DNA of 64,000 nt from Hyphomicrobium denitrificans ATCC 51888. Its GTDB lineage: Bacteria; Pseudomonadota; Alphaproteobacteria; Rhizobiales; Hyphomicrobiaceae. The notes under the pieces were generated by a model. The model was not told the origin of the DNA, did not search any database, and worked only from the letters and a program-made list of their open reading frames with translations. The stretch lies in assembly GCF_000143145.1 (NCBI RefSeq), contig NC_014313.1:2232001-2296000 (forward strand). The letters run 5' to 3'. Positions 1 to 64,000 of the stretch are shown here, piece by piece. Numbering within the stretch: position 1 is the first letter of the stretch; every line of letters begins with the position of its first letter. The translations under genes were made by a program, and so were the position numbers.

Positions 1-130
1 GCGACTTGCCGGGATTGACGCCGATACCGATGACCAATCGATCGAGCAGGCCCGCGGCCCGACGGATGACGTCGGTGTGCCCGAGGGTCACGGGGTCGAA
101 GGAGCCGGAATAGAAGCCGATGCGGATCAT
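1..130 (-). CDS. coaD: Phosphopantetheine adenylyltransferase, N-terminal fragment
   Basis: The reading frame starts at position 130 on the minus strand and runs off the left edge, so only about 43 residues are visible. They read [20 protein letters not shown] and onward, with the nucleotidyltransferase motif [10 protein letters not shown] that binds ATP in CoaD. The enzyme joins AMP to 4'-phosphopantetheine in coenzyme A synthesis in the cytoplasm. In many Hyphomicrobiales coaD lies downstream of gyrA. Here the same strand and general order are kept, but a PAP2 gene, ompW and a regulator lie between them. Confidence 0.9.
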
Positions 131-161
131 GATCGCTTGTAAGGGCGCAACCGATCCGAGA

Positions 162-1241
162 TCAAGCCGTCGCCGCTTCTTTAGAGGAGGTCTTAAGCGT
201 CCGCTTGATCAGGGCCGAGACAATCGGGCGTTTTCGCAACGCGGCCAGGAACCGGCGGCCGTCCCGGGTGCGGGTCCAAGCTTCGAGCGGGGGAATGCGG
301 TCCGTCGCACGATAGTAGCGCTTGGCGAGCGCGAGGCTCACCAGGGCGATGGCTGCCCCGACATACAGGTCGATGAGGTAATGGCCGCCGACCGGGACGG
401 TCGAGACGAACATGACCACGTTCAGCAATATGCCGAGCACGCCGATGATCGGTACACCACGCCAGGCCACAGCGAACAGGATGGCGGACGCCGCGTGATA
501 GCTCGGGAACTCGACGATGCCGCTGAACACCATTTCGCGCCAGCCGTTGCGCAAGCCTTCAATGAACTTCGGCTGCTCCCAAGGCATGACGTTGACCGCG
601 TCGGGGAAGTCGGCGGGCGTGAAATTGAAGTGCCAATACGGCCCCATCGCGGGGAACAGGAAAAATCCGAACATCGTGATGGCGAGCGTGATGGCGGACG
701 CAGTGATCATCACGCGCAAACGCTGGGGATCGGTCGCGGTCAACGCAACGATCAACACGACGGGCTGCCAGAGATTGCTGGCGTAGACGTCGCACAGCAC
801 GCGTGAAAGCAGAGGGTGGTCGCGGAACCAGAACGCAATCGCAACCCAGTCGACGCCCATGCGGCGATCGATTTCGGCCAACGCCGAATCCTGCAGCGGC
901 ATCGCGAAGGCAGCGAGAACGGAGCACAACGGCGGCACGACGAGGAACGTCGCCATCAGAATCGCGGCCATTTCCATGATCAGCGCCGGACGAAGCCAGC
1001 CGGCGCCTGTCAACGCCGCGGCGATCGCGAGCAGAATGACGAACTGGGCAGTGAGCAGATAGGGCGCGTAATGAAAGCCCATCGCGACCGACAGGATCGC
1101 GAGCAGCACCGCGCAGGCCGCCATGATGATCCAGGCGAGGCGCGCCGAACGGTTCCAAAGCTCGGGAATGCCGGCACGCAGGTACACCCACGCGACCTCC
1201 CACATCGGCTTCGGCAAAATCGCGAAAGACGCAATACTCAT
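162..1241 (-). CDS. PAP2-superfamily integral membrane phosphatase
   Basis: This 359-residue protein has about six hydrophobic segments. It carries the two halves of a PAP2 lipid phosphatase/phosphotransferase site: [10 protein letters not shown], which supplies one catalytic histidine, and [11 protein letters not shown] near residue 290, with the second histidine and the aspartate. The motif spacing and the FPSYHA form resemble the Aur1/inositol-phosphoceramide-synthase-like branch more than the small bacterial PgpB type. The substrate is probably a membrane lipid phosphate, but it cannot be read from sequence. It ends about 30 bases before coaD on the same strand, so the two could share a transcript. 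The assigned ATG has no strong ribosome site; Met13 is an alternative start. Confidence 0.8.
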
Positions 1242-1389
1242 CGGGACGGCCCCACTACTCGACCGGGGTGTTCTGCCAGAGAAGCCTGAAAGGCGCGTTA
1301 AGGCTGGCGAGGAATTTGCCTATCCGATAAAATTCAATCATTTCATGATCCTAAACGCGTTCTACTCTCCCGATCGTGCAAACAAAAAA

Positions 1390-1413
1390 GAGGCCCGGAT
1401 GTCGCCGGGCCTC
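1390..1413 (-). terminator. Intrinsic terminator of the ompW locus
   Basis: A GAGGCCCGG / CCGGGCCTC hairpin with a six-base loop is flanked on its left by AAAAAA. On the minus strand this is a GC-rich stem followed by a T-run. It lies about 30 bases beyond the stop codon of the ompW frame. Confidence 0.8.
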
Positions 1414-1442
1414 TCGCAAAAGACTCGCGTGTCGCGCGCGTT

Positions 1443-2122
1443 CTATTTCAGTGGCGCATACTCGGAACGCGATCCGAAAATGTCAGAGAGATTGAAACGA
1501 TAGCCGAGGCCGACGGAGACGATGAGCGGGTCGACCGTCACGTTCGCCTTGACGTCCGTGCCCTTCCAGGAAACGTCGGTATCGAGCCAGACCTTTTTGA
1601 TGTCGGCGTTGAAGTACCAGCCCTGGCCGAGTTCCACGTCGACGCCCGCCTGCAGCGCGAAGCCCCATGAGTCATCGAGCTTGATTTTGGCGCCGCCGAG
1701 ATCGCTTTTGCCGCCGTCGAAATAGTGGATGTATTGCACGCCCGCGCCGACGTACGGCTTGAAGCCGCCGACCGGATCGAAATGATATTGCAGCGTTACG
1801 ATCGGGGGAAGGTCCAGAAGCTTCCGAGATCCGTGCCGTGCAGCGATCCCTTACCTTCCGCTTCGAAACGCGCGAAGCAGCAGAACAACTCCGCCGCGAT
1901 GTTCTTGGTGAAGAAGTGCGTCACCGTCAGAGTCGGAAGAACTTCCGTGCTGACGTCGGCACTGGCGTTCGGATCGATATTGACCTTCGCGCTCGAGTCC
2001 GGAACGACGACGGTGCCTTGTACGCGCACCAGCGTGTCTCCGCTATAATTGCCAGCGTTTGCTGGCGCAGCGATCATCGATAACCCAAGCGCAAGAAGCA
2101 CGCCGATTGCTTCTTTCTGCAT
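1443..2122 (-). pseudogene. ompW: OmpW-family outer membrane protein, frameshifted
   Basis: Two minus-strand frames together encode one OmpW-type eight-stranded beta-barrel. The first runs from the ATG at 2122 with a signal peptide (MQKEAIGVLLALGLSMIAAP, cleavage after ANA) to FFTKNIAAELFCC and HGTDLGSFWTFP, then meets a stop. The second frame continues with PPIVTLQYHFDPVGGFKPYV, GVQYIHYFDGG and a C-terminal GLGYRFNL. The switch falls in a run of five G on the plus strand (1804-1808); a sixth base would restore the whole protein. OmpW proteins form small hydrophobic channels in the outer membrane, and in enterobacteria they are controlled by oxygen through FNR. Either the gene is inactive or this is a homopolymer sequencing error. 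Confidence 0.82.
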
Positions 2123-2300
2123 TTTCCTAACCCCCATTTGCTTCTCAGTCCCCACCGCGAATCGCGAGCAACTCGCCGGTCTGAGAAACGTTATCGATGC
2201 AGCGCAGCAACGTGCCTACGATGCTGCCGCGCCGACTTCTGACGGAGATCAGACGATGGACGCGATAATTTCGCGTGTGACGCTCACGCCACGAATTTTG

Positions 2301-2314
2301 TTGATTTCAATCAA
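2301..2314. promoter_or_regulatory. Perfect FNR/FixK-type operator
   Basis: The sequence TTGATTTCAATCAA is a perfect match to the symmetrical TTGAT-N4-ATCAA consensus bound by FNR, Anr and FixK regulators. It lies 66 bases before the ATG of the Crp/Fnr-family gene at 2381 and about 180 bases upstream of ompW, which is divergently transcribed. Autoregulation of the regulator, control of ompW, or both are possible. Confidence 0.8.
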
Positions 2315-2380
2315 AATCATGCGGAGGCGACCGGTCGATAAGAAACGTCTAACGAGGTCGATCGCTGCGAGCCCTACACT

Positions 2381-3112
2381 ATGTCGTCTTATGAAACCGC
2401 AGCGAAAATCATCGACCGCATGCTGTCAGGCGACCGTGCGAACATCCTCGCGCCTCTCCAAAAGCGTGCGCAGCTCGTGCGGCTCGGCAATCGTTATGCC
2501 GTCAGCGCGCTCGGATCGGGCTTCGTCTATATCGTCGCCCGTGGCGTCGTCTGCATCGAGACCACGGCGCAAACCGACATCCACGCCGTTACGTCGCTTC
2601 TTTATGAGGGCGACGTTCTGATCCCCGAGCTGCAGGCGCCGCTGCCCGAGCTGACGCTGACGACGCAGCGGCCTTCGGAATTCTGGAAGCTGACCATGAC
2701 GGCGCTTGCAGAAGAAGCGGAGCAGCACCCGCAGCTTCGCAAAGCGCTCTTCCTACTTCCGCAGGTTCAGAACGCACGCGCCCAGCTGCACATCGCAGCG
2801 ATGTCGGGATTGAATTCGGAGGAGCGGATCGCGGCGGTTCTCGTCGAGATCGGGGCGCATATCGGCATGCAGGCGGGCGGCGCGATCTCGTTCGATCTCC
2901 CGCTGACGCGCTACAACATCGCCGATTATCTCGCGCTCAATCCCGATACCGTATCACGCATTCTGTCGTCGCTCGTCAGCGACGGGATCATCGAGCGCCG
3001 CGGCCGGTTTCAAGTCTCGATCCGCAACTGGCGGGCACTCGTTGCGAAGTGCCCGCTCAGCGAAGCGATCATCCGGCTGCACGGCGCAGGCAAGCCCCTG
3101 CTTATGGGCTGA
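2381..3112 (+). CDS. Crp/Fnr-family transcription regulator
   Basis: This 243-residue protein has an N-terminal effector-like domain (about residues 20-120), a dimer helix and a C-terminal winged helix (about 172-215). The recognition helix reads [13 protein letters not shown], with Asp189, Ser192 and Arg193 at the positions of the E-SR triad that reads TTGAT half sites in FNR. There is no N-terminal cysteine cluster (only Cys58 and Cys224 are present), so it should not sense oxygen through an iron-sulfur cluster. It resembles FixK or DNR types, which answer to another sensor or to NO. A perfect FNR-type box lies just upstream, and the frameshifted ompW is divergent. Its 3' end overlaps gyrA by 11 bases in convergent orientation. 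Confidence 0.85.
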
Positions 3113-5849
3113 CGCCTTCGCTGCCCTCGTCCGTCTCATCCTCGGTGATACGCTCGACGGAGACGACCTTCTCCTCGGCTTCCGTCTTGAAGATGCGCAC
3201 GCCCTGGGTGTTGCGGCCCGCGATCCGGACGCCGTCCACGGGACAACGGATCAGCTGGCCGCCGTCGGTGACGAGCATGATCTGATCCTTCTCGTCGATC
3301 GGGAAGGACGCGAGCAAACGGCCGTTGCGATCGTTGACGACCATCGCGACGATGCCCTTGCCGCCGCGACCCGACGTGCGGAACTCGAACGACGACGATC
3401 GTTTGCCGAAGCCCTTGCTCGAAACGGTCAGCACGAATTGCTCGCCCGCCTGCATCACGGCGAAGCGTTCGGGACTGAGCGTCACGGCCTCGGCGCTGAC
3501 TTCCTCGGCGTCGGCCTCCGCGACGGGTTCGGCGTCTTCGGTTTCTTCCGAGCGACGCAGAGCGCTCGCCTGCTTCAGGTAGGCGGCGCGTTCCTCTGCT
3601 GACGCCTCGAAGTGATCGAGGATGGCCATCGAGATGACTTCGTCGCCGTCGCCGAGCCTGATGCCGCGAACGCCGGTCGAGTCGCGCCCCTTGAACAGGC
3701 GGATTTCATCGCTGATGAGGAAGCGGACGCACTGGCCGTTACCGCTGGTCAAAAGCACGTCCTGATCGGGCTTGGCGATCGCGACCTGCACAATGCTGTC
3801 GCCTTCATCGAGCTTCATCGCGATCTTGCCGTTGCGATTGATGCTCTCGAAGTCGGCGAGCGCGTTGCGCCGGACGTTGCCGGAACGTGTCGCGAAGATC
3901 AGCTCAAGCTCGCTCCACGTCGAGGAATCCTCCGGCAGCGGCAGGATCGACGTGATGACCTCGTCCTGCGCGAGCGGCAGCAGGTTGACGAGCGCCTTGC
4001 CGGGCGATTGCGGCGAAGCCGGCGGCAAGCGCCAGACTTTCATGCGATAGCACATGCCGCGCGACGAGAAGAACAGCACCGGCGTATGTGTCGACGTCAC
4101 GAACAGCTGCGTGACGAAATCCTCGTCGCGCGTCGACATGCCGGAGCGGCCCTTGCCGCCACGACGCTGCGCGCGATACGTCGCGAGCGGCACGCGCTTG
4201 ATGTAGCCCTTATGGCTGACGGTGACGACGCAATCCTCGCGCTGGATAAGATCCTCGTCTTCGACCTCGCCTTCGATGTCGACGATTTCGGTTTTGCGCG
4301 GCGTCGCGAACTCATCCTTGATCGTCTGCAGCTCGCCCTTGACGATATCGACGACACGCGCGCGCGACGCAAGGATTGCAAGATATTCGCGGATTTCATT
4401 GGCGATCTTGTTCAACTCGTCAGCGATCTCGTCGCGGCCGAGAGCCGTGAGGCGGGCAAGTCGCAGTTCGAGGATAGCCTTCGCCTGCTCTTCCGAAAGC
4501 CGGTACGTGCCGGTCGCCGACACCTTGTGGCGCGGATCGGCGATCAGCTCGATCAGCGGCACCATATCTTTCGCCGGCCAGTCGCGCGCCATCAGCTGCT
4601 CTTTGGCTTCGGCGGGCGACGCGGAAAAGCGGATGAGCTTGATCACCTCGTCGATGTTGGCGACGGCGATCGCCAAGCCGACCAACACGTGAGCGCGATC
4701 GCGCGCCTTGTTCAGCAGGTGCTTGATGCGGCGCGTAACGACGTCCTGGCGGAAGCTCGTGAACGCCGAGATGAAATCCTTCAGCGTCAGGCTTTCCGGA
4801 CGGCCGCCGTTGATCGCCAGCATGTTGGCGCCGAACGTCGTCTGCAGGTCGGAATACTTGTAGAGGTTATTCAGAACGACATCGGCGACCGCATCACGCT
4901 TCAGCTCGATGACGATGCGAATGCCTTCGCGGTTCGATTCATCCCAAAGATCGGAGATGCCTTCGATCTTCTTGTCGCGCACGAGATCGGCGATTTTTTC
5001 GATCAGCGTGCGCTTGTTCACCTGATAGGGAATTTCGGAGACGACGAGGGCTTCGCGATCCTTGCGGATATGCTCGACGGTCACGCGGGCACGCATGATG
5101 ATCGAGCCGCGGCCCTTGTGATAGGCTGAGAGAATGCCGCCGCGGCCGAGAATGAGACCGGCCGTCGGGAAATCCGGGCCCTGAATGATCTGCGAAAGCT
5201 CGTCGATACCGATCTCGGGATTGTCGAGGTCGGCGATGCAGGCGTCGATGACCTCGCCGAGGTTGTGCGGCGGAATGTTCGTCGCCATGCCGACCGCGAT
5301 GCCGCCCGCACCGTTGACGAGCAGGTTCGGAAATTTGGCGGGCAGAACGGACGGCTCCTGAATGGTGCCGTCGTAGTTGTCGCGATAATCGACCGTATCG
5401 TTGTCGAGATCGTCGAGCAGGAAGCTCGCGACTTTGGCGAGACGCGATTCCGTGTAGCGCTCAGCCGCCGGCGGGTCACCGTCGATCGAACCGAAGTTGC
5501 CCTGCCCATCGACGAGCGGCACGCGCATCGAGAAATCCTGCGCGAGACGCACGAGCGCGTCGTAGATCGCGAGGTTGCCGTGCGGGTGATATTTGCCCAT
5601 CACCTCGCCGACGATGCGCGCCGACTTGACGTACTTCTTATTCCAATCGAGCCCGAGTTCGTTCATCGCGAACAGGATGCGGCGGTGCACGGGCTTCAGA
5701 CCGTCGCGGACATCGGGCAACGCGCGCGAGATGATGACGCTCATCGCGTAGTCGAGGTACGACTTCTTCATCTCGTCTGAAATGGAGACGGGGCGGATGT
5801 CGCTCGGCTCGCGGCCAGCCGGTCTTTCGTCGTCGCTATTGTCGGTCAA
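3102..5849 (-). CDS. gyrA: DNA gyrase subunit A
   Basis: This 915-residue subunit cuts and rejoins DNA for negative supercoiling, acting as a GyrA2B2 complex in the cytoplasm. The catalytic tyrosine is Tyr132 in [10 protein letters not shown], and the GyrA box QRRGGKG needed for DNA wrapping is present, followed by the six-bladed C-terminal domain with an acidic insert typical of alphaproteobacteria. The start is TTG at 5849, chosen because the N-terminal stretch [22 protein letters not shown] matches the family from its beginning. In the quinolone-determining region the motif is [10 protein letters not shown], with Asn92 and Leu93 where E. coli has Asp82 and Ser83. Asp97, matching E. coli Asp87, is kept. 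Confidence 0.98.
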
Positions 5850-6172
5850 AGTCTCAACTTTCTTGGAGGCAGATCGCGGCTGCAGCGCGGACGTTCGGCT
5901 GGCGCGGGATGGTGCTGAATACCATATCGGAAAGCGCGCCGGAAAGCTATCAGCGCGGCGACGTGACGCGAAATCCCGCTGGAAAAATTCGTACGTATAT
6001 TCAATATGTTACTAGTCCCGCCTTGCACGCGGCGCGGCGTTTCCGTGACTTCATCCGGACACAGTCCGAGACTATTTGCTCAATCGTGCAGATTCGGGAT
6101 TTTCGTGGGTCCTGATTGAACCGGCGGCGCGGCGCCGGGGAGCCCCGCGCGTGACTTAAAAAGGAACTCTCA
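5850..6172. other. Intergenic region between gyrA and the PRC-barrel gene
   Basis: This 323-base stretch separates divergent genes and must hold both promoters. An A+T-richer segment near 5985-6015 is the likely gyrA promoter area. No hairpin with a T-run, no known riboswitch motif and no convincing small ORF were seen. Confidence 0.5.
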
Positions 6173-6775
6173 ATGAGCCCAAAACTCTTCGCTCTCGCCT
6201 TCCTCACGCTCTCCGCCGGAACGCTCCCGGCGCTTGCCGACGACGTCTTCCTCACCGAGCAAAAGTCGACGGAATATCTCGCGAAGGACCGTCTCATCGG
6301 CGTCAACGTCCATAACGGCGATGGCAAGGTGATCGGCGACATCGAAGATCTCATCGTCGACGGCGACAACAAAATCATCGGCGCGATCGTCGGTGTCGGT
6401 GGTCTCCTCGGCGTCGGCGAGAAAAAGGTTGCGGTCAGCCTGCCGTCGCTCAACATCGAAGCGGCGGAGAAAGGCATCGTCATCTCGCTGCCGACAGCGA
6501 CGAAGGAAGCACTGACCGCCGCTCCGGCGTATAAGCGCGCCAATCCGCCGAAGGGCTGGCTGCAGCGCGCCGCCGAAAAGGGCGAAGAAATTCGCGACAA
6601 GTCCGGCCCCGCTTACGAGAAAGCAAAAGAGACCGCGAAGGAAGCCTACGAGTCGGCGAAGGAAAAGGCCGGCCCAGCACTCGAGAAGGCTAAGCAAGAG
6701 GCTCAGGACGCGCTCGCCAAGGCGAAGGAGGCCGCGCAGCCAGCTCAAACTCCGCCCGAAGCTCCGAAGAACTGA
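6173..6775 (+). CDS. Secreted PRC-barrel domain protein with helical Lys/Ala/Glu-rich tail
   Basis: The 200-residue product begins with a signal peptide ending near LPALADDV. A PRC-barrel domain follows (about residues 34-95; LIGVNVHNGDGKVIGDIEDL, then an IVGVGGLLGVGEKKVAV strand pair). The last 80 residues are a run of KAKE/EKAK-type heptads ending in PAQTPPEAPKN, predicted to be a long charged helix or LEA-like segment. PRC-barrel proteins of this type are common in Hyphomicrobiales envelopes; their role is unclear, and stress or surface association is only an inference. The gene stands alone and is closed by a strong terminator. Confidence 0.8.
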   Translation: MSPKLFALAFLTLSAGTLPALADDVFLTEQKSTEYLAKDRLIGVNVHNGDGKVIGDIEDLIVDGDNKIIGAIVGVGGLLGVGEKKVAVSLPSLNIEAAEKGIVISLPTATKEALTAAPAYKRANPPKGWLQRAAEKGEEIRDKSGPAYEKAKETAKEAYESAKEKAGPALEKAKQEAQDALAKAKEAAQPAQTPPEAPKN

Positions 6776-6814
6776 CGCGCATACGCGCGAATTATCGTTG
6801 TGGTCTGCATGTTT

Positions 6815-6845
6815 ACCCCGGTGCGGAACGGCACCGGGGTTTTTT
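6815..6845 (+). terminator. Intrinsic terminator after the PRC-barrel gene
   Basis: ACCCCGGTGC pairs with GCACCGGGGT around a six-base loop and is followed directly by a T-run on the plus strand. It is 40 bases beyond the PRC-barrel stop codon. Confidence 0.92.
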
Positions 6846-6911
6846 GCGTTTTTCTTCCATCCAGCATTACCGCAACCGTGCGGCGGATGCAGTCGATGAA
6901 GGAAACGCCAA

Positions 6912-7283
6912 ATGCATATGGTTTTGATTGCGGCCGCGCTGGTTCTTTCAGCGGTGTTCTCGCAAGCTGCGTTCGCCGCCGACCAAACTTCCGGAGAACA
7001 GCTGTTCAATAACAATTGCCGTACCTGTCACTCGTGGAAGGAAGGCGATAACCGGCTCGGACCAAACCTGCACAAGATCGTCGGGCGAAAATCCGGCGCG
7101 GTCGAAGGCTACGCCTATTCGCAATCGATGAAGCAGGCGAACCTCACCTGGGACGAGGCAACGCTCGACAAGTTCATCGCGAGCCCCGACTCCGTCGTGC
7201 AGAGCAACAACATGAAGCCCTTCAACGGCATCACCGACGCCGCGACACGCAAGCATATCGTCGAGTTTTTGAAGTCGAAGTGA
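6912..7283 (+). CDS. Class I c-type cytochrome (c2/c-552-like)
   Basis: This 123-residue precursor has a signal peptide (cleavage near AFA-ADQ, residues 22-23), a single heme motif CRTCH at 36-40, the GPNLHKIVGR loop typical of cytochrome c2/mitochondrial-type c, and Met101 in NNMKPFNG as the probable sixth heme ligand. It would carry electrons in the periplasm, for example from a bc1 complex or a dehydrogenase to an oxidase or reductase. AAGGAAA lies eight bases before the ATG. It stands alone between two terminated or unlinked units, so its partner cannot be deduced here. Confidence 0.92.
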   Translation: MHMVLIAAALVLSAVFSQAAFAADQTSGEQLFNNNCRTCHSWKEGDNRLGPNLHKIVGRKSGAVEGYAYSQSMKQANLTWDEATLDKFIASPDSVVQSNNMKPFNGITDAATRKHIVEFLKSK

Positions 7284-7368
7284 TTAGCCTGCGCAGGCGC
7301 TTGGCGGTCTCCGAAGGCGTTCGTGTCCGTCATGTCTTGAGTGCTCGCGACCGCCTCTCGTCGCGTGG

Positions 7369-7388
7369 ATGGCCGCCTCCGCGGCCAT
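7369..7388. repeat. Short perfect palindrome in the cytochrome/CDF intergenic region
   Basis: ATGGCCGC and GCGGCCAT flank a four-base CTCC spacer. Sequences of this look occur as dispersed intergenic palindromes in alphaproteobacteria. Only this copy was noticed in the window, and no T-run follows. Confidence 0.45.
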
Positions 7389-7581
7389 GACGTGACGAGG
7401 GCAGGACTTCGGCAAAGCCGGCGGCCGGGTCCAGGTGCGCCGCCATTTGTGTCGCCGTTTTTGATAGTGCGCCACGACGGCATCGGTCGACACCGGGGCG
7501 TTAAGTCAGCCAAGCTTTGGCAGTAGACGCCTCCCGGCCGTTTCGGCTACGCATGGCCGCCCAAAAGTACGGAGGGTGAGC

Positions 7582-8535
7582 GTGGCGTCGGGCGGGTCGA
7601 GATCAGTCGTTCTGATTGCACTGGGGTGCAACTTCGGGATCGCGGTCGCGAAGTTCGTCGCGGCGGCCTGGACGTTGTCGTCCGCGATGCTTTCGGAAGC
7701 CATTCACTCGCTCGTCGATACGGCCAATCAGGGATTGCTCCTGTTCGGCATTGCGCGCGCCAAGCTCCCGGCGGACGAGCAGCACCCGTTCGGCTACGGC
7801 AAGGAAATCTACTTCTGGAGCTTCATCGTCGCGATGGTTCTGTTCTCGCTCGGCGCGGGCGTGGCCATCTACGAAGGCGTGCTGAAAATCCTCGATCCGC
7901 ACCCGCTGCAGAACGTGGAAGTCCTTTACGCCGTCCTCGCCGTGGCGATGATCCTCGAGGGTTTTTCGCTCTTCAAGGCGGTGCGCGAATTCAATGCGCG
8001 GCCGGAAGCGAGGAACGGATTCGTCGAAGCCCTGCGCCGATCGAAGGACCCAAGTCTGTTCGCCATCGTGCTTGAAGACATGGCGGCGATGCTCGGCCTG
8101 ACGATCGCTCTCCTCGGCACGCTCGTCGCACATCTCGGCGGTTTCGACAAAGCCGATGGCGTCGCGTCGATCCTGATCGGTCTGCTGCTTGCGGGCGTCG
8201 CGGCGTTCATGTCGATCGAGATCAAATCGCTGATCGTCGGCGAGGCGGCGTCACGCGTGGTGCAAGCTGGCATTCGCGAGATCGTGACCGGCGAGATCGG
8301 CACCGGAAAGCCCATTCGCAAGATCAACGATCTTCGCACGATGCATCTCGGCCCGAACGACGTGCTGGTCACGGCAAGCGTCGATTTTCAGGACGGCATC
8401 AGCGCGCGAACGGTGGAAGACGCGACGGGGCGTTTGCAGGCTGCGATCAAATCGCGATTTCCGGAAGTGCGCCACCTGTTCATCGAGGGGCAGTCGGAGG
8501 AGACCTTCAAGCCCACATCGGTGACGCTGCATTAG
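7582..8535 (+). CDS. Cation diffusion facilitator (CDF) family efflux protein
   Basis: This is a proton-driven divalent metal exporter of the inner membrane, about 317 residues. GTG at 7582 is chosen because a GGAGGG ribosome site lies five bases before it; GTG at 7576 would overlap that site. There are six predicted membrane segments. The first metal site is SEAIHSLVDTANQ (His and Asp four apart in TM2). In TM5 the usual DxxxD/HxxxD is replaced by VLEDMAAMLG. HPFGYGKE follows TM2, as in the ZnT9-like/Fe-Zn CDF branch. The C-terminal domain (from about 215) has the ferredoxin-like fold. The transported metal cannot be assigned. Confidence 0.88.
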   Translation: MASGGSRSVVLIALGCNFGIAVAKFVAAAWTLSSAMLSEAIHSLVDTANQGLLLFGIARAKLPADEQHPFGYGKEIYFWSFIVAMVLFSLGAGVAIYEGVLKILDPHPLQNVEVLYAVLAVAMILEGFSLFKAVREFNARPEARNGFVEALRRSKDPSLFAIVLEDMAAMLGLTIALLGTLVAHLGGFDKADGVASILIGLLLAGVAAFMSIEIKSLIVGEAASRVVQAGIREIVTGEIGTGKPIRKINDLRTMHLGPNDVLVTASVDFQDGISARTVEDATGRLQAAIKSRFPEVRHLFIEGQSEETFKPTSVTLH

Positions 8536-8543
8536 CACGTCTT

Positions 8544-8688
8544 CGTCATTCTCGGCCGAGCGCGGCGAAGCTGCGTCGAAGGCCGGGAATCCCGCACAAG
8601 ACTCGTCGAAGACGGTCTATTGGGCCTTCGGCACTTATTGCACTGGATCCCCGAACGAGCTCGCAAGCTCGCGCGCTCGAGGATGACG
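8544..8688. repeat. Terminal-inverted-repeat intergenic element, copy 1
   Basis: The element starts with CGTCATTCTCGGCCGAGC and ends with CGAGGATGACG, so its ends are inverted. Internal landmarks (AAGACTCGTCGAAGACG, then GGATCCCCGAAC) recur at 16697-16830. It has no coding capacity. It looks like a small non-autonomous mobile or REP-like element just downstream of the CDF gene. Confidence 0.75.
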
Positions 8689-8711
8689 ATGGGACACGCG
8701 CTTGGCGAATT

Positions 8712-8752
8712 GCGCTTGGCGGCCGGCTCGCGGAACGCGAGTCGCCAAGCGC
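8712..8752 (-). repeat. Covarying-arm hairpin, copy 1
   Basis: Minus orientation. Outer arms are GCGCTTGGC / GCCAAGCGC and the inner stem is CTCGCG / CGCGAG around GAA. The constant internal loop is GGCCGG opposite TC. A spare copy of the left arm lies directly to the left, at 8698-8708. It ends three bases before the ssb stop codon. Confidence 0.85.
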
Positions 8753-8755
8753 AAA

Positions 8756-9277
8756 CTAAAATGGGATTTCGTCGTCGAGGGCTTTGTCGAAGCCGCCTTT
8801 GGAGCCACCACCGCCGCCGCCGGATTTCGATGACACCCGGCGCGGCTCGCTTGAGCCAAAGCCGCCATCGTTCCCGTAATCGGGTCCGCTTTCCTGCATG
8901 CCGACCGACGCGCCACGGCCGCCGGACGCTCCATCGAGCATCGTCAACGTACCGCTGAAGCCTTGCAGCACGACCTCGGTTGAATACTTCTCAGCGCCGG
9001 ACTGGTCGGTCCACTTGCGCGTCTGAAGCGCGCCTTCGATGTAGAGCTTCGCGCCCTTCTTCACATATTGCTCGACGACCTTGCACAGCGGCTCGCTGAA
9101 AATGACGACACGATGCCACTCGGTCCGCTCCTTGCGCTCGCCGGTCTGCTTATCGCGCCAGGTCTCGCTGGTCGCCAGACTGAGATTGGCGATCGGCCGC
9201 CCGTCCTGCGTGCGGCGAATTTCGGGGTCCTTGCCGACGTTGCCGACGAGAATGACCTTATTGACCGAACCTGCCAT
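8756..9277 (-). CDS. ssb: Single-stranded DNA-binding protein
   Basis: The 173-residue protein has an N-terminal OB fold (about 1-112; [20 protein letters not shown], then TEWHRVVIF and [13 protein letters not shown]), a Gly/Ser-rich linker, and the acidic tip DDEIPF that recruits repair and replication partners. It coats single-stranded DNA as a tetramer during replication, recombination and repair. In most relatives ssb is divergent from uvrA; here the two keep that orientation but are 4.2 kb apart. A perfect SOS box lies about 200 bases upstream. Confidence 0.98.
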
Positions 9278-9290
9278 TCGCAGTCTCCTT

Positions 9291-9305
9291 GAAACATGTT
9301 TGAAC
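9291..9305 (-). promoter_or_regulatory. Degenerate second SOS-like site near ssb
   Basis: Read on the minus strand the sequence is GTTC-AAACATG-TTTC, one mismatch from GTTC-N7-GTTC. It lies 14 bases before the ssb ATG, where a bound repressor would block initiation. One mismatch in a short motif could be chance. Confidence 0.35.
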
Positions 9306-9479
9306 TTCAGACGCGGATTGCGTCATCGGCCGGTTCATCTCGGACTGATCTGAAATGAACGCGGCGGCATCTTAGTTGTATCGGCGGCAGCACCGCAGAA
9401 TCTCCAACCGACATTAGAGGCTAGGGCGTCGGGCTTCCTCAGATCATTTGCCGTTGTCCACGCTTTCCATGCCGATCAT

Positions 9480-9494
9480 GTTCTCTTTATGTTC
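9480..9494 (+). promoter_or_regulatory. LexA (SOS) box, alphaproteobacterial type
   Basis: GTTC-TCTTTAT-GTTC matches the direct-repeat GTTC-N7-GTTC operator recognised by LexA in alphaproteobacteria. It lies in the intergenic region upstream of ssb (minus) and of the cysteine-cluster gene at 9651 (plus). In relatives a box in this position serves the divergent ssb/uvrA pair. Confidence 0.75.
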
Positions 9495-9650
9495 TAATAT
9501 AGAGAGGCAGCTGCAACAGCGCAAGGGAAAATCCGAACCGAGTGGCGGCGGTCGCCCTGGTGGCGCTTGACTGGCGGATGCCATGGTCTAAGGCGATGGT
9601 TTGTTTTTCACGCGCGGCCGCCGCGCACGACCGGAGCACCAAAGCCGCAG

Positions 9651-10019
9651 ATGGCTTACTATAATTGTCTGAAATGCCCGGGATATTGCTGCTCGTATCC
9701 GGTCATCGCGCTCAACAAGCGCGACGTCGAACGCCTCGCGAAATATTTCAAGGTGACGTTCAACACGGCGAAGAAGCGCTATACGCGCGAAGGCCACGGG
9801 CACAAATATTTGATGCGCCGCAAGGGCGACAAGCATTACGGCCGCATCTGCCAGTTCTTCGACACGAAAGAGCGCCGTTGCACGATTTATCATGGGCGCC
9901 CGCGCGCCTGCCGCGAGTATCCCGGCAACGGACGCTGCGGCTACTATGACTTCCTGATGCACGAGCGCCGCTGCCAGAACGACGACACGTTCGTTGCCAT
10001 CACCAATCACAAGGATTGA
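9651..10019 (+). CDS. YkgJ-type cysteine-cluster protein (zinc or iron chelatase-like)
   Basis: This 122-residue protein has an N-terminal CLKCPGYCC cluster and a C-terminal set of cysteines in CTIYHGRPRACREYPG, RCGYYDF and ERRC, the CxxCxxxCC plus YxxRPxxCR pattern of the YkgJ family (UPF0153). Members are thought to bind metal, and some act in protein oxidation or maturation, but no biochemical role is firm. The ATG at 9651 is preferred over an upstream frame extension because the cysteine cluster begins the conserved part. The SOS box at 9480 lies upstream and could place it under LexA by accident of rearrangement. Confidence 0.8.
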   Translation: MAYYNCLKCPGYCCSYPVIALNKRDVERLAKYFKVTFNTAKKRYTREGHGHKYLMRRKGDKHYGRICQFFDTKERRCTIYHGRPRACREYPGNGRCGYYDFLMHERRCQNDDTFVAITNHKD

Positions 10020-10095
10020 GATTCGGTCTTGCGCTAAAGGGACTGCGCTTCATCGAGCCGGCGGCCCGGCCTGACCTGTTTTGCAGGAGACGATG

Positions 10096-10509
10096 ATGAA
10101 TGCTCCAGCCATCGGCCCGTCTCTGATACCCGGCGTCTATTACGACAATCTGCAGTCTGGCGTCGATTGGCTGATCTCCACGCTCGGCTTCGAAACCAAG
10201 GCGTCCTACAACGGACCGAGTGGAGAGCCCGAGTTCGCAGAACTCGCGTGGGGCAATGGAATGATTTTCGTTTCGAGGACGCCGCGCACCGGACCTTGGG
10301 CAAAGGCCGGCAAAACCTGCATCTGCCTTGTTGCGAATTCGCACGCCGTCGAAGCGCACTATCGACAAGCTGTCGATGCAGGCGCACGCATCCTCAGGCC
10401 GCTAAGGCGCAGCACGTCGCCAGCGTTTCCCGACGGGGTCATGGGATTTGATCTCGAAGATCCAGAGGGCAATCTCTGGACTGTCAGCGAATATCAGCCG
10501 GCGCGGTGA
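10096..10509 (+). CDS. VOC-superfamily (glyoxalase/bleomycin-resistance fold) protein
   Basis: About 137 residues with the two beta-alpha-beta-beta-beta modules of the vicinal-oxygen-chelate fold: IPGVYYDNLQSGVDWLISTLGF at the front and MGFDLEDPEGNLWTVSEY at the end, where the Glu of DPEGN is the usual metal ligand. The substrate is unknown. CAGGAGA lies five bases before ATG 10096; ATG 10093 is an alternative. It is probably a separate unit, closed by the terminator at 10624. Confidence 0.85.
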   Translation: MNAPAIGPSLIPGVYYDNLQSGVDWLISTLGFETKASYNGPSGEPEFAELAWGNGMIFVSRTPRTGPWAKAGKTCICLVANSHAVEAHYRQAVDAGARILRPLRRSTSPAFPDGVMGFDLEDPEGNLWTVSEYQPAR

Positions 10510-10623
10510 CGTTTCCGGTCGCTCGTGTGTCGACGCGCGAGACGATTTTGCAAAGTCACCGCGCTCAGACGCGCGCTTCGTGCATCTCACTTCGGCCAAT
10601 TCAACCGGCATCGCCAAAAATTA

Positions 10624-10660
10624 AACCCCGCCGCATCCTCGGATGCGCGCGGGGTTCGTT
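10624..10660 (+). terminator. Intrinsic terminator after the VOC gene
   Basis: AACCCCGC and CGCATCC pair with GGATGCG and CGCGGGGTT, followed by CGTTTTT on the plus strand. Confidence 0.85.
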
Positions 10661-11182
10661 TTTACCTTCGATGGTGTGCCCAGACTAAAACCGGGCTTTT
10701 GAAGCGAGGCTCTGGCTCACCTTTACGGCTGCCGCCCTCGTGCGATAGATCCAAATTGTGAACGTGACAGCCGTCATGAGCGCGGCCAAAGTCTCGAGAG
10801 CGCCCGTCAAGCTGCTGACCTCGTGAACGTCAATCCTCGAGGTCCCGTTGAATGATCCGGTGGAGTCATCTCCCTCCTCGATTGTTTCGCCGTGTCACGC
10901 TTACCGCCTTTTTCATCCGGCGCACGGGACTTTACAAACCACATGCGCCGAACAACTCGCCATCACGAACGCTGCTCATCGACCCCATCGGCCGAGATGC
11001 CTTTGCGATCATTGGCGACAGCAGCACCGTCACCACTTAAATCTGTGCCTCAAATGCGGTGTCGTCAAGACGTCATATGCGAGAATGCGATCAAAAATAT
11101 TTAACGGTCGCACATCGTTTGTATACGGTGCATTTAACTTTCCGGAACCGAGAATAGACAACGTTCGAAGCGCGAGCATTCA
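10661..11182. other. Gene-poor interval before the GFA gene
   Basis: No convincing gene was found. A minus-strand frame at about 10687-10890 would encode a short polypeptide with one hydrophobic stretch (ALMTAVTFTIWIYRTRA), but it has no in-frame start with a ribosome site and may be a relic. Plus-strand frames here overlap each other and lack family features. Confidence 0.4.
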
Positions 11183-11578
11183 ATGAGCGAATTGCATGCG
11201 ACTGGCAGTTGCCTTTGCAGGGGTGTGATTTTCGAAGTTGCCGGCGCGCTCCGTCCGGTGCTCGCGTGTCATTGCTCGCAATGTGCGAAAACAAGCGGAA
11301 ACTTCGCTGCAATGACTTCCTGTCCGCGCGAGAATTTGAAAATTCTCTCCGACGAGACACTGCGCTGGTTCCGATCCTCGGAAACAGTCGAGCGCGGTTT
11401 CTGCACTCGCTGCGGCGGCAATCTGTTTTGGAAGCAAACCGGAAGCAGCGATATCTACATCACCGCAGGCACGCTTGATACGCCGACAGGCCTCAAAATC
11501 AGCGAGCACATCTTCGTTGCATCGAAATCGGATTACTACGATCTGACTGACGGTCTTCCGCAGAAGGACGAATGGTGA
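11183..11578 (+). CDS. GFA / CENP-V family zinc protein
   Basis: The 131-residue protein shows the zinc ligands of the glutathione-dependent formaldehyde-activating (GFA) fold: GSCLCRGV, then CHCSQCAKTSG, then CTRCGGNLFW. The family includes Gfa, which was proposed to speed S-hydroxymethylglutathione formation, but most members have unknown substrates. It stands alone, in convergent arrangement with the gene ending at 11631. Confidence 0.88.
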   Translation: MSELHATGSCLCRGVIFEVAGALRPVLACHCSQCAKTSGNFAAMTSCPRENLKILSDETLRWFRSSETVERGFCTRCGGNLFWKQTGSSDIYITAGTLDTPTGLKISEHIFVASKSDYYDLTDGLPQKDEW

Positions 11579-11630
11579 GGCGCACGGCGAGGCGAATTCA
11601 AATCGCGCGCCACCGTGCGCCAAGCCGACG

Positions 11631-12251
11631 CTATTTGATCGGGCACGCTTTATCGCACGGCACGTTTTCGCTCTTCTCAACAGAGCCGCGGAAAATCGAC
11701 ACCGTTTCACGCACGCATTGTCCGCCCGACTGCACGACGCGGATAATGTTGTCGCCGGATTTTGCCTGGCAAAGAACAGACATGTCTTGCGCCACCTCAA
11801 ACGACTGCTGGTCGTCGGCCGTATTTTCCGCGGCGAGCGCGCGTGGCACGATCAGGTCGAGCAGGCTCGCGGTGTTCAAGGTCAACGGTTTGGGAAGGCG
11901 ATCGAACGCGATCCATTCGTAATTGACCTGCCCGCGAGGTCCGTTCACGCGGATCGAGATGTCGCCGGTCTTCGGGCAGCTTCCGACCTCGACGCGGGCG
12001 GAGCCCTGCGTAACGAGCGCGCGATAGTCGATCTTGCAGCCGAAATTCTTCTCCAGCAGCGCCGCCTGCGCGAGGCGATGATCGACCTGGTTGAACGGCA
12101 CGTCGTTTTTCCAGGAGAAGTAGAGATTGCGCGCCGTCGGGACGGCGGCCGCGACCGATACGGCGAGCACGAGCAGCTTGACGAGCGTCAGCGTGCGGTT
12201 CACCGGATGCGCGGGGTGCGAAATGTTCAGCAGAGATGGAGCGTCGCTCAT
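11631..12251 (-). CDS. Hypothetical single-pass membrane protein
   Basis: About 206 residues. The ATG at 12251 (MSDAPSLLNISHPAHP) is chosen because GAGG lies nine bases upstream; an upstream extension has no such site. One membrane segment is predicted (LTLVKLLVLAVSVAAAVPTA), followed by an extracytoplasmic region with four cysteines in pairs (GCKIDY/GSCPKTG and QCVRE/PCDKACPIK) that could form disulfides. No family was recognised. It is the last ordinary gene before the repeat-rich interval leading to uvrA. Confidence 0.65.
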   Translation of the reverse strand: MSDAPSLLNISHPAHPVNRTLTLVKLLVLAVSVAAAVPTARNLYFSWKNDVPFNQVDHRLAQAALLEKNFGCKIDYRALVTQGSARVEVGSCPKTGDISIRVNGPRGQVNYEWIAFDRLPKPLTLNTASLLDLIVPRALAAENTADDQQSFEVAQDMSVLCQAKSGDNIIRVVQSGGQCVRETVSIFRGSVEKSENVPCDKACPIK

Positions 12252-12578
12252 TCCAGTGCCCTCATTGATAACAAGCCCGCAAAAGTTTCCGAAACCCATA
12301 GGATGGCGTCAAGGCTGAATGGCGTCGTTTTGCTGACAGCCGTGTGAACGGGTGGTGGAGCGAACGCCGTTCGTGATGGCGTGTGTGGATTGCGCATGAG
12401 TTGTGTGGGGGCCGATGTGGCGGATTGGCCCTCCGCTTTTTCCACGCGCTTGATGCTTCGGATTTCGCTTGTTCCTCTCACTTCAATGCTGCGGATTTGG
12501 CCGTCGCTTTTCTCGCTCCCCTTGGAACTTTGAAGCAGTTCGCGGGCAGTCCGCAGGCAGAGAGACTTCCGCCCTTCT

Positions 12579-13069
12579 CCCCTCCCCTTCACCGGGGAGG
12601 GGTTGGGGGTGGGGTGGAGGGATTGGCGGATTGTTGGCGAAATTCGCGGGCAGCGCGTGGAGGTAGTCGTCCGGTGCGACGGAAGGAGTCGCGGTCGTTC
12701 CAACGCATAACGCCTGGCGCGTTCCCCCACCCCTAACCCCTCCCCGCAAGGGGGAGGGGAATTAGCGACGGTTCGCTCTGCCTTGTTGCGTGGCGAAACG
12801 GATGCAACCGGCGGTGCCTCAAGCTGCCCCTCACCCTAACCCTATCCCCGTAAAGGACGGGGAGAGGGAAAAGCTCCGTGCTCTGCACGCGCGAACAGCG
12901 TTCGTGACGGTCCATCTATCTTTCCTTGAACTTGGCTCGGCAGCGACGTGTGCCTTCCCCTCAGGGCAGGGGTCGGGGGTGGGGTGAAGGGCTTGGCGGA
13001 TTGCCGGGGCAAATTTACGTGAGGCTGCCCCTCACCCTAACCCTCTCCCCGTAAAGGACGGGGAGAGGG
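12579..13069. repeat. Cluster of GC-rich CCCTCTCCCC-type palindromes
   Basis: Five related imperfect palindromes lie in this gene-free stretch, centred near 12590, 12748, 12855, 12970 and 13055. The best is CCCTCTCCCCGT-AAAGG-ACGGGGAGAGGG at 13041-13069. Most are flanked by CCTCACCCTAA or its complement TTGGGGGTGGGG, as in dispersed REP-like repeats of alphaproteobacteria. The rest of the 12252-13521 interval shows no gene. Confidence 0.8.
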
Positions 13070-13088
13070 GATTTGCCTGCGAAGGTCT

Positions 13089-13312
13089 CCCCACTTCCCC
13101 ACTTCCCCACTTCCCCACTTCCCCACTTCCCCACTTCCCCACTTCCCCACTTCCCCACTTCCCCACTTCCCCACTTCCCCACTTCCCCACTTCCCCACTT
13201 CCCCACTTCCCCACTTCCCCACTTCCCCACTTCCCCACTTCCCCACTTCCCCACTTCCCCACTTCCCCACTTCCCCACTTCCCCACTTCCCCACTTCCCC
13301 ACTTCCCCACTT
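13089..13312. repeat. Tandem repeat of 28 copies of CCCCACTT
   Basis: The 8-bp unit CCCCACTT is repeated 28 times without a visible error, giving 224 bp with all purines but one per unit on the minus strand. It adjoins a degenerate copy of the GC-rich palindrome (CCCGTGAAGGATGGGGAAAGG at 13313 onward). The unit therefore seems to have arisen by slippage at one arm of such a palindrome. It ends about 210 bp before the uvrA start. Copy number is expected to vary and may be misassembled. Confidence 0.95.
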
Positions 13313-13521
13313 CCCGTGAAGGATGGGGAAAGGCGCGGCGTTCCGCGGCTTGGGGGGCGGAAACAGCAGGCGGCCGTGCTTGGCCGTCTCCCAGCAAAGG
13401 GATTGCTTTGTGGTGGCCATCGACGCGGGGCCTTGAAAATGGGGCTGTCCGCCATCATTTTTGGTCGCTCGCGTGGGGTCGCATTGCGGCGCCCCCCGCC
13501 CTTCGGCTAGACCGTTGCCCC

Positions 13522-16653
<3,132 letters not shown>

Positions 16654-16696
16654 TTCCACTCCACTTGCCACCAGTGAGAGAAAGCACGAGGGAATT

Positions 16697-16830
16697 CGTC
16701 ATCCTCGGCCGAGCAATGCGAAGGCCGGGGATCCAGCGTAAGACTCGTCGAAGACGCACTATAGAGCCTACGGCGCGCCTTGTGCTGGATCCCCGAACGG
16801 CCTCGCAGGCTCGACCGTTCGAGGATGACG
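16697..16830. repeat. Terminal-inverted-repeat intergenic element, copy 2
   Basis: The ends CGTCATCCTCG and CGAGGATGACG are perfect 11-bp inverted repeats. The interior matches copy 1 at 8544 over AAGACTCGTCGAAGACG and GGATCCCCGAAC. It is non-coding and lies 44 bp after the uvrA stop codon. Confidence 0.8.
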
Positions 16831-16936
16831 GGTCCGGGCAGCCCGCGAAGCAGAGCCTCACCCCGAAAATAAAGTCGTCACGCGTGTCGGAACCGGAGGT
16901 GCGCGGCCGTCTTAGTAAGATAACGCGCACGCCATC

Positions 16937-16976
16937 GCGCACGGCGGCCGGCTCCTCGCAGAGGAGCGCCGGGCGC
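16937..16976 (-). repeat. Covarying-arm hairpin, degenerate copy 2
   Basis: GCGCACGGC, GGCCGG and CTCCTC-GCA-GAGGAG are intact, but the TC and part of the right arm have decayed (CGCCGGGCGC). It is followed by AAACAAAAAAA, the A-rich tail seen beside other copies. Confidence 0.6.
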
Positions 16977-16988
16977 AAACAAAAAAAC

Positions 16989-17029
16989 GCGCTTTCCGGC
17001 CGGCTCGCCGGAGGCGAGTCGGAAAGCGC
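16989..17029 (-). repeat. Covarying-arm hairpin, copy 3
   Basis: Arms GCGCTTTCC / GGAAAGCGC, inner stem CTCGCC / GGCGAG, constant GGCCGG opposite TC. It ends 21 bases before the ATG of the phnB-like gene, so it would be in or near that gene's leader. Confidence 0.88.
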
Positions 17030-17050
17030 TTACAAAAAGGGAGAGCACTC

Positions 17051-17524
17051 ATGGCCAAGAACACGATTTGCGTCTGGTACAACAAGGACGCCGAAGAGGC
17101 AGCGCGTTTCTACGCCGAGACGTTTCCCGACAGCTCCATCGGCTCCATCCACCGCGCGCCGAGCGACTTCCCGTCAGGCAAGGCGGGCGACGTGATCGTC
17201 GTCAACTTCACGGTTATAGGCATCCCGTGCATCGGACTTAACGGAGGCCCGGCGTTCCAGCACAGCGAGGCGTTTTCGTTCCAGATTTCGACCGAGGACC
17301 AAGCCGAGACCGACCGCTACTGGAACGCCATCGTCGGCAACGGCGGCCGCGAGAGCGAATGCGGGTGGTGCAAGGACAAGTGGGGCGTCAACTGGCAGAT
17401 CACGCCGCGCGTGCTGACCGAAGCGCTGGCCATCGGCGGCGACGAAGGCCGCCGCGCGTTCGAAGCCATGATGACGATGCGGAAGATCGATGTTGCGGCG
17501 ATTGAGAAGGCGAGGAAGGGGTGA
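17051..17524 (+). CDS. PhnB-like VOC-superfamily protein (3-demethylubiquinone methyltransferase-like domain)
   Basis: The 157-residue product begins ICVWYNKDAEEAARFYAETFPDSSIG and contains the GDVIVVNFTVIGIPCIGLNGGPAFQHSEAFSFQISTEDQAE core of the PhnB/3-dmu-9_3-mt group. Despite the old name, these proteins are not shown to be methyltransferases, and the substrate is unknown. A GGGAG site lies about six bases before the ATG. The gene sits between hairpin copies 3 and 4 and between two uvrA 3' ends (the intact one at 16653 and the relic at 17576), so it was probably acquired or moved with that block. Confidence 0.85.
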   Translation: MAKNTICVWYNKDAEEAARFYAETFPDSSIGSIHRAPSDFPSGKAGDVIVVNFTVIGIPCIGLNGGPAFQHSEAFSFQISTEDQAETDRYWNAIVGNGGRESECGWCKDKWGVNWQITPRVLTEALAIGGDEGRRAFEAMMTMRKIDVAAIEKARKG

Positions 17525-17527
17525 TCC

Positions 17528-17566
17528 CGCTCGGCCGCCGGCTCCCGGAACGGGAGTCGCCGAGCG
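17528..17566 (-). repeat. Covarying-arm hairpin, copy 4
   Basis: Arms CGCTCGGC / GCCGAGCG, inner stem CTCCCG / CGGGAG around GAA, internal loop CGCCGG (one change from GGCCGG) opposite TC. It starts four bases after the phnB-like stop codon and is followed by CCAACAAAA. Confidence 0.85.
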
Positions 17567-17575
17567 CCAACAAAA

Positions 17576-17692
17576 GCGGCGGGCACGCTAGAGGACGTTG
17601 GAAGGTGAAGGAGAGCTTCACCGGGCGGTAGCTGAAGCCGGTGTTGGCGCGGAAGCCGAAGGTGGCGGGGAAGAAGGCGGCGGCGGAGTAAC
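17576..17692 (+). pseudogene. uvrA: Relic of a uvrA 3' end
   Basis: From GCGGCGGGCACGC to GGCGGCGGAGTAA the sequence aligns base for base with the last ~40 codons of uvrA (16470-16653). Translated it gives KESFTGR-stop-LKPVLAR, against [15 protein letters not shown] in the intact gene, with a one-base deletion earlier and an in-frame TAG. The two copies differ at many third positions, so this is not a recent duplication but looks like a foreign or old uvrA terminus left by recombination. Confidence 0.8.
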
Positions 17693-17704
17693 GAAAAAAT
17701 ACGT

Positions 17705-19144
17705 TCAGCCTTTTCGTGGCGCGACTCCTCCTTTGCGTTTCATGCGAGCCGCCACTCGGAAAATATCCGGAACATTTATCCGGTTTACCGCCCGACGCTC
17801 GACTACGCCGAGTTCGATCAAAGCATCAAGTAGTGCTTGTTCTTTCGTGTCATGCTCCGAAAGTTCAAGTTGAACCGGTGCTGCTGGCCGTTCGGGATTA
17901 ATCCTCTTTTTTATGCTTTGGAGGACTTTAGCATTTTGCCATCGAGCAATGATTTCGTGCTCTTCGCAAGGCACAGTAAGACCATCGAGCGCATTCAAAG
18001 CATCTTCCACCCACGGATGGTCTTCCTTCAATTCCTCCCGTCGCGTATCAGAGGCCTTTAAGACCCCCGCATGAAGGCCATTGCTGTCGATCGCTAACCC
18101 CGTTTTGCTACTTGCGCGTTCTGCGGCCTCTCGCAGCGCTATCAAGAAGCTCCTAAGACTAGTTTCGCCATATGCATCCGCAAGATGCTTTGGAACCCAG
18201 GTATATGTTCGACCACGCTTTTTGTTGGCGCCCATGAACTCGCCTGCAAAAGCGGAAAAAAGGGCGTCCTGCTTATTCTCATCTTCTTTCAGTTCTCTGG
18301 GTAGATCGGCGCCTCCCACTGCTATGGGTACCGCTCGGCCAAGAGTCCGTATTACTTTATTCGCATGCACATCTCTCCAAAGCCGCGTAAACACTGCCCC
18401 ATAAAGGTCAACAGGTCTCCACTCCAAAGCTACAGCCGCAGTTTGCAATTTTGAAAAATCCGCAAACGTTTTGCGCTGCATATCTTTGAACTGGTCTATG
18501 CGCATGAAAAGCTTTAATCGAATCGCACGTCTAGCACTCATCTCATGAGCCAATTTGGCCAGAGCCCTGGTCAACTTCCGAATTGTCTCCCAATCATTCG
18601 CGAGAACATCCAACGCATCGAAGACAATTAAAAGAGGTCGTTCTCTTTTTGACCGATCGAAGTCAGAGCTCAAAAGGAGATCTTCGAAAGTCTCAGGATC
18701 GTTCTCGAGCCACTTTACACGTTCATTTAGTTTTTGCGGCCCCGCGCCTCGGTCCAGCGCCTTCAAAACTACCGATCGCCAAATTGATACGGGGTCCTTT
18801 GCGACCACCAACGCTGACCTGAGAGCTGCCGGAGAGGGTGCGATCCCTCCTGTGCCCAGGGCACCTTCATGGAATCCGAGTTCGACATCAAGTCTATTAA
18901 GACCAAGAAGCGGATAAGCTTTGGCAGCGGCAGCACGGCCGTCCTTGGCCGCCAGAACGGCAGCCCAAAAGCTTTTGCCAACGCCACGCCCCCCTATAAC
19001 CAGTGCACGATTTGGATCCAACGCGTCCGCATGGTGTAGGGGAGCATAAATTTCATCAATATTGGGCTTTTCGGCCGCCTTGTGAGCAACCGATGGATTA
19101 AGCCGACGTAGGACCGCTCGAATCGGCACTTCACTGACCGCCAT
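17705..19144 (-). CDS. P-loop NTPase of a putative defence operon
   Basis: About 479 residues, with the start at 19144 supported by GGAGAG five bases upstream. It overlaps the end of the ParA-like gene by 14 bases, so translation is probably coupled. Walker A is GGRGVGKS (51-58) and Walker B is LLIVFDALD (171-179), with a sensor-like strand LKLFMRID (210-217). The C-terminal ~100 residues look like a winged helix (LLDALIELGVVERRAVNRI). It has the look of a STAND/AAA-type regulatory ATPase, but no named family was recognised. Codons and base composition are more A+T-rich than in the neighbours. It is the third gene of a unit reading HEPN-like, ParA-like, NTPase. Confidence 0.75.
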   Translation of the reverse strand: MAVSEVPIRAVLRRLNPSVAHKAAEKPNIDEIYAPLHHADALDPNRALVIGGRGVGKSFWAAVLAAKDGRAAAAKAYPLLGLNRLDVELGFHEGALGTGGIAPSPAALRSALVVAKDPVSIWRSVVLKALDRGAGPQKLNERVKWLENDPETFEDLLLSSDFDRSKRERPLLIVFDALDVLANDWETIRKLTRALAKLAHEMSARRAIRLKLFMRIDQFKDMQRKTFADFSKLQTAAVALEWRPVDLYGAVFTRLWRDVHANKVIRTLGRAVPIAVGGADLPRELKEDENKQDALFSAFAGEFMGANKKRGRTYTWVPKHLADAYGETSLRSFLIALREAAERASSKTGLAIDSNGLHAGVLKASDTRREELKEDHPWVEDALNALDGLTVPCEEHEIIARWQNAKVLQSIKKRINPERPAAPVQLELSEHDTKEQALLDALIELGVVERRAVNRINVPDIFRVAARMKRKGGVAPRKG

Positions 19145-20477
19145 CGGTACTCTCCAGACCAAAGAGTACTTCTGCAAGTCGATTTACGAAAGGACCGAAC
19201 GTCCGATCGAAAAACTCTCGCGTGAGTTGTTCCCGTCGTGCCGTCGGGTCGAATTCCGCGTACGCCGCGTCGTACGGGATGGGCCAAGCGAAGTGAGGAG
19301 CGTCAGGGTCGTCTAAGTCAAAATTGAATGCATCAAAATCGCCAGGGGAAGCCTCCTCATAAATGTAAGCAGAAAAGACCTCTTGTGCTTGATCGCGAAA
19401 GTGGGAAAGCGCTTCGACACCGCGGTCTGCTTTTGCATGTATCATTCGAAGACGAGATCGCCAATCATCAATTGATTTAGCCTCTTTGGCAAATCGACCG
19501 AGATGAGCCAAAAGATAGCTGTATCCGTCGAATGTCTGCGGCGTGTCCACACCGAACATTAGAATTTCCCCGCCGAGCCCCATAATGGCAGCCGATGTGC
19601 TTTCGCTGAGACCAGCTCGCGCGTCCACAAATACAGCATCATATCTTCGTCTAGCGGTGAATGCTTTGACAAGTTCCCTTACCTGGTCGCCAAATGAATT
19701 CATCGCTCCGCGCTCATTGGGATCATCGAGGAATGCGCGTCCAAGCTTAGGTAAAATATTTTGGGGGTTTTTACGGCCGATTCGCCCGACTGCGGGGACG
19801 ATCTCCACGAGCCCTCGACCGGCAGTGAGAGGGGAGGGAGATATGCAATCCTCCAAAAAGCCATCGTCAACACCATTGAGGCCATTTTCCACGAAATAGT
19901 CGAGCGCCCCATATTTCGGTAAATTTTCTATTGGAAGCAAAACTGAAGCTAGCCCAGGAGCTTCTAGATCAAGGTCAATAACCAGAATATTTTTGGATTG
20001 GTGCGAGAAAGCTGCCGCGGCGACCGCGAGCGCCGTGGTTCTCCCCACTCCACCTTTCACGCTGAAGAAGACGGCCAGCGGTGGTTTAGAGCTTGTAAAG
20101 TGTGGTTGGTTCCAATCCTGGCCTACTATGCGTCTATCAACTAGTTGAACTGCGACGTAGGATCCATCTACAAGAACACGCTCCGCGATCGCCCCCTCGT
20201 TTGATTGCAGGCTATCGTCGAAAATTTCTTGCGGCGTTGCCGTCGGTCCGGAAACATAAGCTCCCAAGCTCGCTTCAGCAGCAGTGTCAAAGCGCTTCCG
20301 TGTACTCTGATCGACATCGCCGCGAATAATAAGCGTCAATCTACCGTTTGCATCGCGTAGTATGAGGGAACGACCTAAAAATTCTTCCCCGAATTCAGAG
20401 AGTGCGAGGCGAACGAACGTCGGCAAAGCGTCATCAAAGCGGGCTACAGTCGAATGGTGGTTGCTGCTTGGCGTCAT
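19131..20477 (-). CDS. ParA/MinD-like ATPase with N-terminal extension
   Basis: The 448-residue protein has an N-terminal domain of ~130 residues with no recognised family. A ParA/MinD-type ATPase follows: deviant Walker A KGGVGRTT (141-148, signature Lys141), DLDLEAPG (168-175) and Walker B AVFVDARAGL (281-290). ATPases of this form dimerise on ATP and act as switches for DNA partition, localisation or partner activation. No ParB, centromere repeats or replication gene is nearby, which argues against plasmid partition. TGAGGAAATGAA provides a ribosome site, and the gene starts nine bases after the HEPN-like stop. The coupled P-loop partner suggests a multi-subunit complex. Confidence 0.78.
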   Translation of the reverse strand: MTPSSNHHSTVARFDDALPTFVRLALSEFGEEFLGRSLILRDANGRLTLIIRGDVDQSTRKRFDTAAEASLGAYVSGPTATPQEIFDDSLQSNEGAIAERVLVDGSYVAVQLVDRRIVGQDWNQPHFTSSKPPLAVFFSVKGGVGRTTALAVAAAAFSHQSKNILVIDLDLEAPGLASVLLPIENLPKYGALDYFVENGLNGVDDGFLEDCISPSPLTAGRGLVEIVPAVGRIGRKNPQNILPKLGRAFLDDPNERGAMNSFGDQVRELVKAFTARRRYDAVFVDARAGLSESTSAAIMGLGGEILMFGVDTPQTFDGYSYLLAHLGRFAKEAKSIDDWRSRLRMIHAKADRGVEALSHFRDQAQEVFSAYIYEEASPGDFDAFNFDLDDPDAPHFAWPIPYDAAYAEFDPTARREQLTREFFDRTFGPFVNRLAEVLFGLESTDGGQ

Positions 20478-20486
20478 TTCATTTCC

Positions 20487-20873
20487 TCAGGGTCTCAGAC
20501 CCGCTGCGCCGATTGCCCGTTGGGCCAAACCTCTCCATTTTCTATATGTCGCTTGGTCGACCAATCCATCGATCTCGTAACGGGCTGCAACACGCCAATC
20601 ATCAAAAAAGCCTCCTTTTGTCTGGGCCAAGAGGTTCCGCAGCGCTGTCTCTTGTGAATTTCGAGATTTAACATGTTTAAGCAGGGCATTAGCCAAATCG
20701 GGTAAATGAACCCGTGGTGAGTTGACCGGTTCCATTATAGCGAAAGCGTGCTTCAAAGCGCACTCCGCTGCGAATCCTATTAAGTGCCCCGCATTGTCAA
20801 ACCGACCCAGATCTGCAAGCTTTTCGCTATCAAAGTAGTGACGCAAAGCTGACTGGTTATATGCTTCCGCCAT
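20487..20873 (-). CDS. Small HEPN-like helical protein, first gene of the putative defence operon
   Basis: About 128 residues (start MAEAYNQSALRHYFDSEKL; frame extends upstream to 20966 without family likeness). The segment GRFDNAGHLIGFAAECALKH resembles the helix pair of HEPN domains, which are often RNases in toxin-antitoxin and phage-defence systems. It contains an R-x5-H arrangement (Arg24 to His30) compatible with the HEPN R-x4-6-H site. The C-terminal part, DDWRVAARYEIDG and KWRGLAQRA, is also helical. Whether it is an active RNase is inference. No clear ribosome site was found, so the start is uncertain. Confidence 0.6.
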   Translation of the reverse strand: MAEAYNQSALRHYFDSEKLADLGRFDNAGHLIGFAAECALKHAFAIMEPVNSPRVHLPDLANALLKHVKSRNSQETALRNLLAQTKGGFFDDWRVAARYEIDGLVDQATYRKWRGLAQRAIGAAGLRP

Positions 20874-20989
20874 AGAAGACTCATTTAAAAGACAATGACT
20901 ATAATCGCATTTCATACGACGGCTTAGGCGTCTGGCAAGGCCGTCGGCCCATTGAGCGCCCCCCAAAAATACTTATCCCCGCTTTCTCC

Positions 20990-21240
20990 GCCTCCCCCAT
21001 AATCCCCTCACCCATCCGGCAAGGGCTGCATGCGAGGCGTCGCGCGGGGCTCGGGTGGGGCAGCCCGACCCGCTCGCGTCACGCGCGCGATGCGGACAAG
21101 GCGACCGGCCAAGTCCGCACGGCATGAGAGAAACCGTGTGCGGAATATCCCGCTTCCTTAAGTGGCCTGATCGGAACCCTGTTCTCGGTCTGTCACGGAG
21201 CGGACCGGTTCCGAGACTAAAATTGCGAAGACCGCGCCGC
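20990..21240. other. GC-rich structured non-coding segment at the right edge of the operon
   Basis: No gene fits here. Several imperfect inverted repeats are packed together: GGGCTCGGGT/AGCCCGACCCG near 21045-21072, TGCGGAC/GTCCGCA near 21089-21118, and TCCGCACGG/CCGTGTGCGGA near 21113-21143. It could be the relic of a structured RNA or of a mobile element end; no family was assigned. Confidence 0.4.
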
Positions 21241-21275
21241 GGAACCCGTCCGCTTCGTGCTTTACTCTTTTGCTT

Positions 21276-21316
21276 GCGCCATCCGACTCCCCTCCGGGGA
21301 GCCGGCCGGATGGCGC
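21276..21316 (+). repeat. Covarying-arm hairpin, copy 5
   Basis: Plus orientation. Arms GCGCCATCC / GGATGGCGC, inner stem CTCCCC / GGGGAG, constant GA opposite CCGGCC, preceded by CTCTTTTGCTT. Confidence 0.88.
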
Positions 21317-21332
21317 GTGTGCGTTATTGATG

Positions 21333-21371
21333 GTGCAATCGACTCGCGTTCCGCGAGCCGGCCGGTTGCAC
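21333..21371 (+). repeat. Covarying-arm hairpin, copy 6
   Basis: Arms GTGCAATC / GGTTGCAC (one G-T wobble if transcribed), inner stem CTCGCG / CGCGAG around TTC, constant GA opposite CCGGCC. Confidence 0.85.
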
Positions 21372-21395
21372 ATGCTTGGAGCGTCGTTCTTATTT

Positions 21396-21435
21396 GCACA
21401 CGGCGACTCCCTGCGGGGAGCCGGCCGCCGTGTGC
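21396..21435 (+). repeat. Covarying-arm hairpin, copy 7
   Basis: Arms GCACACGGC / GCCGTGTGC, inner stem CTCCC / GGGAG, constant GA opposite CCGGCC, preceded by TTCTTATTT. Confidence 0.88.
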
Positions 21436-21496
21436 GTTCGCTCGGATCACCGACCGCCAGCACAGGCGTGTGTCGTCGTTCTTCGCAGTTTATTTG

Positions 21497-21535
21497 GTGC
21501 TGGCGACTCCCCTGCGGGGAGCCGGCCGCCAGCAC
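21497..21535 (+). repeat. Covarying-arm hairpin, copy 8
   Basis: Arms GTGCTGGC / GCCAGCAC, inner stem CTCCCC / GGGGAG, constant GA opposite CCGGCC. A 35-base flank (GCGTGTGTCGTCGTTCTTCG and onward) occurs both before it (from 21468) and after it (from 21538), a local direct duplication. Confidence 0.88.
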
Positions 21536-21563
21536 ATGCGTGTGTCGTCGTTCTTCGCACTTT

Positions 21564-21592
21564 CGGTCGAGCGAGGCCGTTCGAGGATGACG
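21564..21592. repeat. Partial terminal-inverted-repeat element (right end)
   Basis: GGCCGTTCGAGGATGACG repeats the right end of the elements at 8544 and 16697; the left part is missing. Confidence 0.65.
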
Positions 21593-21673
21593 GTTTCACT
21601 CATTCCCGGCGGTTCAATTCTGCGCGAAAGAACCAACATCAAACACGCCGGGCCGCCGGCTCAACACACATCC

Positions 21674-21714
21674 GCGCCATCCGGCCGGCTCCGCGATGCG
21701 GAGTCGGATGGCGC
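21674..21714 (-). repeat. Covarying-arm hairpin, copy 9
   Basis: Minus orientation. Arms GCGCCATCC / GGATGGCGC (same arms as copy 5), inner stem CTCCGC / GCGGAG around GAT. It ends 20 bases before the phnA-like start codon. Confidence 0.88.
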
Positions 21715-21734
21715 CCTCAATAGAGGCATCCTTC

Positions 21735-22079
21735 ATGAGCACACTGCCACCCTGCCCGAAATGCTCCTCCGAATTCACCTACGAGGACGGCAACCTCTAC
21801 GTCTGTCCGGAGTGCGCGCACGAATGGAGCCCGCAAGCGGCCTCCGCAGCCGACGATGACGACGTGAAGGTCTACCGGGACTCGGCGGGCAACACCCTGC
21901 AAGACGGCGATACCGTCATCGTCATCAAGGATCTGAAGCTGAAGGGCTCAAGCAATGTCGTGAAGATGGGCACCAAGGTGAAGAACATCCGCCTTGTCGA
22001 CAGCGATCACGATATCGACTGCAAGATCGAGGGCATCGGCCCGATGAGCCTCAAGTCCGAGTTCGTGAAGAAAGCGTAG
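21735..22079 (+). CDS. phnA: PhnA/YjdM-family zinc-ribbon protein
   Basis: The 114-residue protein has an N-terminal zinc ribbon ([25 protein letters not shown]) and the C-terminal domain [22 protein letters not shown]...[17 protein letters not shown] of the PhnA family. It was once linked to alkylphosphonate use because of its position in E. coli, but its role is not established. No phosphonate genes lie here. The ATG at 21735 directly precedes the zinc ribbon. It lies between hairpin copies 9 and 10, and the downstream copy starts 34 bases after the stop. Confidence 0.88.
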
Positions 22080-22113
22080 GTGGGTGCTGGCGGCTCCGCT
22101 TCCGTTTTTGATT

Positions 22114-22154
22114 GCACACGGCGACCCCCTTGCGGGGAGCCGGCCGCCGTGTGC
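22114..22154 (+). repeat. Covarying-arm hairpin, copy 10
   Basis: Arms GCACACGGC / GCCGTGTGC (same as copy 7). The inner stem is slightly decayed (CCCCCTTGCGGGGAG), with constant GA opposite CCGGCC. A half-copy with a different arm (GTGCTGGCGGCTCCGCTTCCG in two parts) lies at 22084-22104. Confidence 0.82.
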
Positions 22155-22169
22155 GTTTGTCGGGATCTT

Positions 22170-22210
22170 CGTCATCCTCGGGGCGCGGAGCGAAGGCCGG
22201 GGGTCCAGCG
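22170..22210. repeat. Partial terminal-inverted-repeat element (left end)
   Basis: CGTCATCCTCGGGGCG and AAGGCCGGGGGTCCAGCG repeat the left half of the elements at 8544 and 16697. It runs into half of a covarying hairpin (GGAACGCGAGTCGCTCGGCG) at 22210-22230, a composite of both repeat types. Confidence 0.65.
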
Positions 22211-22234
22211 GAACGCGAGTCGCTCGGCGCAAAC

Positions 22235-22265
22235 AAAAAAGCCGGACGGAGATTTTCCGCCCGGC
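22235..22265 (-). terminator. Intrinsic terminator of the His/Arg-rich protein gene
   Basis: GCCGGACGG / CCGCCCGGC with a seven-base loop and AAAAAA on its left gives a minus-strand stem followed by a T-run, 40 bases beyond the stop at 22306. Confidence 0.8.
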
Positions 22266-22305
22266 TTGAATTGTCAGATCGTGTCCCGCCGATGCGGGTG
22301 TCAGC

Positions 22306-22605
22306 TCACGGGCAGAACCACACCGGGCCGACGATCACGCAGCCGCGCGAACGCCAGTTGTAGGGGCGGTGGCTGTAGCGATGCCAGCCGCGATAGTTGC
22401 GGTGCCGGTAATGGCGGGTGCCGTAGCCGCGACGGAAGTGGCGATGCCGATAATGTCCGCGGCGATGCTGGACGAGCTCGATGCCGCTCGTTTTCGCCTG
22501 GCTCAGACCGGCGAGGCCCGCCGGGGCCGGTGCGGCGGAAGCCGCGGAACTTCCGAGGGCCGTTCCAAGTGCCAAAAATCCAATAATTGCAAGACGTTTG
22601 ATCAC
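22306..22605 (-). CDS. Small secreted His/Arg/Tyr-rich protein
   Basis: The 99-residue precursor has a clear signal peptide (MIKRLAIIGFLALGTALG, cleavage near ASA-APA). The mature part is dominated by HRRGHYRHRHFRRGYG-type repeats and ends RGCVIVGPVWFCP, with two cysteines that could pair. Similar short basic exported proteins occur throughout Hyphomicrobiales without known function; cation or surface-polymer binding is only a guess. An A+T-rich AGGAGG-like site (TAGGAGGATATCG) precedes the ATG. Confidence 0.75.
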   Translation of the reverse strand: MIKRLAIIGFLALGTALGSSAASAAPAPAGLAGLSQAKTSGIELVQHRRGHYRHRHFRRGYGTRHYRHRNYRGWHRYSHRPYNWRSRGCVIVGPVWFCP

Positions 22606-22934
22606 GATATCCTCCTAGCTGGTTCGTGATTTTGGCCGAGGCCGTGCGCAGGCGCAAGGGCATCCTCAGGCACACAGCGGACGCATTATTGCGTCGTGCC
22701 GAATTCCAAGAAAACGCGTGCAGCGTAAAATTCCGTCGCTTTTAAGCAAATCGCGCCCTGGTGCGGGGGGATGCGTGCGATAATCGAGCGCTTGAGCGTG
22801 CCGCGCATGGTTGCTGCTTCGTATCCAACGTGGTTCGCAAGCCTGGCTCGCCGATCATGCCGTTTTAACGGGCCGCGCATTAGAGATCACGCAAGACCTC
22901 ACCGCATTCCGAAATATTTCGAGGAGATCACGCG
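22606..22934. other. Intergenic region before the carbonic anhydrase gene
   Basis: This 329-base divergent region has no convincing gene, terminator or known operator. The carbonic anhydrase ribosome site (GAGGAGATC) is at its right end. Confidence 0.45.
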
Positions 22935-23642
22935 ATGCTCACACGACGGCATTTCTGCTGCAGCGGTCTGATCGCCGGCAGCCTTCTCACCTTCGATCGT
23001 GCAGTCGCCGCCGGGAGCTGCGCGGTGCCGACGCGCAATCTGCAGGCGGCGCTGACGCCCGACGAAGCGCTCGCCAACCTCAAGGATGGCAATGCGCGGT
23101 TCCTGTCGGGCAGCACGCTCAACTGCGACTTGCTCAAGCAGGTGCATGCGACGTCAGCGGGGCAATTTCCGTCGGCCGTCGTCATCGGATGCATCGACTC
23201 GCGCGTTCCGCCCGAACTCGTCTTCGACCAGCGCATCGGCGACATCTTCAGTGCGCGGGTTGCGGGCAACGTCGTCAACGATGATATCATCGGAAGCTGC
23301 GAGTTCGCGACGAAACTCTCCGGCGCGCGGTTGATCGTCGTGCTCGGGCATAGCGAGTGCGGGGCGGTCAAAGGCGCGATCGACGGCGCGGAGCTTGGCG
23401 AGCTGACGCAGCTGCTCGCGAAGATCAAGCCGGCGGTTACGATCTGCAAGGATGCGCCGGGCGATCACATCTCAAAGAACACGTCGTTCGTGCAGCAGGT
23501 GGCGGTGGCGAATGCCAAGCTCGCCGCCGATAACCTGACGAAGACCAGCGGCGTGCTTCGCGATCTCGTCGATGCCAAGCAGCTCAAGATCGTCGCCGCG
23601 ATGCATGACGTCTCGACGGGGCGCGTGTCGTTTCTGGAGTGA
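22935..23642 (+). CDS. Exported beta-class carbonic anhydrase
   Basis: The enzyme interconverts CO2 and bicarbonate. Zinc ligands are Cys86 and Asp88 in GCIDSRV, then His139 and Cys142 in GHSECGAV. The 235-residue protein begins MLTRRHFCCSGLIAGSLLTF, a twin-arginine signal (RRHF), so the folded zinc enzyme is probably sent to the periplasm. This is less common than the cytoplasmic form and may serve bicarbonate supply at the membrane. A GAGGAG site lies eight bases before the ATG. It stands alone. Confidence 0.92.
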   Translation: MLTRRHFCCSGLIAGSLLTFDRAVAAGSCAVPTRNLQAALTPDEALANLKDGNARFLSGSTLNCDLLKQVHATSAGQFPSAVVIGCIDSRVPPELVFDQRIGDIFSARVAGNVVNDDIIGSCEFATKLSGARLIVVLGHSECGAVKGAIDGAELGELTQLLAKIKPAVTICKDAPGDHISKNTSFVQQVAVANAKLAADNLTKTSGVLRDLVDAKQLKIVAAMHDVSTGRVSFLE

Positions 23643-23667
23643 TCGTGGCGGCCCTGACGCCGGACGA

Positions 23668-23946
23668 TCAGTATCGGCCGGGGCCGTAATAGCCGTCCGG
23701 GCCGATATAGATGCGCATTCCCGGCCCGCGACGGCCATAGTCGAAGTCGCGGGCGTAGCTGTCGCGGTAGTCGGTGTTGCCACCGTAGCGCCGGAGCTTC
23801 TCGCGGTCCTGACTGTTGAGGTAATAACCGGCGCGCTCCTTGGCGCGGGCGCCTTCGACTTCGGAGATCATGTCCGCCTGCGCGACGGGAGCGCCGAATG
23901 CCACGGCCAACCCGACGCTTACGGCTGCGGTCCATATCCGTTTCAT
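23668..23946 (-). CDS. Small secreted protein of a two-member paralogous set
   Basis: The 92-residue precursor has a signal peptide ending PVAQA and a mature part DMISEVEGARAKERAGYYLN, then DREKLRRYGG and a Gly/Tyr/Arg-rich tail. The pattern EVE-x-AR...RAG...D..L.R.(Y/W)G recurs in the protein at 31210-31485, so the two are paralogues. No function is known. It is convergent with the carbonic anhydrase gene, 25 bases apart. Confidence 0.7.
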   Translation of the reverse strand: MKRIWTAAVSVGLAVAFGAPVAQADMISEVEGARAKERAGYYLNSQDREKLRRYGGNTDYRDSYARDFDYGRRGPGMRIYIGPDGYYGPGRY

Positions 23947-24074
23947 GGCAACTCCTGTTCGCGCATCATCGGAGGCAGCTTAGCGAGGCTAATCTATATA
24001 GGGTGTAAACGTCCGCCCACGCCCCAGCTGTTCCCGCCGTCTCTTGCCGCAGGTATTGGATGGTTAACGCGGCG

Positions 24075-24362
24075 CTACTCGCGCAGGACCGAGCGGATCT
24101 GATCCTCGTACTGCTGCACGGCTTCGAGCGCGCGGGCTTTCATGACGGGATCGGAATTCTGGGAGGCCGTGAAGCCTTCGATCGCAGCCCGCGCGTTGTT
24201 GACGATCTGACCGGCGGCGCCTTGCGGATTCATCTCGCGGCTCGCAATCTTCTGCAGAAGCTGGGTGAGAATGACGCCGGTTGCGAGCGACAAGCCGGAG
24301 AGTTCAGCGACTTCGCGCTTCAAGTCCGCGAGGGTTTTTTCGGTGTTGGTCGATTCAGACAT
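24075..24362 (-). CDS. Small cytoplasmic helical protein of unknown function
   Basis: The 95-residue protein reads MSESTNTEKTLADLKREVAE, then LSGLSLATGVILTQLLQKIA, NNARAAIEGF and KARALEAVQQYEDQIRSVL. It is predicted all helical, without a signal peptide or membrane segment. No family was recognised. It stands alone upstream of the two hairpins at 24442-24532. Confidence 0.65.
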   Translation of the reverse strand: MSESTNTEKTLADLKREVAELSGLSLATGVILTQLLQKIASREMNPQGAAGQIVNNARAAIEGFTASQNSDPVMKARALEAVQQYEDQIRSVLRE

Positions 24363-24441
24363 AGGTTCCGACTCCGTGCATCAGGATTTCCTGGCGTTGC
24401 TAATACGGCGGCGGCGAGCGCACAAGATGGGGCTTTGAATT

Positions 24442-24479
24442 GCGCCTTGCGACTGCGCTTCGCAGAGCCGGCCGCAAGG
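24442..24479 (+). repeat. Covarying-arm hairpin, decayed copy 11
   Basis: Inner arm CCTTGC / GCAAGG and constant GA opposite CCGGCC are kept. The inner stem is GACTGCG / CGCAGAG (two bases lost), and the outermost arm bases no longer pair. Confidence 0.7.
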
Positions 24480-24491
24480 TAAGTTCTTCGG

Positions 24492-24532
24492 GCACCTTGC
24501 GACTCCGCTTCGCGGAGCCGGCCGCAAGGTGC
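24492..24532 (+). repeat. Covarying-arm hairpin, copy 12
   Basis: Arms GCACCTTGC / GCAAGGTGC, inner stem CTCCGC / GCGGAG, constant GA opposite CCGGCC. It shares its arm core with copy 11 and ends 37 bases before the SDR start codon. Confidence 0.88.
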
Positions 24533-24569
24533 AATATTGAAAAAACTTCGATACGGAGCGCGCTTTCAA

Positions 24570-25415
24570 ATGCCAACCGTTCTTATTACCGGAACATCAA
24601 CGGGCTTCGGCCTCGTCACGACCGTCGAACTGGCGAAACGCGGCTGGAACGTCATCGCCACGATGCGTGACCTCGGCAAGCGTGCCGAACTCGATCGCGC
24701 CGTTGCGGCGGCCAACGTTCAAAACCTCGTCAGCGTCGAGCAACTCGATGTCACCGACCCGAAATCGATCGATACGGCGGTTGCACGCCTCGATACGCAG
24801 GGACGGCCTCTCGATGCGGTCGTGCACAATGCTGGCGTCGCCGTCGGTGGTGCGTTCGAGGACTTGAGCGATGCGCATATCCGGCGCGTCATGGAGGTCA
24901 ACTATTTCGGCGTGCTCGCCCTGACGCAGAAGCTTCTGCCAGGCTTCAGAGCGCGGCGGCGCGGGCGTATCCTGATCGTGTCGAGTGAATCGGCGTTCGC
25001 CGGGCAGCCTGCGAACTCGCCCTACTGCGCATCGAAATGGGCGGTCGAGGGCTGGGCCGAGTCCGTCGCCTATGAGCTCGCGCCCTTCGGCATCGACATA
25101 ATCCTCATCGAGCCCGGCGCGTATCGGACCAACATCTGGGAAAGCTCACCACGCGTGCTACCCGAGACGAGTGCCTACCGGCCTCTGCTGCGCCACCTCG
25201 AAGTTACCATCGACGCTTACGTCGCAAAGCTTGCGCGCGATCCGGGCGAGGTCGCCAAGGCAATCGCGAACGCGCTCGATGCGCCGCGCCCGCGCTTTCG
25301 AACGGCCGTCGGCCCGACCGCGAAGTTCATGCATTTCGCACGCGGAAAGCTTCCATCGCGCACTGTGCGCAAACTCTTCGGCAGATTCTTTGCGCTCCAA
25401 AAAGTGCGGTGGTGA
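24570..25415 (+). CDS. Short-chain dehydrogenase/reductase
   Basis: The 281-residue protein binds NAD(P) through TGTSTGFG (7-14) and has the NAG-type strand HNAGVAVGG, the catalytic serine in VSSESAF and the YCASK tyrosine/lysine pair. The C-terminal RGKLPSRTVRKLFGRF is typical of classical SDRs that act on hydrophobic alcohols or ketones. The substrate is unknown. Preceded by two hairpin repeats, it is followed 51 bases later by a small membrane protein gene on the same strand. Confidence 0.88.
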   Translation: MPTVLITGTSTGFGLVTTVELAKRGWNVIATMRDLGKRAELDRAVAAANVQNLVSVEQLDVTDPKSIDTAVARLDTQGRPLDAVVHNAGVAVGGAFEDLSDAHIRRVMEVNYFGVLALTQKLLPGFRARRRGRILIVSSESAFAGQPANSPYCASKWAVEGWAESVAYELAPFGIDIILIEPGAYRTNIWESSPRVLPETSAYRPLLRHLEVTIDAYVAKLARDPGEVAKAIANALDAPRPRFRTAVGPTAKFMHFARGKLPSRTVRKLFGRFFALQKVRW

Positions 25416-25466
25416 CGGTCGCTCGGCACAGCGGCGATTTTCGATAATCCAACAGAGGAGTTTTCC

Positions 25467-25754
25467 ATGACGGTCGATTATTGGATTGGCGCGGGCGTCC
25501 TGGTCGCGACGGCAGCGACGGACGCCGCTTATGTGATGTTCACGTCGTCCGTCGTGTCCCGGCGTGCGCTTGCTGCCGCGAACTGGAGCAGCGTCTGGTA
25601 CATGCTCTCATCGTTCGCAGTCATCAGTTATACGAACAACTGGATCTATGTCGGGTTTGCGATCGTCGGCTCCTGGATCGGCGCGTATCTGACGCTCAAA
25701 TATTTCCATCGCGAGCCGAGCCATCCACCAGCGCCGCTGCAGCCGAAGGTTTGA
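25467..25754 (+). CDS. Small membrane protein, probably three transmembrane helices
   Basis: The 95-residue protein has hydrophobic segments at about 5-27, 38-55 and 58-78 (YVGFAIVGSWIGAYLTLKYF) and a short proline-rich cytoplasmic tail. AGAGGAG lies eight bases before the ATG. No function is known. It may share a transcript with the SDR gene upstream. Confidence 0.7.
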   Translation: MTVDYWIGAGVLVATAATDAAYVMFTSSVVSRRALAAANWSSVWYMLSSFAVISYTNNWIYVGFAIVGSWIGAYLTLKYFHREPSHPPAPLQPKV

Positions 25755-25889
25755 GCGGCGGATTTATTTCTTAAATTTTTACGCATGTTGTCGAGGGCAA
25801 GGAAGCATATCCGTTATCCGCCTTCGCTATCGAAATGGAGTGTCCTCAGCATGCACCTTTCTTCCGGTGCGATCATCCTGGAGCGTTTC

Positions 25890-27071
25890 ATGGTCCACGT
25901 TGCGAAGGTTGTTGCGCTGGCGGGATTCGTTGCTTTCTCGAACGTGGCTCAGGCGGACGGCACGCTATCCGATCTGCTCGAACCGATCCGCGCGCAATAT
26001 CAGCTTCCAGCGCTCGGAGCGGCGATCGTCAAGGATGGCAAGATCGTCGCGCAGGGCGCGGTTGGAGTGCGTGTTCTCGGCATGGATATTCCCGTCACGC
26101 AAGACGATCGCTTTCATCTCGGCTCGGACGGCAAGGCGATGACCGCGACGCTCGCCGGAATGCTGATCGACGAGGGTAAGCTCCGATGGGATTCGACCAT
26201 CGGCGAAGTGCTCGGTCCGGTGGTGCCGGATCTCAAGCCGAAATTCGCGGCGATCACGCTGGAGCAGCTTCTCTCGCATACGAGCGGAATCCCGAGCGAT
26301 ACCGAAGATATCATGAAGCTCTATTTCAGCTCGGATGCGTTCGACTATACGTTGACGGCGTATCGGCTGCGCATGATCTCCGAATGGAACGCGGCGCATG
26401 ATCTGAGTGTGCCGTCTGGTTCGGCATTTCAATATTCGAACCTCGGATACGCGATCGTGGGATCAATGATCGAACAGGCCTCGGGCAAACCGTGGGAGGT
26501 GCTGATCACGACGCGGATTTTCGAACCGCTCGGCCTCAAGTCCGCGGGACTTGGACCGCAGGCGACGTTCGGAAAATACGACGCCGCGGTCGGTCATAGC
26601 GTCGATGCGGACGGCAAAGTCACTCCGCGGCCGTGGGGTCTCTCGGCGGACGGACCGGCAGTCGTCGGACCTGCGGGCATCGCGCATATGAACGTCGCGG
26701 ATTTCGCGACCTGGGCAGGCTGGAATGCCGGAGAAGGCAAACGCGGACCTGCGCTGGTGAAACCGGAAACCCTGAAGCGGCTGCATCAGGCGCACATCAA
26801 AACTGAAATTCCGCATCCCAAACCCGGCACGCCGAAAAGCGGAAGCTACGCATGCGGCTGGGGACTATCTCATTTCGATTGGACCGATAAGCCGGTGCTG
26901 GTGCACACGGGATCGAACTCGATGAATCTCGCGATGATCGTTGTCGATGTCGAGCACGATACCGGGATCGTCGCGGTCACGAATTTCCCGGGCGAGAAAG
27001 CCGATGCCGCCCTGCTCGCGGTCTCGAAGGCGCTTTACACGCAGTATGTGAAAGCCGGGCCCGCGCCCTAG
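25890..27071 (+). CDS. Serine hydrolase of the beta-lactamase/DD-peptidase fold
   Basis: The 393-residue precursor starts at ATG 25890 (TGGAGC nine bases upstream) with a signal peptide ending VAQADG. The active-site motifs of class C/DD-peptidase-like enzymes are present: SDGK (Ser79, Lys82) as SxxK, YSN in FQYSNLGYA, and HTG in VLVHTGSNS. It probably hydrolyses a peptide, ester or amide in the periplasm. True beta-lactam hydrolysis is not implied, because HTG replaces KTG and the surrounding sequence matches the broad EstB/peptidase group. Its stop overlaps the MFS gene by four bases, tail to tail. Confidence 0.88.
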   Translation: MVHVAKVVALAGFVAFSNVAQADGTLSDLLEPIRAQYQLPALGAAIVKDGKIVAQGAVGVRVLGMDIPVTQDDRFHLGSDGKAMTATLAGMLIDEGKLRWDSTIGEVLGPVVPDLKPKFAAITLEQLLSHTSGIPSDTEDIMKLYFSSDAFDYTLTAYRLRMISEWNAAHDLSVPSGSAFQYSNLGYAIVGSMIEQASGKPWEVLITTRIFEPLGLKSAGLGPQATFGKYDAAVGHSVDADGKVTPRPWGLSADGPAVVGPAGIAHMNVADFATWAGWNAGEGKRGPALVKPETLKRLHQAHIKTEIPHPKPGTPKSGSYACGWGLSHFDWTDKPVLVHTGSNSMNLAMIVVDVEHDTGIVAVTNFPGEKADAALLAVSKALYTQYVKAGPAP

Positions 27072-28387
27072 GGCGACGCGGGCTCGCGCTCGCTGGCTTC
27101 GTTGCGCGAAGGTGGAAGCAGCCCAGCGGCACGCGGAGCCGACAATCCCACACGCGCGGGTTTGACGGCGAACAGGCAAAGCCCCGCGACGAAGATCAGC
27201 AGGCTCGCGACCTGGAATGTCGTGCCGAACGGCACGTTCTGTTCTTTCAACATGCCGCCAACATACGTCATCACGCCGCCCGCCGTCGTGCCGACGAAGT
27301 TCAGCAGACCGTAGGCGGTGGCGCGATGACGGAAGTCCGTCACGGTGCATGCGGCGGGCATCAGGTTCGCATCGAGAAAGCCCTGCGACATGCCAGCGAC
27401 GAGCACACACGCAAGAATGATCGGGATGTAGTCGACAGCTCCCACCGCGAACAGGCACGGCGCGGCGATCATGAACCCAATCGCCGGGACGAGTGCGCGG
27501 GCGCGTTCGTTCCAGCCCGACCACCAATCGGAAATGTTGCTTGCGATCAGCATTCCGATAAATGCCGCGCCGTTGAACGTCATTGGTCCGTAGATGCCGG
27601 ACCAGGCTTGATTGACGCCAAGCTCGGAACGGAAGAACTCCGGAAGCCAGTTCCGGACCGGCCAGTATGCGGCGCCGTTCAAAAGATTCATCGCGAGGAG
27701 AAAGAGGAATCCGCGCGTCGTCAGCAGCGATTTGAAGGCACCGGCGATCGGCGTCGAGGGCAATGCTTCGGAGGCGGCGGTGGCGTCTCGTGCCTGCTCA
27801 TCGGATGCGCCATCGGACGGGCGCGGGAAAAAGATCATCAGGACCATCGCGTACGCGACACCGATCGCGCCCATCACGAGGAAGCCGGTTCGCCAGCCGT
27901 ACATTTCGGCGAAGGCTCCGCCGAGGCCACCGAGCACGGAGCCTGCGTAGACGCCGCTCAAGTGAAGGCCCGTGGCGCGGCTGCGCGTCGGCCCGCGATG
28001 ATATTCGACGATCAGCGCGACGGCGGCCGGCATGTAGAAGGCTTCGCTGACGCCGAGCATGGCGCGCGCCGCGAGCATGCCTTCGAATGACGTCACCATG
28101 CCGGTGACGAAGGTTGCCGCCGACCAGACAAGCAAGCTCGCGATGATGACGGGACGCTTACCGAAGCGATCCGCCACATAGCCCGCGATCGGCGAGCAAA
28201 TTCCGTAGATCCAAAGGAAGACCGAGGAGAGAAGTCCGAAGCGCTCGTTGCCGATGCCGAGGTCGGCCTTGATCGGGCCGGGCATGGTCACGACGAGTTG
28301 GCGATCGAGATAATTCAGTGTAGCGACGAGCCACAGCAGAGCGACAATTGCCCATGCTCCCCGGCTCAAGCGCTCGGCGCGATGCAT
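27068..28387 (-). CDS. Major facilitator superfamily transporter (ACS/spinster-like)
   Basis: The 439-residue protein has 12 predicted membrane helices. The N-terminal LNYLDRQLVVTMPGPIKADLGI and the loop 2-3 motif GYVADRFGKRP, with ARAMLGVSEAFYMPA in helix 4-5, match the family that carries organic anions, sugars acids or lipids. The substrate is unknown. It stands alone on the minus strand; the next gene upstream at 28701 is too far and unlike it to show linkage. Confidence 0.88.
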   Translation of the reverse strand: MHRAERLSRGAWAIVALLWLVATLNYLDRQLVVTMPGPIKADLGIGNERFGLLSSVFLWIYGICSPIAGYVADRFGKRPVIIASLLVWSAATFVTGMVTSFEGMLAARAMLGVSEAFYMPAAVALIVEYHRGPTRSRATGLHLSGVYAGSVLGGLGGAFAEMYGWRTGFLVMGAIGVAYAMVLMIFFPRPSDGASDEQARDATAASEALPSTPIAGAFKSLLTTRGFLFLLAMNLLNGAAYWPVRNWLPEFFRSELGVNQAWSGIYGPMTFNGAAFIGMLIASNISDWWSGWNERARALVPAIGFMIAAPCLFAVGAVDYIPIILACVLVAGMSQGFLDANLMPAACTVTDFRHRATAYGLLNFVGTTAGGVMTYVGGMLKEQNVPFGTTFQVASLLIFVAGLCLFAVKPARVGLSAPRAAGLLPPSRNEASEREPASP

Positions 28388-28413
28388 TCTTCCCCCCGTG
28401 GCGCGCAGTGCGA

Positions 28414-28701
28414 TCAGCGCAGCTTATAGCAATTTTGAAAAACGCGCGGCGTGCGCGTCACGTCATATCCTGCGAGGCACTGCACGAGATAGGGCTGCGC
28501 GGAATTTTTGAGAAGAATGAAGGTCGAGCGATTGTCAGCGTTGCTCGCGTATCCCGCAACTTCCCATCCGGATTTCAAAAGCTGTTCGATGGAACCGGCG
28601 GGCTCATCCGCTGCGGCTTCAGCCTGCGCGGGCACGCCGCTCATCTGTGCGAGGATGGCCGACAAAACAACGGCTCGGCGGGCCGCGAACCAAAATGTCA
28701 T
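28414..28701 (-). CDS. Small secreted protein of unknown function
   Basis: The 95-residue precursor has a signal peptide (RRAVVLSAILAQMSGVPAQA) and a mature domain LLKSGWEVAGYASNADNRSTFILLKN...YLVQCLAGYDVTRTPRVFQNCYKLR, with two cysteines likely paired. The ending VxxCYxLR is widespread in short exported proteins of Hyphomicrobiales. Function is unknown. It lies 27 bases upstream of the MFS start on the same strand. Confidence 0.72.
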   Translation of the reverse strand: MTFWFAARRAVVLSAILAQMSGVPAQAEAAADEPAGSIEQLLKSGWEVAGYASNADNRSTFILLKNSAQPYLVQCLAGYDVTRTPRVFQNCYKLR

Positions 28702-28914
28702 CGTGCGCCTCCTTCGCGATCGGCCCCGATATTAAACGGCAGAGCAGAACAACGCGAGCGCGCTTTCCGCGAACAGCCTGGTTCACCGGAGTGTGGATTT
28801 GCGGTGACATCCTTTCAAAAGCAATCGTGCAGAGCGGAACGGGCCGGAATTGCGCGACGTTGATGCTTCGAAATGCAGGCAAGCAGTCGAAAACCCCAAC
28901 GGGAGGCAGCAATC

Positions 28915-29049
28915 ATGAAAATCGCGGTTCTTGGAATTTGTCTCGCAGCTCTCGCGCTCGGCGCGTGCCGTCGCGAAACACCGGAATATACGCCGATGAA
29001 GCTCGGCGCCGCTTCGACCACGTCGCAGACGGCGGGCGGCCAGCGCTAG
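28915..29049 (+). CDS. Very small lipoprotein
   Basis: This 44-residue ORF starts MKIAVLGICLAALALGAC; the lipobox LALGAC marks Cys18 for lipid attachment. The mature part is only about 27 residues (RRETPEYTPMKLG then a Ser/Thr/Gly tail). GGGAGG lies eight bases before the ATG, and an intrinsic terminator follows, which argues for a real gene despite its length. It resembles entericidin-size lipoproteins in form only. Confidence 0.75.
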   Translation: MKIAVLGICLAALALGACRRETPEYTPMKLGAASTTSQTAGGQR

Positions 29050-29075
29050 TCTCGCATCGAGCGATGGCTAGCAAT

Positions 29076-29110
29076 GGACGAAGTGCATCGCGTGCGCTTC
29101 GTCCGTTTTT
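29076..29110 (+). terminator. Intrinsic terminator after the small lipoprotein gene
   Basis: GGACGAAG / CTTCGTCC is followed by GTTTTT on the plus strand. It sits between the lipoprotein stop and the convergent TonB-like gene. Confidence 0.85.
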
Positions 29111-29115
29111 CTTTC

Positions 29116-30093
29116 TCAATCGTAGATGTACGTCACCATGAACGTGCGATCGGCGAGATTGGAGCCGGTCGGCGGGATCGGGTAGCTCGTCTGCTGAGCC
29201 GCGAACACGACGTCCTGATTGAGCGTCGAATTCTTCGCCCCCGATAGCAACCTGACTTCGACGACGTTGCCGGTCTCCGACAAAAGAATTCGGATCGTAA
29301 CGCGGCCATTGATGTCGACGAGCTGCGGCATCGTCTGTTGCAATGCGCGGATCACGCCGCGTGCGAAGGCATCGTTCAATCCGGAGCGCGTGATCCCCGG
29401 CGGACGCTGCAATCCCGCAGAGCGGCCGCCGCCGAACGACGGCTGCATCAAATTTTTCGGCGTCGACAAGTCGAGCGATGCCACCTTCTTTTGCGGCTTT
29501 TTCGGCGCAGGCTTGGGCGCGGCCTTCGGCGTCTCGGTCTCAGCCTTGGGTTTCGGCTTCGGCTTTTCGGCGCTCTTCACGTTGGCAGGATTTTCATTCT
29601 GCAACGACAAGAGGTCGGACGCGTCGTCGATCGGGTCCGGGTCTTCCTGCTTTGACTCTTTCAGCTCGGGCTTCTCGGCGGGCTTGACGTCCTCCGGTTG
29701 CGGAGCCGGCTCCGCTTTCGTTTCCTGCTGCTCCGGCTTCGGCGGTTCAGGCTCAGGCGGCTGAGGTTCCTGCTTCGCTTCGGGCTGCGGAGGCGGCTGC
29801 TGAGGCTGCGGCTGTTGTGCGGGTTGCGGCGGCGGACCAGGAGGCGGCTGCGGTTCCTCGGCGACCGTGGCTCTGCTCTCGAGATCGGCTTCCGTTACGA
29901 GCGAAACGCTGATCGCATTGTCGGCGCCGTTCTCAGCGCCGAGACGCTTCGTCTTGCTGTTGACGGCGCCGATAAAAAGCGACGCGTGGAGCACAGCCGC
30001 ACACGCCAGCGCAATCCAGAAATTGCGCTCGCGTTTGTTGCTTTCACCCCACCGCGCGAATCCGGCGGTTGTCAGATCAGCAGTCTGATCCAT
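29116..30093 (-). CDS. TonB-family energy-transducing protein
   Basis: The 325-residue protein has a short cytoplasmic start, one membrane anchor (FWIALACAAVLHASLFIGAV, about 25-45), a long Pro/Glu/Lys-rich spacer (about 80-215) that spans the periplasm, and a C-terminal TonB-like domain (about 240-325; VDINGRVTIRILLSETGNVVEVRLLSGAKN). TonB proteins pass proton-motive force from ExbB/ExbD to outer membrane receptors. No exbB, exbD or receptor gene lies nearby, so the partner system is elsewhere or this is a TonB-like envelope linker. GGAGGGG immediately precedes the ATG. Confidence 0.8.
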   Translation of the reverse strand: MDQTADLTTAGFARWGESNKRERNFWIALACAAVLHASLFIGAVNSKTKRLGAENGADNAISVSLVTEADLESRATVAEEPQPPPGPPPQPAQQPQPQQPPPQPEAKQEPQPPEPEPPKPEQQETKAEPAPQPEDVKPAEKPELKESKQEDPDPIDDASDLLSLQNENPANVKSAEKPKPKPKAETETPKAAPKPAPKKPQKKVASLDLSTPKNLMQPSFGGGRSAGLQRPPGITRSGLNDAFARGVIRALQQTMPQLVDINGRVTIRILLSETGNVVEVRLLSGAKNSTLNQDVVFAAQQTSYPIPPTGSNLADRTFMVTYIYD

Positions 30094-30330
30094 TCCCCTC
30101 CGCGCCCATCCCCGTTGGATCGGCCCAGTTCAAAGATTACCCCGTTGCCAGCATGCGAGCCAGACGTGTTACATAAGCGGCGGAAATCGCCGCGACATTG
30201 CTGTGGTTATCGCCTCTCGCTGCGCCGTGAGGTCGCGGGTATGCAGCGATTCGCCCGGTCCAAATGCGTTTTAACGGGCGGCGACAGGCAGTTTTCCGCA
30301 AACCGACACAACAGCGAATGGGAGCCGTCG

Positions 30331-31200
30331 ATGCCCCGCCGACACAACGATCCTTCGCATGCGCCAGAAAAAAGTGGCAAAAGCGCGAAAAACGGCAAAA
30401 TTCGCGCCGGTATCGGCGGCTGGACGTTCGAACCCTGGCGCGGCGTCTTCTATCCGGACGATCTCGCGCAGGCCAAGGAACTCGGCTACGCGAGCCGCCA
30501 GCTGCCCGTGATCGAAATCAACGGCACCTACTACAGCACGCAGAAGCCGCAGACGTTCGCGCGTTGGGCCGCGGAAACGCCGGACGAGTTCGTCTTCACG
30601 CTGAAGGGTCCGCGCTACGCCACGAACCGGCGTGAACTCGGCGGCGCTGGCGAGTCGATCACGAGATTTCTGGAGTCGGGTGTCACCGAACTCGGCCACA
30701 AGCTCGGCCCCCTGCTCTGGCAGTTCGCGCCGACGAAAAAATTTGACGAAGCCGACTTCGGAGCATTTCTCGATCTGCTTCCGGAAAAATTCAACGGACG
30801 AAAACTGCAGCATGCGGTCGAGGTTCGGCACGATTCCTTCTCGACGCCGGCTTTCGTCGATCTTGCTCGGAAGAAATCGGTCGCGATCGTATTTGCAGAT
30901 CACGCGAAGTATCCGGCCATCGCGGATGTGACCGGCGATTTCGTTTATGCGCGCCTGCAGACCGGTAAGGACGATATTCCGACGGCGTACACGCCCAAGG
31001 CGCTCAACGAATGGGTTGCGCGGGCGAAGGTTTGGGCTGAGGGCGGCGTGCCGGATGACCTGCACGTCGCCGAGCCGGATGCGAAGCTGAAACAGAAAGC
31101 GCGCGACGTCTTCGTGTTCTTCATTCACGAAGGAAAGGTTCGCGCGCCGCACGCCGCGATGGCATTCATGGAGCGTCTGACGCGCAAGCCGCGCGCATAG
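30331..31200 (+). CDS. DUF72 family protein
   Basis: The 289-residue protein carries the DUF72 TIM-barrel features IRAGIGGWTFEPWRGVFYPD, EINGTYYSTQKPQTFARWAAETP, FTLKGPRYATNRR and LLWQFAPTKKFD, with VEVRHDSFSTP later. DUF72 proteins (YecE-like) are widespread, and their reaction is not known. ATG 30331 is preceded by GGGAG; longer upstream frame extensions read through a shadow of the TonB-like gene. The first 25 residues are Lys/His-rich and may be a disordered tail. Confidence 0.88.
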   Translation: MPRRHNDPSHAPEKSGKSAKNGKIRAGIGGWTFEPWRGVFYPDDLAQAKELGYASRQLPVIEINGTYYSTQKPQTFARWAAETPDEFVFTLKGPRYATNRRELGGAGESITRFLESGVTELGHKLGPLLWQFAPTKKFDEADFGAFLDLLPEKFNGRKLQHAVEVRHDSFSTPAFVDLARKKSVAIVFADHAKYPAIADVTGDFVYARLQTGKDDIPTAYTPKALNEWVARAKVWAEGGVPDDLHVAEPDAKLKQKARDVFVFFIHEGKVRAPHAAMAFMERLTRKPRA

Positions 31201-31209
31201 TTGCCAGTG

Positions 31210-31485
31210 CTATTGCCCTGTGGTTCGCTTGGCGCGAGCGCGCTGCGTCCTTGCGGCTCGCGTCTCGCGCTGGCGCGCGTCGAGGTATCGTGCACCGGGA
31301 TAATTGCCGCTCGGCGCGCCCCAGGTGCGGATCAGGTCAGCATCATATTCGCTGACGAGACCGGCGCGATAGTTTCCGCGCGCATGCTCGACCTCGAAAA
31401 GCGTCTGGGCCTGCGCGGCGCCTGAACAGAAACCTAGCGCCGCCACCATTGTGCAAAAGCCGAAGCGTCTCACGGTTGTCACCAT
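31210..31485 (-). CDS. Small secreted protein, paralogue of 23668-23946
   Basis: The 91-residue precursor has a signal peptide ending AAQAQ, then TLFEVEHARGNYRAGLVSEY, DADLIRTWGAP and a basic tail ending RARAKRTTGQ. The EVE-x-AR...RAG...D..L.R.(Y/W)G pattern is shared with the product of 23668-23946. Function is unknown. It is convergent with the DUF72 gene, nine bases apart. Confidence 0.7.
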   Translation of the reverse strand: MVTTVRRFGFCTMVAALGFCSGAAQAQTLFEVEHARGNYRAGLVSEYDADLIRTWGAPSGNYPGARYLDARQRETRAARTQRARAKRTTGQ

Positions 31486-31579
31486 CGCCTAACTGCTGAA
31501 GTCGGCCGCTCCGCAATGTGTGCGGAGGGCCAAGCTTGCATATGATTCCCGATTACGACGTCGGGCGGTGTCGGCCTGC

Positions 31580-31981
31580 TCAGTATTCCGGACAGACGCG
31601 GGCGCGCAGTCTGCGGCTGTAGTAGCAGGTGTCGTAGCCGTAATCGTATCCGTAGTCGTCATAATAGTAATCGTTGAAATAGGGGTAACCGCCCCAATAC
31701 GCGAAGTAGGGATACCCGCGACGGTGCCCGTAGCCTCCGTGCCAGCCGCCGTGACCCCAACCGCCTCCGCCATGTCCCCAGCCGCCACCACCGTGGCCCC
31801 AACCACCGCCACCGTGCCCGAAGCCGCCGCCGCCGTGACCCCAGCCGCCACGAACAAGCGTTGTCTGATTGTGTGCGGCGGGAGTTGCCGTCGCCAAGCC
31901 GCCCGGCGCCGCGATTGCGGGTGCGGACAAGCTCATGAGGGCTGCTGTGAGCCCGCCCAAGATCAAATGCGTGCGCGCCAT
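31580..31981 (-). CDS. Secreted glycine/histidine/tryptophan-rich repeat protein
   Basis: The 133-residue precursor has a signal peptide ending APAIAAPG, then four or five tandem GWGHGGGG-type units (about residues 46-80), a Tyr/Asp-rich middle (YFNDYYYDDYGYDYGYD) and a basic end RRLRARVCPEY. The repeats are also tandem at the DNA level (about 31745-31850), so length may vary between strains. Such proteins are common in Hyphomicrobiales and may be exposed in the envelope or bind metal; this is inference. Confidence 0.72.
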   Translation of the reverse strand: MARTHLILGGLTAALMSLSAPAIAAPGGLATATPAAHNQTTLVRGGWGHGGGGFGHGGGGWGHGGGGWGHGGGGWGHGGWHGGYGHRRGYPYFAYWGGYPYFNDYYYDDYGYDYGYDTCYYSRRLRARVCPEY

Positions 31982-32377
31982 GAATTTCTCCTATTCAGGA
32001 TCGAGTTCGAAATGTTTGCGCAATGGATCGAGGTCGCCGGTGAGATGGGCCGAGAGGTCGATCGCCTTCAAAGCATTAGCTCCGATGCCGGGTGAAACAG
32101 GCATGCAAATGCTGCTGACCAGATCGGCGGCAAAACAAGCCGTCGGCGTGTAACAAGGCGCGTCACTCAGATCAGACTATCGGAAGAGCGCGACGCGATG
32201 AGCAAACCGGCAATCACACATAGCAAGCGATAGCATCACGGGCAGCATAACAGGCACAATTCACTGCCTCGACCTTGCCACGTTGCTGCGGCGAATCTGG
32301 TAAACAGAAATAGAATCGGGGTTCGATGCTCTCGCGGCGCGCCCTGCTCTTATGCTGCATCAACGACGGAGCGAAAA
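31982..32377. other. Intergenic region with no clear gene
   Basis: Nearly 400 bases between a minus-strand and a plus-strand gene. Short frames on both strands have no start with a ribosome site, no signal peptide and no family likeness. Confidence 0.45.
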
Positions 32378-32659
32378 ATGTCGGACCGGACACAACTCGC
32401 AATTGGCCGCAACTCCATTTCGGTCCCGCGCCTGACGAAACGTGCGGTGGAAGCCGGCGTTGCGACGGCGCTCACGTCTTGCGTCGCGCTTCTCATTCTC
32501 GTCTTGAACAACGTGCTCACCGGACGCGGCGGCTGGGTGAACGGTTTCGACGTCTGGTATTCCTATATGCGACAGCCGGCGATCTTGGGCACCATGATCC
32601 TGACGGCTTTGACGACGTCGCTGTTCCTTGCATGGCAGCGTGATCGCGGCGCTCGCTAA
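32378..32659 (+). CDS. Small membrane protein with two transmembrane helices
   Basis: The 93-residue protein has a basic start, a helix ATALTSCVALLILVLNNVLTG (about 29-49), a loop GGWVNGFDVWYSYMRQP and a second helix ILGTMILTALTTSLFLAW (about 69-86). GGAGCG lies nine bases before the ATG. Function is unknown; the gene stands alone. Confidence 0.68.
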   Translation: MSDRTQLAIGRNSISVPRLTKRAVEAGVATALTSCVALLILVLNNVLTGRGGWVNGFDVWYSYMRQPAILGTMILTALTTSLFLAWQRDRGAR

Positions 32660-32690
32660 GTCGAAGGCGCTTTCTCGCAGCCAATAGAAA

Positions 32691-32712
32691 AGGCGAGGCC
32701 CTAGCCTCGCCT
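32691..32712. terminator. Probable shared terminator between convergent genes
   Basis: AGGCGAGGC / GCCTCGCCT with a four-base loop lies midway between the small membrane protein gene and the gene ending at 32747. The flanking T or A tracts are weak on both sides. Confidence 0.6.
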
Positions 32713-32746
32713 TCGATTTATTTGGCGCCGATGGACGACGGCCGCC

Positions 32747-33148
32747 TCAGCCTTTCAGTGCGGCGTTGCACTTGCTGTAATAACCGCCGCCCTTCTGAAT
32801 CCATTTCAAGCCGGCGTTGCCGTTGTTGGCTTTGTTGGCCTTGTACTGATCAAGACACGTGTGCATGCGGGCTTTGCCGGCAGTCTCTTTCGCGTACTTG
32901 GGATCGACCGACTTCGGGAATACCGCGCCGCCTGCGGTTGTGGTCGCGGGCGCTTCCATTGCAGCATCGCCCCCGGCGCATTCCGTTTTGCGGAAGTCAT
33001 TCCAGGATTTGCCGTTCAGGGTGCCGGCCGTTTTTGCGGCCTGGTATTTCGTGCTGCATTCCTTGCTCGTCAGCGCCGCGCTCGGTCCGGCGGTGGCGAG
33101 TGCGAAGGCTCCGAGCGCAGCTGCGGAGAGGAAAATGCGAGAGATCAT
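32747..33148 (-). CDS. Secreted protein with two similar cysteine-paired segments
   Basis: The 133-residue precursor has a signal peptide ending GPSAAL. Two related segments follow: KECSTKYQAAKTAGTLNGKS with WNDFRKTEC, and TCLDQYKANKANNGNAGLKW with QKGGGYYSKC. Each looks like a helical pair closed by a disulfide. This motif (C-x3-YQAAKxAG...WxxF/I...C) recurs in exported proteins of Hyphomicrobiales. Function is unknown. Confidence 0.72.
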   Translation of the reverse strand: MISRIFLSAAALGAFALATAGPSAALTSKECSTKYQAAKTAGTLNGKSWNDFRKTECAGGDAAMEAPATTTAGGAVFPKSVDPKYAKETAGKARMHTCLDQYKANKANNGNAGLKWIQKGGGYYSKCNAALKG

Positions 33149-33377
33149 TGGTAGTCTCCATTGGGCGGCGGCGAGGCGCAGGCAACCGCGCTCGGCGCGT
33201 CGGACGTTGCTGGTGCAGGGGTTGCCGTTTTACTCCTAACGGACCTTCGGGGAAACATATAAGGTGCTGTCAGGGTTGCTCAAATACGAAAGACTTGTGC
33301 TTACGAAAAAGTATACCCCCTCGCTCAAATTCGAGCATCTCGAAGCTCGGGCCCTTGCACGCCTTCCGGATGGATTC

Positions 33378-33812
33378 ATGCCTGCCCCGAAACGCTTAAC
33401 CGGTGTGATCGTCAGTTGCGTCGCCGCCGCACTGGCCTGGCCAAGTTTTGCTGCGGCGCCGTCGGACACCGAAGCAAAGGACGCTGCACGCTCCGCCGTC
33501 GCGCAGATGACGCCGCACGACGTCGGCTCCCGCTATGGTCAGGCGCTCGGCGCGATCGAAATATGCCAGGGCGCGCAAACGACGGTCAAAGTGCCGGCCC
33601 TCAACACGATTTACACGGGCGCCGACCTGCAGACGTTCCAGGCGCAGGCGTCTCGCATTTTCAACGCGTGGATCAAGCTCAAGCAGTGCGGAACGCTCGA
33701 CGATCCGAACGAGTGCCGGGTGGTGGTCGAAGAGAGTTGCGCCGCGGCGCTTATCGAGATCGGGCCGACCGGCACGGTGTTCCCGGGCCTGCTCGAAGGG
33801 CCGGGCCGCTAG
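33378..33812 (+). CDS. Secreted hypothetical protein
   Basis: About 144 residues from ATG 33378 (MPAPKRLTGVIVSCVAAALA), chosen because a signal peptide ending WPSFAAAPS starts there; the frame is open further upstream but lacks family sense. The mature domain has four cysteines (AIEICQGAQ, KQCGTLDDPNECRVVVEESC) and is likely helical with two disulfides. Function is unknown. Confidence 0.65.
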   Translation: MPAPKRLTGVIVSCVAAALAWPSFAAAPSDTEAKDAARSAVAQMTPHDVGSRYGQALGAIEICQGAQTTVKVPALNTIYTGADLQTFQAQASRIFNAWIKLKQCGTLDDPNECRVVVEESCAAALIEIGPTGTVFPGLLEGPGR

Positions 33813-33946
33813 GGAACGAGGGCTGCGCGCTCCAGCCTGAAATGGTTATCGTCTGCAGCGCCGCCGCGCGACGAAAGCCGCCGCCTCGAAAAGATTTGCC
33901 CCGCCCGGCGTTGCCCGCTATGGCCGATTGCCAAAAGGAGCCGAAG

Positions 33947-34357
33947 ATGGCGGATTTATCGAAGTTAACGATCGGTTCGAAAGGGACGTCGAGTGCGCTT
34001 GTGGTCGAGCAACGTCTCGCGCCCGCCGTCGGCAGCGGCATCGCGCCCGTGTTTGCAAGCCCGATGCTCATCGCTCTGATGGAAGCGGCGGCGGTGGATT
34101 GCATCGAAGCGCACCTGCCGGAAGGACATCAAAGCCTCGGCGTGCACCTTGATGTGACGCACGCGTCGCCGACGCCGCTCGGTTTCACCGTTACAGCGAC
34201 CGCAACGCTGAAAGCCGTCGAAGGCCGCAAGCTGAGTTTCGACGTCGTTGCAAGCGATGGTATCGATCAGATCGGATCCGGCTCGCATACGCGCGTCGTC
34301 GTCGATACCGCCAGGTTCATGGCGCGTCTAACTGCTAAATCCCTGCAACAAACCTGA
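33947..34357 (+). CDS. FlK-like hotdog-fold thioesterase
   Basis: The 136-residue protein starts at ATG 33947 with AGGAG eight bases upstream. The hotdog core is FASPMLIALMEAAAVDCIEA, followed by SLGVHLDVTHASPTPLGFTV, which places Glu (in MEAAAV) and His (in VTHASPTPLG) where fluoroacetyl-CoA thioesterase FlK has its catalytic residues. Serine replaces the FlK threonine in the first motif. It probably hydrolyses a small acyl-CoA; fluoroacetate specificity is not implied. Confidence 0.85.
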   Translation: MADLSKLTIGSKGTSSALVVEQRLAPAVGSGIAPVFASPMLIALMEAAAVDCIEAHLPEGHQSLGVHLDVTHASPTPLGFTVTATATLKAVEGRKLSFDVVASDGIDQIGSGSHTRVVVDTARFMARLTAKSLQQT

Positions 34358-34409
34358 CAATCGGCCGTCGGCCCTTTAGACGACGGAATCAGGACTTACG
34401 TTTTTGAAT

Positions 34410-35603
34410 ATGGGCGACTGCTTTCGGAGCTTGCAATTCATGCGACCGGGTCTTTTCTCAGCCGCGGCTTTTCTCTCGCTCGTTGTCCTCGGACAGCCCG
34501 CTGCTGCCGCCGATTGCACGGCCAATGATTTCGCCGAAGTCGTCGATCAATCCGGAGCAAGCTTGCGCGCGCTGACGCTCGACGCGCAACCCAAAATCCA
34601 AGAACGCTTGCGGCGTTACAAGGCCGCGAAGAAGCTCTCCAACGAAAGCTCCGAGGAGACGGCTCTCGACGCGGTCAGAGATTCAACGCTCGATGACCTG
34701 GACAAAAAGAGTGCGGAACTGCTGCTGACAGTCGACTCGCTCGGCCGGGTTCCCGATGGTGCGGTGCCTGACTGCTCCAAGCTTCCGCAGGTCAGATCGG
34801 CAGCCGCCGAACTCAACAAGGTCATCAAGGCGAAGTCCGACCACATCATCAGGCGCCTCGACGAAAAGATCGCCGAGGCTGAGCCGCAGGCTCCAGCGGC
34901 GACGCACGAGACGGCATCGCAGCCGCCCGAAAAAGCGAAGCCCGAGCAGCACGCCGCCACAGCACCCGTCAAACACGCGGAACCCGCGCCGCCTGCCGCA
35001 AAGCCTCCGGTTACGTCGCCGTGGACGGCCGACACGAAGCCGGACGACGCTTACAAAACGCCTGACCTCGCGATGCGCGAACAAGGCGGCGCGGCCTCAC
35101 CTCCGGCGGCTGAAGCGGACGGCTATTCGATCGACGAGGTTCGCGAGGCGACGCGCGGTTTCTTCGGCACGATCTCGACCAACCTCGCCAGCGTCATCGA
35201 GCACGCCTTCAAGGAAATGGGGCGGCCGACGGGCTACGTGCTCGGCACCGAAGGCGGCGGCGCGTTCTTCGCTGGCCTTCGGTTCGGCAAGGGCTCGCTC
35301 TACATGCGCAACGAGCGCGATGTGCGCGAGGTTTATTGGCACGGACCTTCAGTCGGCACCGACTTCGGAGCCTCGGGGTCGAGGACGCTGTTCCTCATCT
35401 ACCGGATGAACAATTCCGACGACATCTACCGCAACTTCACCGGCATCGACGGGTCGGCTTATTTCGTCGGCGGCGTCGGTTTGACGTTGCTGAAGGGTGG
35501 GCAGGTCATCATGGCGCCGATACGGTCCGGTGTCGGCGTGCGGATCGGAGCAAATCTCGGGTATGTGCGCTTCACACGGCAACCGACGTGGAACCCATTC
35601 TGA
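34410..35603 (+). CDS. EipA / DUF1134 envelope protein with long N-terminal extension
   Basis: The last ~165 residues (GYSIDEVREATRGFFGTIST, GYVLGTEGGGAFFAGLRFGKG, VYWHGPSVGTDFGASGSRT, GIDGSAYFVGGVG) are the DUF1134 domain, founded by the Brucella envelope-integrity protein EipA, a small periplasmic beta-barrel. Here it is preceded by a signal peptide (FLSLVVLGQPAAAADC), a helical domain of ~110 residues and an Ala/Pro/Glu/Lys-rich linker, so the protein is about twice the usual length. ATG 34410 and ATG 34440 both fit; the latter gives the tidier signal peptide. A terminator follows. Confidence 0.85.
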   Translation: MGDCFRSLQFMRPGLFSAAAFLSLVVLGQPAAAADCTANDFAEVVDQSGASLRALTLDAQPKIQERLRRYKAAKKLSNESSEETALDAVRDSTLDDLDKKSAELLLTVDSLGRVPDGAVPDCSKLPQVRSAAAELNKVIKAKSDHIIRRLDEKIAEAEPQAPAATHETASQPPEKAKPEQHAATAPVKHAEPAPPAAKPPVTSPWTADTKPDDAYKTPDLAMREQGGAASPPAAEADGYSIDEVREATRGFFGTISTNLASVIEHAFKEMGRPTGYVLGTEGGGAFFAGLRFGKGSLYMRNERDVREVYWHGPSVGTDFGASGSRTLFLIYRMNNSDDIYRNFTGIDGSAYFVGGVGLTLLKGGQVIMAPIRSGVGVRIGANLGYVRFTRQPTWNPF

Positions 35604-35630
35604 CGATCAAAGAAACTGACGATCAAAGAA

Positions 35631-35658
35631 AAAGGCCCGGTCGAAACCGGGCCTTTTC
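35631..35658. terminator. Bidirectional terminator between EipA and L,D-transpeptidase genes
   Basis: AAAAGGCCCGGT / ACCGGGCCTTTT around a CGAA loop works on both strands. Two tandem copies of TGACGATCAAAGAAA lie directly to its left. Confidence 0.9.
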
Positions 35659-35685
35659 GTATTTCCACCGATCGTTCAAGCGATC

Positions 35686-36495
35686 TCAATAGCTGTTGGA
35701 ATAGCCGGGAGAAACCTGCCGCTGCGCTTGGCGGTAGACGTATTCGCCGTTCTTGCGCCGATAGACTTTCATCAGCTTGCCGTCGATGTAGACGTGGCCC
35801 TTCGGTGCCTTCTTGCGCGTGAAGCGCGGATTGTAGGCTGAGTCATCGCTGCTATCGCCCCAGAACCAGCTTCCGCTGTCGGCGTACCGCGGCTTGCGAT
35901 CTTCTTCGCTGCGGCTCGCAATCTGAGTGCCGCCTTTCCAGTTCGGGCGGCCGTGAACGCTGACGCGCGTCCGGCTATAGCCGTGACGCTGGACGAGATT
36001 GTAGAACGTCGCGGCGTTGCCCGGCGCGAGCCTGATGCATCCGTGCGATGCCGGGCTGCCGAGATATTTCGTGTGCGAAGTTCCATGCACGGCGACGCCG
36101 CCGTTGATGAAGACGGCGTGCGGCATCGGCGCCATGTCGTATTTGCGCGAGTACCACATCTTCGCAGTCCACTGCGGATGGAAGTTGCCGGTCGGCGTCG
36201 CGAACGCGGCCACACCGGACGAGATCGGCCAGCTATAGCGCGCCTCGCCGTTGACTTTGACGGTCATCGTCTGGCGCGTGAGATCGATTGATGCCGTCAG
36301 CGTCGGCGGCAAAGGTTTCGGCTTCGGTTTGGGCTCGACGGCAGCGGCTTCCGTTGCGTCTGCGCCCTTCTCCGGCGCGGCAGTCGCGCTCGCGGCACTG
36401 CCGGCATTTTCACTGGTTCCGATCTCCTGAGCTGATACAGGAACAATCGGCAAAACAGCGAACAGCAACGCTGCCAAGGTTCGTGCGCGCAACAT
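35686..36495 (-). CDS. L,D-transpeptidase (YkuD domain)
   Basis: The ~269-residue precursor (start at 36495 with GGAGAG before it) has a signal peptide ending PVSAQ, a Pro/Lys linker, and a YkuD catalytic domain with HGT and SPASHGCIRL holding the catalytic His and Cys. These enzymes make 3-3 crosslinks in peptidoglycan or attach proteins to it. The C-terminal ~80 residues (GHVYIDGKLMKVYRRKNGEYVYRQ) are basic and outside the core. No partner genes are adjacent. Confidence 0.9.
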   Translation of the reverse strand: MLRARTLAALLFAVLPIVPVSAQEIGTSENAGSAASATAAPEKGADATEAAAVEPKPKPKPLPPTLTASIDLTRQTMTVKVNGEARYSWPISSGVAAFATPTGNFHPQWTAKMWYSRKYDMAPMPHAVFINGGVAVHGTSHTKYLGSPASHGCIRLAPGNAATFYNLVQRHGYSRTRVSVHGRPNWKGGTQIASRSEEDRKPRYADSGSWFWGDSSDDSAYNPRFTRKKAPKGHVYIDGKLMKVYRRKNGEYVYRQAQRQVSPGYSNSY

Positions 36496-36686
36496 AACTC
36501 TCTCCCTACGCAATACGGCGGAGCCCACCTATCTCTATCACAAGATGCGACCGAGTAGGCCAGATCGTGCTTGTTATCGGGGAATATTCTAAACCAGATA
36601 CTTACGAGCGACATGTTGCTCATGCGCCCGGCGCATGCGACGTGCCCTTTTATTGTGCGGGAATTACTGTCCCAGAAAGCCGGTCT

Positions 36687-38135
36687 CTAGTGCGAATTTT
36701 TAATGTGTTCGTAGCCGGCGAGCGCGCGGGCGCGGGCTTCACCATGCTCGACGATCGGATTTGGGTATGATTTCCCGAGTTTAACGCCGGCTTCCATGAG
36801 CGTGCCGGAATCGGCTTTCCACGGTGCGTGAATGATTTGCCGGGGCAATTTCGCGAGTTCCGGAACCCAGCGGCGGACATAGTCGCCATCGGGATCGAAT
36901 TTCTCGCCCTGCAAGACCGGGTTGAATATACGAAAATAAGGCGCCGCGTCGGCGCCGGAGCCCGCAACCCACTGCCAGTTCGCCGAATTGTTTGCGAGAT
37001 CGGCGTCAACGAGCGTGTCCCAGAACCAGGCTTCGCCGGTTTGCCACGGAATGAGCAAGTGCTTGATGAGAAACGACGCGGTGATCATGCGCACGCGATT
37101 GTGCATGTAGCCCGTCGCCCATAGCTCGCGCATTCCGGCGTCGACGATCGGATATCCGGTCTGCCCGGTTTGCCATGCTTTGAGATGCTTGGCGTTCCCG
37201 TGCCAGGGAAATGCCGAGAATTCCGGCCGAAACGGCTCCTCGGGCAATTCGGGAAAATGAAACAAAAGACCGGCGGAGAATTCACGCCAAAGAAGCTCTT
37301 TGAGAAATGTCTCGGCCGCATTGTCCGAGCCATTGGTTTTGCCGCCAGCGTGTGCCGCCGCATGCCAGCATGCAGCGGGCGAGATTTCGCCGAACGCGAG
37401 ATGCGGCGACAATCGCGACGTGCCGGGCGTCGCCGGACAATTGCGGTCGCGCGCATACGATTTCAGCGCAGTTCGCACAAAATCGGAAAGCCGTTTGCGT
37501 GCGCCGGCTTCGCCCGGCTGCCAGGCCGCTGCGAAACCTTTCGACCAGTCGGGCTTTTGCGGGTGCAACGCCCAGTCGCGCAGACGTTCGCTTTTGGGCT
37601 GTTTCTCAAGCGTCGCGATGCGTTCGGGCGCGCGCACGGATTTCGCCGGAACGAGGTCTTTCATGATGGCGCGCGAAAATGGCGTGTAAACCTTGTAAAA
37701 TCCGCCGTTGGACGTGCGCATGTCTTCAGGCTCGCGAAGCAGGCGGCCCCCGAAGCGGCGGCACGCGACGTTGGCGTCGTCGAGCTTTGTTTTCAGCCGC
37801 TGCTCGAGCGCGACTGCCCACGGCTCATAGCTGCGGGTGAAGTAAACGGCGGCTGCTCCGGTCTCCTCGATCATGCGCAGCAACTCGGTCTCGCTGTCGC
37901 CACGACGAAGCACGAGCGGGCCGCCGCGACTTGCGAGATCGCCCGCAAGCGCAGCGAGGCTTTTATCCAGCCACCAGTGCGACGCGCCGCCCATCTTCCA
38001 TTGTTTGGGTGACGCATCGTCGAGAATGTAGAGCGGTAGGATCGGAGCGCCAGTATGGACCGCCGCCACGAGCGCCGCGTGATCTCCAAGCCGAAGGTCG
38101 TTGCGGAACCAGAGAACGATTGGCTTGTCATGCAT
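36687..38135 (-). CDS. phrB: Deoxyribodipyrimidine photolyase (cryptochrome/photolyase family)
   Basis: The 482-residue enzyme repairs UV dimers with FAD and light. The N-terminal antenna domain starts IVLWFRNDLRLGDHAAL. The C-terminal FAD domain has TSRLSPHLAFGEIS, ELLWREF, GYPIVDAGMRELWATGYMHNRVRMI and DTLVDADLANNSANWQWVAGSGADAAPYFRIFNP, all hallmarks of class I CPD photolyases. Start MHDKPIVLWF at 38135 is preferred over a seven-residue extension. It lies 75 bases after the TPR gene on the same strand, so the two may be cotranscribed. Confidence 0.95.
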   Translation of the reverse strand: MHDKPIVLWFRNDLRLGDHAALVAAVHTGAPILPLYILDDASPKQWKMGGASHWWLDKSLAALAGDLASRGGPLVLRRGDSETELLRMIEETGAAAVYFTRSYEPWAVALEQRLKTKLDDANVACRRFGGRLLREPEDMRTSNGGFYKVYTPFSRAIMKDLVPAKSVRAPERIATLEKQPKSERLRDWALHPQKPDWSKGFAAAWQPGEAGARKRLSDFVRTALKSYARDRNCPATPGTSRLSPHLAFGEISPAACWHAAAHAGGKTNGSDNAAETFLKELLWREFSAGLLFHFPELPEEPFRPEFSAFPWHGNAKHLKAWQTGQTGYPIVDAGMRELWATGYMHNRVRMITASFLIKHLLIPWQTGEAWFWDTLVDADLANNSANWQWVAGSGADAAPYFRIFNPVLQGEKFDPDGDYVRRWVPELAKLPRQIIHAPWKADSGTLMEAGVKLGKSYPNPIVEHGEARARALAGYEHIKNSH

Positions 38136-38210
38136 GATTTTATCGCAGCGTCCCAATCCGACTGAATTCGGATAACGCTTTCGGGGCCGCTGCGTTCTTG
38201 CGGCAAGACG

Positions 38211-39887
38211 TCAGTTGCCAAACAAAAAGTCGAAGATCGTTTTCGGTTTTGGCGCGCGGCGCTGACGCGTTTCCCGCGATTCCCAAGAATCGTAGCGCCG
38301 TTGCGGAACAGGAGCGGCCGCCGCAACCGCGACGGTGCGCAGCTGATACTCGTCGGTTACGCCGTCGACGCTCGCGACTTGCAGGTGGTCGCCGTCCCAC
38401 GTCCAGGTCGCGACGCGAGCGCCCTGCTTGTTGGGCTGGATCGCGATCACCTTCGCCGCTGCGATATCGACGATGGCTGCGAGTTCGGTGTCCTCTGGGC
38501 CGTTCTTGCCCGGCATGCTACCGCCCGAAAAGCGCAGGATACCGTAGCTCGCGTAGGGGGCTGTTTTCACCTCCCAGTCGAGCAGCTTCGGCAAGCCTTC
38601 GCCGATCATTTCGAGCGGCACGCGAATTTGCCCGTAGTCGTCGCTCACGGCGGTATATGTCTTTCCGTTCTGGACGACATGCCACTTCGGGATATCGAGC
38701 GACGGCTGCGGTTTGTCATCGCCGTCATCGATCGGTGCGCCCAGCCGCTTCAGCGCGTCGGCCGCGAACTGCCAGCTCGGCTTCAGTTGCAGCACACGTC
38801 GCAGATCGGCGATCGCGGTGTCGGCATGGCCGCTTGCCTCCGCGATCTCGCCGCGCGCCCAGAGCGCTTCGGGCGAATTCGGATCGAGCTTGATCGCCGT
38901 TTCGACGTCCTTCGCTCCGATGTCAGGCTGGTTGTTCTGTTTGTAGACGACGGCGCGGAACGCATATGCGACCGGCGATCGCGGATCGAGTTCGATGGCG
39001 CGGTTCAAGTCCGCATAGGCTTCGTCGGAGGCTTCGGCGAAGCTGTTGGCGAGGCCGCGCCCTTCGAACGCCGCGCTCGCGTTGGGATCGAGTTCGATGG
39101 CGCGGGAGAAATCCTTCAAGGCCGAGGCGGTATTGGCATTCAGCAGATAGGCGTAGCCGCGAACGACGTAGAGTTCGGTGTTGTTGACGTCGAACGCGAT
39201 GGCGCGGGACAAGTCCTCGATCGCGTCGTCGCGCAGACCGATAGTCATCCGCGCTTCGGCGCGGTTGCGATAAGCGGTCGCAAAGCGCGCATCAGCGCTG
39301 ACCGCACGCGAAAAATCGCGGATGGCGGCATGCGGCTTATCGGTCGCGAGATAGGCCAAGCCGCGCCCGGACAGCGGCGGCGCGCTGGCCGGCAACAGTT
39401 CGATCGCCTTCGTGAAATCACGGATTGCGACCGCGGGCTTGCCGAGCTTCATCTCGGCGTTGGCGCGATTGGAATATGCAGCGGCGTAGCCCGGCGCGAG
39501 CACGAGCGCCCGGTCGAAATCCTTCATCGCCTCGTCGAGCTGACCGACGGCCACGAGCAGGTTGCCGCGATTGTTGTAAGCAACGGGGTATTCGGGAAAC
39601 AGCTCGACCGCGTGATTGTAGTCTTCGAGCGCCAGCTTGATCTGGCCGAGCCGTGCGTTGGCGACGGCGCGATCATTCAGGATCGTCGCGCGGCGGTCGT
39701 TGGCGAGGCCCGTGTCGCGCAGCGCTTCCGTGTAGGCCGTCACCGCGGTCGCAACGTCGCCGCGCACCATTTGCGCTGCGCCCTGCTCGGCGGCGGACGG
39801 CTGCGGCACGCCTTCGGCGGCCTGCACTCCGCTCGTGACGAAAGCCGACGCAACGAGTATCTGCGCGAGGCGTAGTGGCCGCAGCAT
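38211..39887 (-). CDS. Secreted tetratricopeptide-repeat protein
   Basis: The 558-residue precursor has a signal peptide ending GVQAAEG and about nine consecutive TPR units (residues ~45-370; e.g. AYNNRGNLLVAVGQLDEAMK). These are followed by a C-terminal beta-rich domain (PSLDIPKWHVVQNGKTYTAV to VPQRRYDSW) and a basic end KPKTIFDFLFGN. TPR arrays mount protein partners; here the protein would act in the periplasm or be membrane-tethered. The target is unknown. Confidence 0.82.
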   Translation of the reverse strand: MLRPLRLAQILVASAFVTSGVQAAEGVPQPSAAEQGAAQMVRGDVATAVTAYTEALRDTGLANDRRATILNDRAVANARLGQIKLALEDYNHAVELFPEYPVAYNNRGNLLVAVGQLDEAMKDFDRALVLAPGYAAAYSNRANAEMKLGKPAVAIRDFTKAIELLPASAPPLSGRGLAYLATDKPHAAIRDFSRAVSADARFATAYRNRAEARMTIGLRDDAIEDLSRAIAFDVNNTELYVVRGYAYLLNANTASALKDFSRAIELDPNASAAFEGRGLANSFAEASDEAYADLNRAIELDPRSPVAYAFRAVVYKQNNQPDIGAKDVETAIKLDPNSPEALWARGEIAEASGHADTAIADLRRVLQLKPSWQFAADALKRLGAPIDDGDDKPQPSLDIPKWHVVQNGKTYTAVSDDYGQIRVPLEMIGEGLPKLLDWEVKTAPYASYGILRFSGGSMPGKNGPEDTELAAIVDIAAAKVIAIQPNKQGARVATWTWDGDHLQVASVDGVTDEYQLRTVAVAAAAPVPQRRYDSWESRETRQRRAPKPKTIFDFLFGN

Positions 39888-40058
39888 TCCTGTCGTTCAC
39901 CTTTCCAGCCGGACGTCCAAGCGATTCGCCGTACAGTCCTCTTAAATTGCCATTATGGCCCGGCAAGGAGCAATTGCGAACTGCCGCGGCAGTCAGCCTG
40001 TTTGACTTATAGGTAGGGCCTGCGTGACGCTGCAAGTCTCGTTTCGGAGACCGTTCCG

Positions 40059-40613
40059 ATGAACCTCTGGCTGCGGCTTTTATGGCTCCTGCTGACGGCG
40101 CGGCGACGCGGGCCGGTCAGCCTGCCGCGCGAATCGTCGACGCTGAATTTCCGGGTGTGGCCGCACGATCTCGATCTTTCGTTTCATCTCAACAACGGCC
40201 GCTATCTGACGCTGATGGACCTCGGTCGCCTCGACACCATGGTCAGGTCGGGGCTATGGCGCGAGGTGATGCGTCACAATTGGACGCCGATCGCGAGCGC
40301 CATCACTATTCGCTTCCAGCGCGAGCTTCGTCCGTTCCAGCCATTCCGTCTCGAAACCAAACTGCTGTGCTGGGATGCGAGCCTCGTCGTCATGGAGCAG
40401 ATTTTCGTCATCGACGGCGGACCGCGCGACGGTCAGGTCGCAGCGCGGGCGCTGTTCAAGGGCGGCCTCTATGATCGCAAGACGCGAAAGTTCGTCGAAA
40501 TCGCGCAGCTGATGGCGTTGCTCGGAGTTTCGGAGACGAGCCCGCCCGCGACCTCGGAAGTCGAGGCGTTTCTTCATGCCGACGATCAGCTGAAACAGGC
40601 CGGGCGCGTTTAA
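40059..40613 (+). CDS. 4HBT-like acyl-CoA thioesterase (THEM6-like)
   Basis: The 184-residue protein has a hydrophobic start (LWLRLLWLLLTA) and a hotdog domain with RVWPHDLDLSFHLNNGRYLTLMDLGRLD, where the DLDxxxHxNNxxY pattern carries the catalytic Asp. RELRPFQPFRLETKLLCWD follows. It matches the 4-hydroxybenzoyl-CoA thioesterase superfamily branch containing THEM6. The N-terminal helix may anchor it to the membrane. Its stop codon overlaps that of nnr tail to tail by four bases. Confidence 0.82.
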   Translation: MNLWLRLLWLLLTARRRGPVSLPRESSTLNFRVWPHDLDLSFHLNNGRYLTLMDLGRLDTMVRSGLWREVMRHNWTPIASAITIRFQRELRPFQPFRLETKLLCWDASLVVMEQIFVIDGGPRDGQVAARALFKGGLYDRKTRKFVEIAQLMALLGVSETSPPATSEVEAFLHADDQLKQAGRV

Positions 40614-42172
40614 CGCCGTTTGCGGCTGTGAAGATCGGCTAACACCGGCGGCAGAAGCTCAGGCAGATCTTCAGCGATCAGACCGATGCCGAAGCGGCGC
40701 GCGCACTCTCCGTGCAGCCAGACCGCCGCGCAGGCAGCTTCGAACGCCGGCATGCGCTGCGCCAGAAGACCGACGACGAATCCGGCCAGTACGTCGCCCG
40801 ATCCGGCGGTTGCGAGCCAGGGCGGCGCATTCGCGTTGATCGCCGCGCGGCCTTCGGGTTCGGCGATCACCGTGTCGCTTCCCTTGAGAATGACGATCGC
40901 TCCGGATCGCTCGGCTGCGTGCCGCGCGCGATCGAGCTTCGAGCCGCCGACATCGCCGAACAGGCGCTTGAACTCGCCGTCGTGCGGCGTCAGGACGACG
41001 GGCGCGGAACGCGCTTTGATCGCCGCAAACAAGCTGTCGGCGTTCAGCGTCTTGTCGCCGTTGCGCACCAGGAAGCCCATGCCGGCCTCTCGTTGCGGGC
41101 GATCATTGTCGCCGTCGGCAAACGACGTCAGGGCGTCAGCGTCGAGGACGACAGACGCAGAGGATCGCAAGATCGCGAGAACGTCCGCCGCCGTTTCGGC
41201 TCCGACGGATGCGCCGGGTCCGATCAGCACGGCGTTGCGCCTCGTATCGGCGAGAAAGTCGGTAAGCGCGGTGGGGCCCGCAACCGAGCGCACCATGATC
41301 GACGTGACCTGCGTGGCGATGATGGCGGTTGCGGTCGCATTGCCGACGAGTGTCACGACGCCGGCTCCGGCCCTAATCGCTCCGCGTGCGCCGAGGCGAG
41401 CGGCACCGGTTTGCAGTGCCGGCCCTGAGACGACAACGGCATGGCCGCGATCGTATTTATGTCCGGCGTCCTCAGGCCAGCGGAAAGACGACAGCCAGAG
41501 GTCCGTCCGGTTTTCGTGCACGGAAGGCTTCAGGGTTTCGAGGACTTTGTCCGGGATGCCGATCTGTGCGACGATGACCTCACCGCAGAGGTCGCGGCCC
41601 GGCATCAAAAGATGACCCGGCTTCTTGCGGAAGAACGTCACCGTCCTCCGAGCCTGAACGACCGGCCCGTCGCTTTGCCCCGTCGAACCGTTGAGCCCGC
41701 TCGGAACATCGACGGCGATCACCGGGATGCGGCTGGCATTTACGGCCTCGACCAGTTCGGCGGCTTCGCCATCGAGCGGACGCGAAAGTCCGGCGCCGAA
41801 GAGCGCGTCGATCACGATGTTCATGCTTTGCAACGCGTCGGGCGATGCAGGGCGAATGGGCAACGGCCAGCGGCGCGCCATCTCGGCGGCGTCGCCCTTC
41901 AATGCGGCGCGATCTCCGAGCAGAAAGACCCGCACGTCGAAGCCGCGATCGCGCAAATGGCGGGCCGCGACGAAGCCGTCGCCGCCGTTGTTGCCGGGGC
42001 CGCAGAGCGCGACGATGCGGGCGCTCGGGCGCGAGAGATCGGCGGCCAGTTTCAGCGCCGCTTCGGCGACGGCGCGGCCGGCGTTTTCCATCAGATCGAG
42101 GCTCGGGACGCCTCCCGCTGCAGCCAGACGATCCGCCTCGGCCATCTCCGTCGTCGACAAAAGTTCGTTCAT
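40610..42172 (-). CDS. nnr: Bifunctional NAD(P)HX epimerase / ADP-dependent dehydratase
   Basis: The 520-residue enzyme repairs hydrated NADH and NADPH. The N-terminal epimerase domain (YjeF-N, ~1-215) has SLDLMENAGRAVAEA and CGPGNNGGDGFVAARHL. The C-terminal dehydratase (ribokinase fold) has LIGPGASVG, VVLTPHDGEFKRLFG, VILKGSDTVIAEP and ATAGSGDVLAG. In many Hyphomicrobiales it stands next to glnB, and here it is divergent from glnB with about 260 bases between. Confidence 0.95.
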   Translation of the reverse strand: MNELLSTTEMAEADRLAAAGGVPSLDLMENAGRAVAEAALKLAADLSRPSARIVALCGPGNNGGDGFVAARHLRDRGFDVRVFLLGDRAALKGDAAEMARRWPLPIRPASPDALQSMNIVIDALFGAGLSRPLDGEAAELVEAVNASRIPVIAVDVPSGLNGSTGQSDGPVVQARRTVTFFRKKPGHLLMPGRDLCGEVIVAQIGIPDKVLETLKPSVHENRTDLWLSSFRWPEDAGHKYDRGHAVVVSGPALQTGAARLGARGAIRAGAGVVTLVGNATATAIIATQVTSIMVRSVAGPTALTDFLADTRRNAVLIGPGASVGAETAADVLAILRSSASVVLDADALTSFADGDNDRPQREAGMGFLVRNGDKTLNADSLFAAIKARSAPVVLTPHDGEFKRLFGDVGGSKLDRARHAAERSGAIVILKGSDTVIAEPEGRAAINANAPPWLATAGSGDVLAGFVVGLLAQRMPAFEAACAAVWLHGECARRFGIGLIAEDLPELLPPVLADLHSRKRR

Positions 42173-42268
42173 GCGATGCGCTCGATCCTACGTCAGCGGC
42201 GGTCACGGCGCCGCGCCCTCGTCTGCCGCCTGAAATTCAAGCACACGGCTTGTTTTTTAGGCGTATAA

Positions 42269-42769
<501 letters not shown>

Positions 42770-42859
42770 CACCGCACGATCGAATTCCGGTTTGAACACA
42801 TCAATCGGCCAACTCGGCTCGCCCGGAGCCGTAACGCATTGCAAGACAGGGGAGTGTCT

Positions 42860-44269
42860 ATGAAGAACGCAAGTGACGTCCTGAAATTCATCAAGGACAA
42901 GGAAGCCAAGTTCGTGGATTTCAGATTCACGGACACCAAAGGCAAGATGCAGCACGTGACGGCCGACGTCAGCTGCGTCGACGACAGCGTGTTCAGCGAC
43001 GGCTACGCCTTCGACGGTTCGTCGATCGCGGGCTGGAAGACGATCGAAGCGTCCGACATGACGCTGATGCCGGACCCGACGTCGGCGCACATCGATCCCT
43101 TCTTCGCGCAGACGACGGTCGTTCTGTTCTGCGACGTTCTCGAGCCGTCGACGGGTCAGCCCTACGAACGCGACCCGCGCTCGATCGCCAAGAAGGCCGA
43201 AGCCTACATGATGTCGCTCGGCCTCGGCGACAAAGTCTATTTCGGCCCGGAAGCCGAATTCTTCATCTTCGACGACGTCAAGTTCTCGACGGACATGTAC
43301 TCGGTCGGCTTCAAGGTCGACTCGAGCGAGCTGCCGACCAACTCGTCGGCCGACATCGAGATGGGCAACCTCGGACACCGTCCGCGCGTCAAGGGCGGCT
43401 ACTTCCCGGTTCCGCCGATCGACAGCTGCCAGGACATCCGTTCGGAAATGCTGTCGGTGCTGTCGGAGATGGGCGTCTCGGTCGAGAAGCATCACCACGA
43501 GGTCGCCGCCGCCCAGCATGAGCTCGGAGTCAAGTTCGGCCCGATGATCATGATGGCCGACCATATGCAGATCTATAAGTACGTCGTGCACAGCGTCGCG
43601 CAGGCCTACGGCAAGACGGCGACGTTCATGCCGAAGCCGATCTTCGGCGACAACGGCTCGGGCATGCACGTCCACCAGTCGATATGGAAGGGCGGACAGC
43701 CGATGTTCGCGGGCGACAAGTACGCCGACCTTTCGCAGATGTGCCTCTACTACATCGGCGGTATCCTGAAGCACGCGAAGGCGATCAACGCGTTCTCGAA
43801 CCCGCTGACGAACTCCTACAAGCGTCTCGTCCCGGGTTACGAAGCGCCGGTTCTGCTCGCCTACTCGGCGCGCAACCGTTCGGCGTCGTGCCGCATTCCG
43901 CACGTTTCGAACCCCAAGGCGAAGCGCGTCGAAGTCCGTTTCCCCGATCCGGGCGCGAACCCGTATCTCGCGTTCACGGCGATGTTGATGGCGGGCCTTG
44001 ACGGCATCCAGAACAAGATCGATCCCGGTCCTGCGATGGACAAGAATCTTTACGACCTACCGCCGGCAGAGCTTGCGAAGATTCCGACCGTTGCGGCCTC
44101 CTTGCGCGAAGCTCTCGACAGCCTCGACAAGGATCGCGACTTCCTCAAAGCGGGCGGCGTCATGAACGACGACATGATCGACGCCTACATCGCGCTGCGC
44201 ATGGAAGAGAACATGCGCTACGAGATGACGCCGCATCCGGTCGAGTACGACATGTACTATTCGGTCTGA
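42860..44269 (+). CDS. glnA: Glutamine synthetase type I
   Basis: The 469-residue enzyme makes glutamine from glutamate, ammonia and ATP as a dodecamer. Motifs are [10 protein letters not shown], the [10 protein letters not shown] metal ligands, [19 protein letters not shown], and the adenylylation tyrosine Tyr398 in KNLYDLPP, so activity should be set by GlnE under P-II control. GGGGAG lies six bases before the ATG at 42860. A terminator follows the gene. The first half of the operon, glnB, carries the sigma-54 promoter. Confidence 0.98.
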
Positions 44270-44298
44270 GGCGACCCAAAGATTTCAGGCACTACCTC

Positions 44299-44327
44299 AA
44301 GGGCGGTTCGAAAGGACCGCCCTTTTC
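44299..44327 (+). terminator. Intrinsic terminator of the glnB-glnA operon
   Basis: AAGGGCGGT / ACCGCCCTT with an eight-base loop is followed by TTC on the plus strand, 30 bases beyond the glnA stop. Confidence 0.85.
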
Positions 44328-44345
44328 TGATGGGCTCCGAACGCG

Positions 44346-44651
44346 TCAGTAATAGAGCAGCACGCCGGCGCAGATGGCGATCAGGGCGTAATAGAAAAAC
44401 TGCCGCTCGCGCACGAGGAACCACGTCACCACGCGGCGCGGAATGTCCGCCCAGTTGTAGCGGCCGAGCGAGCCCAGCATCAGGCCGAAGATCAAGCCCA
44501 GCATCAGCGAATTGAATTGCAGGCCATCGGTCAGGGCCTTGAGATTATCCGGCGCATGTCCCGACACCCACGGCAGAACCGCGATGAAAAGCGCCGCCGT
44601 CATCGCGCCGAACGCCAGCACCGAAAAAAAAGACAGAACCGATCGCATCAT
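44346..44651 (-). CDS. Small membrane protein with three hydrophobic segments
   Basis: The 101-residue protein (MMRSVLSFFSVLAFGAMTAA) has hydrophobic stretches at about 5-28, 45-62 and 80-98. AAGGTG lies eight bases before the start at 44651. The frame extends further upstream without sense. Function is unknown. It lies 90 bases after the MFS gene on the same strand and might be the end of that transcript. Confidence 0.68.
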   Translation of the reverse strand: MMRSVLSFFSVLAFGAMTAALFIAVLPWVSGHAPDNLKALTDGLQFNSLMLGLIFGLMLGSLGRYNWADIPRRVVTWFLVRERQFFYYALIAICAGVLLYY

Positions 44652-44740
44652 CGCACGCACCTTGCGCGGGGCTGAGCCAATGCAAAAAGCCGGCTCCGTT
44701 TTCGACCCTTGCAAGCTAGCGCGATGGCGCAAACAATCTG

Positions 44741-45925
44741 TTAACCACGCTCGACTGCGCGGCGCTCACGCCTGTCGAGCAGCACGACGGCCACGCCGCA
44801 AATGATCATCAAGCCGGTCATGATCGCGACGAAGCCATTCACCGGCGACGCCGTCATCGCCACGCCAGCCGCGAACGGGCCGACGATGGAGCCAGCCTGA
44901 TACATGACAAGGAACGCGGCGTTGGCGGCGGCGAGATCACCCGGCGCGATGCGCTCACCGATCACCGCGAGGCCCAACGTATAGAAGCCGAGGATGGCGC
45001 CGCCGAGCAGGAAGCACACGATCTTCGCCTGGCCGGAACTCGCTAAAGCGAACGGCAAGAGCAGCACAAGCAGCACAAACGCGACGGCGAGGCCGATCGT
45101 GACGGCGTGACGCGAGACCTTGTCGGAGAGCCACCCGATCGGGAACTGGAGAGCGATGCCTCCGATCGTCATGGCGCTGAGCAGGCCCAGCGCTTCGTTC
45201 TGCGACAGCCCGGCTGCGAGCCCGACGTTCGGGATGAGCGACAGGTTGGTGATTTCGGCGAAACCTCCGATGAATGCCGAGGCCATCGCTGCGGGCGCCA
45301 TGCGAAGCGCGGACGTGACGTCGCTCGATCCGTCGTGACAGAACTCCGGCGCGAACCGCCGCGCCAGCAATATGGGGATGCTCGCCACCGCCGAGCCCAG
45401 CGTCCCGACGATGAATGGCCACGGACCATCGAGCCCGAGATTTTGCAGAATGAACGGTCCTGTCGCAAACCCGGTGAAGAAGACGATCGCATAGACCGCA
45501 ATGACACGGCCGCGCGTCGACTCTTCGGACACCGAATTGATCCATGTCTCGCCCGCAAGCCAGGGCAGCGCAAATCCGACGCTCATCAGCAAGCGGATGA
45601 TCAACCACGCTGCAGGCGATTGAAACGCATAGAGCGCAGCGAATCCGGCCGCGCCGGCGAGGCATCCGAGAGCGATGGCGGTAACAGGGCCTAAGCGCAC
45701 GACGATGCGTGGCAACACGGGAAGGGCCAGCAGAACGGCAATGGCAGGCACGGCGCCCGCGAGCCCAATCATCCATTTGGGCTGCGCCCAAGCCTCGAAC
45801 GTCAAGGCCGTGAGGGGAAAGCCGATACCGAACGAAAGTCCGACGCCGAACGCGGTCGCTGTGACGGCGGCGAGACTGAGGAGCCGCTGGACTGCTGTAA
45901 GATTGAAATCGCTGGTGCGTGTCAT
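44741..45925 (-). CDS. Major facilitator superfamily transporter (YcaD-like)
   Basis: The 394-residue protein has 12 predicted helices, with SFGIGFPLTALTFEAWAQP in helix 1-2, ETWINSVSEESTRGRVIAVYAI after helix 4 and GWLSDKVSRHAVTIGLAVAF in loop 8-9. This arrangement fits the YcaD/UMF2 group, whose substrates are unknown. It may follow the aminotransferase gene (stop at 45996) in one transcript. Confidence 0.85.
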   Translation of the reverse strand: MTRTSDFNLTAVQRLLSLAAVTATAFGVGLSFGIGFPLTALTFEAWAQPKWMIGLAGAVPAIAVLLALPVLPRIVVRLGPVTAIALGCLAGAAGFAALYAFQSPAAWLIIRLLMSVGFALPWLAGETWINSVSEESTRGRVIAVYAIVFFTGFATGPFILQNLGLDGPWPFIVGTLGSAVASIPILLARRFAPEFCHDGSSDVTSALRMAPAAMASAFIGGFAEITNLSLIPNVGLAAGLSQNEALGLLSAMTIGGIALQFPIGWLSDKVSRHAVTIGLAVAFVLLVLLLPFALASSGQAKIVCFLLGGAILGFYTLGLAVIGERIAPGDLAAANAAFLVMYQAGSIVGPFAAGVAMTASPVNGFVAIMTGLMIICGVAVVLLDRRERRAVERG

Positions 45926-45995
45926 CCGGTTCCCTTAGCGGCTCGGACGCGCGCTGTCTTCATTCCGAAGGTTGTCATAAGTCTTCGGGCGACGC

Positions 45996-47108
45996 CTATG
46001 ACAACCGACGCGCGTCCTCGATCGCCGCGGGAAGCGCTTTGGCAAACACGTCGAGATCCTCGTCACGGCCGCACGAGACGCGGATGCAGTGATCGATCCC
46101 TTTGGCGATGGGCTTGCGGACGAATACGTCGCGGTCGAGCAGCGCTTTCAGAACATGCTCGGCGAACGCGGCATCGCGGCCGCAATCGATGGCGACGAAG
46201 TTCGCCGCGGACGGCAACGGAGACAGGCCGTTCGCCGATGCGATCGCGGCGATGCGTTCGCGCGCGGCAGCGATGGCGCCGACGGCATCGCGCAGATACG
46301 CCTGATCGCGGATGGCGGCGAGCGCGCCGATCTGGCCGACGCGGTTGATGCCATAGTGATTGCGGACCTTGTCGAAGGCTTCGATCACGCTGCTTTCGCC
46401 AATCGCATAACCGATGCGCGCGCCAGCAAGTCCGTAGGCTTTCGAAAACGTCCGGTAATGCACGACCTGCGGATTTGAAATGTCGATTGGCGGGGCAGTG
46501 CCTTCCGGCGCTGTTTCGACGTAGGCTTCATCGAGGATCAAAAGCGTTTCGGGCGCTAGCGCGCCGATGAACTGTGTCATGGCCTCGGCCGGCCACCAGC
46601 TTCCCATCGGATTGTTGGGATTCGATACATAAAGCATGCGTGCCGACAGAGCTTTCGCGCTCTCAATGAGGCGCGGAACATCTTCGCGCATGTCGTGCAT
46701 CGGCACGAGATCGAGTACGCCGCCGTGCGCTCGGACGTGGAAGTTGAAGGTCGGATAGGCGCCGTCGGTCGTGACGACATGAGCGCCAGGCGTCAGAAAC
46801 ATCGTGCAGGTCAGGCCGAGCAAACCGTCGATGCCTTCTCCGACCACAACGTTCTCGATTGCGACGCCGTGATGGTCCGCGATCGCGGACCGCAGCTCGA
46901 AATTCTCGGGGTCGGAATATTTCCAGTTCTCGGCGGCTGCTTCGCGCATCGCGGCAACGGCCTTCGGAGATGATCCGAAGATGCTTTCGTTGGCGCCGAG
47001 GCGGGCGGAGAAAGGCCGTCCGCGAGCGCGCTCCAGGGCTTCCGGTCCGACAAAAGGCACAAGCTTGGGCAGCGACGCGATGGTCGGCGTGAATGGCGGG
47101 CGGGACAT
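45996..47108 (-). CDS. PLP-dependent aminotransferase, histidinol-phosphate type
   Basis: The 370-residue fold-type I enzyme has the PLP lysine in TFSKAYGLAGARIGYAIG, the ligand motifs YVSNPNNPMGSWW and LLILDEAYVE, and the early GANESIFGSSP. It fits the HisC-like branch, but the unusual N-terminal RLGANESIFGSS and the absence of other his genes suggest it may use aromatic or other amino acids. It starts 19 bases after the DUF1489 gene, so the two are probably cotranscribed. Confidence 0.85.
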   Translation of the reverse strand: MSRPPFTPTIASLPKLVPFVGPEALERARGRPFSARLGANESIFGSSPKAVAAMREAAAENWKYSDPENFELRSAIADHHGVAIENVVVGEGIDGLLGLTCTMFLTPGAHVVTTDGAYPTFNFHVRAHGGVLDLVPMHDMREDVPRLIESAKALSARMLYVSNPNNPMGSWWPAEAMTQFIGALAPETLLILDEAYVETAPEGTAPPIDISNPQVVHYRTFSKAYGLAGARIGYAIGESSVIEAFDKVRNHYGINRVGQIGALAAIRDQAYLRDAVGAIAAARERIAAIASANGLSPLPSAANFVAIDCGRDAAFAEHVLKALLDRDVFVRKPIAKGIDHCIRVSCGRDEDLDVFAKALPAAIEDARRLS

Positions 47109-47127
47109 TACTTCTCAGCGGGTTGCT

Positions 47128-47565
47128 TCAGAGGAGGCCAAGATCGGCGAGCTTCTTTCGCATTTCGGCCGGCATGACCGCAACCTGATCGCGCTTGCCG
47201 CCTTTGAGGTCCGGCGGCGCGTCGTCGTCTTCGAGATAGCGCCAGCCCTGGAAGGCGCGGCGGGGCGTCGGCCGCACCGGGATAAGCGGCAGCGCAAGTT
47301 GGATATGACAGCACGGCGTGCCGTTGTCTCGGGTGCCCTCCTCAAGCCCGACGAGCTTTTGCCGAACGAGGATCGTGCCTTTGATCACCCAGTAGAGCGA
47401 GCCGCCATCGAGCAGGTCATCGCGCCGTTTCGGAAACTGATACGTCGGATGATAGACGCAGGCTTTGCCGTCGCGCGACTTACATTGCCGGTTTTCGCGC
47501 TGCCAGTCCGCGAGGTCATCGATGGAGCTTGCGCCGACGCAGAGTTTGACGAGGTGCAGGGTCAT
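47128..47565 (-). CDS. DUF1489 family protein
   Basis: The 145-residue protein has the DUF1489 features MTLHLVKLCVGASSIDDLADWQ, YHPTYQFPKRRDDLLDGGSLYWVIKG and PTPRRAFQGWRYLEDDDAPPDL. The family is nearly confined to alphaproteobacteria and has no known function. It is first in a likely two-gene unit with the aminotransferase. Confidence 0.88.
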   Translation of the reverse strand: MTLHLVKLCVGASSIDDLADWQRENRQCKSRDGKACVYHPTYQFPKRRDDLLDGGSLYWVIKGTILVRQKLVGLEEGTRDNGTPCCHIQLALPLIPVRPTPRRAFQGWRYLEDDDAPPDLKGGKRDQVAVMPAEMRKKLADLGLL

Positions 47566-47639
47566 GCCGGTAGTTGTGCTCCTGCGGCGTCAGGACGGCA
47601 ACTCGCCCGTCCACAGCTTAAGCGGCGTCTTGAAGAAGC

Positions 47640-48071
47640 CTAAGGCTTAGCCGTGCACGTTCCCGCATACTGCGCGAACATCGGCTGGCCGAAGAGACCG
47701 AAATGGCGCGAATGCACCGCCGGATAAGTTCCGGTCGTAGCATCGCGATCATAGATGGTCGTGATGTTCAGGAAGCCTTCATTCGCGACTTCAAGGAAAG
47801 TGTTGGCGTTCAGGGCGCGCACGATCTTCAGCGCGTTCGAAGATTTGCCATCGAGGATCAGGGTTGCGGCCTGTTTGTCCAGATCGATTTGGCCGATTTC
47901 GAACTTCAGATCCTTCGGCGGTTCGGACCGGAACTTCCCGGAGTCATACGTCCAGGAATAGCCCGTACTGAAGTCGCAGGCGAAGTGCGCGGGCGTCGGC
48001 TCTTCGGCCCGCGACGGCGAACTCGCCGCACCCACGATGAGCGCCATCAGCGCCGCGCGCGCAATCGTCAT
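47640..48071 (-). CDS. Secreted hypothetical protein
   Basis: The 143-residue precursor has a signal peptide ending SPSRAEE. The mature domain is beta-rich (FACDFSTGYSWTYDSGKFRS, LKFEIGQIDLDKQAATLILD, FLNITTIYDRD) with two cysteines near its ends. It looks like a small lipocalin- or calycin-like domain, but no family is claimed. It stands 75 bases upstream of the DUF1489 gene on the same strand. Confidence 0.68.
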   Translation of the reverse strand: MTIARAALMALIVGAASSPSRAEEPTPAHFACDFSTGYSWTYDSGKFRSEPPKDLKFEIGQIDLDKQAATLILDGKSSNALKIVRALNANTFLEVANEGFLNITTIYDRDATTGTYPAVHSRHFGLFGQPMFAQYAGTCTAKP

Positions 48072-48279
48072 TCCGTGTTTCCCTCTGGAGCGACCACCGG
48101 AGGCACCGATCAGCCGGCCCTCCTGGCTTAAGATATTCTATTGAAATCAGAGGCGTGCGTGCTGCGCAAGCCTGCCGGCGCAAAAGCATCGGAAGTCAAC
48201 ATACTCCGGGTTTGCCTTCAGCCTGCCGCGGAATCATGTTCAGCCTCATAATCGGCCGCTTATTGGAGTGCGAGTGCGA

Positions 48280-48786
48280 ATGCGTTTCCTCACCTCGCTT
48301 AGCCTGATCACGCTTATCGTGCCGCTCACGCTGGCTGCGGGCGTCGGCAGCTCGTCGATCATTGCCAGCGCCTACGCGAAGAATAACATCTGGAAAGACG
48401 GCGACCACGGCGCGAGCTATCAGGCGCCGATCGAAGACAAGAAGCTCAACTGCAAGCAATTGTCGGGGCGTGTGCAGGTTCTGATCCTGCAGCTTCGCGG
48501 CTTTGACAATCGCAAGCAGGCGTCAGGCTTCTCGCGCGGCCTTCAGTCTGCGTTCTCATCGACGGTCGGAACGTCAGCCAAGGGAAGAGATCCCGACGGC
48601 CAGCATGCGGCCGATCTGCAGCGTCTGCAGGAGTATAATCAGCGCCTCGCGGCTTCGGGATGCAAAAGCTACGACCTCGATTACGAGCTGAAGCAAACCG
48701 ATCCGACCGCTTCGCCGACACCACGGATCGCGCCGCCCAAGAAGGCCAAGGCGCCCGCCGATGCGGCCAAAAAGAAGCAGCCGTGA
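48280..48786 (+). CDS. Secreted hypothetical protein with basic C-terminal tail
   Basis: About 168 residues from ATG 48280 (GTG 48274 is closer to the GGAG site and may be the true start). The signal peptide is RFLTSLSLITLIVPLTLAAG. The mature part has two cysteines (LNCKQLSGR, SGCKSYDL), a helical middle rich in Gln and Arg, and a tail PPKKAKAPADAAKKKQP. Function is unknown. Confidence 0.65.
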   Translation: MRFLTSLSLITLIVPLTLAAGVGSSSIIASAYAKNNIWKDGDHGASYQAPIEDKKLNCKQLSGRVQVLILQLRGFDNRKQASGFSRGLQSAFSSTVGTSAKGRDPDGQHAADLQRLQEYNQRLAASGCKSYDLDYELKQTDPTASPTPRIAPPKKAKAPADAAKKKQP

Positions 48787-48883
48787 CGGCACGGGCATGA
48801 CTTCGGCGCTCTGTTGGCGATCCTCAGAATAACGGTTGCCGTCCCCGGCTGGCGTTCGCCGCGTTTGGCTGTAGATTGCCGCC

Positions 48884-49375
48884 ATGACCGAACAGAACGC
48901 AGACGCGACGCCCATCGAGCGCGCAAACAATTTTCCCTGGCCGCCCGTGCTGCTGATCGTGCTGATCGCGGCGGCATCGCTCGCAACGCGCGTTTGGCCG
49001 CTTCCATGGCCGGGAATGAACGACAGCCCTGCGCATTGGATCGGCATCGGCTTCGGCGTTGCCGGCGTCGCTCTGATCGTCTGGAGCATCCGGACGCTGA
49101 CAAAAAACGGGACGACGTTTAATCCCGCTGGAACATCCAGCGCACTGGTGACCTCCGGCCCGTTCGCGCGTTTTCGCAACCCGATCTACATCGGCGACGT
49201 GCTGGTGCTGCTGGGCACGGCCGAAATTACCAAATCGGTCTGGTTCGTCGGCGCGGCTTTGATTTTTGCGATCCTGGTGACGATCCTGCAAATCATCCCG
49301 GAGGAACGTCACCTCGAACGTCAATTCGGTGACGCGTATATCGAGTATAAAGCGCGCTCACGACGCTGGATTTGA
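48884..49375 (+). CDS. Isoprenylcysteine carboxyl methyltransferase-like membrane protein
   Basis: The 163-residue protein has four hydrophobic segments and the C-terminal signature GPFARFRNPIYIGDVLVLLG and IPEERHLERQFGDAYIEYKARSRRWI of the ICMT/PEMT family. Members bind S-adenosylmethionine and methylate lipids or small molecules; the substrate here is unknown. It starts about 100 bases after the previous gene and is followed 13 bases later by another plus-strand gene. Confidence 0.85.
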   Translation: MTEQNADATPIERANNFPWPPVLLIVLIAAASLATRVWPLPWPGMNDSPAHWIGIGFGVAGVALIVWSIRTLTKNGTTFNPAGTSSALVTSGPFARFRNPIYIGDVLVLLGTAEITKSVWFVGAALIFAILVTILQIIPEERHLERQFGDAYIEYKARSRRWI

Positions 49376-49387
49376 TGCAGACCTCTG

Positions 49388-50086
49388 ATGAGCACCGACT
49401 ATGCGGAAATGGAGCGGGACTTCGTCGCCAGCCTCAAGGAGGACACCGGCCGGGACCTCGACGGCTGGATGATTGCCATCCGGCACTCGGGCCATAGCGA
49501 TCGCAACGAAATCATCGACTGGCTACGGCATCAGGGGTTTCAATTTTCGTGGGCGTCCTGGCTGGAGCGCATCCATCACAACGGCGGGCGGCTGGTCTAT
49601 GGCGACGATGCGGGCAACATTCCCCCGGCGGCACGTCCTCGGCCGCCGGAAGCAACAAGACAACTGGACCGTCGCCCATTTCACGCTGTGCCGAAGACAG
49701 CGCCGCCGGCTCCGCCGACGCCTTCAGTGAAACCCGTCGCGACCTCAAGGTCCGACATCGAACGCCTGCTTTCCGACGCCAAGGGTTTGCGTCCGCTTGC
49801 CGATCTCGTTCTGCGCGAAATCGGTCGCGCCGTTCCTGAGGCGGAGTTCAGTGCACGAAGCTCGCTGATCGTTATCGGGACACCGGCACCGTTCGCGGCT
49901 CTGCTGCCGTCGCCGAAAGCTCTCAGACTCTACGCCAATTTCGGCGCGGCCGGCATTCATCGCGCCAAGCCCGCCGATGCCGTTAACAAATCCCTATCCA
50001 CGTTTTCGGATATGCTGCTGCTCGACGATGCGCGCAGCATCGACGAGGATTTTCTTAGGTTGATCAGGATCGCGGCCCGGCTGTAA
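49388..50086 (+). CDS. DUF4287/DUF5655-like protein of unknown function
   Basis: The 232-residue protein has an N-terminal segment KEDTGRDLDGWMIAIRHSGHSDRNEIIDWLRHQG like DUF4287, a Pro/Ala linker (about 75-115), and a C-terminal domain beginning IERLLSDAKGLRPLADLVLR that resembles DUF5655. Both domains are found together in small cytoplasmic proteins of unknown role. It is probably cotranscribed with the methyltransferase-like gene 13 bases upstream. Confidence 0.7.
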   Translation: MSTDYAEMERDFVASLKEDTGRDLDGWMIAIRHSGHSDRNEIIDWLRHQGFQFSWASWLERIHHNGGRLVYGDDAGNIPPAARPRPPEATRQLDRRPFHAVPKTAPPAPPTPSVKPVATSRSDIERLLSDAKGLRPLADLVLREIGRAVPEAEFSARSSLIVIGTPAPFAALLPSPKALRLYANFGAAGIHRAKPADAVNKSLSTFSDMLLLDDARSIDEDFLRLIRIAARL

Positions 50087-50190
50087 CGTCGCCAAAACCC
50101 AGAATGCATTCGGATTTGTTGCATCGGCGACGCTGCCGCAACATTGATTTGCCAGAATTTTCAGTGCCATTGACGCCGACGGAGGCGCTC

Positions 50191-51522
50191 ATGTCGGTTC
50201 AGCGACGGCCCGCGACGGCCTTATGCCTCGCGCTTATTGCAAGTGTGGTCGTTTCAACCGCCGCGGCCGCGCAGGCGGCGAAGCGCGATGCCATCGCCGA
50301 CTGGCTGAAGGCGCGCGAAACCAACGCGCCGTCGCCGATCGATCCCTCGGTGAAGAGCGACACGCTCAGTCCGGCTGCGGCGGCCGCCAAAGCCGCGGCG
50401 CAAGATCCGCGCGACGGCGATATTCAATACGAGCAAGCCAAGGCACTGATGGCGGCAGTCGACGCCGTGCTCAAGGATGCCGCCGATTCCCGCGCGGGGG
50501 CGAGCAAGCTTCCGAGCCGCGACGAATACATCATCCCGCCGTTCTGGAAGGAAACGCGCGAAGACCGCGACACCAAGGTGCGCGATCTTCTCAATGCGGC
50601 ACTCGGGATCGTCACGAACGCGCCGGTCGTCGACGTCCAGAAGCGGCTCGATGTGCTGCGCCACAACATTCGCGACATCGATGAGCAGAACGTCAAGCTG
50701 AAGGAAAAACAGCTCGTCGCGCCCAAGGACGCGAACTTTCCCGGCGTCCTGACCGACACCGTCGACTCGATCGAAGCGCAGATCGCGGAAAACAATAAGC
50801 GCATCGCCGCAAACCGCGCCGAGATCAAGAAGGAAAAGGGCGAGATCGCCGCGGCCCTCAAGGCGGCGGGCATCGAATTGCAGCCCGAGCAAGTCGATCT
50901 GCTGCTCGACAGCGTGCTCTCGGGCGATCTCATCCGTCTCGTCGCCGTCTTCAACGCCGCCAAGATGATCGACGGGCAGCTGGCGAAGCTCATCGGCTCG
51001 ACGGGCGACAACATGGGCGCGGCGCGGCGTTATTTTGCGATGCATGCGGCGCTTTTCGCGATGCTCGTGCAGGCGCAGGACGCGACGATCGCCAAGATCG
51101 ACACGCAGTATCTGCCGAAGCTCGAAGCCATCATTTCAGATATCGCGGCGGCGCGGCGGCGGACGGCCGATCTGCTCAAGGCCGAGAATCGCCCGGACCA
51201 GCAGCGGGCGCTCGAATCGAATCGCGACAGCCAGAAGATCGCCGACTCGGCCGCACAGAGCTATCGCCGCTATCTGCAGCAACAGCGCGAGCAGATCGCG
51301 AAGGCGCGGCTCAAGGCATCGCATGACCTGAAAATCGCGGATAATACGTATGAAACCGTCGAAGCCAGCGTGCAGCTTCGCGATCTGATGCGCGAAAGCT
51401 CGACGTCGTTCGAGGCGATTCAGAAGCTCGAATCGCCGAGCCTCGATCAGATTTTCAAGAACGAGGAACTGCGGAAGGAGTTCGAGGACCTGACGCGCAA
51501 GCTCGATGCTCCGGCGAGCTGA
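50191..51522 (+). CDS. Secreted coiled-coil protein of unknown function
   Basis: The ~443-residue precursor starts at ATG 50191 (GGAGG five bases upstream), with a signal peptide ending TAAAAQA. The mature protein is almost wholly helical, with long heptad stretches (DVQKRLDVLRHNIRDIDEQN, IEAQIAENNKRIAANRAEIK, SYRRYLQQQREQIAKARLKA). It may be a periplasmic scaffold or spacer. No family was recognised. Confidence 0.7.
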   Translation: MSVQRRPATALCLALIASVVVSTAAAAQAAKRDAIADWLKARETNAPSPIDPSVKSDTLSPAAAAAKAAAQDPRDGDIQYEQAKALMAAVDAVLKDAADSRAGASKLPSRDEYIIPPFWKETREDRDTKVRDLLNAALGIVTNAPVVDVQKRLDVLRHNIRDIDEQNVKLKEKQLVAPKDANFPGVLTDTVDSIEAQIAENNKRIAANRAEIKKEKGEIAAALKAAGIELQPEQVDLLLDSVLSGDLIRLVAVFNAAKMIDGQLAKLIGSTGDNMGAARRYFAMHAALFAMLVQAQDATIAKIDTQYLPKLEAIISDIAAARRRTADLLKAENRPDQQRALESNRDSQKIADSAAQSYRRYLQQQREQIAKARLKASHDLKIADNTYETVEASVQLRDLMRESSTSFEAIQKLESPSLDQIFKNEELRKEFEDLTRKLDAPAS

Positions 51523-51629
51523 ACGCGCTATCAACAGGTGCCCGTTCGCCGGACTTCTGTTTGCGACGCGGATCGACTATGTTCCGCGCGAGAACTAGTG
51601 CGACAGCTCCGAAAGTGAGCACTCCTATA

Positions 51630-52589
51630 ATGATATTTCACGGACGCATCCCCGAGAGCGCCGCGGCGACCAAGACGTTTGACGCGCTTCGCATCGAGGG
51701 CCGCGTTCTGACCACGCCGTCGCGCACCATTCCGATTGCGAACATCGCGAGCGTCTCCGTCGGCACCCACGTCAGACAAAAGCCGACACTTCTTTATTGG
51801 GGCCTCGCCGCGCTCTTCCTGGTGATGACATTCGGATCGATGCGCCCGGATCTGTCGTTCGGCCCGCTCTCGCCGACCGGCGCTACCGTGCTCCTCGGCT
51901 TCATCACGCTCGCCTTCGCGGCGCTGGCGCTGAAGCCGCAAGACAAGACGCCCTATCTGCTCATCTCGTCGAATGATGGGGTTTTGTCTCGCTTCACCGC
52001 GCCCGATAGCGCGATCCTTGACGAAGTTCGCGGCATCCTGACCGAGAAGATCAATCGCGGAGACGACTCGATCGCGTTCTCGATCGATTTCGAAAATGGG
52101 CAGATCGAGAGCCTTGCGGGAGGCAAAAGCCTGCCGCCGCAGCGCGCTCAGAACGGCGCGGGCCATGCGCAAGCTGCCGTCGCCGCGCCCAATGAACGGG
52201 TTGCGCAACAGCACGACGTTCCCCGGACTCGGCCACCTGCGACCGATGCTCAGCGAAGCGCGCCGCGACAGGTCCGCACCCAGCCCGCTCTTCCCTCGCC
52301 CTCTAACGGCGCCGCGTCTCCGCCAGCAAGCGCGTTCGTCGACTACAGCACCGTGCTTTCCGCGATCGTCGAGATGCACCGCTTCTATGCGCGCCAGCCC
52401 AATACGCAACATCTCGAACAGCGGCTCTCAGAGCTTGAGCTATTGATGCGCGCCGGAACTCCGACGCCGACGCAGAAGGCGCGGCTGCGCGAGCTTTCCA
52501 ACGACATGTCGCAGATCCTGCAAGCCTATCCGCAAGCGGTCGAACTCTTCGACCACATCGGAAGCATGCTTCCCGCTGGGCATCACTAG
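51630..52589 (+). CDS. Membrane protein with central disordered region, unknown function
   Basis: About 319 residues. The start is uncertain between ATG 51579 and ATG 51630; the second begins MIFHGRIPESAAATKTFDAL, where recognisable order begins. It has an N-terminal small beta domain (RTIPIANIASVSVGTH), two membrane helices (about 60-100), a cytoplasmic beta domain, a Pro/Gln/Ala-rich region and a C-terminal helical part. The N-terminal plan resembles DUF6232-like proteins. The stop overlaps the GNAT gene by four bases tail to tail. Confidence 0.65.
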   Translation: MIFHGRIPESAAATKTFDALRIEGRVLTTPSRTIPIANIASVSVGTHVRQKPTLLYWGLAALFLVMTFGSMRPDLSFGPLSPTGATVLLGFITLAFAALALKPQDKTPYLLISSNDGVLSRFTAPDSAILDEVRGILTEKINRGDDSIAFSIDFENGQIESLAGGKSLPPQRAQNGAGHAQAAVAAPNERVAQQHDVPRTRPPATDAQRSAPRQVRTQPALPSPSNGAASPPASAFVDYSTVLSAIVEMHRFYARQPNTQHLEQRLSELELLMRAGTPTPTQKARLRELSNDMSQILQAYPQAVELFDHIGSMLPAGHH

Positions 52590-53047
52590 CGGCGGTACTG
52601 GACGAATTCAGTCAGCGATCCGAGGCGATCATAAAGCGTGCGAGCGGTCGCGTTCTTCGCTTGCGTCGCCCAGTATGTCCGCGATGCGCCGCGCCGGTCG
52701 GCCTCTGCATAGACCGCCTCGATCAACGCCCGCCCGACGCCTTTTCCGCGCGCATCCGGCGCGACGAACAAGTCTTCCAGATAGCAATACCAGTCGCGTG
52801 CCCAGGTCGATCGATGGAAGACCAGGTTGACGATGCCGAGGGCATGGCCGTTTGCGATCGCGATGAGCGCGATCATGTTGTCCTCCTGCGCCAGCAAACG
52901 CTGCCACGTGGTCTCGATCACGTCCTCCGGAACATCCTCTTCGTAGAACGTGATGTAATCGCGAAACAGGCGAAGCCACTCCGCATGGTCATCTGCGGTG
53001 ACGGCGCGAACTTCGATTGTCGCGGAGCCGGTGTCGATGTTGGCCAT
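52586..53047 (-). CDS. GNAT-family N-acetyltransferase
   Basis: The 153-residue protein shows the acetyl-CoA-binding motif LFVAPDARGKGVGRALIEAV (R/Q-x2-G-x-G/A) and the following KNATARTLYDRLGSLTEF helix. The acceptor substrate cannot be told; the family modifies amines on proteins, antibiotics or small molecules. It stands alone between convergent and divergent neighbours. Confidence 0.88.
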   Translation of the reverse strand: MANIDTGSATIEVRAVTADDHAEWLRLFRDYITFYEEDVPEDVIETTWQRLLAQEDNMIALIAIANGHALGIVNLVFHRSTWARDWYCYLEDLFVAPDARGKGVGRALIEAVYAEADRRGASRTYWATQAKNATARTLYDRLGSLTEFVQYRR

Positions 53048-53293
53048 TTGTTTTATCGTCCCTCGTCAATATGACAGCGCCCAACGCCTGCCCTGCGCGG
53101 GTGCACAGCCTGGGCCTTCAGATGCGGCGGGGCGTCGCGCAAACGGCGCAAATCCTCCATAAACCGCGACGGATCGCGGCTATTGGGTCACAGGGAGCGG
53201 GCCGATAGCCGCGAGTGAGCCGCGCATTTGTTGAACGTTCATAATCACCCCCCTACAAATCCCCGGTTAGAACCGGAAAACAAGTAGGAACTC

Positions 53294-54358
53294 ATGCGGC
53301 ACGCTTCTCTGCCCGTCATCGCTGTTGCTGCGCTGCTGTCGCTGGCTGCCACAGCTCCGCTTCATGCTGAGATCGAAGCCGGCGGCGCGGTCAAAGCCGA
53401 CACGTGCGCGGACGATGGGAAGACGCTCGGCGTGTCTCGCACGATCGAGATCGATACCGCTGGCGGACCTGCGATCGGTGGCGATCAGAAGCGCGCGTTG
53501 CAGCTTCTGAACGACGGCGAAGTCGTTCTGACGTTCGACGACGGCCCGATGAAATCCCGCACGCGAGCCATTTTGAAAGCGCTCGCCGACCAGTGCACGA
53601 AGGCGACTTTCTTCATGGTCGGACAGATGGCGCTCTCGGACCCCGCGATGGTTCGCGAGGTCGCCGCCGGTGGAAACACGATCGGCAGCCACACGTGGTC
53701 GCATCGGAACATGCGGTTCGCCAATACCAAGGCGATCGACCAGCAGATCGAAAGCGCCATCTCGATGGTGACGAAAGCCAATGGAGCGCCGATTTCTCCG
53801 CTGTTCCGGTTTCCCTACCTGAGCTCGAGCCGCCAGGCGGAAGCGTATCTCAGGAACCGGAACATCGCCGCGGTCTGGGTCGACGTCGACTCGAAGGACT
53901 ACCTGACGCGTAATCCCGAGGTCGTCAAAAACCGCATTCTCGCGCAGCTCGCGACGAGCAAGAAGGGCATCATCCTGATGCACGACATTCACGCTTGGAC
54001 CGCAAAGATGCTGCCGGGCCTGCTTGCCGCGCTTCACGAAAAAGGATTCAAGGTCGTCCACCTCGTCGCGAAGGCGCCGGTCGATACGATCGCCTCCTAC
54101 GATGCCGCTGCAGAAAAGGCGATCGCATCGAAGACCGCTGCAAAGGCCGCCGATCCGACGGCGGAGCGTTCACTCGTCTGGTCGATGACGCCGGCTCCCG
54201 ACGCGAAGCATAAGGCGCGAGCTGTTAAGAAGGTTCAGGGCAAACCGGCAATCGTTGACGGCGTGCCGGCGACCGCGCCTTCGTCTCAGGGCAAGACGCG
54301 CGCGCCAGCGGCTGCGAAAGACGAAACACCGTTCTGGCAGTTCAATCTGTTCAACTGA
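53294..54358 (+). CDS. Polysaccharide deacetylase family protein
   Basis: The 354-residue precursor has a signal peptide ending APLHAE and a NodB-homology domain (about 75-255). Catalytic motif 1 is VLTFDDGPM and motif 2 is SHTWSHRNM (His-x3-His), with FRFPYLSSS as motif 3 and LMHDIHAWT near the end. It should remove acetyl groups from an N-acetylated glycan such as peptidoglycan or exopolysaccharide. The C-terminal ~90 residues are basic and probably unfolded. Confidence 0.9.
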   Translation: MRHASLPVIAVAALLSLAATAPLHAEIEAGGAVKADTCADDGKTLGVSRTIEIDTAGGPAIGGDQKRALQLLNDGEVVLTFDDGPMKSRTRAILKALADQCTKATFFMVGQMALSDPAMVREVAAGGNTIGSHTWSHRNMRFANTKAIDQQIESAISMVTKANGAPISPLFRFPYLSSSRQAEAYLRNRNIAAVWVDVDSKDYLTRNPEVVKNRILAQLATSKKGIILMHDIHAWTAKMLPGLLAALHEKGFKVVHLVAKAPVDTIASYDAAAEKAIASKTAAKAADPTAERSLVWSMTPAPDAKHKARAVKKVQGKPAIVDGVPATAPSSQGKTRAPAAAKDETPFWQFNLFN

Positions 54359-54596
54359 GCAGCTGTCGCCGCGCAGAGTCGTGGTGCGAGCCGCCTCGGT
54401 GAAGGCGCTCGCGCTCTGGCCGAATTCTTGAAGACAAGCAAACGCCAGCTACGCCCCGCGCTTTCGGCGCGAGCGGCTTCCTGCGCGAGTCGCGCTATCG
54501 GCGGCGTTGCGAGCGCGCCTCGGCGTCGTCCCTGTTAAGGGCTTTTGAACCTGGAAGGCGGGGGCTTCCGGGATGACCATTGGCTGGCGAGCCAAA

Positions 54597-54683
54597 TGGT
54601 GCGGTTGAAAGGACTCGAACCTTCACGCCGTTTCCAGCGCTACCACCTCAAGGTAGTGCGTCTACCAATTCCGCCACAACCGC
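54597..54683 (-). tRNA. tRNA-Leu(GAG)
   Basis: The minus strand folds as a class II tRNA: acceptor GCGGTTG / CAACCGC, D-loop GGCGGAATTGGTAGACGC, anticodon stem ACTACC-TTGAGGT-GGTAG with anticodon GAG, a variable arm, T-loop GGTTCGAGTCC and an encoded CCA. It stands alone in an untranslated region, with no mobile element or integrase next to it. Confidence 0.97.
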
Positions 54684-54933
54684 AGACCGGGCCTGACGCC
54701 CGGGTATCGCGAGTTTCAGAACCGCCGAAGCGATCCCAACTGCGAAGACGCCCGACGTAACAGAGCGATCTGACGAACGCAAGCGCCAGATTGGCTCTAT
54801 CGGCATTCCCGATCATATGGGCCGAAAAACAGGAAGCGCGATCAGAGCACGCGGGACCTTCGGCGCACGCATTCGATCAGGCGAGACCAAAGCAGGCTTT
54901 GCGAAAGCGCACGTGCTGCCATACATAATAACT

Positions 54934-55662
54934 ATGTTTTCCGGCGATTCCCGCGCTGTTTCAGGTTCCGCGCCCGCGGTCGATTGGGCGATCAGCGATC
55001 GGCCGGTCGAATATCCATTCGCGATCGAGGCGATGCGCGCCAGAGCTGCGTCAATCCGCGACAACGGGTCTCCCGAACTGGTTTGGCTCCTGGAGCATCC
55101 GGCGCTCTACACGGGCGGTACGGGAGCGAAAGACGACGACCTGCTCAATCCATCGGCGCTGCCGATCTTTCGCACCGGACGCGGCGGGCAGTTCACCTAT
55201 CATGGGCCCGGGCAACGGGTCGTCTATGTGATGCTCGACCTCAAAGCGCGAGGGGGCGACATCCGAGCCTTCGTCACTCAGCTCGAAGCCTGGATCATCG
55301 GCACGCTGGCTCAATTCAACGTCAAGGGTGAGACGCGGCGGGATCGCGTCGGCGTCTGGGTCAGGCGGCCTTCAGCGAGCGGAAATTCCGAAGACAAGAT
55401 CGCCGCGATCGGGCTGCGCGTCAGCCGCGGGGTCACGACGCATGGCTTGAGCATAAATGTCGATCCGGATCTCTCCCACTATGGCGGGATCGTTCCGTGC
55501 GGGATTCGCGACTTCGGCGTCACCAGTCTTGCGAACCTCGGCCTGCCGGTCACGCCGTATGATGTCGACGTTGCGCTTCGCACGAATTTCGAGCGCACAT
55601 TCGGAGCGACGAAGCGTGCCGCGCCGCCGGCTCCGGGTGTTGAACCCGTTCCCGTGAAGTGA
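54934..55662 (+). CDS. lipB: Octanoyl-[acyl-carrier-protein] transferase
   Basis: LipB moves octanoate from ACP to lipoyl domains in lipoate synthesis. The ~242-residue protein starts at ATG 54934 and has the family motifs [39 protein letters not shown], the lysine of [20 protein letters not shown] and the catalytic cysteine in [15 protein letters not shown]. Longer upstream frame extensions to 54817 lack family similarity. It stands alone. Confidence 0.95.
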
Positions 55663-55691
55663 CGACTAAGTTTCTGACCTGAAAAAGAAAA

Positions 55692-55722
55692 GGCGCCTGT
55701 ATCCTGAGGGGATACAAGCGCC
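55692..55722 (-). terminator. Intrinsic terminator of the gene at 55748
   Basis: GGCGCC-TGTATCC pairs with GGATACA-AGCGCC. The left flank GAAAAAGAAAA gives a T-rich tail on the minus strand, 26 bases beyond the stop. Confidence 0.8.
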
Positions 55723-55747
55723 GGATGCACGTGCCGCAATCAAATCT

Positions 55748-56122
55748 CTAGTTACTTCGCTCTCCGTTGGTCGTGTCGCTGCCACCGGTCGGCGCTACCT
55801 CGACTTTCGAAGAATCATAATAGAGAAATCCACCTTCGACCGAGACGCTTTCCGAGCCATGAAGCTCGTACTCGTCTTTCGAATTGTCGTTGAGGCGGAT
55901 GATGCAGCCCTTCCGACAGACCCCATCGATCATCTTGCCGGACGGCAAAAACTCGTCTTGGCGAGAGGGCCCCTCAGTGATCGTGATTTTGACGTCCTTA
56001 TCACTGCGGTTGGTGATCGTGGCTGCGGTAGCAGCCGAGGTCATAAGAAGAGCTGCGATCGTGCAAACCGTATGAGTTGGAAATTCGATACGGCCGCTTC
56101 TACGATCACGGCAAAAAGTCAT
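55748..56122 (-). CDS. Secreted hypothetical protein
   Basis: The 124-residue precursor has a long N-region and a signal peptide ending SAATAAT. The mature part is beta-rich: ITNRSDKDVKITITEG, DEFLPSGKMI, CRKGCIIRLNDNSKDEYELH and SVEGGFLYYDSS, with two cysteines four apart (CRKGC). Its ATG follows directly on the stop codon of the small Lys/Ala-rich ORF (TAAATG), so translation is probably coupled. Function is unknown. Confidence 0.7.
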   Translation of the reverse strand: MTFCRDRRSGRIEFPTHTVCTIAALLMTSAATAATITNRSDKDVKITITEGPSRQDEFLPSGKMIDGVCRKGCIIRLNDNSKDEYELHGSESVSVEGGFLYYDSSKVEVAPTGGSDTTNGERSN

Positions 56123-56194
56123 TTACTTCTTTTTCTTCTTAGCTGCCTTTTTGGCAGGAGCTTTCTTGGCGGCTTTCTTTGCAGCTTTAGCCAT
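56123..56194 (-). CDS. 23-residue lysine/alanine-rich peptide, histone H1-tail-like
   Basis: A 24-codon ORF reads MAKAAKKAAKKAPAKK followed by AAKKKKK. Its composition, nearly all Lys and Ala with one Pro, matches the basic tails of bacterial histone H1-like and AlgP/HU-tail proteins that bind DNA. AAGGA lies eleven bases before the ATG. The stop codon abuts the next ATG (TAAATG). It is far shorter than known family members and may be a stand-alone nucleic-acid-binding peptide or a leader of the downstream gene. Confidence 0.6.
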   Translation of the reverse strand: MAKAAKKAAKKAPAKKAAKKKKK

Positions 56195-56222
56195 TGTGGA
56201 TCGTCCTTCCGTTTTGATCGTT

Positions 56223-56330
56223 GACAGACGCGTGCGTCTGTCGACCCGACTCGAGTCGAGTCATTTTCGACATTGATAAACTTCAAGACGTTGCACAAAC
56301 GAAATTTGATGTTTGGTGATATCGAAAATG
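56223..56330. promoter_or_regulatory. Palindrome and inverted repeat between divergent genes
   Basis: GACAGACGC-GT-GCGTCTGTC at 56223-56242 is a perfect 9-bp inverted repeat with a two-base spacer, 29 bases before the Lys/Ala-rich ORF. CATTTTCGA at 56262-56270 and TCGAAAATG at 56322-56330 form a second, wider inverted repeat 43 bases before the LysR ATG. Both are candidate operators for the adjacent LysR regulator; neither matches a named consensus. Confidence 0.5.
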
Positions 56331-56372
56331 TCGATAGATGAGTTTTTATCGCAGAGGTGAAGTTCGAAGCCG

Positions 56373-57221
56373 ATGGACGTCAATCTCGCTCGCACATTTC
56401 TGATTGTTGCTGAAACGGGCAGCTTCGTTGATGCCGCTCGCAAGCTCAACATCACTCAGTCCACCGTCTCCGCGCGCATCAAAGGTCTCGAAGATCTGCT
56501 CGGGCGACCGCTGTTTACGCGATCGAAGTCGGGCGTCGAGCTGACCGGCGCGGGCGAACTCTTTCAGAAGCATGCACTGGCTCTGGTGCGCGTCTGGCAA
56601 CAGGCGCAGCTTCAAGTTTCCCTTGCAGATCAGCATCCGGAGCACATTTCGGTCGGCGCGCCGCTCAGTCTTTGGAACGGCTTTTTGATGAAGTGGGCGT
56701 CGGGACTGAGGGCGAAAATTCCCGGCATCGCGCTGTCGGCGACGGCGGGCGCCTCTTCCCAATTGAGCCAGCGACTGATCGAGGGAACGCTGGATCTCGC
56801 CGTCATGTATCGCCCGTCGCTGCCGCCGGGACTGACGATCGAGCATCTGTTCGACGAGGAGTTCGTCCTCGTCTCGTCGGCGAAAGCCGGGAGCCGGCGC
56901 ACCGTCAGCGATTATCTTCTCGTCGATTGGGGAATCGATTTCGTGCAGGATCATGCCGCCGCATTCCCCGAACATGCCAACCCCGCCATCAGCCTCGATC
57001 TCGGTCCGATGGCGCTCGACTACCTGCTGGCCAATGAGTGTTCGGGGTATTTTCCGGCGCGAATGGTGAAAAAGCTCATCGCGCGCGGCCGCGTCAGAGA
57101 GCCGAAACGCGCTCGCAAGTTCGTCTATCCGGTCTACATGGTCTACCCGGAGACGCGGAACGAAGAGGCGTTCGAGCCCATTCTTCGCGGACTTCGGCGC
57201 GCCGCAGCCAAGTTCAGCTAG
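56373..57221 (+). CDS. LysR-family transcription regulator
   Basis: The 282-residue protein has the N-terminal winged HTH (1-60; LARTFLIVAETGSFVDAARK and TQSTVSARIKGLEDLLGRPLF) and a C-terminal effector domain (about 90-280). The effector is unknown. It is divergent from the Lys/Ala-rich ORF unit at 56194, its most likely target. The following repeat starts at its stop codon. Confidence 0.92.
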   Translation: MDVNLARTFLIVAETGSFVDAARKLNITQSTVSARIKGLEDLLGRPLFTRSKSGVELTGAGELFQKHALALVRVWQQAQLQVSLADQHPEHISVGAPLSLWNGFLMKWASGLRAKIPGIALSATAGASSQLSQRLIEGTLDLAVMYRPSLPPGLTIEHLFDEEFVLVSSAKAGSRRTVSDYLLVDWGIDFVQDHAAAFPEHANPAISLDLGPMALDYLLANECSGYFPARMVKKLIARGRVREPKRARKFVYPVYMVYPETRNEEAFEPILRGLRRAAAKFS

Positions 57222-57325
57222 AGCCAATCCGCTTTTCGTTGAATCGCGGATCGGCTCTAGGCGTTTGTTTTGCCGTGCTTCTTATCGGAAAACCGGTACC
57301 CACTTTTCCGGAAGCACTTGCGCTG
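57218..57325. repeat. RIME-like intergenic repeat, degenerate
   Basis: CTAGAGCCAATCCGC pairs with GCGGATCGGCTCTAG (one mismatch) around a 13-base loop. The segment TTGTTTTGCCGTGC and CGGAAAACCGGTACCCACTTTTCCGG follows, the body typical of the dispersed CTAGAG...CACTTTTC repeats of Hyphomicrobiales. The first arm includes the LysR stop codon. Confidence 0.7.
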
Positions 57326-57355
57326 CAGCGCGCCTTTTTTGATCGCCGTTTATTT

Positions 57356-59374
<2,019 letters not shown>

Positions 59375-59573
59375 GGGCCGTCCCCGGTCTTTGCCGTGAT
59401 TGCTTGTTTCGCTGCTTATGGGAATGCAACGAGCCGTTCTAGTGTGTGGCGGGAACGACGTAAATAACGCATGGCGGCGCTGGACCGCCTAAGCCTGCGA
59501 TCACCTGCCGCATAAGGACTTTAGCCGCGACTTTGGTCGCACCATTCTGGCACCGTTTCCCGGCACTGGTCTC

Positions 59574-60584
59574 TCAGGCGGCGTGGACCAGGCGCGCCAC
59601 GGCTTCGCTCAGCGAAGGGTGGATTTTGGGGCTTTCCTGCTCGAGATACTTCACGAGCGCGGTTTCGCTCGGGCTCAAGCGCCCGTCGCGGCCCAGGCGG
59701 CTGACGAGCCAGGTCGCCTCGGCCTCGGTGATCTCTTCGTTGGTGATGATTTCGATGCGCTGGTGCTCGAGGCGCGCCAACGCGCGCTCCTCGGTCGTCT
59801 GATCGTGATAAGCGTCCTGGATCGACGCGAGGTTCGCGCTAACCATGGAGAGCAGCGCGGCAAGAACGGATGTCTGCTGATCCGGCTCGTGCAGGCTCGC
59901 TTCCTGGCGAAGCGCTTCCTCGCGCGAGGGAACGCGGTAGCCCGAGGCCGCCATCATCACGTTGGCGATCGCCTTGACGAAAAAATCCGTCCAGACCGGA
60001 TTGGGTTTCTGATCGGCGACGGCTTCGTCGATGTCGAACAGGACATCGGCCTCGGCGCGCGTAATCGCGATGTGACCATCGCCGCCAAAAGCATAAAGCA
60101 TGCGGCGGAGCAGATCGACTTCGCCTTCGCTAATGGTGCCGGCCACAAGCGACTTCCCAGCCCGCAGCGGACCATCGCCATGAATCACGGCGGCCTTGAC
60201 CTGCTCCAGCGCGAACTTGACGAGGCTGACAGGGGCCCAGCGCGCCTTGTCGAGAACGTTCACAAGCAGTTCGAGCTCGGTCTTGCTGTCGAGGCGACCG
60301 TCATGAGAGATGCGGTCGATCAGCCAGTGCGCGTTGTCGGCGGTCAGGTAGCCCTGCGGCCTCTCCTGAAAGACGACGTAGTCAGTGATGGCTTCGATGA
60401 AAAAGTCGGCCCAGTCGGCCGGGCGCTCACGGCACGCGTCGTTGAGATCGAAAAGAAGCTTGGCCTCTTCCGCAGTGACGATGCCGTCTTCGTAAAATAC
60501 CTGCCTCAAGGCGCGTAAATCAGCACCATCAAGGCGTCCGCGATTTACGATTTCCCCAACCGGAAGCGACTGCAACCCACTCAT
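59574..60584 (-). CDS. Protein of two internal repeats, unknown function
   Basis: The 336-residue protein has no signal peptide or membrane segment. Residues ~17-110 and ~148-210 are related: ADLRALRQVFYEDGIVTAEEAKLLFDLND and DWADFFIEAIT match EVDLLRRMLYAFGGDGHIAI...ADVLFDIDEA and VWTDFFVKAIA. NAHWLIDRISHDGRLDSKTE likewise matches EATWLVSRLGRDGRLSPSET. The acidic loops (DGRLDSKTE, DGRLSPSET) recall EF-hand or TerB-like modules. No family is claimed. Confidence 0.7.
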   Translation of the reverse strand: MSGLQSLPVGEIVNRGRLDGADLRALRQVFYEDGIVTAEEAKLLFDLNDACRERPADWADFFIEAITDYVVFQERPQGYLTADNAHWLIDRISHDGRLDSKTELELLVNVLDKARWAPVSLVKFALEQVKAAVIHGDGPLRAGKSLVAGTISEGEVDLLRRMLYAFGGDGHIAITRAEADVLFDIDEAVADQKPNPVWTDFFVKAIANVMMAASGYRVPSREEALRQEASLHEPDQQTSVLAALLSMVSANLASIQDAYHDQTTEERALARLEHQRIEIITNEEITEAEATWLVSRLGRDGRLSPSETALVKYLEQESPKIHPSLSEAVARLVHAA

Positions 60585-61183
60585 CGGTAACCCAACCCCA
60601 AGCGCCGAACTCAGGGCAGACTAGGGTCGTATGCTTAATCGCCGATTAAAAGTTGGGCGAAAACTAAACGATGGCCAGAATGAGGCTTGGAGGCAACGGC
60701 GCGACCACCGCGAGATCGAGGATCGCAGCTTGCACTGCGATCCTCGTTCATTCCTGCCGCGCTCCCGCAAGCGCAACAGGAAAACATGTTGAGCGCTATG
60801 AGGCTCTATTTCCAACATCGCCGATGAACCGTTGCTGAAGGATGCGAGCAACGCGCAGCATTTCCTGTTTTTAATGTCGGCGCAGGAAGATCCTGACCGA
60901 CGAGAGCACGCGCGCGAATGTCGATCGCTGCCCTTTAAAAATTCATGGCCCGTCCGGCGGGGGGCTGCCGAACGGGCCAGATCCGGCCCATCACGTCTGC
61001 AGTTTCGGAGCGCGAACGTAAAAGACCTTTAGAAGACTCTTTGCGGAGAGGGGGAAATCTCCGCAAAGCGATGGCAGACTGCGTGTCGAACGATCCGGCG
61101 ATCCTTTCGCACCCAGTCAACTTTTGAACGGACGCGCGCGGAGTTTCCGTCGCCGAATTCTTAAAACTTTTATTCGAATGAGT
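60585..61183. other. Gene-free interval with three strong hairpins
   Basis: No gene of note in ~600 bases. Three stems stand out: CGAGGATCGCAG/CTGCGATCCTCG at 60717-60746 (perfect 12 bp), the terminator-like stem at 60946-60979, and CTTTGCGGAGA/TCTCCGCAAAG at 61039-61068 (perfect 11 bp). A small RNA is possible. Confidence 0.5.
60946..60979 (-). terminator. Probable terminator of the recO operon
   Basis: TGGCCCGTCCGGC pairs with GCCGAACGGGCCA (one mismatch). On the minus strand the stem is followed by TGAATTTTT. It lies about 205 bases downstream of the recO stop codon. Confidence 0.65.
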
Positions 61184-61903
61184 TCACTGCGGGAGGTGCG
61201 CCAACAGACGCGAGCGCGGCTGCGGCAGGCTTTGGCCGCGTGGAAGTAAAACGCGCGTTTCCAGGAAATGTCCGGTCAGCGCGAAACCGAGCCGGATATC
61301 GTCCTCCGTCACATGACCGGAACGATGCTTGGTCAGAAACGCGGGTAGCGGAAGCAGCTTGTCCCGGTACGGTTCGCCGGCGGACGCCGACACGGCGCGT
61401 CCCGTGCGCGGCGAGACATAGATCAGCTGATCGTTGCTCCCCGTTGCCGCGCATTGGCTGAGATCGAGACCAAATCCCAGTTCCTCGAGCAGCGCCAGCT
61501 CCCAGCGAACGAGAAGCGCCGGCCAAACCGTTGCATCATTCAAGAAGCCGAGAACGAACAGGGTGATTTCGTAGAGGTTCGGATGCGGGTCGCGCTCGGG
61601 CAGCAGATGCGTCAGCGTCGTCAGCGTCGAGAGCGCCGCGAGGGCTGCGGCATCGTCGAGGGTTTCGGCCGCAAAGGCGCGACGCATTTCGATTGTGACG
61701 TGACCGAGCTGATCGGAGAGCCGCGCTTTCCACGTCGCGTCGACGTGGTTGCCGGGTTGCAGGATCGGGCGGAGGCGCCGCGACCGGCCGCCGTGGACGA
61801 GGCCGAGATGGCGGCCGTGCGTCCGCGTCCACAGTTCTATGACCGCCGCCGTTTCACCGTGCGGCTTGACCGATAGAACGATGGCTTCATCCGTCCATTG
61901 CAT
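61184..61903 (-). CDS. recO: DNA repair protein RecO
   Basis: The 239-residue mediator loads RecA onto SSB-coated DNA with RecR and anneals single strands. The N-terminal OB fold starts MQWTDEAIVLSVKPHGETAAVIELWTRTHG and GLVHGGRSRRLRPILQPGN, a RecO signature; the helical middle and the ending ETRVLLPRGQSLPQPRSRLL are as in the family. It follows era by 49 bases on the same strand in the lepB-rnc-era-recO order common in alphaproteobacteria. Confidence 0.94.
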   Translation of the reverse strand: MQWTDEAIVLSVKPHGETAAVIELWTRTHGRHLGLVHGGRSRRLRPILQPGNHVDATWKARLSDQLGHVTIEMRRAFAAETLDDAAALAALSTLTTLTHLLPERDPHPNLYEITLFVLGFLNDATVWPALLVRWELALLEELGFGLDLSQCAATGSNDQLIYVSPRTGRAVSASAGEPYRDKLLPLPAFLTKHRSGHVTEDDIRLGFALTGHFLETRVLLPRGQSLPQPRSRLLAHLPQ

Positions 61904-61952
61904 AATGCAGCGTTCGTCATTCGGAGACGCTATTCAGAGATCGTGATGCGCC

Positions 61953-62906
61953 TCACGACTTCGGGAAGGGCAAGCCCATCTCGCGGTAGCGTTCCGGGTC
62001 GCTTTCCCAATTCTCGCGCACTTTGACGAAGAGGAACAGGTGCACCCGGTGCCCCGCCATTTCCTCGATCGAACGGCGCGCAGCGCTCGAGATCTGCTTG
62101 ATGGTCGCGCCGTTCTTGCCGAGGACGATCTTTTTCTGGCCGTCGCGCTCGACGTAGATCGTCTGCTCGATGCGCGCCGAACCGTCCTTCAGCGTCTTCC
62201 AGCTCATCGTCTCGACGGTCGTCGTGTAGGGAAGCTCCTGGTGCAGATAGCGATAGATGCACTCGCGCGTCATCTCAGCGGCCTGCGTGCGCATCGGAAC
62301 GTCGGTGACGTCGTCCTCGCCGTAATGCCACGGCCCGACGGGGACCGCGGCTGCCAGATACGTGCGCAGATCGGCAACGCCTTTGCCGTCGAGCGCGGAC
62401 ACCATGAATATCCGGTCGAAGGCCAATTCCTGATCGAGACGTTTCGCCAGCGCCAGCAGCTTCGGCTTGTCCTCGACGCGATCGATCTTGTTCAGAACGG
62501 CGATGCGTTTCATGCGCGCCGTTTTCAGGCGCTGGACGATCGCCATCACGTCATCGTCGGGACCTGCGGCGGCGTCGATCACCAGCAGCACGGCGTCCGC
62601 ATCTTCGAGGCCGCTCCACGCGGCGTCGATCATGGCGCGGTCGAGCCGCCGCTTCGGGTTGAAGATGCCGGCGGTATCGAGAAATACGATCTGGCTCTGA
62701 CCTTCGACGGCGATGCCGCGGATCGGAGCGCGCGTCGTCTGCACCTTGTGCGAGACGATCGCCACCTTGGTTCCGACGAGTGCGTTGACGAGCGTCGATT
62801 TGCCGGCGTTCGTCGGGCCGAGCACGGTCACGAATCCGCAGCGGCGATCGCCGGCTTCGGACTGTCCGTGTGTTTCTTCAGGCGTCGCCAAGACGGCCTC
62901 CTTCAC
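61953..62906 (-). CDS. era: GTPase Era
   Basis: The 317-residue GTPase binds 16S rRNA during 30S ribosome assembly. G1 is GPTNAGKST (30-38), G3 DTAG, G4 NKID, and the C-terminal KH domain contains KKIVLGKNGATIKQISSAAR. Its start overlaps the end of rnc by 29 bases, so translation is coupled. The first ~20 residues before the GTPase core are variable. Confidence 0.97.
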   Translation of the reverse strand: MKEAVLATPEETHGQSEAGDRRCGFVTVLGPTNAGKSTLVNALVGTKVAIVSHKVQTTRAPIRGIAVEGQSQIVFLDTAGIFNPKRRLDRAMIDAAWSGLEDADAVLLVIDAAAGPDDDVMAIVQRLKTARMKRIAVLNKIDRVEDKPKLLALAKRLDQELAFDRIFMVSALDGKGVADLRTYLAAAVPVGPWHYGEDDVTDVPMRTQAAEMTRECIYRYLHQELPYTTTVETMSWKTLKDGSARIEQTIYVERDGQKKIVLGKNGATIKQISSAARRSIEEMAGHRVHLFLFVKVRENWESDPERYREMGLPFPKS

Positions 62907-63585
62907 CCTCGCGGGTCAAAAGCGCCGTTGCCGCCGCTTGTTCCGCGATGCGTTTCGATGCGCCTTCGCCCTGCGCCGGAGCGCGGCCCGCAATGATGAC
63001 TTCGGCGGTAAAGCGTGGCGCGTGATCCGGCCCTTTGCGAGAGACGACGGTATATTTCGGCAATGCCAAACCCTGGCCTTGCGCCCACTCCTGGAGCGCG
63101 GACTTGGCATCGACCGCGACTTCCGGCACGGGCTCCGACTGTTCCTGCCACAGTTTGCGGACGACTGCGCGCGCTTTCTCGAAACCGACGTCGATGAACA
63201 CGGCGCCGAGCAGCGCTTCCGCGGCGTCGGCAAGGATCGTCGTCTTGTCGCGCCCGCCGCTGTCGGCTTCACTTTCCGAAAGAATGAGGTGTGCGCCGAG
63301 ACCGATGTTGCGCGCAACCTTAGCGCAGGCTTCGCCACGAACCAGCCGGTTGTAGCGGCGTGCGAGTTCACCCTCGCTCGCCTCTGGATATTGCTGATTA
63401 AGGATCTCGGCGATCGCAAGCCCAAGCACGCGATCGCCGATGAACTCCAGGCGCTCGTTGTCGAAGCGCGCGATCTTTCCGCCGCGAACGCTGGCGTGCG
63501 TCAGGGCCCGTTCCAAAAGACCGGGGTCCTTGAAGCGGTGTCCGAGCTTGGTCTCAAGCTCCTTGAATTTCCGAGGTCTCAACAT
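62878..63585 (-). CDS. rnc: Ribonuclease III
   Basis: The 235-residue enzyme cuts double-stranded RNA in rRNA and mRNA processing. The signature is NERLEFIGDRVLGLAIAE (catalytic Glu47 and Asp51 positions), followed by the ADAAEALLGAVFIDVGFEKA acidic cluster and a C-terminal dsRNA-binding domain (SALQEWAQGQGLALPKYTVV to AAATALL). It starts 20 bases after the lepB stop and overlaps era at its end. Confidence 0.97.
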   Translation of the reverse strand: MLRPRKFKELETKLGHRFKDPGLLERALTHASVRGGKIARFDNERLEFIGDRVLGLAIAEILNQQYPEASEGELARRYNRLVRGEACAKVARNIGLGAHLILSESEADSGGRDKTTILADAAEALLGAVFIDVGFEKARAVVRKLWQEQSEPVPEVAVDAKSALQEWAQGQGLALPKYTVVSRKGPDHAPRFTAEVIIAGRAPAQGEGASKRIAEQAAATALLTREGEGGRLGDA

Positions 63586-63605
63586 GCGACTGTGCCGGTA
63601 GCGGT

Positions 63606-64000
63606 TTATCGCACGAGATGGAAGAACCTGTTCCAGCGGATGTCAAATGGCCATGTCCAGGGCGACCACCAGCGGAAGGCGTCCGGCTCATCGACATCGG
63701 CCGAGAAGAAGATGATTTCGGCGCGCCCGATGAAGTTCTCGTAGGGGACGAAGCCGACCCCGTAGCGCGACGACTGAACGCGGCTGTCGGTGGAGTTGTC
63801 GCGGTTATCGCCCATCATGAAGTAATGCCCGGGCGGCACCTTATAAACCGCGGTATTGTCGTAGGGGCCATCGGGATCGCTATCGAGGACGTTGTATTTG
63901 ACGCCGTTCGGGAGCGTTTCCTGGAAGACGGGAATGGCCCGCTCGCGGCCTTCTTCACGCGTCGTGAACGAGCCCGCCGGCACCTTCGGCACAGCCTGTC
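63606..64000 (-). CDS. lepB: Signal peptidase I, C-terminal part
   Basis: The frame enters from the right edge and ends at 63606; about 131 residues are visible. Box E, YFMMGDNRDNSTDSR, is intact, followed by GRAEIIFFS and the C-terminal WWSPWTWPFDIRWNRFFHLV. The catalytic Ser and Lys lie outside the window. LepB removes signal peptides at the inner membrane and is first of the visible lepB-rnc-era-recO operon. Confidence 0.93.
   Translation of the reverse strand, partial: QAVPKVPAGSFTTREEGRERAIPVFQETLPNGVKYNVLDSDPDGPYDNTAVYKVPPGHYFMMGDNRDNSTDSRVQSSRYGVGFVPYENFIGRAEIIFFSADVDEPDAFRWWSPWTWPFDIRWNRFFHLVR

Follow-up and report, generated by a model that had tools for sequence, protein, structure and literature searches.

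Hairpin Copies in the Window

The window, i.e., the whole 64-kb stretch of Hyphomicrobium denitrificans DNA that was analyzed, carries copies of a short hairpin next to and within genes that include ssb and uvrA (Table 1). A covariance model, R1, was built from an alignment (A1) of 41 copies of the same genome located outside the window, and matched 13 copies in it at E<1e-5; two more window rows, with E of 0.43 and 0.94, were taken as noise. An earlier note on this DNA had estimated about twelve copies and listed eight, and the estimate was right and all eight were recovered at their positions. The copy at 21276..21316 opens a run of four on one strand inside 260 bases, and that at 17527..17567 lies directly 3' of a PF06983 gene (17051-17524).

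Table 1. Hairpin copies and the uvrA frame in the window.
Feature	Position	Strand	Arms, core and context	Evidence
Hairpin copy	8712..8752	-	arms GCGCTTGGC; core CTCGCG-TTC-CGCGAG; adjoins ssb (PF00436)	R1, E 3.1e-15
uvrA open frame	13408..16653	+	one in-frame hairpin copy near C-terminus	Pfam PF17755, PF17760 and translation
Hairpin copy	16554..16594	-	in frame, uvrA C-terminus; variant core CTCTCCTTCGTCGAG, without 6-bp inner stem	R1, E 1.8e-10
Hairpin copy, partial decay	16937..16976	-		R1, E 1.8e-9
Hairpin copy	16989..17029	-	arms GCGCTTTCC; core CTCGCC-TCC-GGCGAG	R1, E 4.3e-14
Hairpin copy	17527..17567	-	arms CGCTCGGC; core CTCCCG-TTC-CGGGAG; loop CCGGCG	R1, E 4e-12
Hairpin copy	21276..21316	+	arms GCGCCATCC	R1, E 1.4e-13
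Hairpin copy	21332..21372	+	arms GTGCAATC/GGTTGCAC, one T-G	R1, E 9.9e-9
Hairpin copy	21396..21435	+	arms GCACACGGC; core 22 nt	R1, E 1.9e-10
Hairpin copy	21496..21536	+	arms GTGCTGGC	R1, E 6.5e-12
Hairpin copy	21674..21714	-	arms GCGCCATCC; core CTCCGC-ATC-GCGGAG	R1, E 5.2e-12
Hairpin copy	22114..22154	+	arms GCACACGGC; core GACCC replacing GACTC	R1, E 2.2e-9
Truncated copy	24445..24479	+	core GACTGCG replacing GACTCNN	R1, E 7.7e-6
Hairpin copy	24492..24532	+	arms GCACCTTGC; core CTCCGC-TTC-GCGGAG	R1, E 2.6e-14

Anatomy, Abundance and Distribution

The hairpins are a genus-level family of DNA elements in Hyphomicrobium, each of about 52 nt. A T-rich 5' tail (consensus TTTTGNTT; TTTTGNTTGCGC) is followed by an outer stem, 8-9 bp long and almost unrestricted in sequence, a constant internal loop with GA opposite CCGGCC, and a 23-nt core, which counts the loop bases and has a short inner stem of a limited set of forms; the hairpin measures 41 nt in A1. 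The tail is located 5' of the GA arm. The loop had been called fixed, which is generally so, the copy at 17527-17567 being an exception; as a correction, it faces either strand. The inner stem, described before as 5-6 bp long and covarying, covaries at its three innermost pairs, but CTC/GAG is nearly invariant and the copy at 16554-16594 lacks the 6-bp inner stem. The stemless core is among the commonest forms (33 of 371 copies; in the genus genome G019, 8 of 28 copies exactly, or 13 of 28 if near variants are counted), and the inner stem is thus not strictly needed. The folding energy of the two strands differs (-17.3 vs -20.3 kcal/mol for the 8712 copy, -15.5 vs -19.1 kcal/mol for the 16989 copy).

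The pattern GACTCN{3,20}GAGCCGGCC has 57 matches in the 3.64-Mb genome of H. denitrificans and one in the reversed reading. Perfect 8-bp arms flanking CCGGCC, with nothing else fixed, were found at 396 distinct sites, where four decoy hexamers gave 1, 6, 9, and 16, in DNA much of which had been picked beforehand by the GACTC/GAG pattern; 365 of the 396 sites have a 23-nt spacer. A subfamily, GACAC...GCG, lacks GACTC: 21 of the 396 sites begin with GACAC, and 41 sites in 2.0 Mb chosen irrespective of the pattern include four of GACAC/GCG vs 24 of GACTC/GAG type. GANTC, the CcrM site, was considered as the reason for the constant GACTC and rejected, since this subfamily lacks it and the site is therefore not essential. 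GANTC is enriched in the 32-nt flanks (47/365 at the 5' side and 57/365 at the 3' side vs 5.1% background), to which tandem neighbors may contribute.

Tandem spacing has maxima at 51, 54, and 57. Among 56 distinct same-strand pairs less than 120 bp apart, the outer arm is shared within one mismatch in 40, of which 24 have unlike cores. Neighbors within less than 150 bp (n = 45, six genomes) comprise 32 tandem pairs, 13 +- pairs with tails outward, and no -+ pair.

Hairpins are present in 21 of 22 Hyphomicrobium genomes, and the pattern in 8 of 14 genomes of the family. In a class-wide R1 scan of 289 genomes the own genome was the sole match among the matches listed; up to 22 first-look candidates per genome were scored and, of the 57 exact-pattern copies in the own genome, 34 were missed, so that the scan rules out only genomes with many strong copies.

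Covariation of the Arms and Comparison with a Sister Genome

The earlier proposal that the outer arms vary yet stay complementary, i.e., that shape is conserved while sequence changes, received strong support. Covariation in A1 is strong, with a score of 0.668 vs 0.153 ± 0.018 in shuffled alignments; none of 500 shuffles reached it, and sliding the partners gave no more than 0.155. At outer positions 2-8, 95-98% of the 57 copies have Watson-Crick pairs vs 38-63% after re-dealing of the 3' arms. After removal of 21 of 424 copies with fewer than 5 of 8 pairs, the remaining 403 copies, with 2821 pairs, contained 30 G·T, 35 A·C, and 44 other mismatches. Thus G·T and A·C are equally rare, and pairing seems to be maintained at the DNA level and not through RNA selection, which is disfavored because G·T is no commoner than A·C and because hairpin orientation, judged with a crude gene caller, does not follow transcription. 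Equal rates are also compatible with selection by a DNA-binding protein.

When the 57 copies were compared to a sister genome, G017, 29 were aligned, eight were not bracketed, and 20 lacked an adequate match in the G017 DNA compared, whose stretches were selected around G017's own matches, so that occupied sites were favored. Copies differ between the species at shared sites. Both arms are altered together at 390468, 1295491, and 1897293 and, with one C-A mismatch in G017, at 277863; the core is altered at 2611073/2611127. In the inverted pairs 1725998/1726071 and 1161424/1161491, the two members have swapped places, and copy 234970 has reversed its orientation. At 32507, 67426, 1636840, 2240743, 2826893, 2929669, and 2611073, the outer arm either has not changed or has done so on one side only. 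A search for clean insertion boundaries between empty and occupied states found none. A single-stranded DNA form or template switching, both raised before, would fit these data because double changes occur at the same site in the sister genome.

Copies within Genes

Open frames run through 13 of the 57 copies, in either sense, among them ileS, mazG, uvrA, and a phage-type terminase; the other 44 were placed relative to genes with a crude gene caller only. In ileS, mazG, terminase, and portal, homologous protein flanks the hairpin insert on both sides, and further in-frame copies lie at the ends of uvrA and uvrB. The insert is absent from 7 of 7 aligned terminases of other families.

Hyphomicrobium is not known as an intracellular genus. 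Rickettsia palindromic elements (RPEs) likewise are palindromes in frame within unrelated protein genes, leaving the host frame open, but the Hyphomicrobium element is about 52 nt and has a highly variable stem. RPEs are about 150 bp long and form ten families, as summarized in part of a review (PMC10969869).

Orientation of the Copies

In each of the seven genus genomes assembled into five contigs or fewer, the majority of copies lies on one chromosome strand, and in five genomes tested the strand carrying hairpins is G-rich in both chromosome halves. H. sulfonivorans S1 has 77 copies of mixed orientation (40+/37-), and its skew largely flips; in 11 genus genomes with fragmented assemblies, raw counts show no strong preference for one strand. 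One-way orientation does not hold throughout the genus. This orientation, the swapped pairs and the copies read through in genes went beyond what the earlier note could see. Orientation set by chromosome half was not seen, and its setting by transcription was unsupported with the crude gene caller, by which plus copies make up 16 of 18 between convergent genes, 6 of 7 between two minus genes, and 7 of 13 between two plus genes.

The hairpins might report or help create a chromosome-wide strand polarity, an unlikely reading, in which, in the polarized genomes, much of both chromosome arms may be replicated by a single fork, or one template strand may be treated differently in budding mother and daughter; hairpins of uniform orientation may even serve as polar fork brakes enforcing the polarity.

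Alternative Explanations

A rather doubtful explanation is a classical REP family that owed its spread to a RAYT/TnpA-REP (Y1 HUH) transposase, since lost or residing in another genome; the stems would covary because shape, loop and tail are all that the transposase reads. REP, REPIN, and BIME elements are similarly short palindromes that have an internal mismatch and, at the 5' side, a single-stranded tag, and they occur in tens of copies, mostly intergenic and in tandem and inverted pairs; the size and the pair arrangement in Hyphomicrobium are REP-like as well. In E. coli REP, a mid-stem bulge and the 5' GTAG are important, and contacts with part of the stem are non-specific (PMC8266576, in part); REPIN hairpins have been noted to show compensatory changes (PMC3116915, in part). 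The element is a short imperfect palindrome in many copies, the 57 exact-pattern copies being below the usual number of >100 given in one abstract (PMC2817692). However, the REP/RAYT system suggested earlier was not encountered as such: a profile search for Y1_Tnp (PF01797) gave no match in the whole H. denitrificans genome and one, of 27.9 bits, among the 22 genus genomes, although 21 of these have hairpins, and matches in 5 of 14 control genomes; nor does the consensus have a GTAG or CGTC tag at the stem foot. The nearly free outer stem, the copies read through in genes and the one-way orientation also differ from REPs, which in E. coli are reported on both strands (PMC12306157, in part). 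GTAG- and CGTC-tagged superfamilies resemble the element in forming dimers and in lying near gene ends, but their tags are missing here; the main text describing them, as far as drawn on, is without the word Hyphomicrobium (PMC3733652). Bradyrhizobium, of the same order as Hyphomicrobium, has its own REP elements. Br-REP1 and Br-REP2 are found in 3'-UTRs, but Br-REP1 has a fixed consensus, CCGGAATCTCGAGATTCCGG, and the part of its description used here mentions no variable stem or CCGGCC loop (PMC5082802).

A DNA site for a chromosome-organizing or fork-acting protein, with selection on folded or looped DNA and a functional orientation, would agree with the conserved loop and tail, the one-way orientation across both halves in several genus genomes, and the unequal folding of the two strands at 8712 and 16989. 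It is likewise improbable, given the copies within genes and tandem arrays, the differences between species at shared sites, and the mixed orientation in H. sulfonivorans S1. Selection for pairing in an RNA structure (3'-UTR stabilizer, terminator or processed small RNA), a possibility offered by the earlier note, is very unlikely. Strong covariation is expected of it, and 18 of 43 copies overlapping no called gene sit between convergent genes, compared to 6875 of 34719 intergenic bases in the same stretches that are of this convergent kind (crude caller), but wobble pairs are not preferred as in a structured RNA, orientation does not follow transcription, and copies occur in either sense inside genes. 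Rfam at gathering score identified in the window only a tRNA-Leu and no structured-RNA family for the hairpins, and an intrinsic-terminator T-run directly 3' of the stem is absent in the tail-first sense, the T-rich tract being at the opposite end. Recombination sites that are read in folded single-stranded form, integron-like attC or others, share constant unpaired features with free stem sequence, which are characteristic of attC sites, but judged by layout alone they are extremely improbable: copies lie in ileS and mazG, pair orientation is mixed, and no cassette array was noticed.

A Proposed Selfish Hairpin Acting in Single-Stranded DNA

The arms changing together, the copies in open genes, and the shared direction suggest a selfish DNA element maintained in a single-stranded form, and a REP-like, RPE-like hairpin of this kind is the explanation that we favor as somewhat probable. 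The invariant loop and the tail would be its recognition features. One arm would be copied from the other by template switching, and the core exchanged among copies; the arms would stay complementary because, with such copying, sequence drifts and pairing is renewed. Gene-borne copies would survive only if the frame is kept, and the strand bias may indicate that, all round the chromosome, one and the same strand gives rise to the active single-stranded form. The mobilizing enzyme, if any, is probably not a RAYT. Both spread and polarity of the element are what we infer; since neither a mobilizing enzyme nor a target duplication nor a clean boundary between empty and occupied sites turned up, its mobility is deduced from its copy number, its distribution, and the exchange. 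Template switching has been described as maintaining hairpin stems in RNA genes, where a single event brings compensatory changes of several bases and restores the stem (PMC8794818, in part), whereas the Hyphomicrobium case would concern a repeated DNA element without known RNA role.

If the polarity reading is true, single-stranded hairpins would arise on one strand everywhere in polarized Hyphomicrobium genomes, and H. sulfonivorans S1, whose hairpins are mixed and whose skew largely flips, would be the natural control. The hairpins also provide a marker, not expected in a budding bacterium, of strand polarity over the whole chromosome. The inserts in ileS and mazG extend protein-coding palindromes beyond Rickettsia, and the hairpins, which number in the hundreds and in many cases occupy orthologous sites, provide natural material on how stem complementarity may be kept without RNA selection.

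Hairpin Structure and Distribution

The core pattern has 57 matches (40 plus, 17 minus, read tail first) in the single 3,638,969-base contig of G000, the genome holding the window at C1:2232001-2296000, and the reversed pattern has one. The consensus 5' tail of the 57 copies, TTTTGNTT, is followed by the outer arm and GA. The inner stem then runs from CTC through three variable bases to a 3-nt loop and back through their complements to GAG, after which come CCGGCC and the second outer arm, complementary to the first. The outer arm starts with GCGC in most copies, and CG often lies directly 3' of the second arm. Fourteen types of the 23-nt core were distinguished in 55 copies, the commonest being CTCGCGTTCCGCGAG (19 copies) and CTCCGCTTCGCGGAG (11). 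When only CCGGCC and perfect 8-bp arms were fixed, the spacer was 23 nt at 365 of 396 sites, at loci mostly collected through the GACTC/GAG pattern; pattern-independent stretches totalling 2.0 Mb held 41 sites with at least 7/8 arm pairs, including 24 with GACTC/GAG and 4 with GACAC/GCG.

Several variants and flanking features were seen. A subfamily starting with GACAC (21/396 sites) mostly has GCG where GAG is usual, and an A-C mismatch is therefore retained in its inner stem. On contig C1 of the relative G019, 8 of 28 copies have exactly the core GACTCTCCTTCGTCGAG, which lacks the usual inner stem, and near variants bring the number to 13. GANTC occurs in the 32-nt flanks of 47 (5') and 57 (3') of 365 hairpins, vs 5.1% in background stretches.

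The 24-base hairpin pattern was found in at least 120 stretches of named genomes, and the 80 matches listed belong to Hyphomicrobium, Hyphomicrobiaceae, Rhizobiales/Hyphomicrobiales, Alphaproteobacteria and Proteobacteria. Of the 22 genus genomes, 21 carry the hairpin pattern, the exception being G004 (84% complete), and so do 8 of 14 genomes from other genera of the family, three of which have at least 20 copies. The order is at background level (8/24 genomes, at most 3 copies).

Coordinates of features in G000 and in the window
Feature	Position	Strand
Phage-head cluster (terminase, portal, protease, capsid and connector genes)	G000:C1:1152426-1162424
Hairpin tails straight after terminator-like stems (by eye)	32507; 1161424; 2597087
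Second, unrelated repeat (~135-147 bp; many copies, both orientations, across the genus)	window ~16695-16831 and 8542-8688
In-frame repeat-like insert in uvrA, of a family different from the hairpin	window 14293-14421
tRNA-Leu (GAG) gene	window 54597-54683	minus

Covariation of the Arms

The earlier note's claim of a conserved shape with changing sequence is borne out: the arms covary, and 36 different 9-nt arms occur among the 57 copies. Among the cells of the 41 G000 copies that lie outside the window, 98.4% are paired vs 69.9% after shuffling, and the covariation score of 0.668, vs 0.153 for shuffles, was reached in 0 of 500 of them. The same 41 copies have no excess of pairs with change on both sides (11 vs 10.1 shuffled) or of further pair types (24 vs 22.1), and one-sided (G·U) states are absent at outer pairs 2 to 8. 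A larger multi-genome set of 403 copies, left after 21 of 424 with fewer than 5/8 pairs were removed, has 111 distinct 8-nt arms and perfect pairing at positions 2-8 in 318 copies. Watson-Crick pairs fill 2712 of its 2821 cells; G·T accounts for 30, A·C for 35 and other combinations for 44. Selection at the RNA level, under which G·U should outnumber A·C, is disfavoured by these counts.

Site-by-site comparison with the sister genome G017 was possible at 29 of 57 sites; arms were unchanged at some, and both arms were altered jointly at others. In two inverted pairs the members had swapped places between the two genomes, and from the sequences it looks as if each pair had inverted. Same-strand neighbours, with spacing peaks at 51, 54 and 57, have a common outer arm in 40 of 56 pairs (5/10 in G000 alone), and the core differs in 24 of these 40.

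Copies within Genes

Open frames read through 13 of the 57 G000 copies, in genes for terminase (3), portal (2) and mazG (2) and, once each, in ileS, uvrB, uvrA, a short frame and the genes for an E2 subunit (PF00198) and a HAD-like protein whose match falls under the Pfam cut-off. The HAD-like and E2 copies sit at the N-terminus, where both start codons are uncertain. Homologous protein lies on both sides of seven copies (terminase 3, mazG 2, ileS 1, portal 1).

The phage-head cluster carries 11 of the 57 copies in ~8 kb, and hairpins within or beside the terminase gene also occur in the relatives G001, G003, G007, G017 and G018. Terminase was found in 32 of 37 genomes searched, including 12 of the 14 that belong to other families in the order. 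From this spread, we take the cluster for a gene transfer agent (GTA). Of 30 terminase loci, the 24 with a frame-choosing motif were aligned, six including that of G007 being left out. The insert is absent from 7/7 other-family loci (L423, L425, L426, L429, L431-L433); by eye, extra residues occur in 17/17 genus members at the first site and in 11/17 at the second, and some of them cannot be recognised as hairpin.

The exact pattern occurs at one ileS site in 7 of 21 aligned genomes, with altered or unrelated inserts in others and an empty site in G038. Alignment with the solved chain 8c9e_A gives ~22 extra query residues there. A different type of insert, SPRGEAGAARAGEGAV...PHPNPLP or a close variant, occupies the same site in L449, L453, L439, L440 and L451 (G010, G021, G003, G017 and G023, respectively), and the spot therefore looks like a shared insertion hotspot. 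In mazG, aligned for 16 of 20 loci (four were lost at frame finding), 7 of 16 have the exact pattern, single or paired and in varied orders.

Orientation and Strand Skew

Seven genus genomes have at most five contigs, and in six of them copies were counted per half of the main contig. All six are biased to one strand (binomial p 8e-13 to 3e-3), also in their isolated copies, most weakly in G000; the seventh, G001, has 45+ 5- over five contigs. The bias does not track gene direction in G000 (crude gene caller).

Hairpin orientation, strand skew and GGGNAGGG strand counts, first half/second half of the main contig
Genome	Hairpins	Isolated copies	Skew	GGGNAGGG
G000	14+ 8-/26+ 9-	19+ 10-	+.123/+.054	17:6/5:7
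G003	25+ 2-/13+ 0-	34+ 1-	+.085/+.018	6:1/1:9
G018	1+ 17-/5+ 45-	3+ 43-	-.057/-.131	7:3/2:6
G007	30+ 7-/19+ 5-	32+ 8-	+.169/+.044	11:3/1:4
G019	16+ 0-/10+ 2-	18+ 2-	+.057/+.161	1:5/9:0
G017	13+ 4-/18+ 3-	21+ 4-

One-way orientation is not general. H. sulfonivorans S1 (G060) has 40+ 37-, with both senses within contigs, and G061, with the same counts as G010, has 20+ 33-, mixed among the 23 of 53 listed. In 13 other fragmented genus genomes with matches, where contig sense is arbitrary, raw strand counts strongly favour one sense in G002 (8:2), G016 (32:5) and G020 (47:13). The other ten are not one-sided: G005 (15:19), G006 (16:9), G008 (9:10), G009 (9:11), G011 (22:27), G012 (22:11), G013 (7:5), G014 (11:7), G015 (3:4) and G021 (18:24).

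GC skew was measured at fourfold sites in 20-kb stretches (20 in G000, 10 in each other genome), with genes called by a crude codon score. The strand component keeps its sign from one half to the other in 5/5 genomes, and this is the hairpin sign in all five; these are related and 4/5 have the same deposited sense, and are therefore not five independent cases. In the same genomes the KOPS-like motif GGGNAGGG favours a different strand in each half, suggesting that the chromosome has the normal layout with two arms. Smaller samples from G017 and G001 gave one strong arm and one with skew near zero, and skew in G010 is weak throughout. In H. sulfonivorans S1 the skew mostly flips along with GGGNAGGG, like ordinary two-fork replication; C9 and one C6 stretch do not fit, and the motif is confined to one strand in 3/5 contigs.

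In the open literature no account of GC skew or replication origin was found for Hyphomicrobium, only a paper on Hyphomonas, in which the origin is not revealed by skew (PMC6650430). Uniform skew over the whole chromosome is described for Microgenomates, with one-directional replication suggested (PMC7143001). Among all the results, the polarity is both the strangest and the least well explained.

Origin of the Family

No earlier description of this family was found among the papers listed by searches of the open, rather than subscription, literature on REP, RAYT, Alphaproteobacteria, Hyphomicrobium and Rickettsia in-frame palindromes. The linked RAYT/TnpA-REP gene envisaged in the earlier note did not emerge: PF01797, the nuclease profile that was searched, has no match in G000 and a match in 1 of 22 genus genomes. 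Template switching would require no special enzyme, and would account for paired change without wobble, for the swapped pairs and for the tandems that share an arm. A single-strand nuclease, either lost or unrecognised, or selection by a binding protein may be responsible instead. The family is read as a REP-like DNA hairpin with an RPE-like tolerance within genes.
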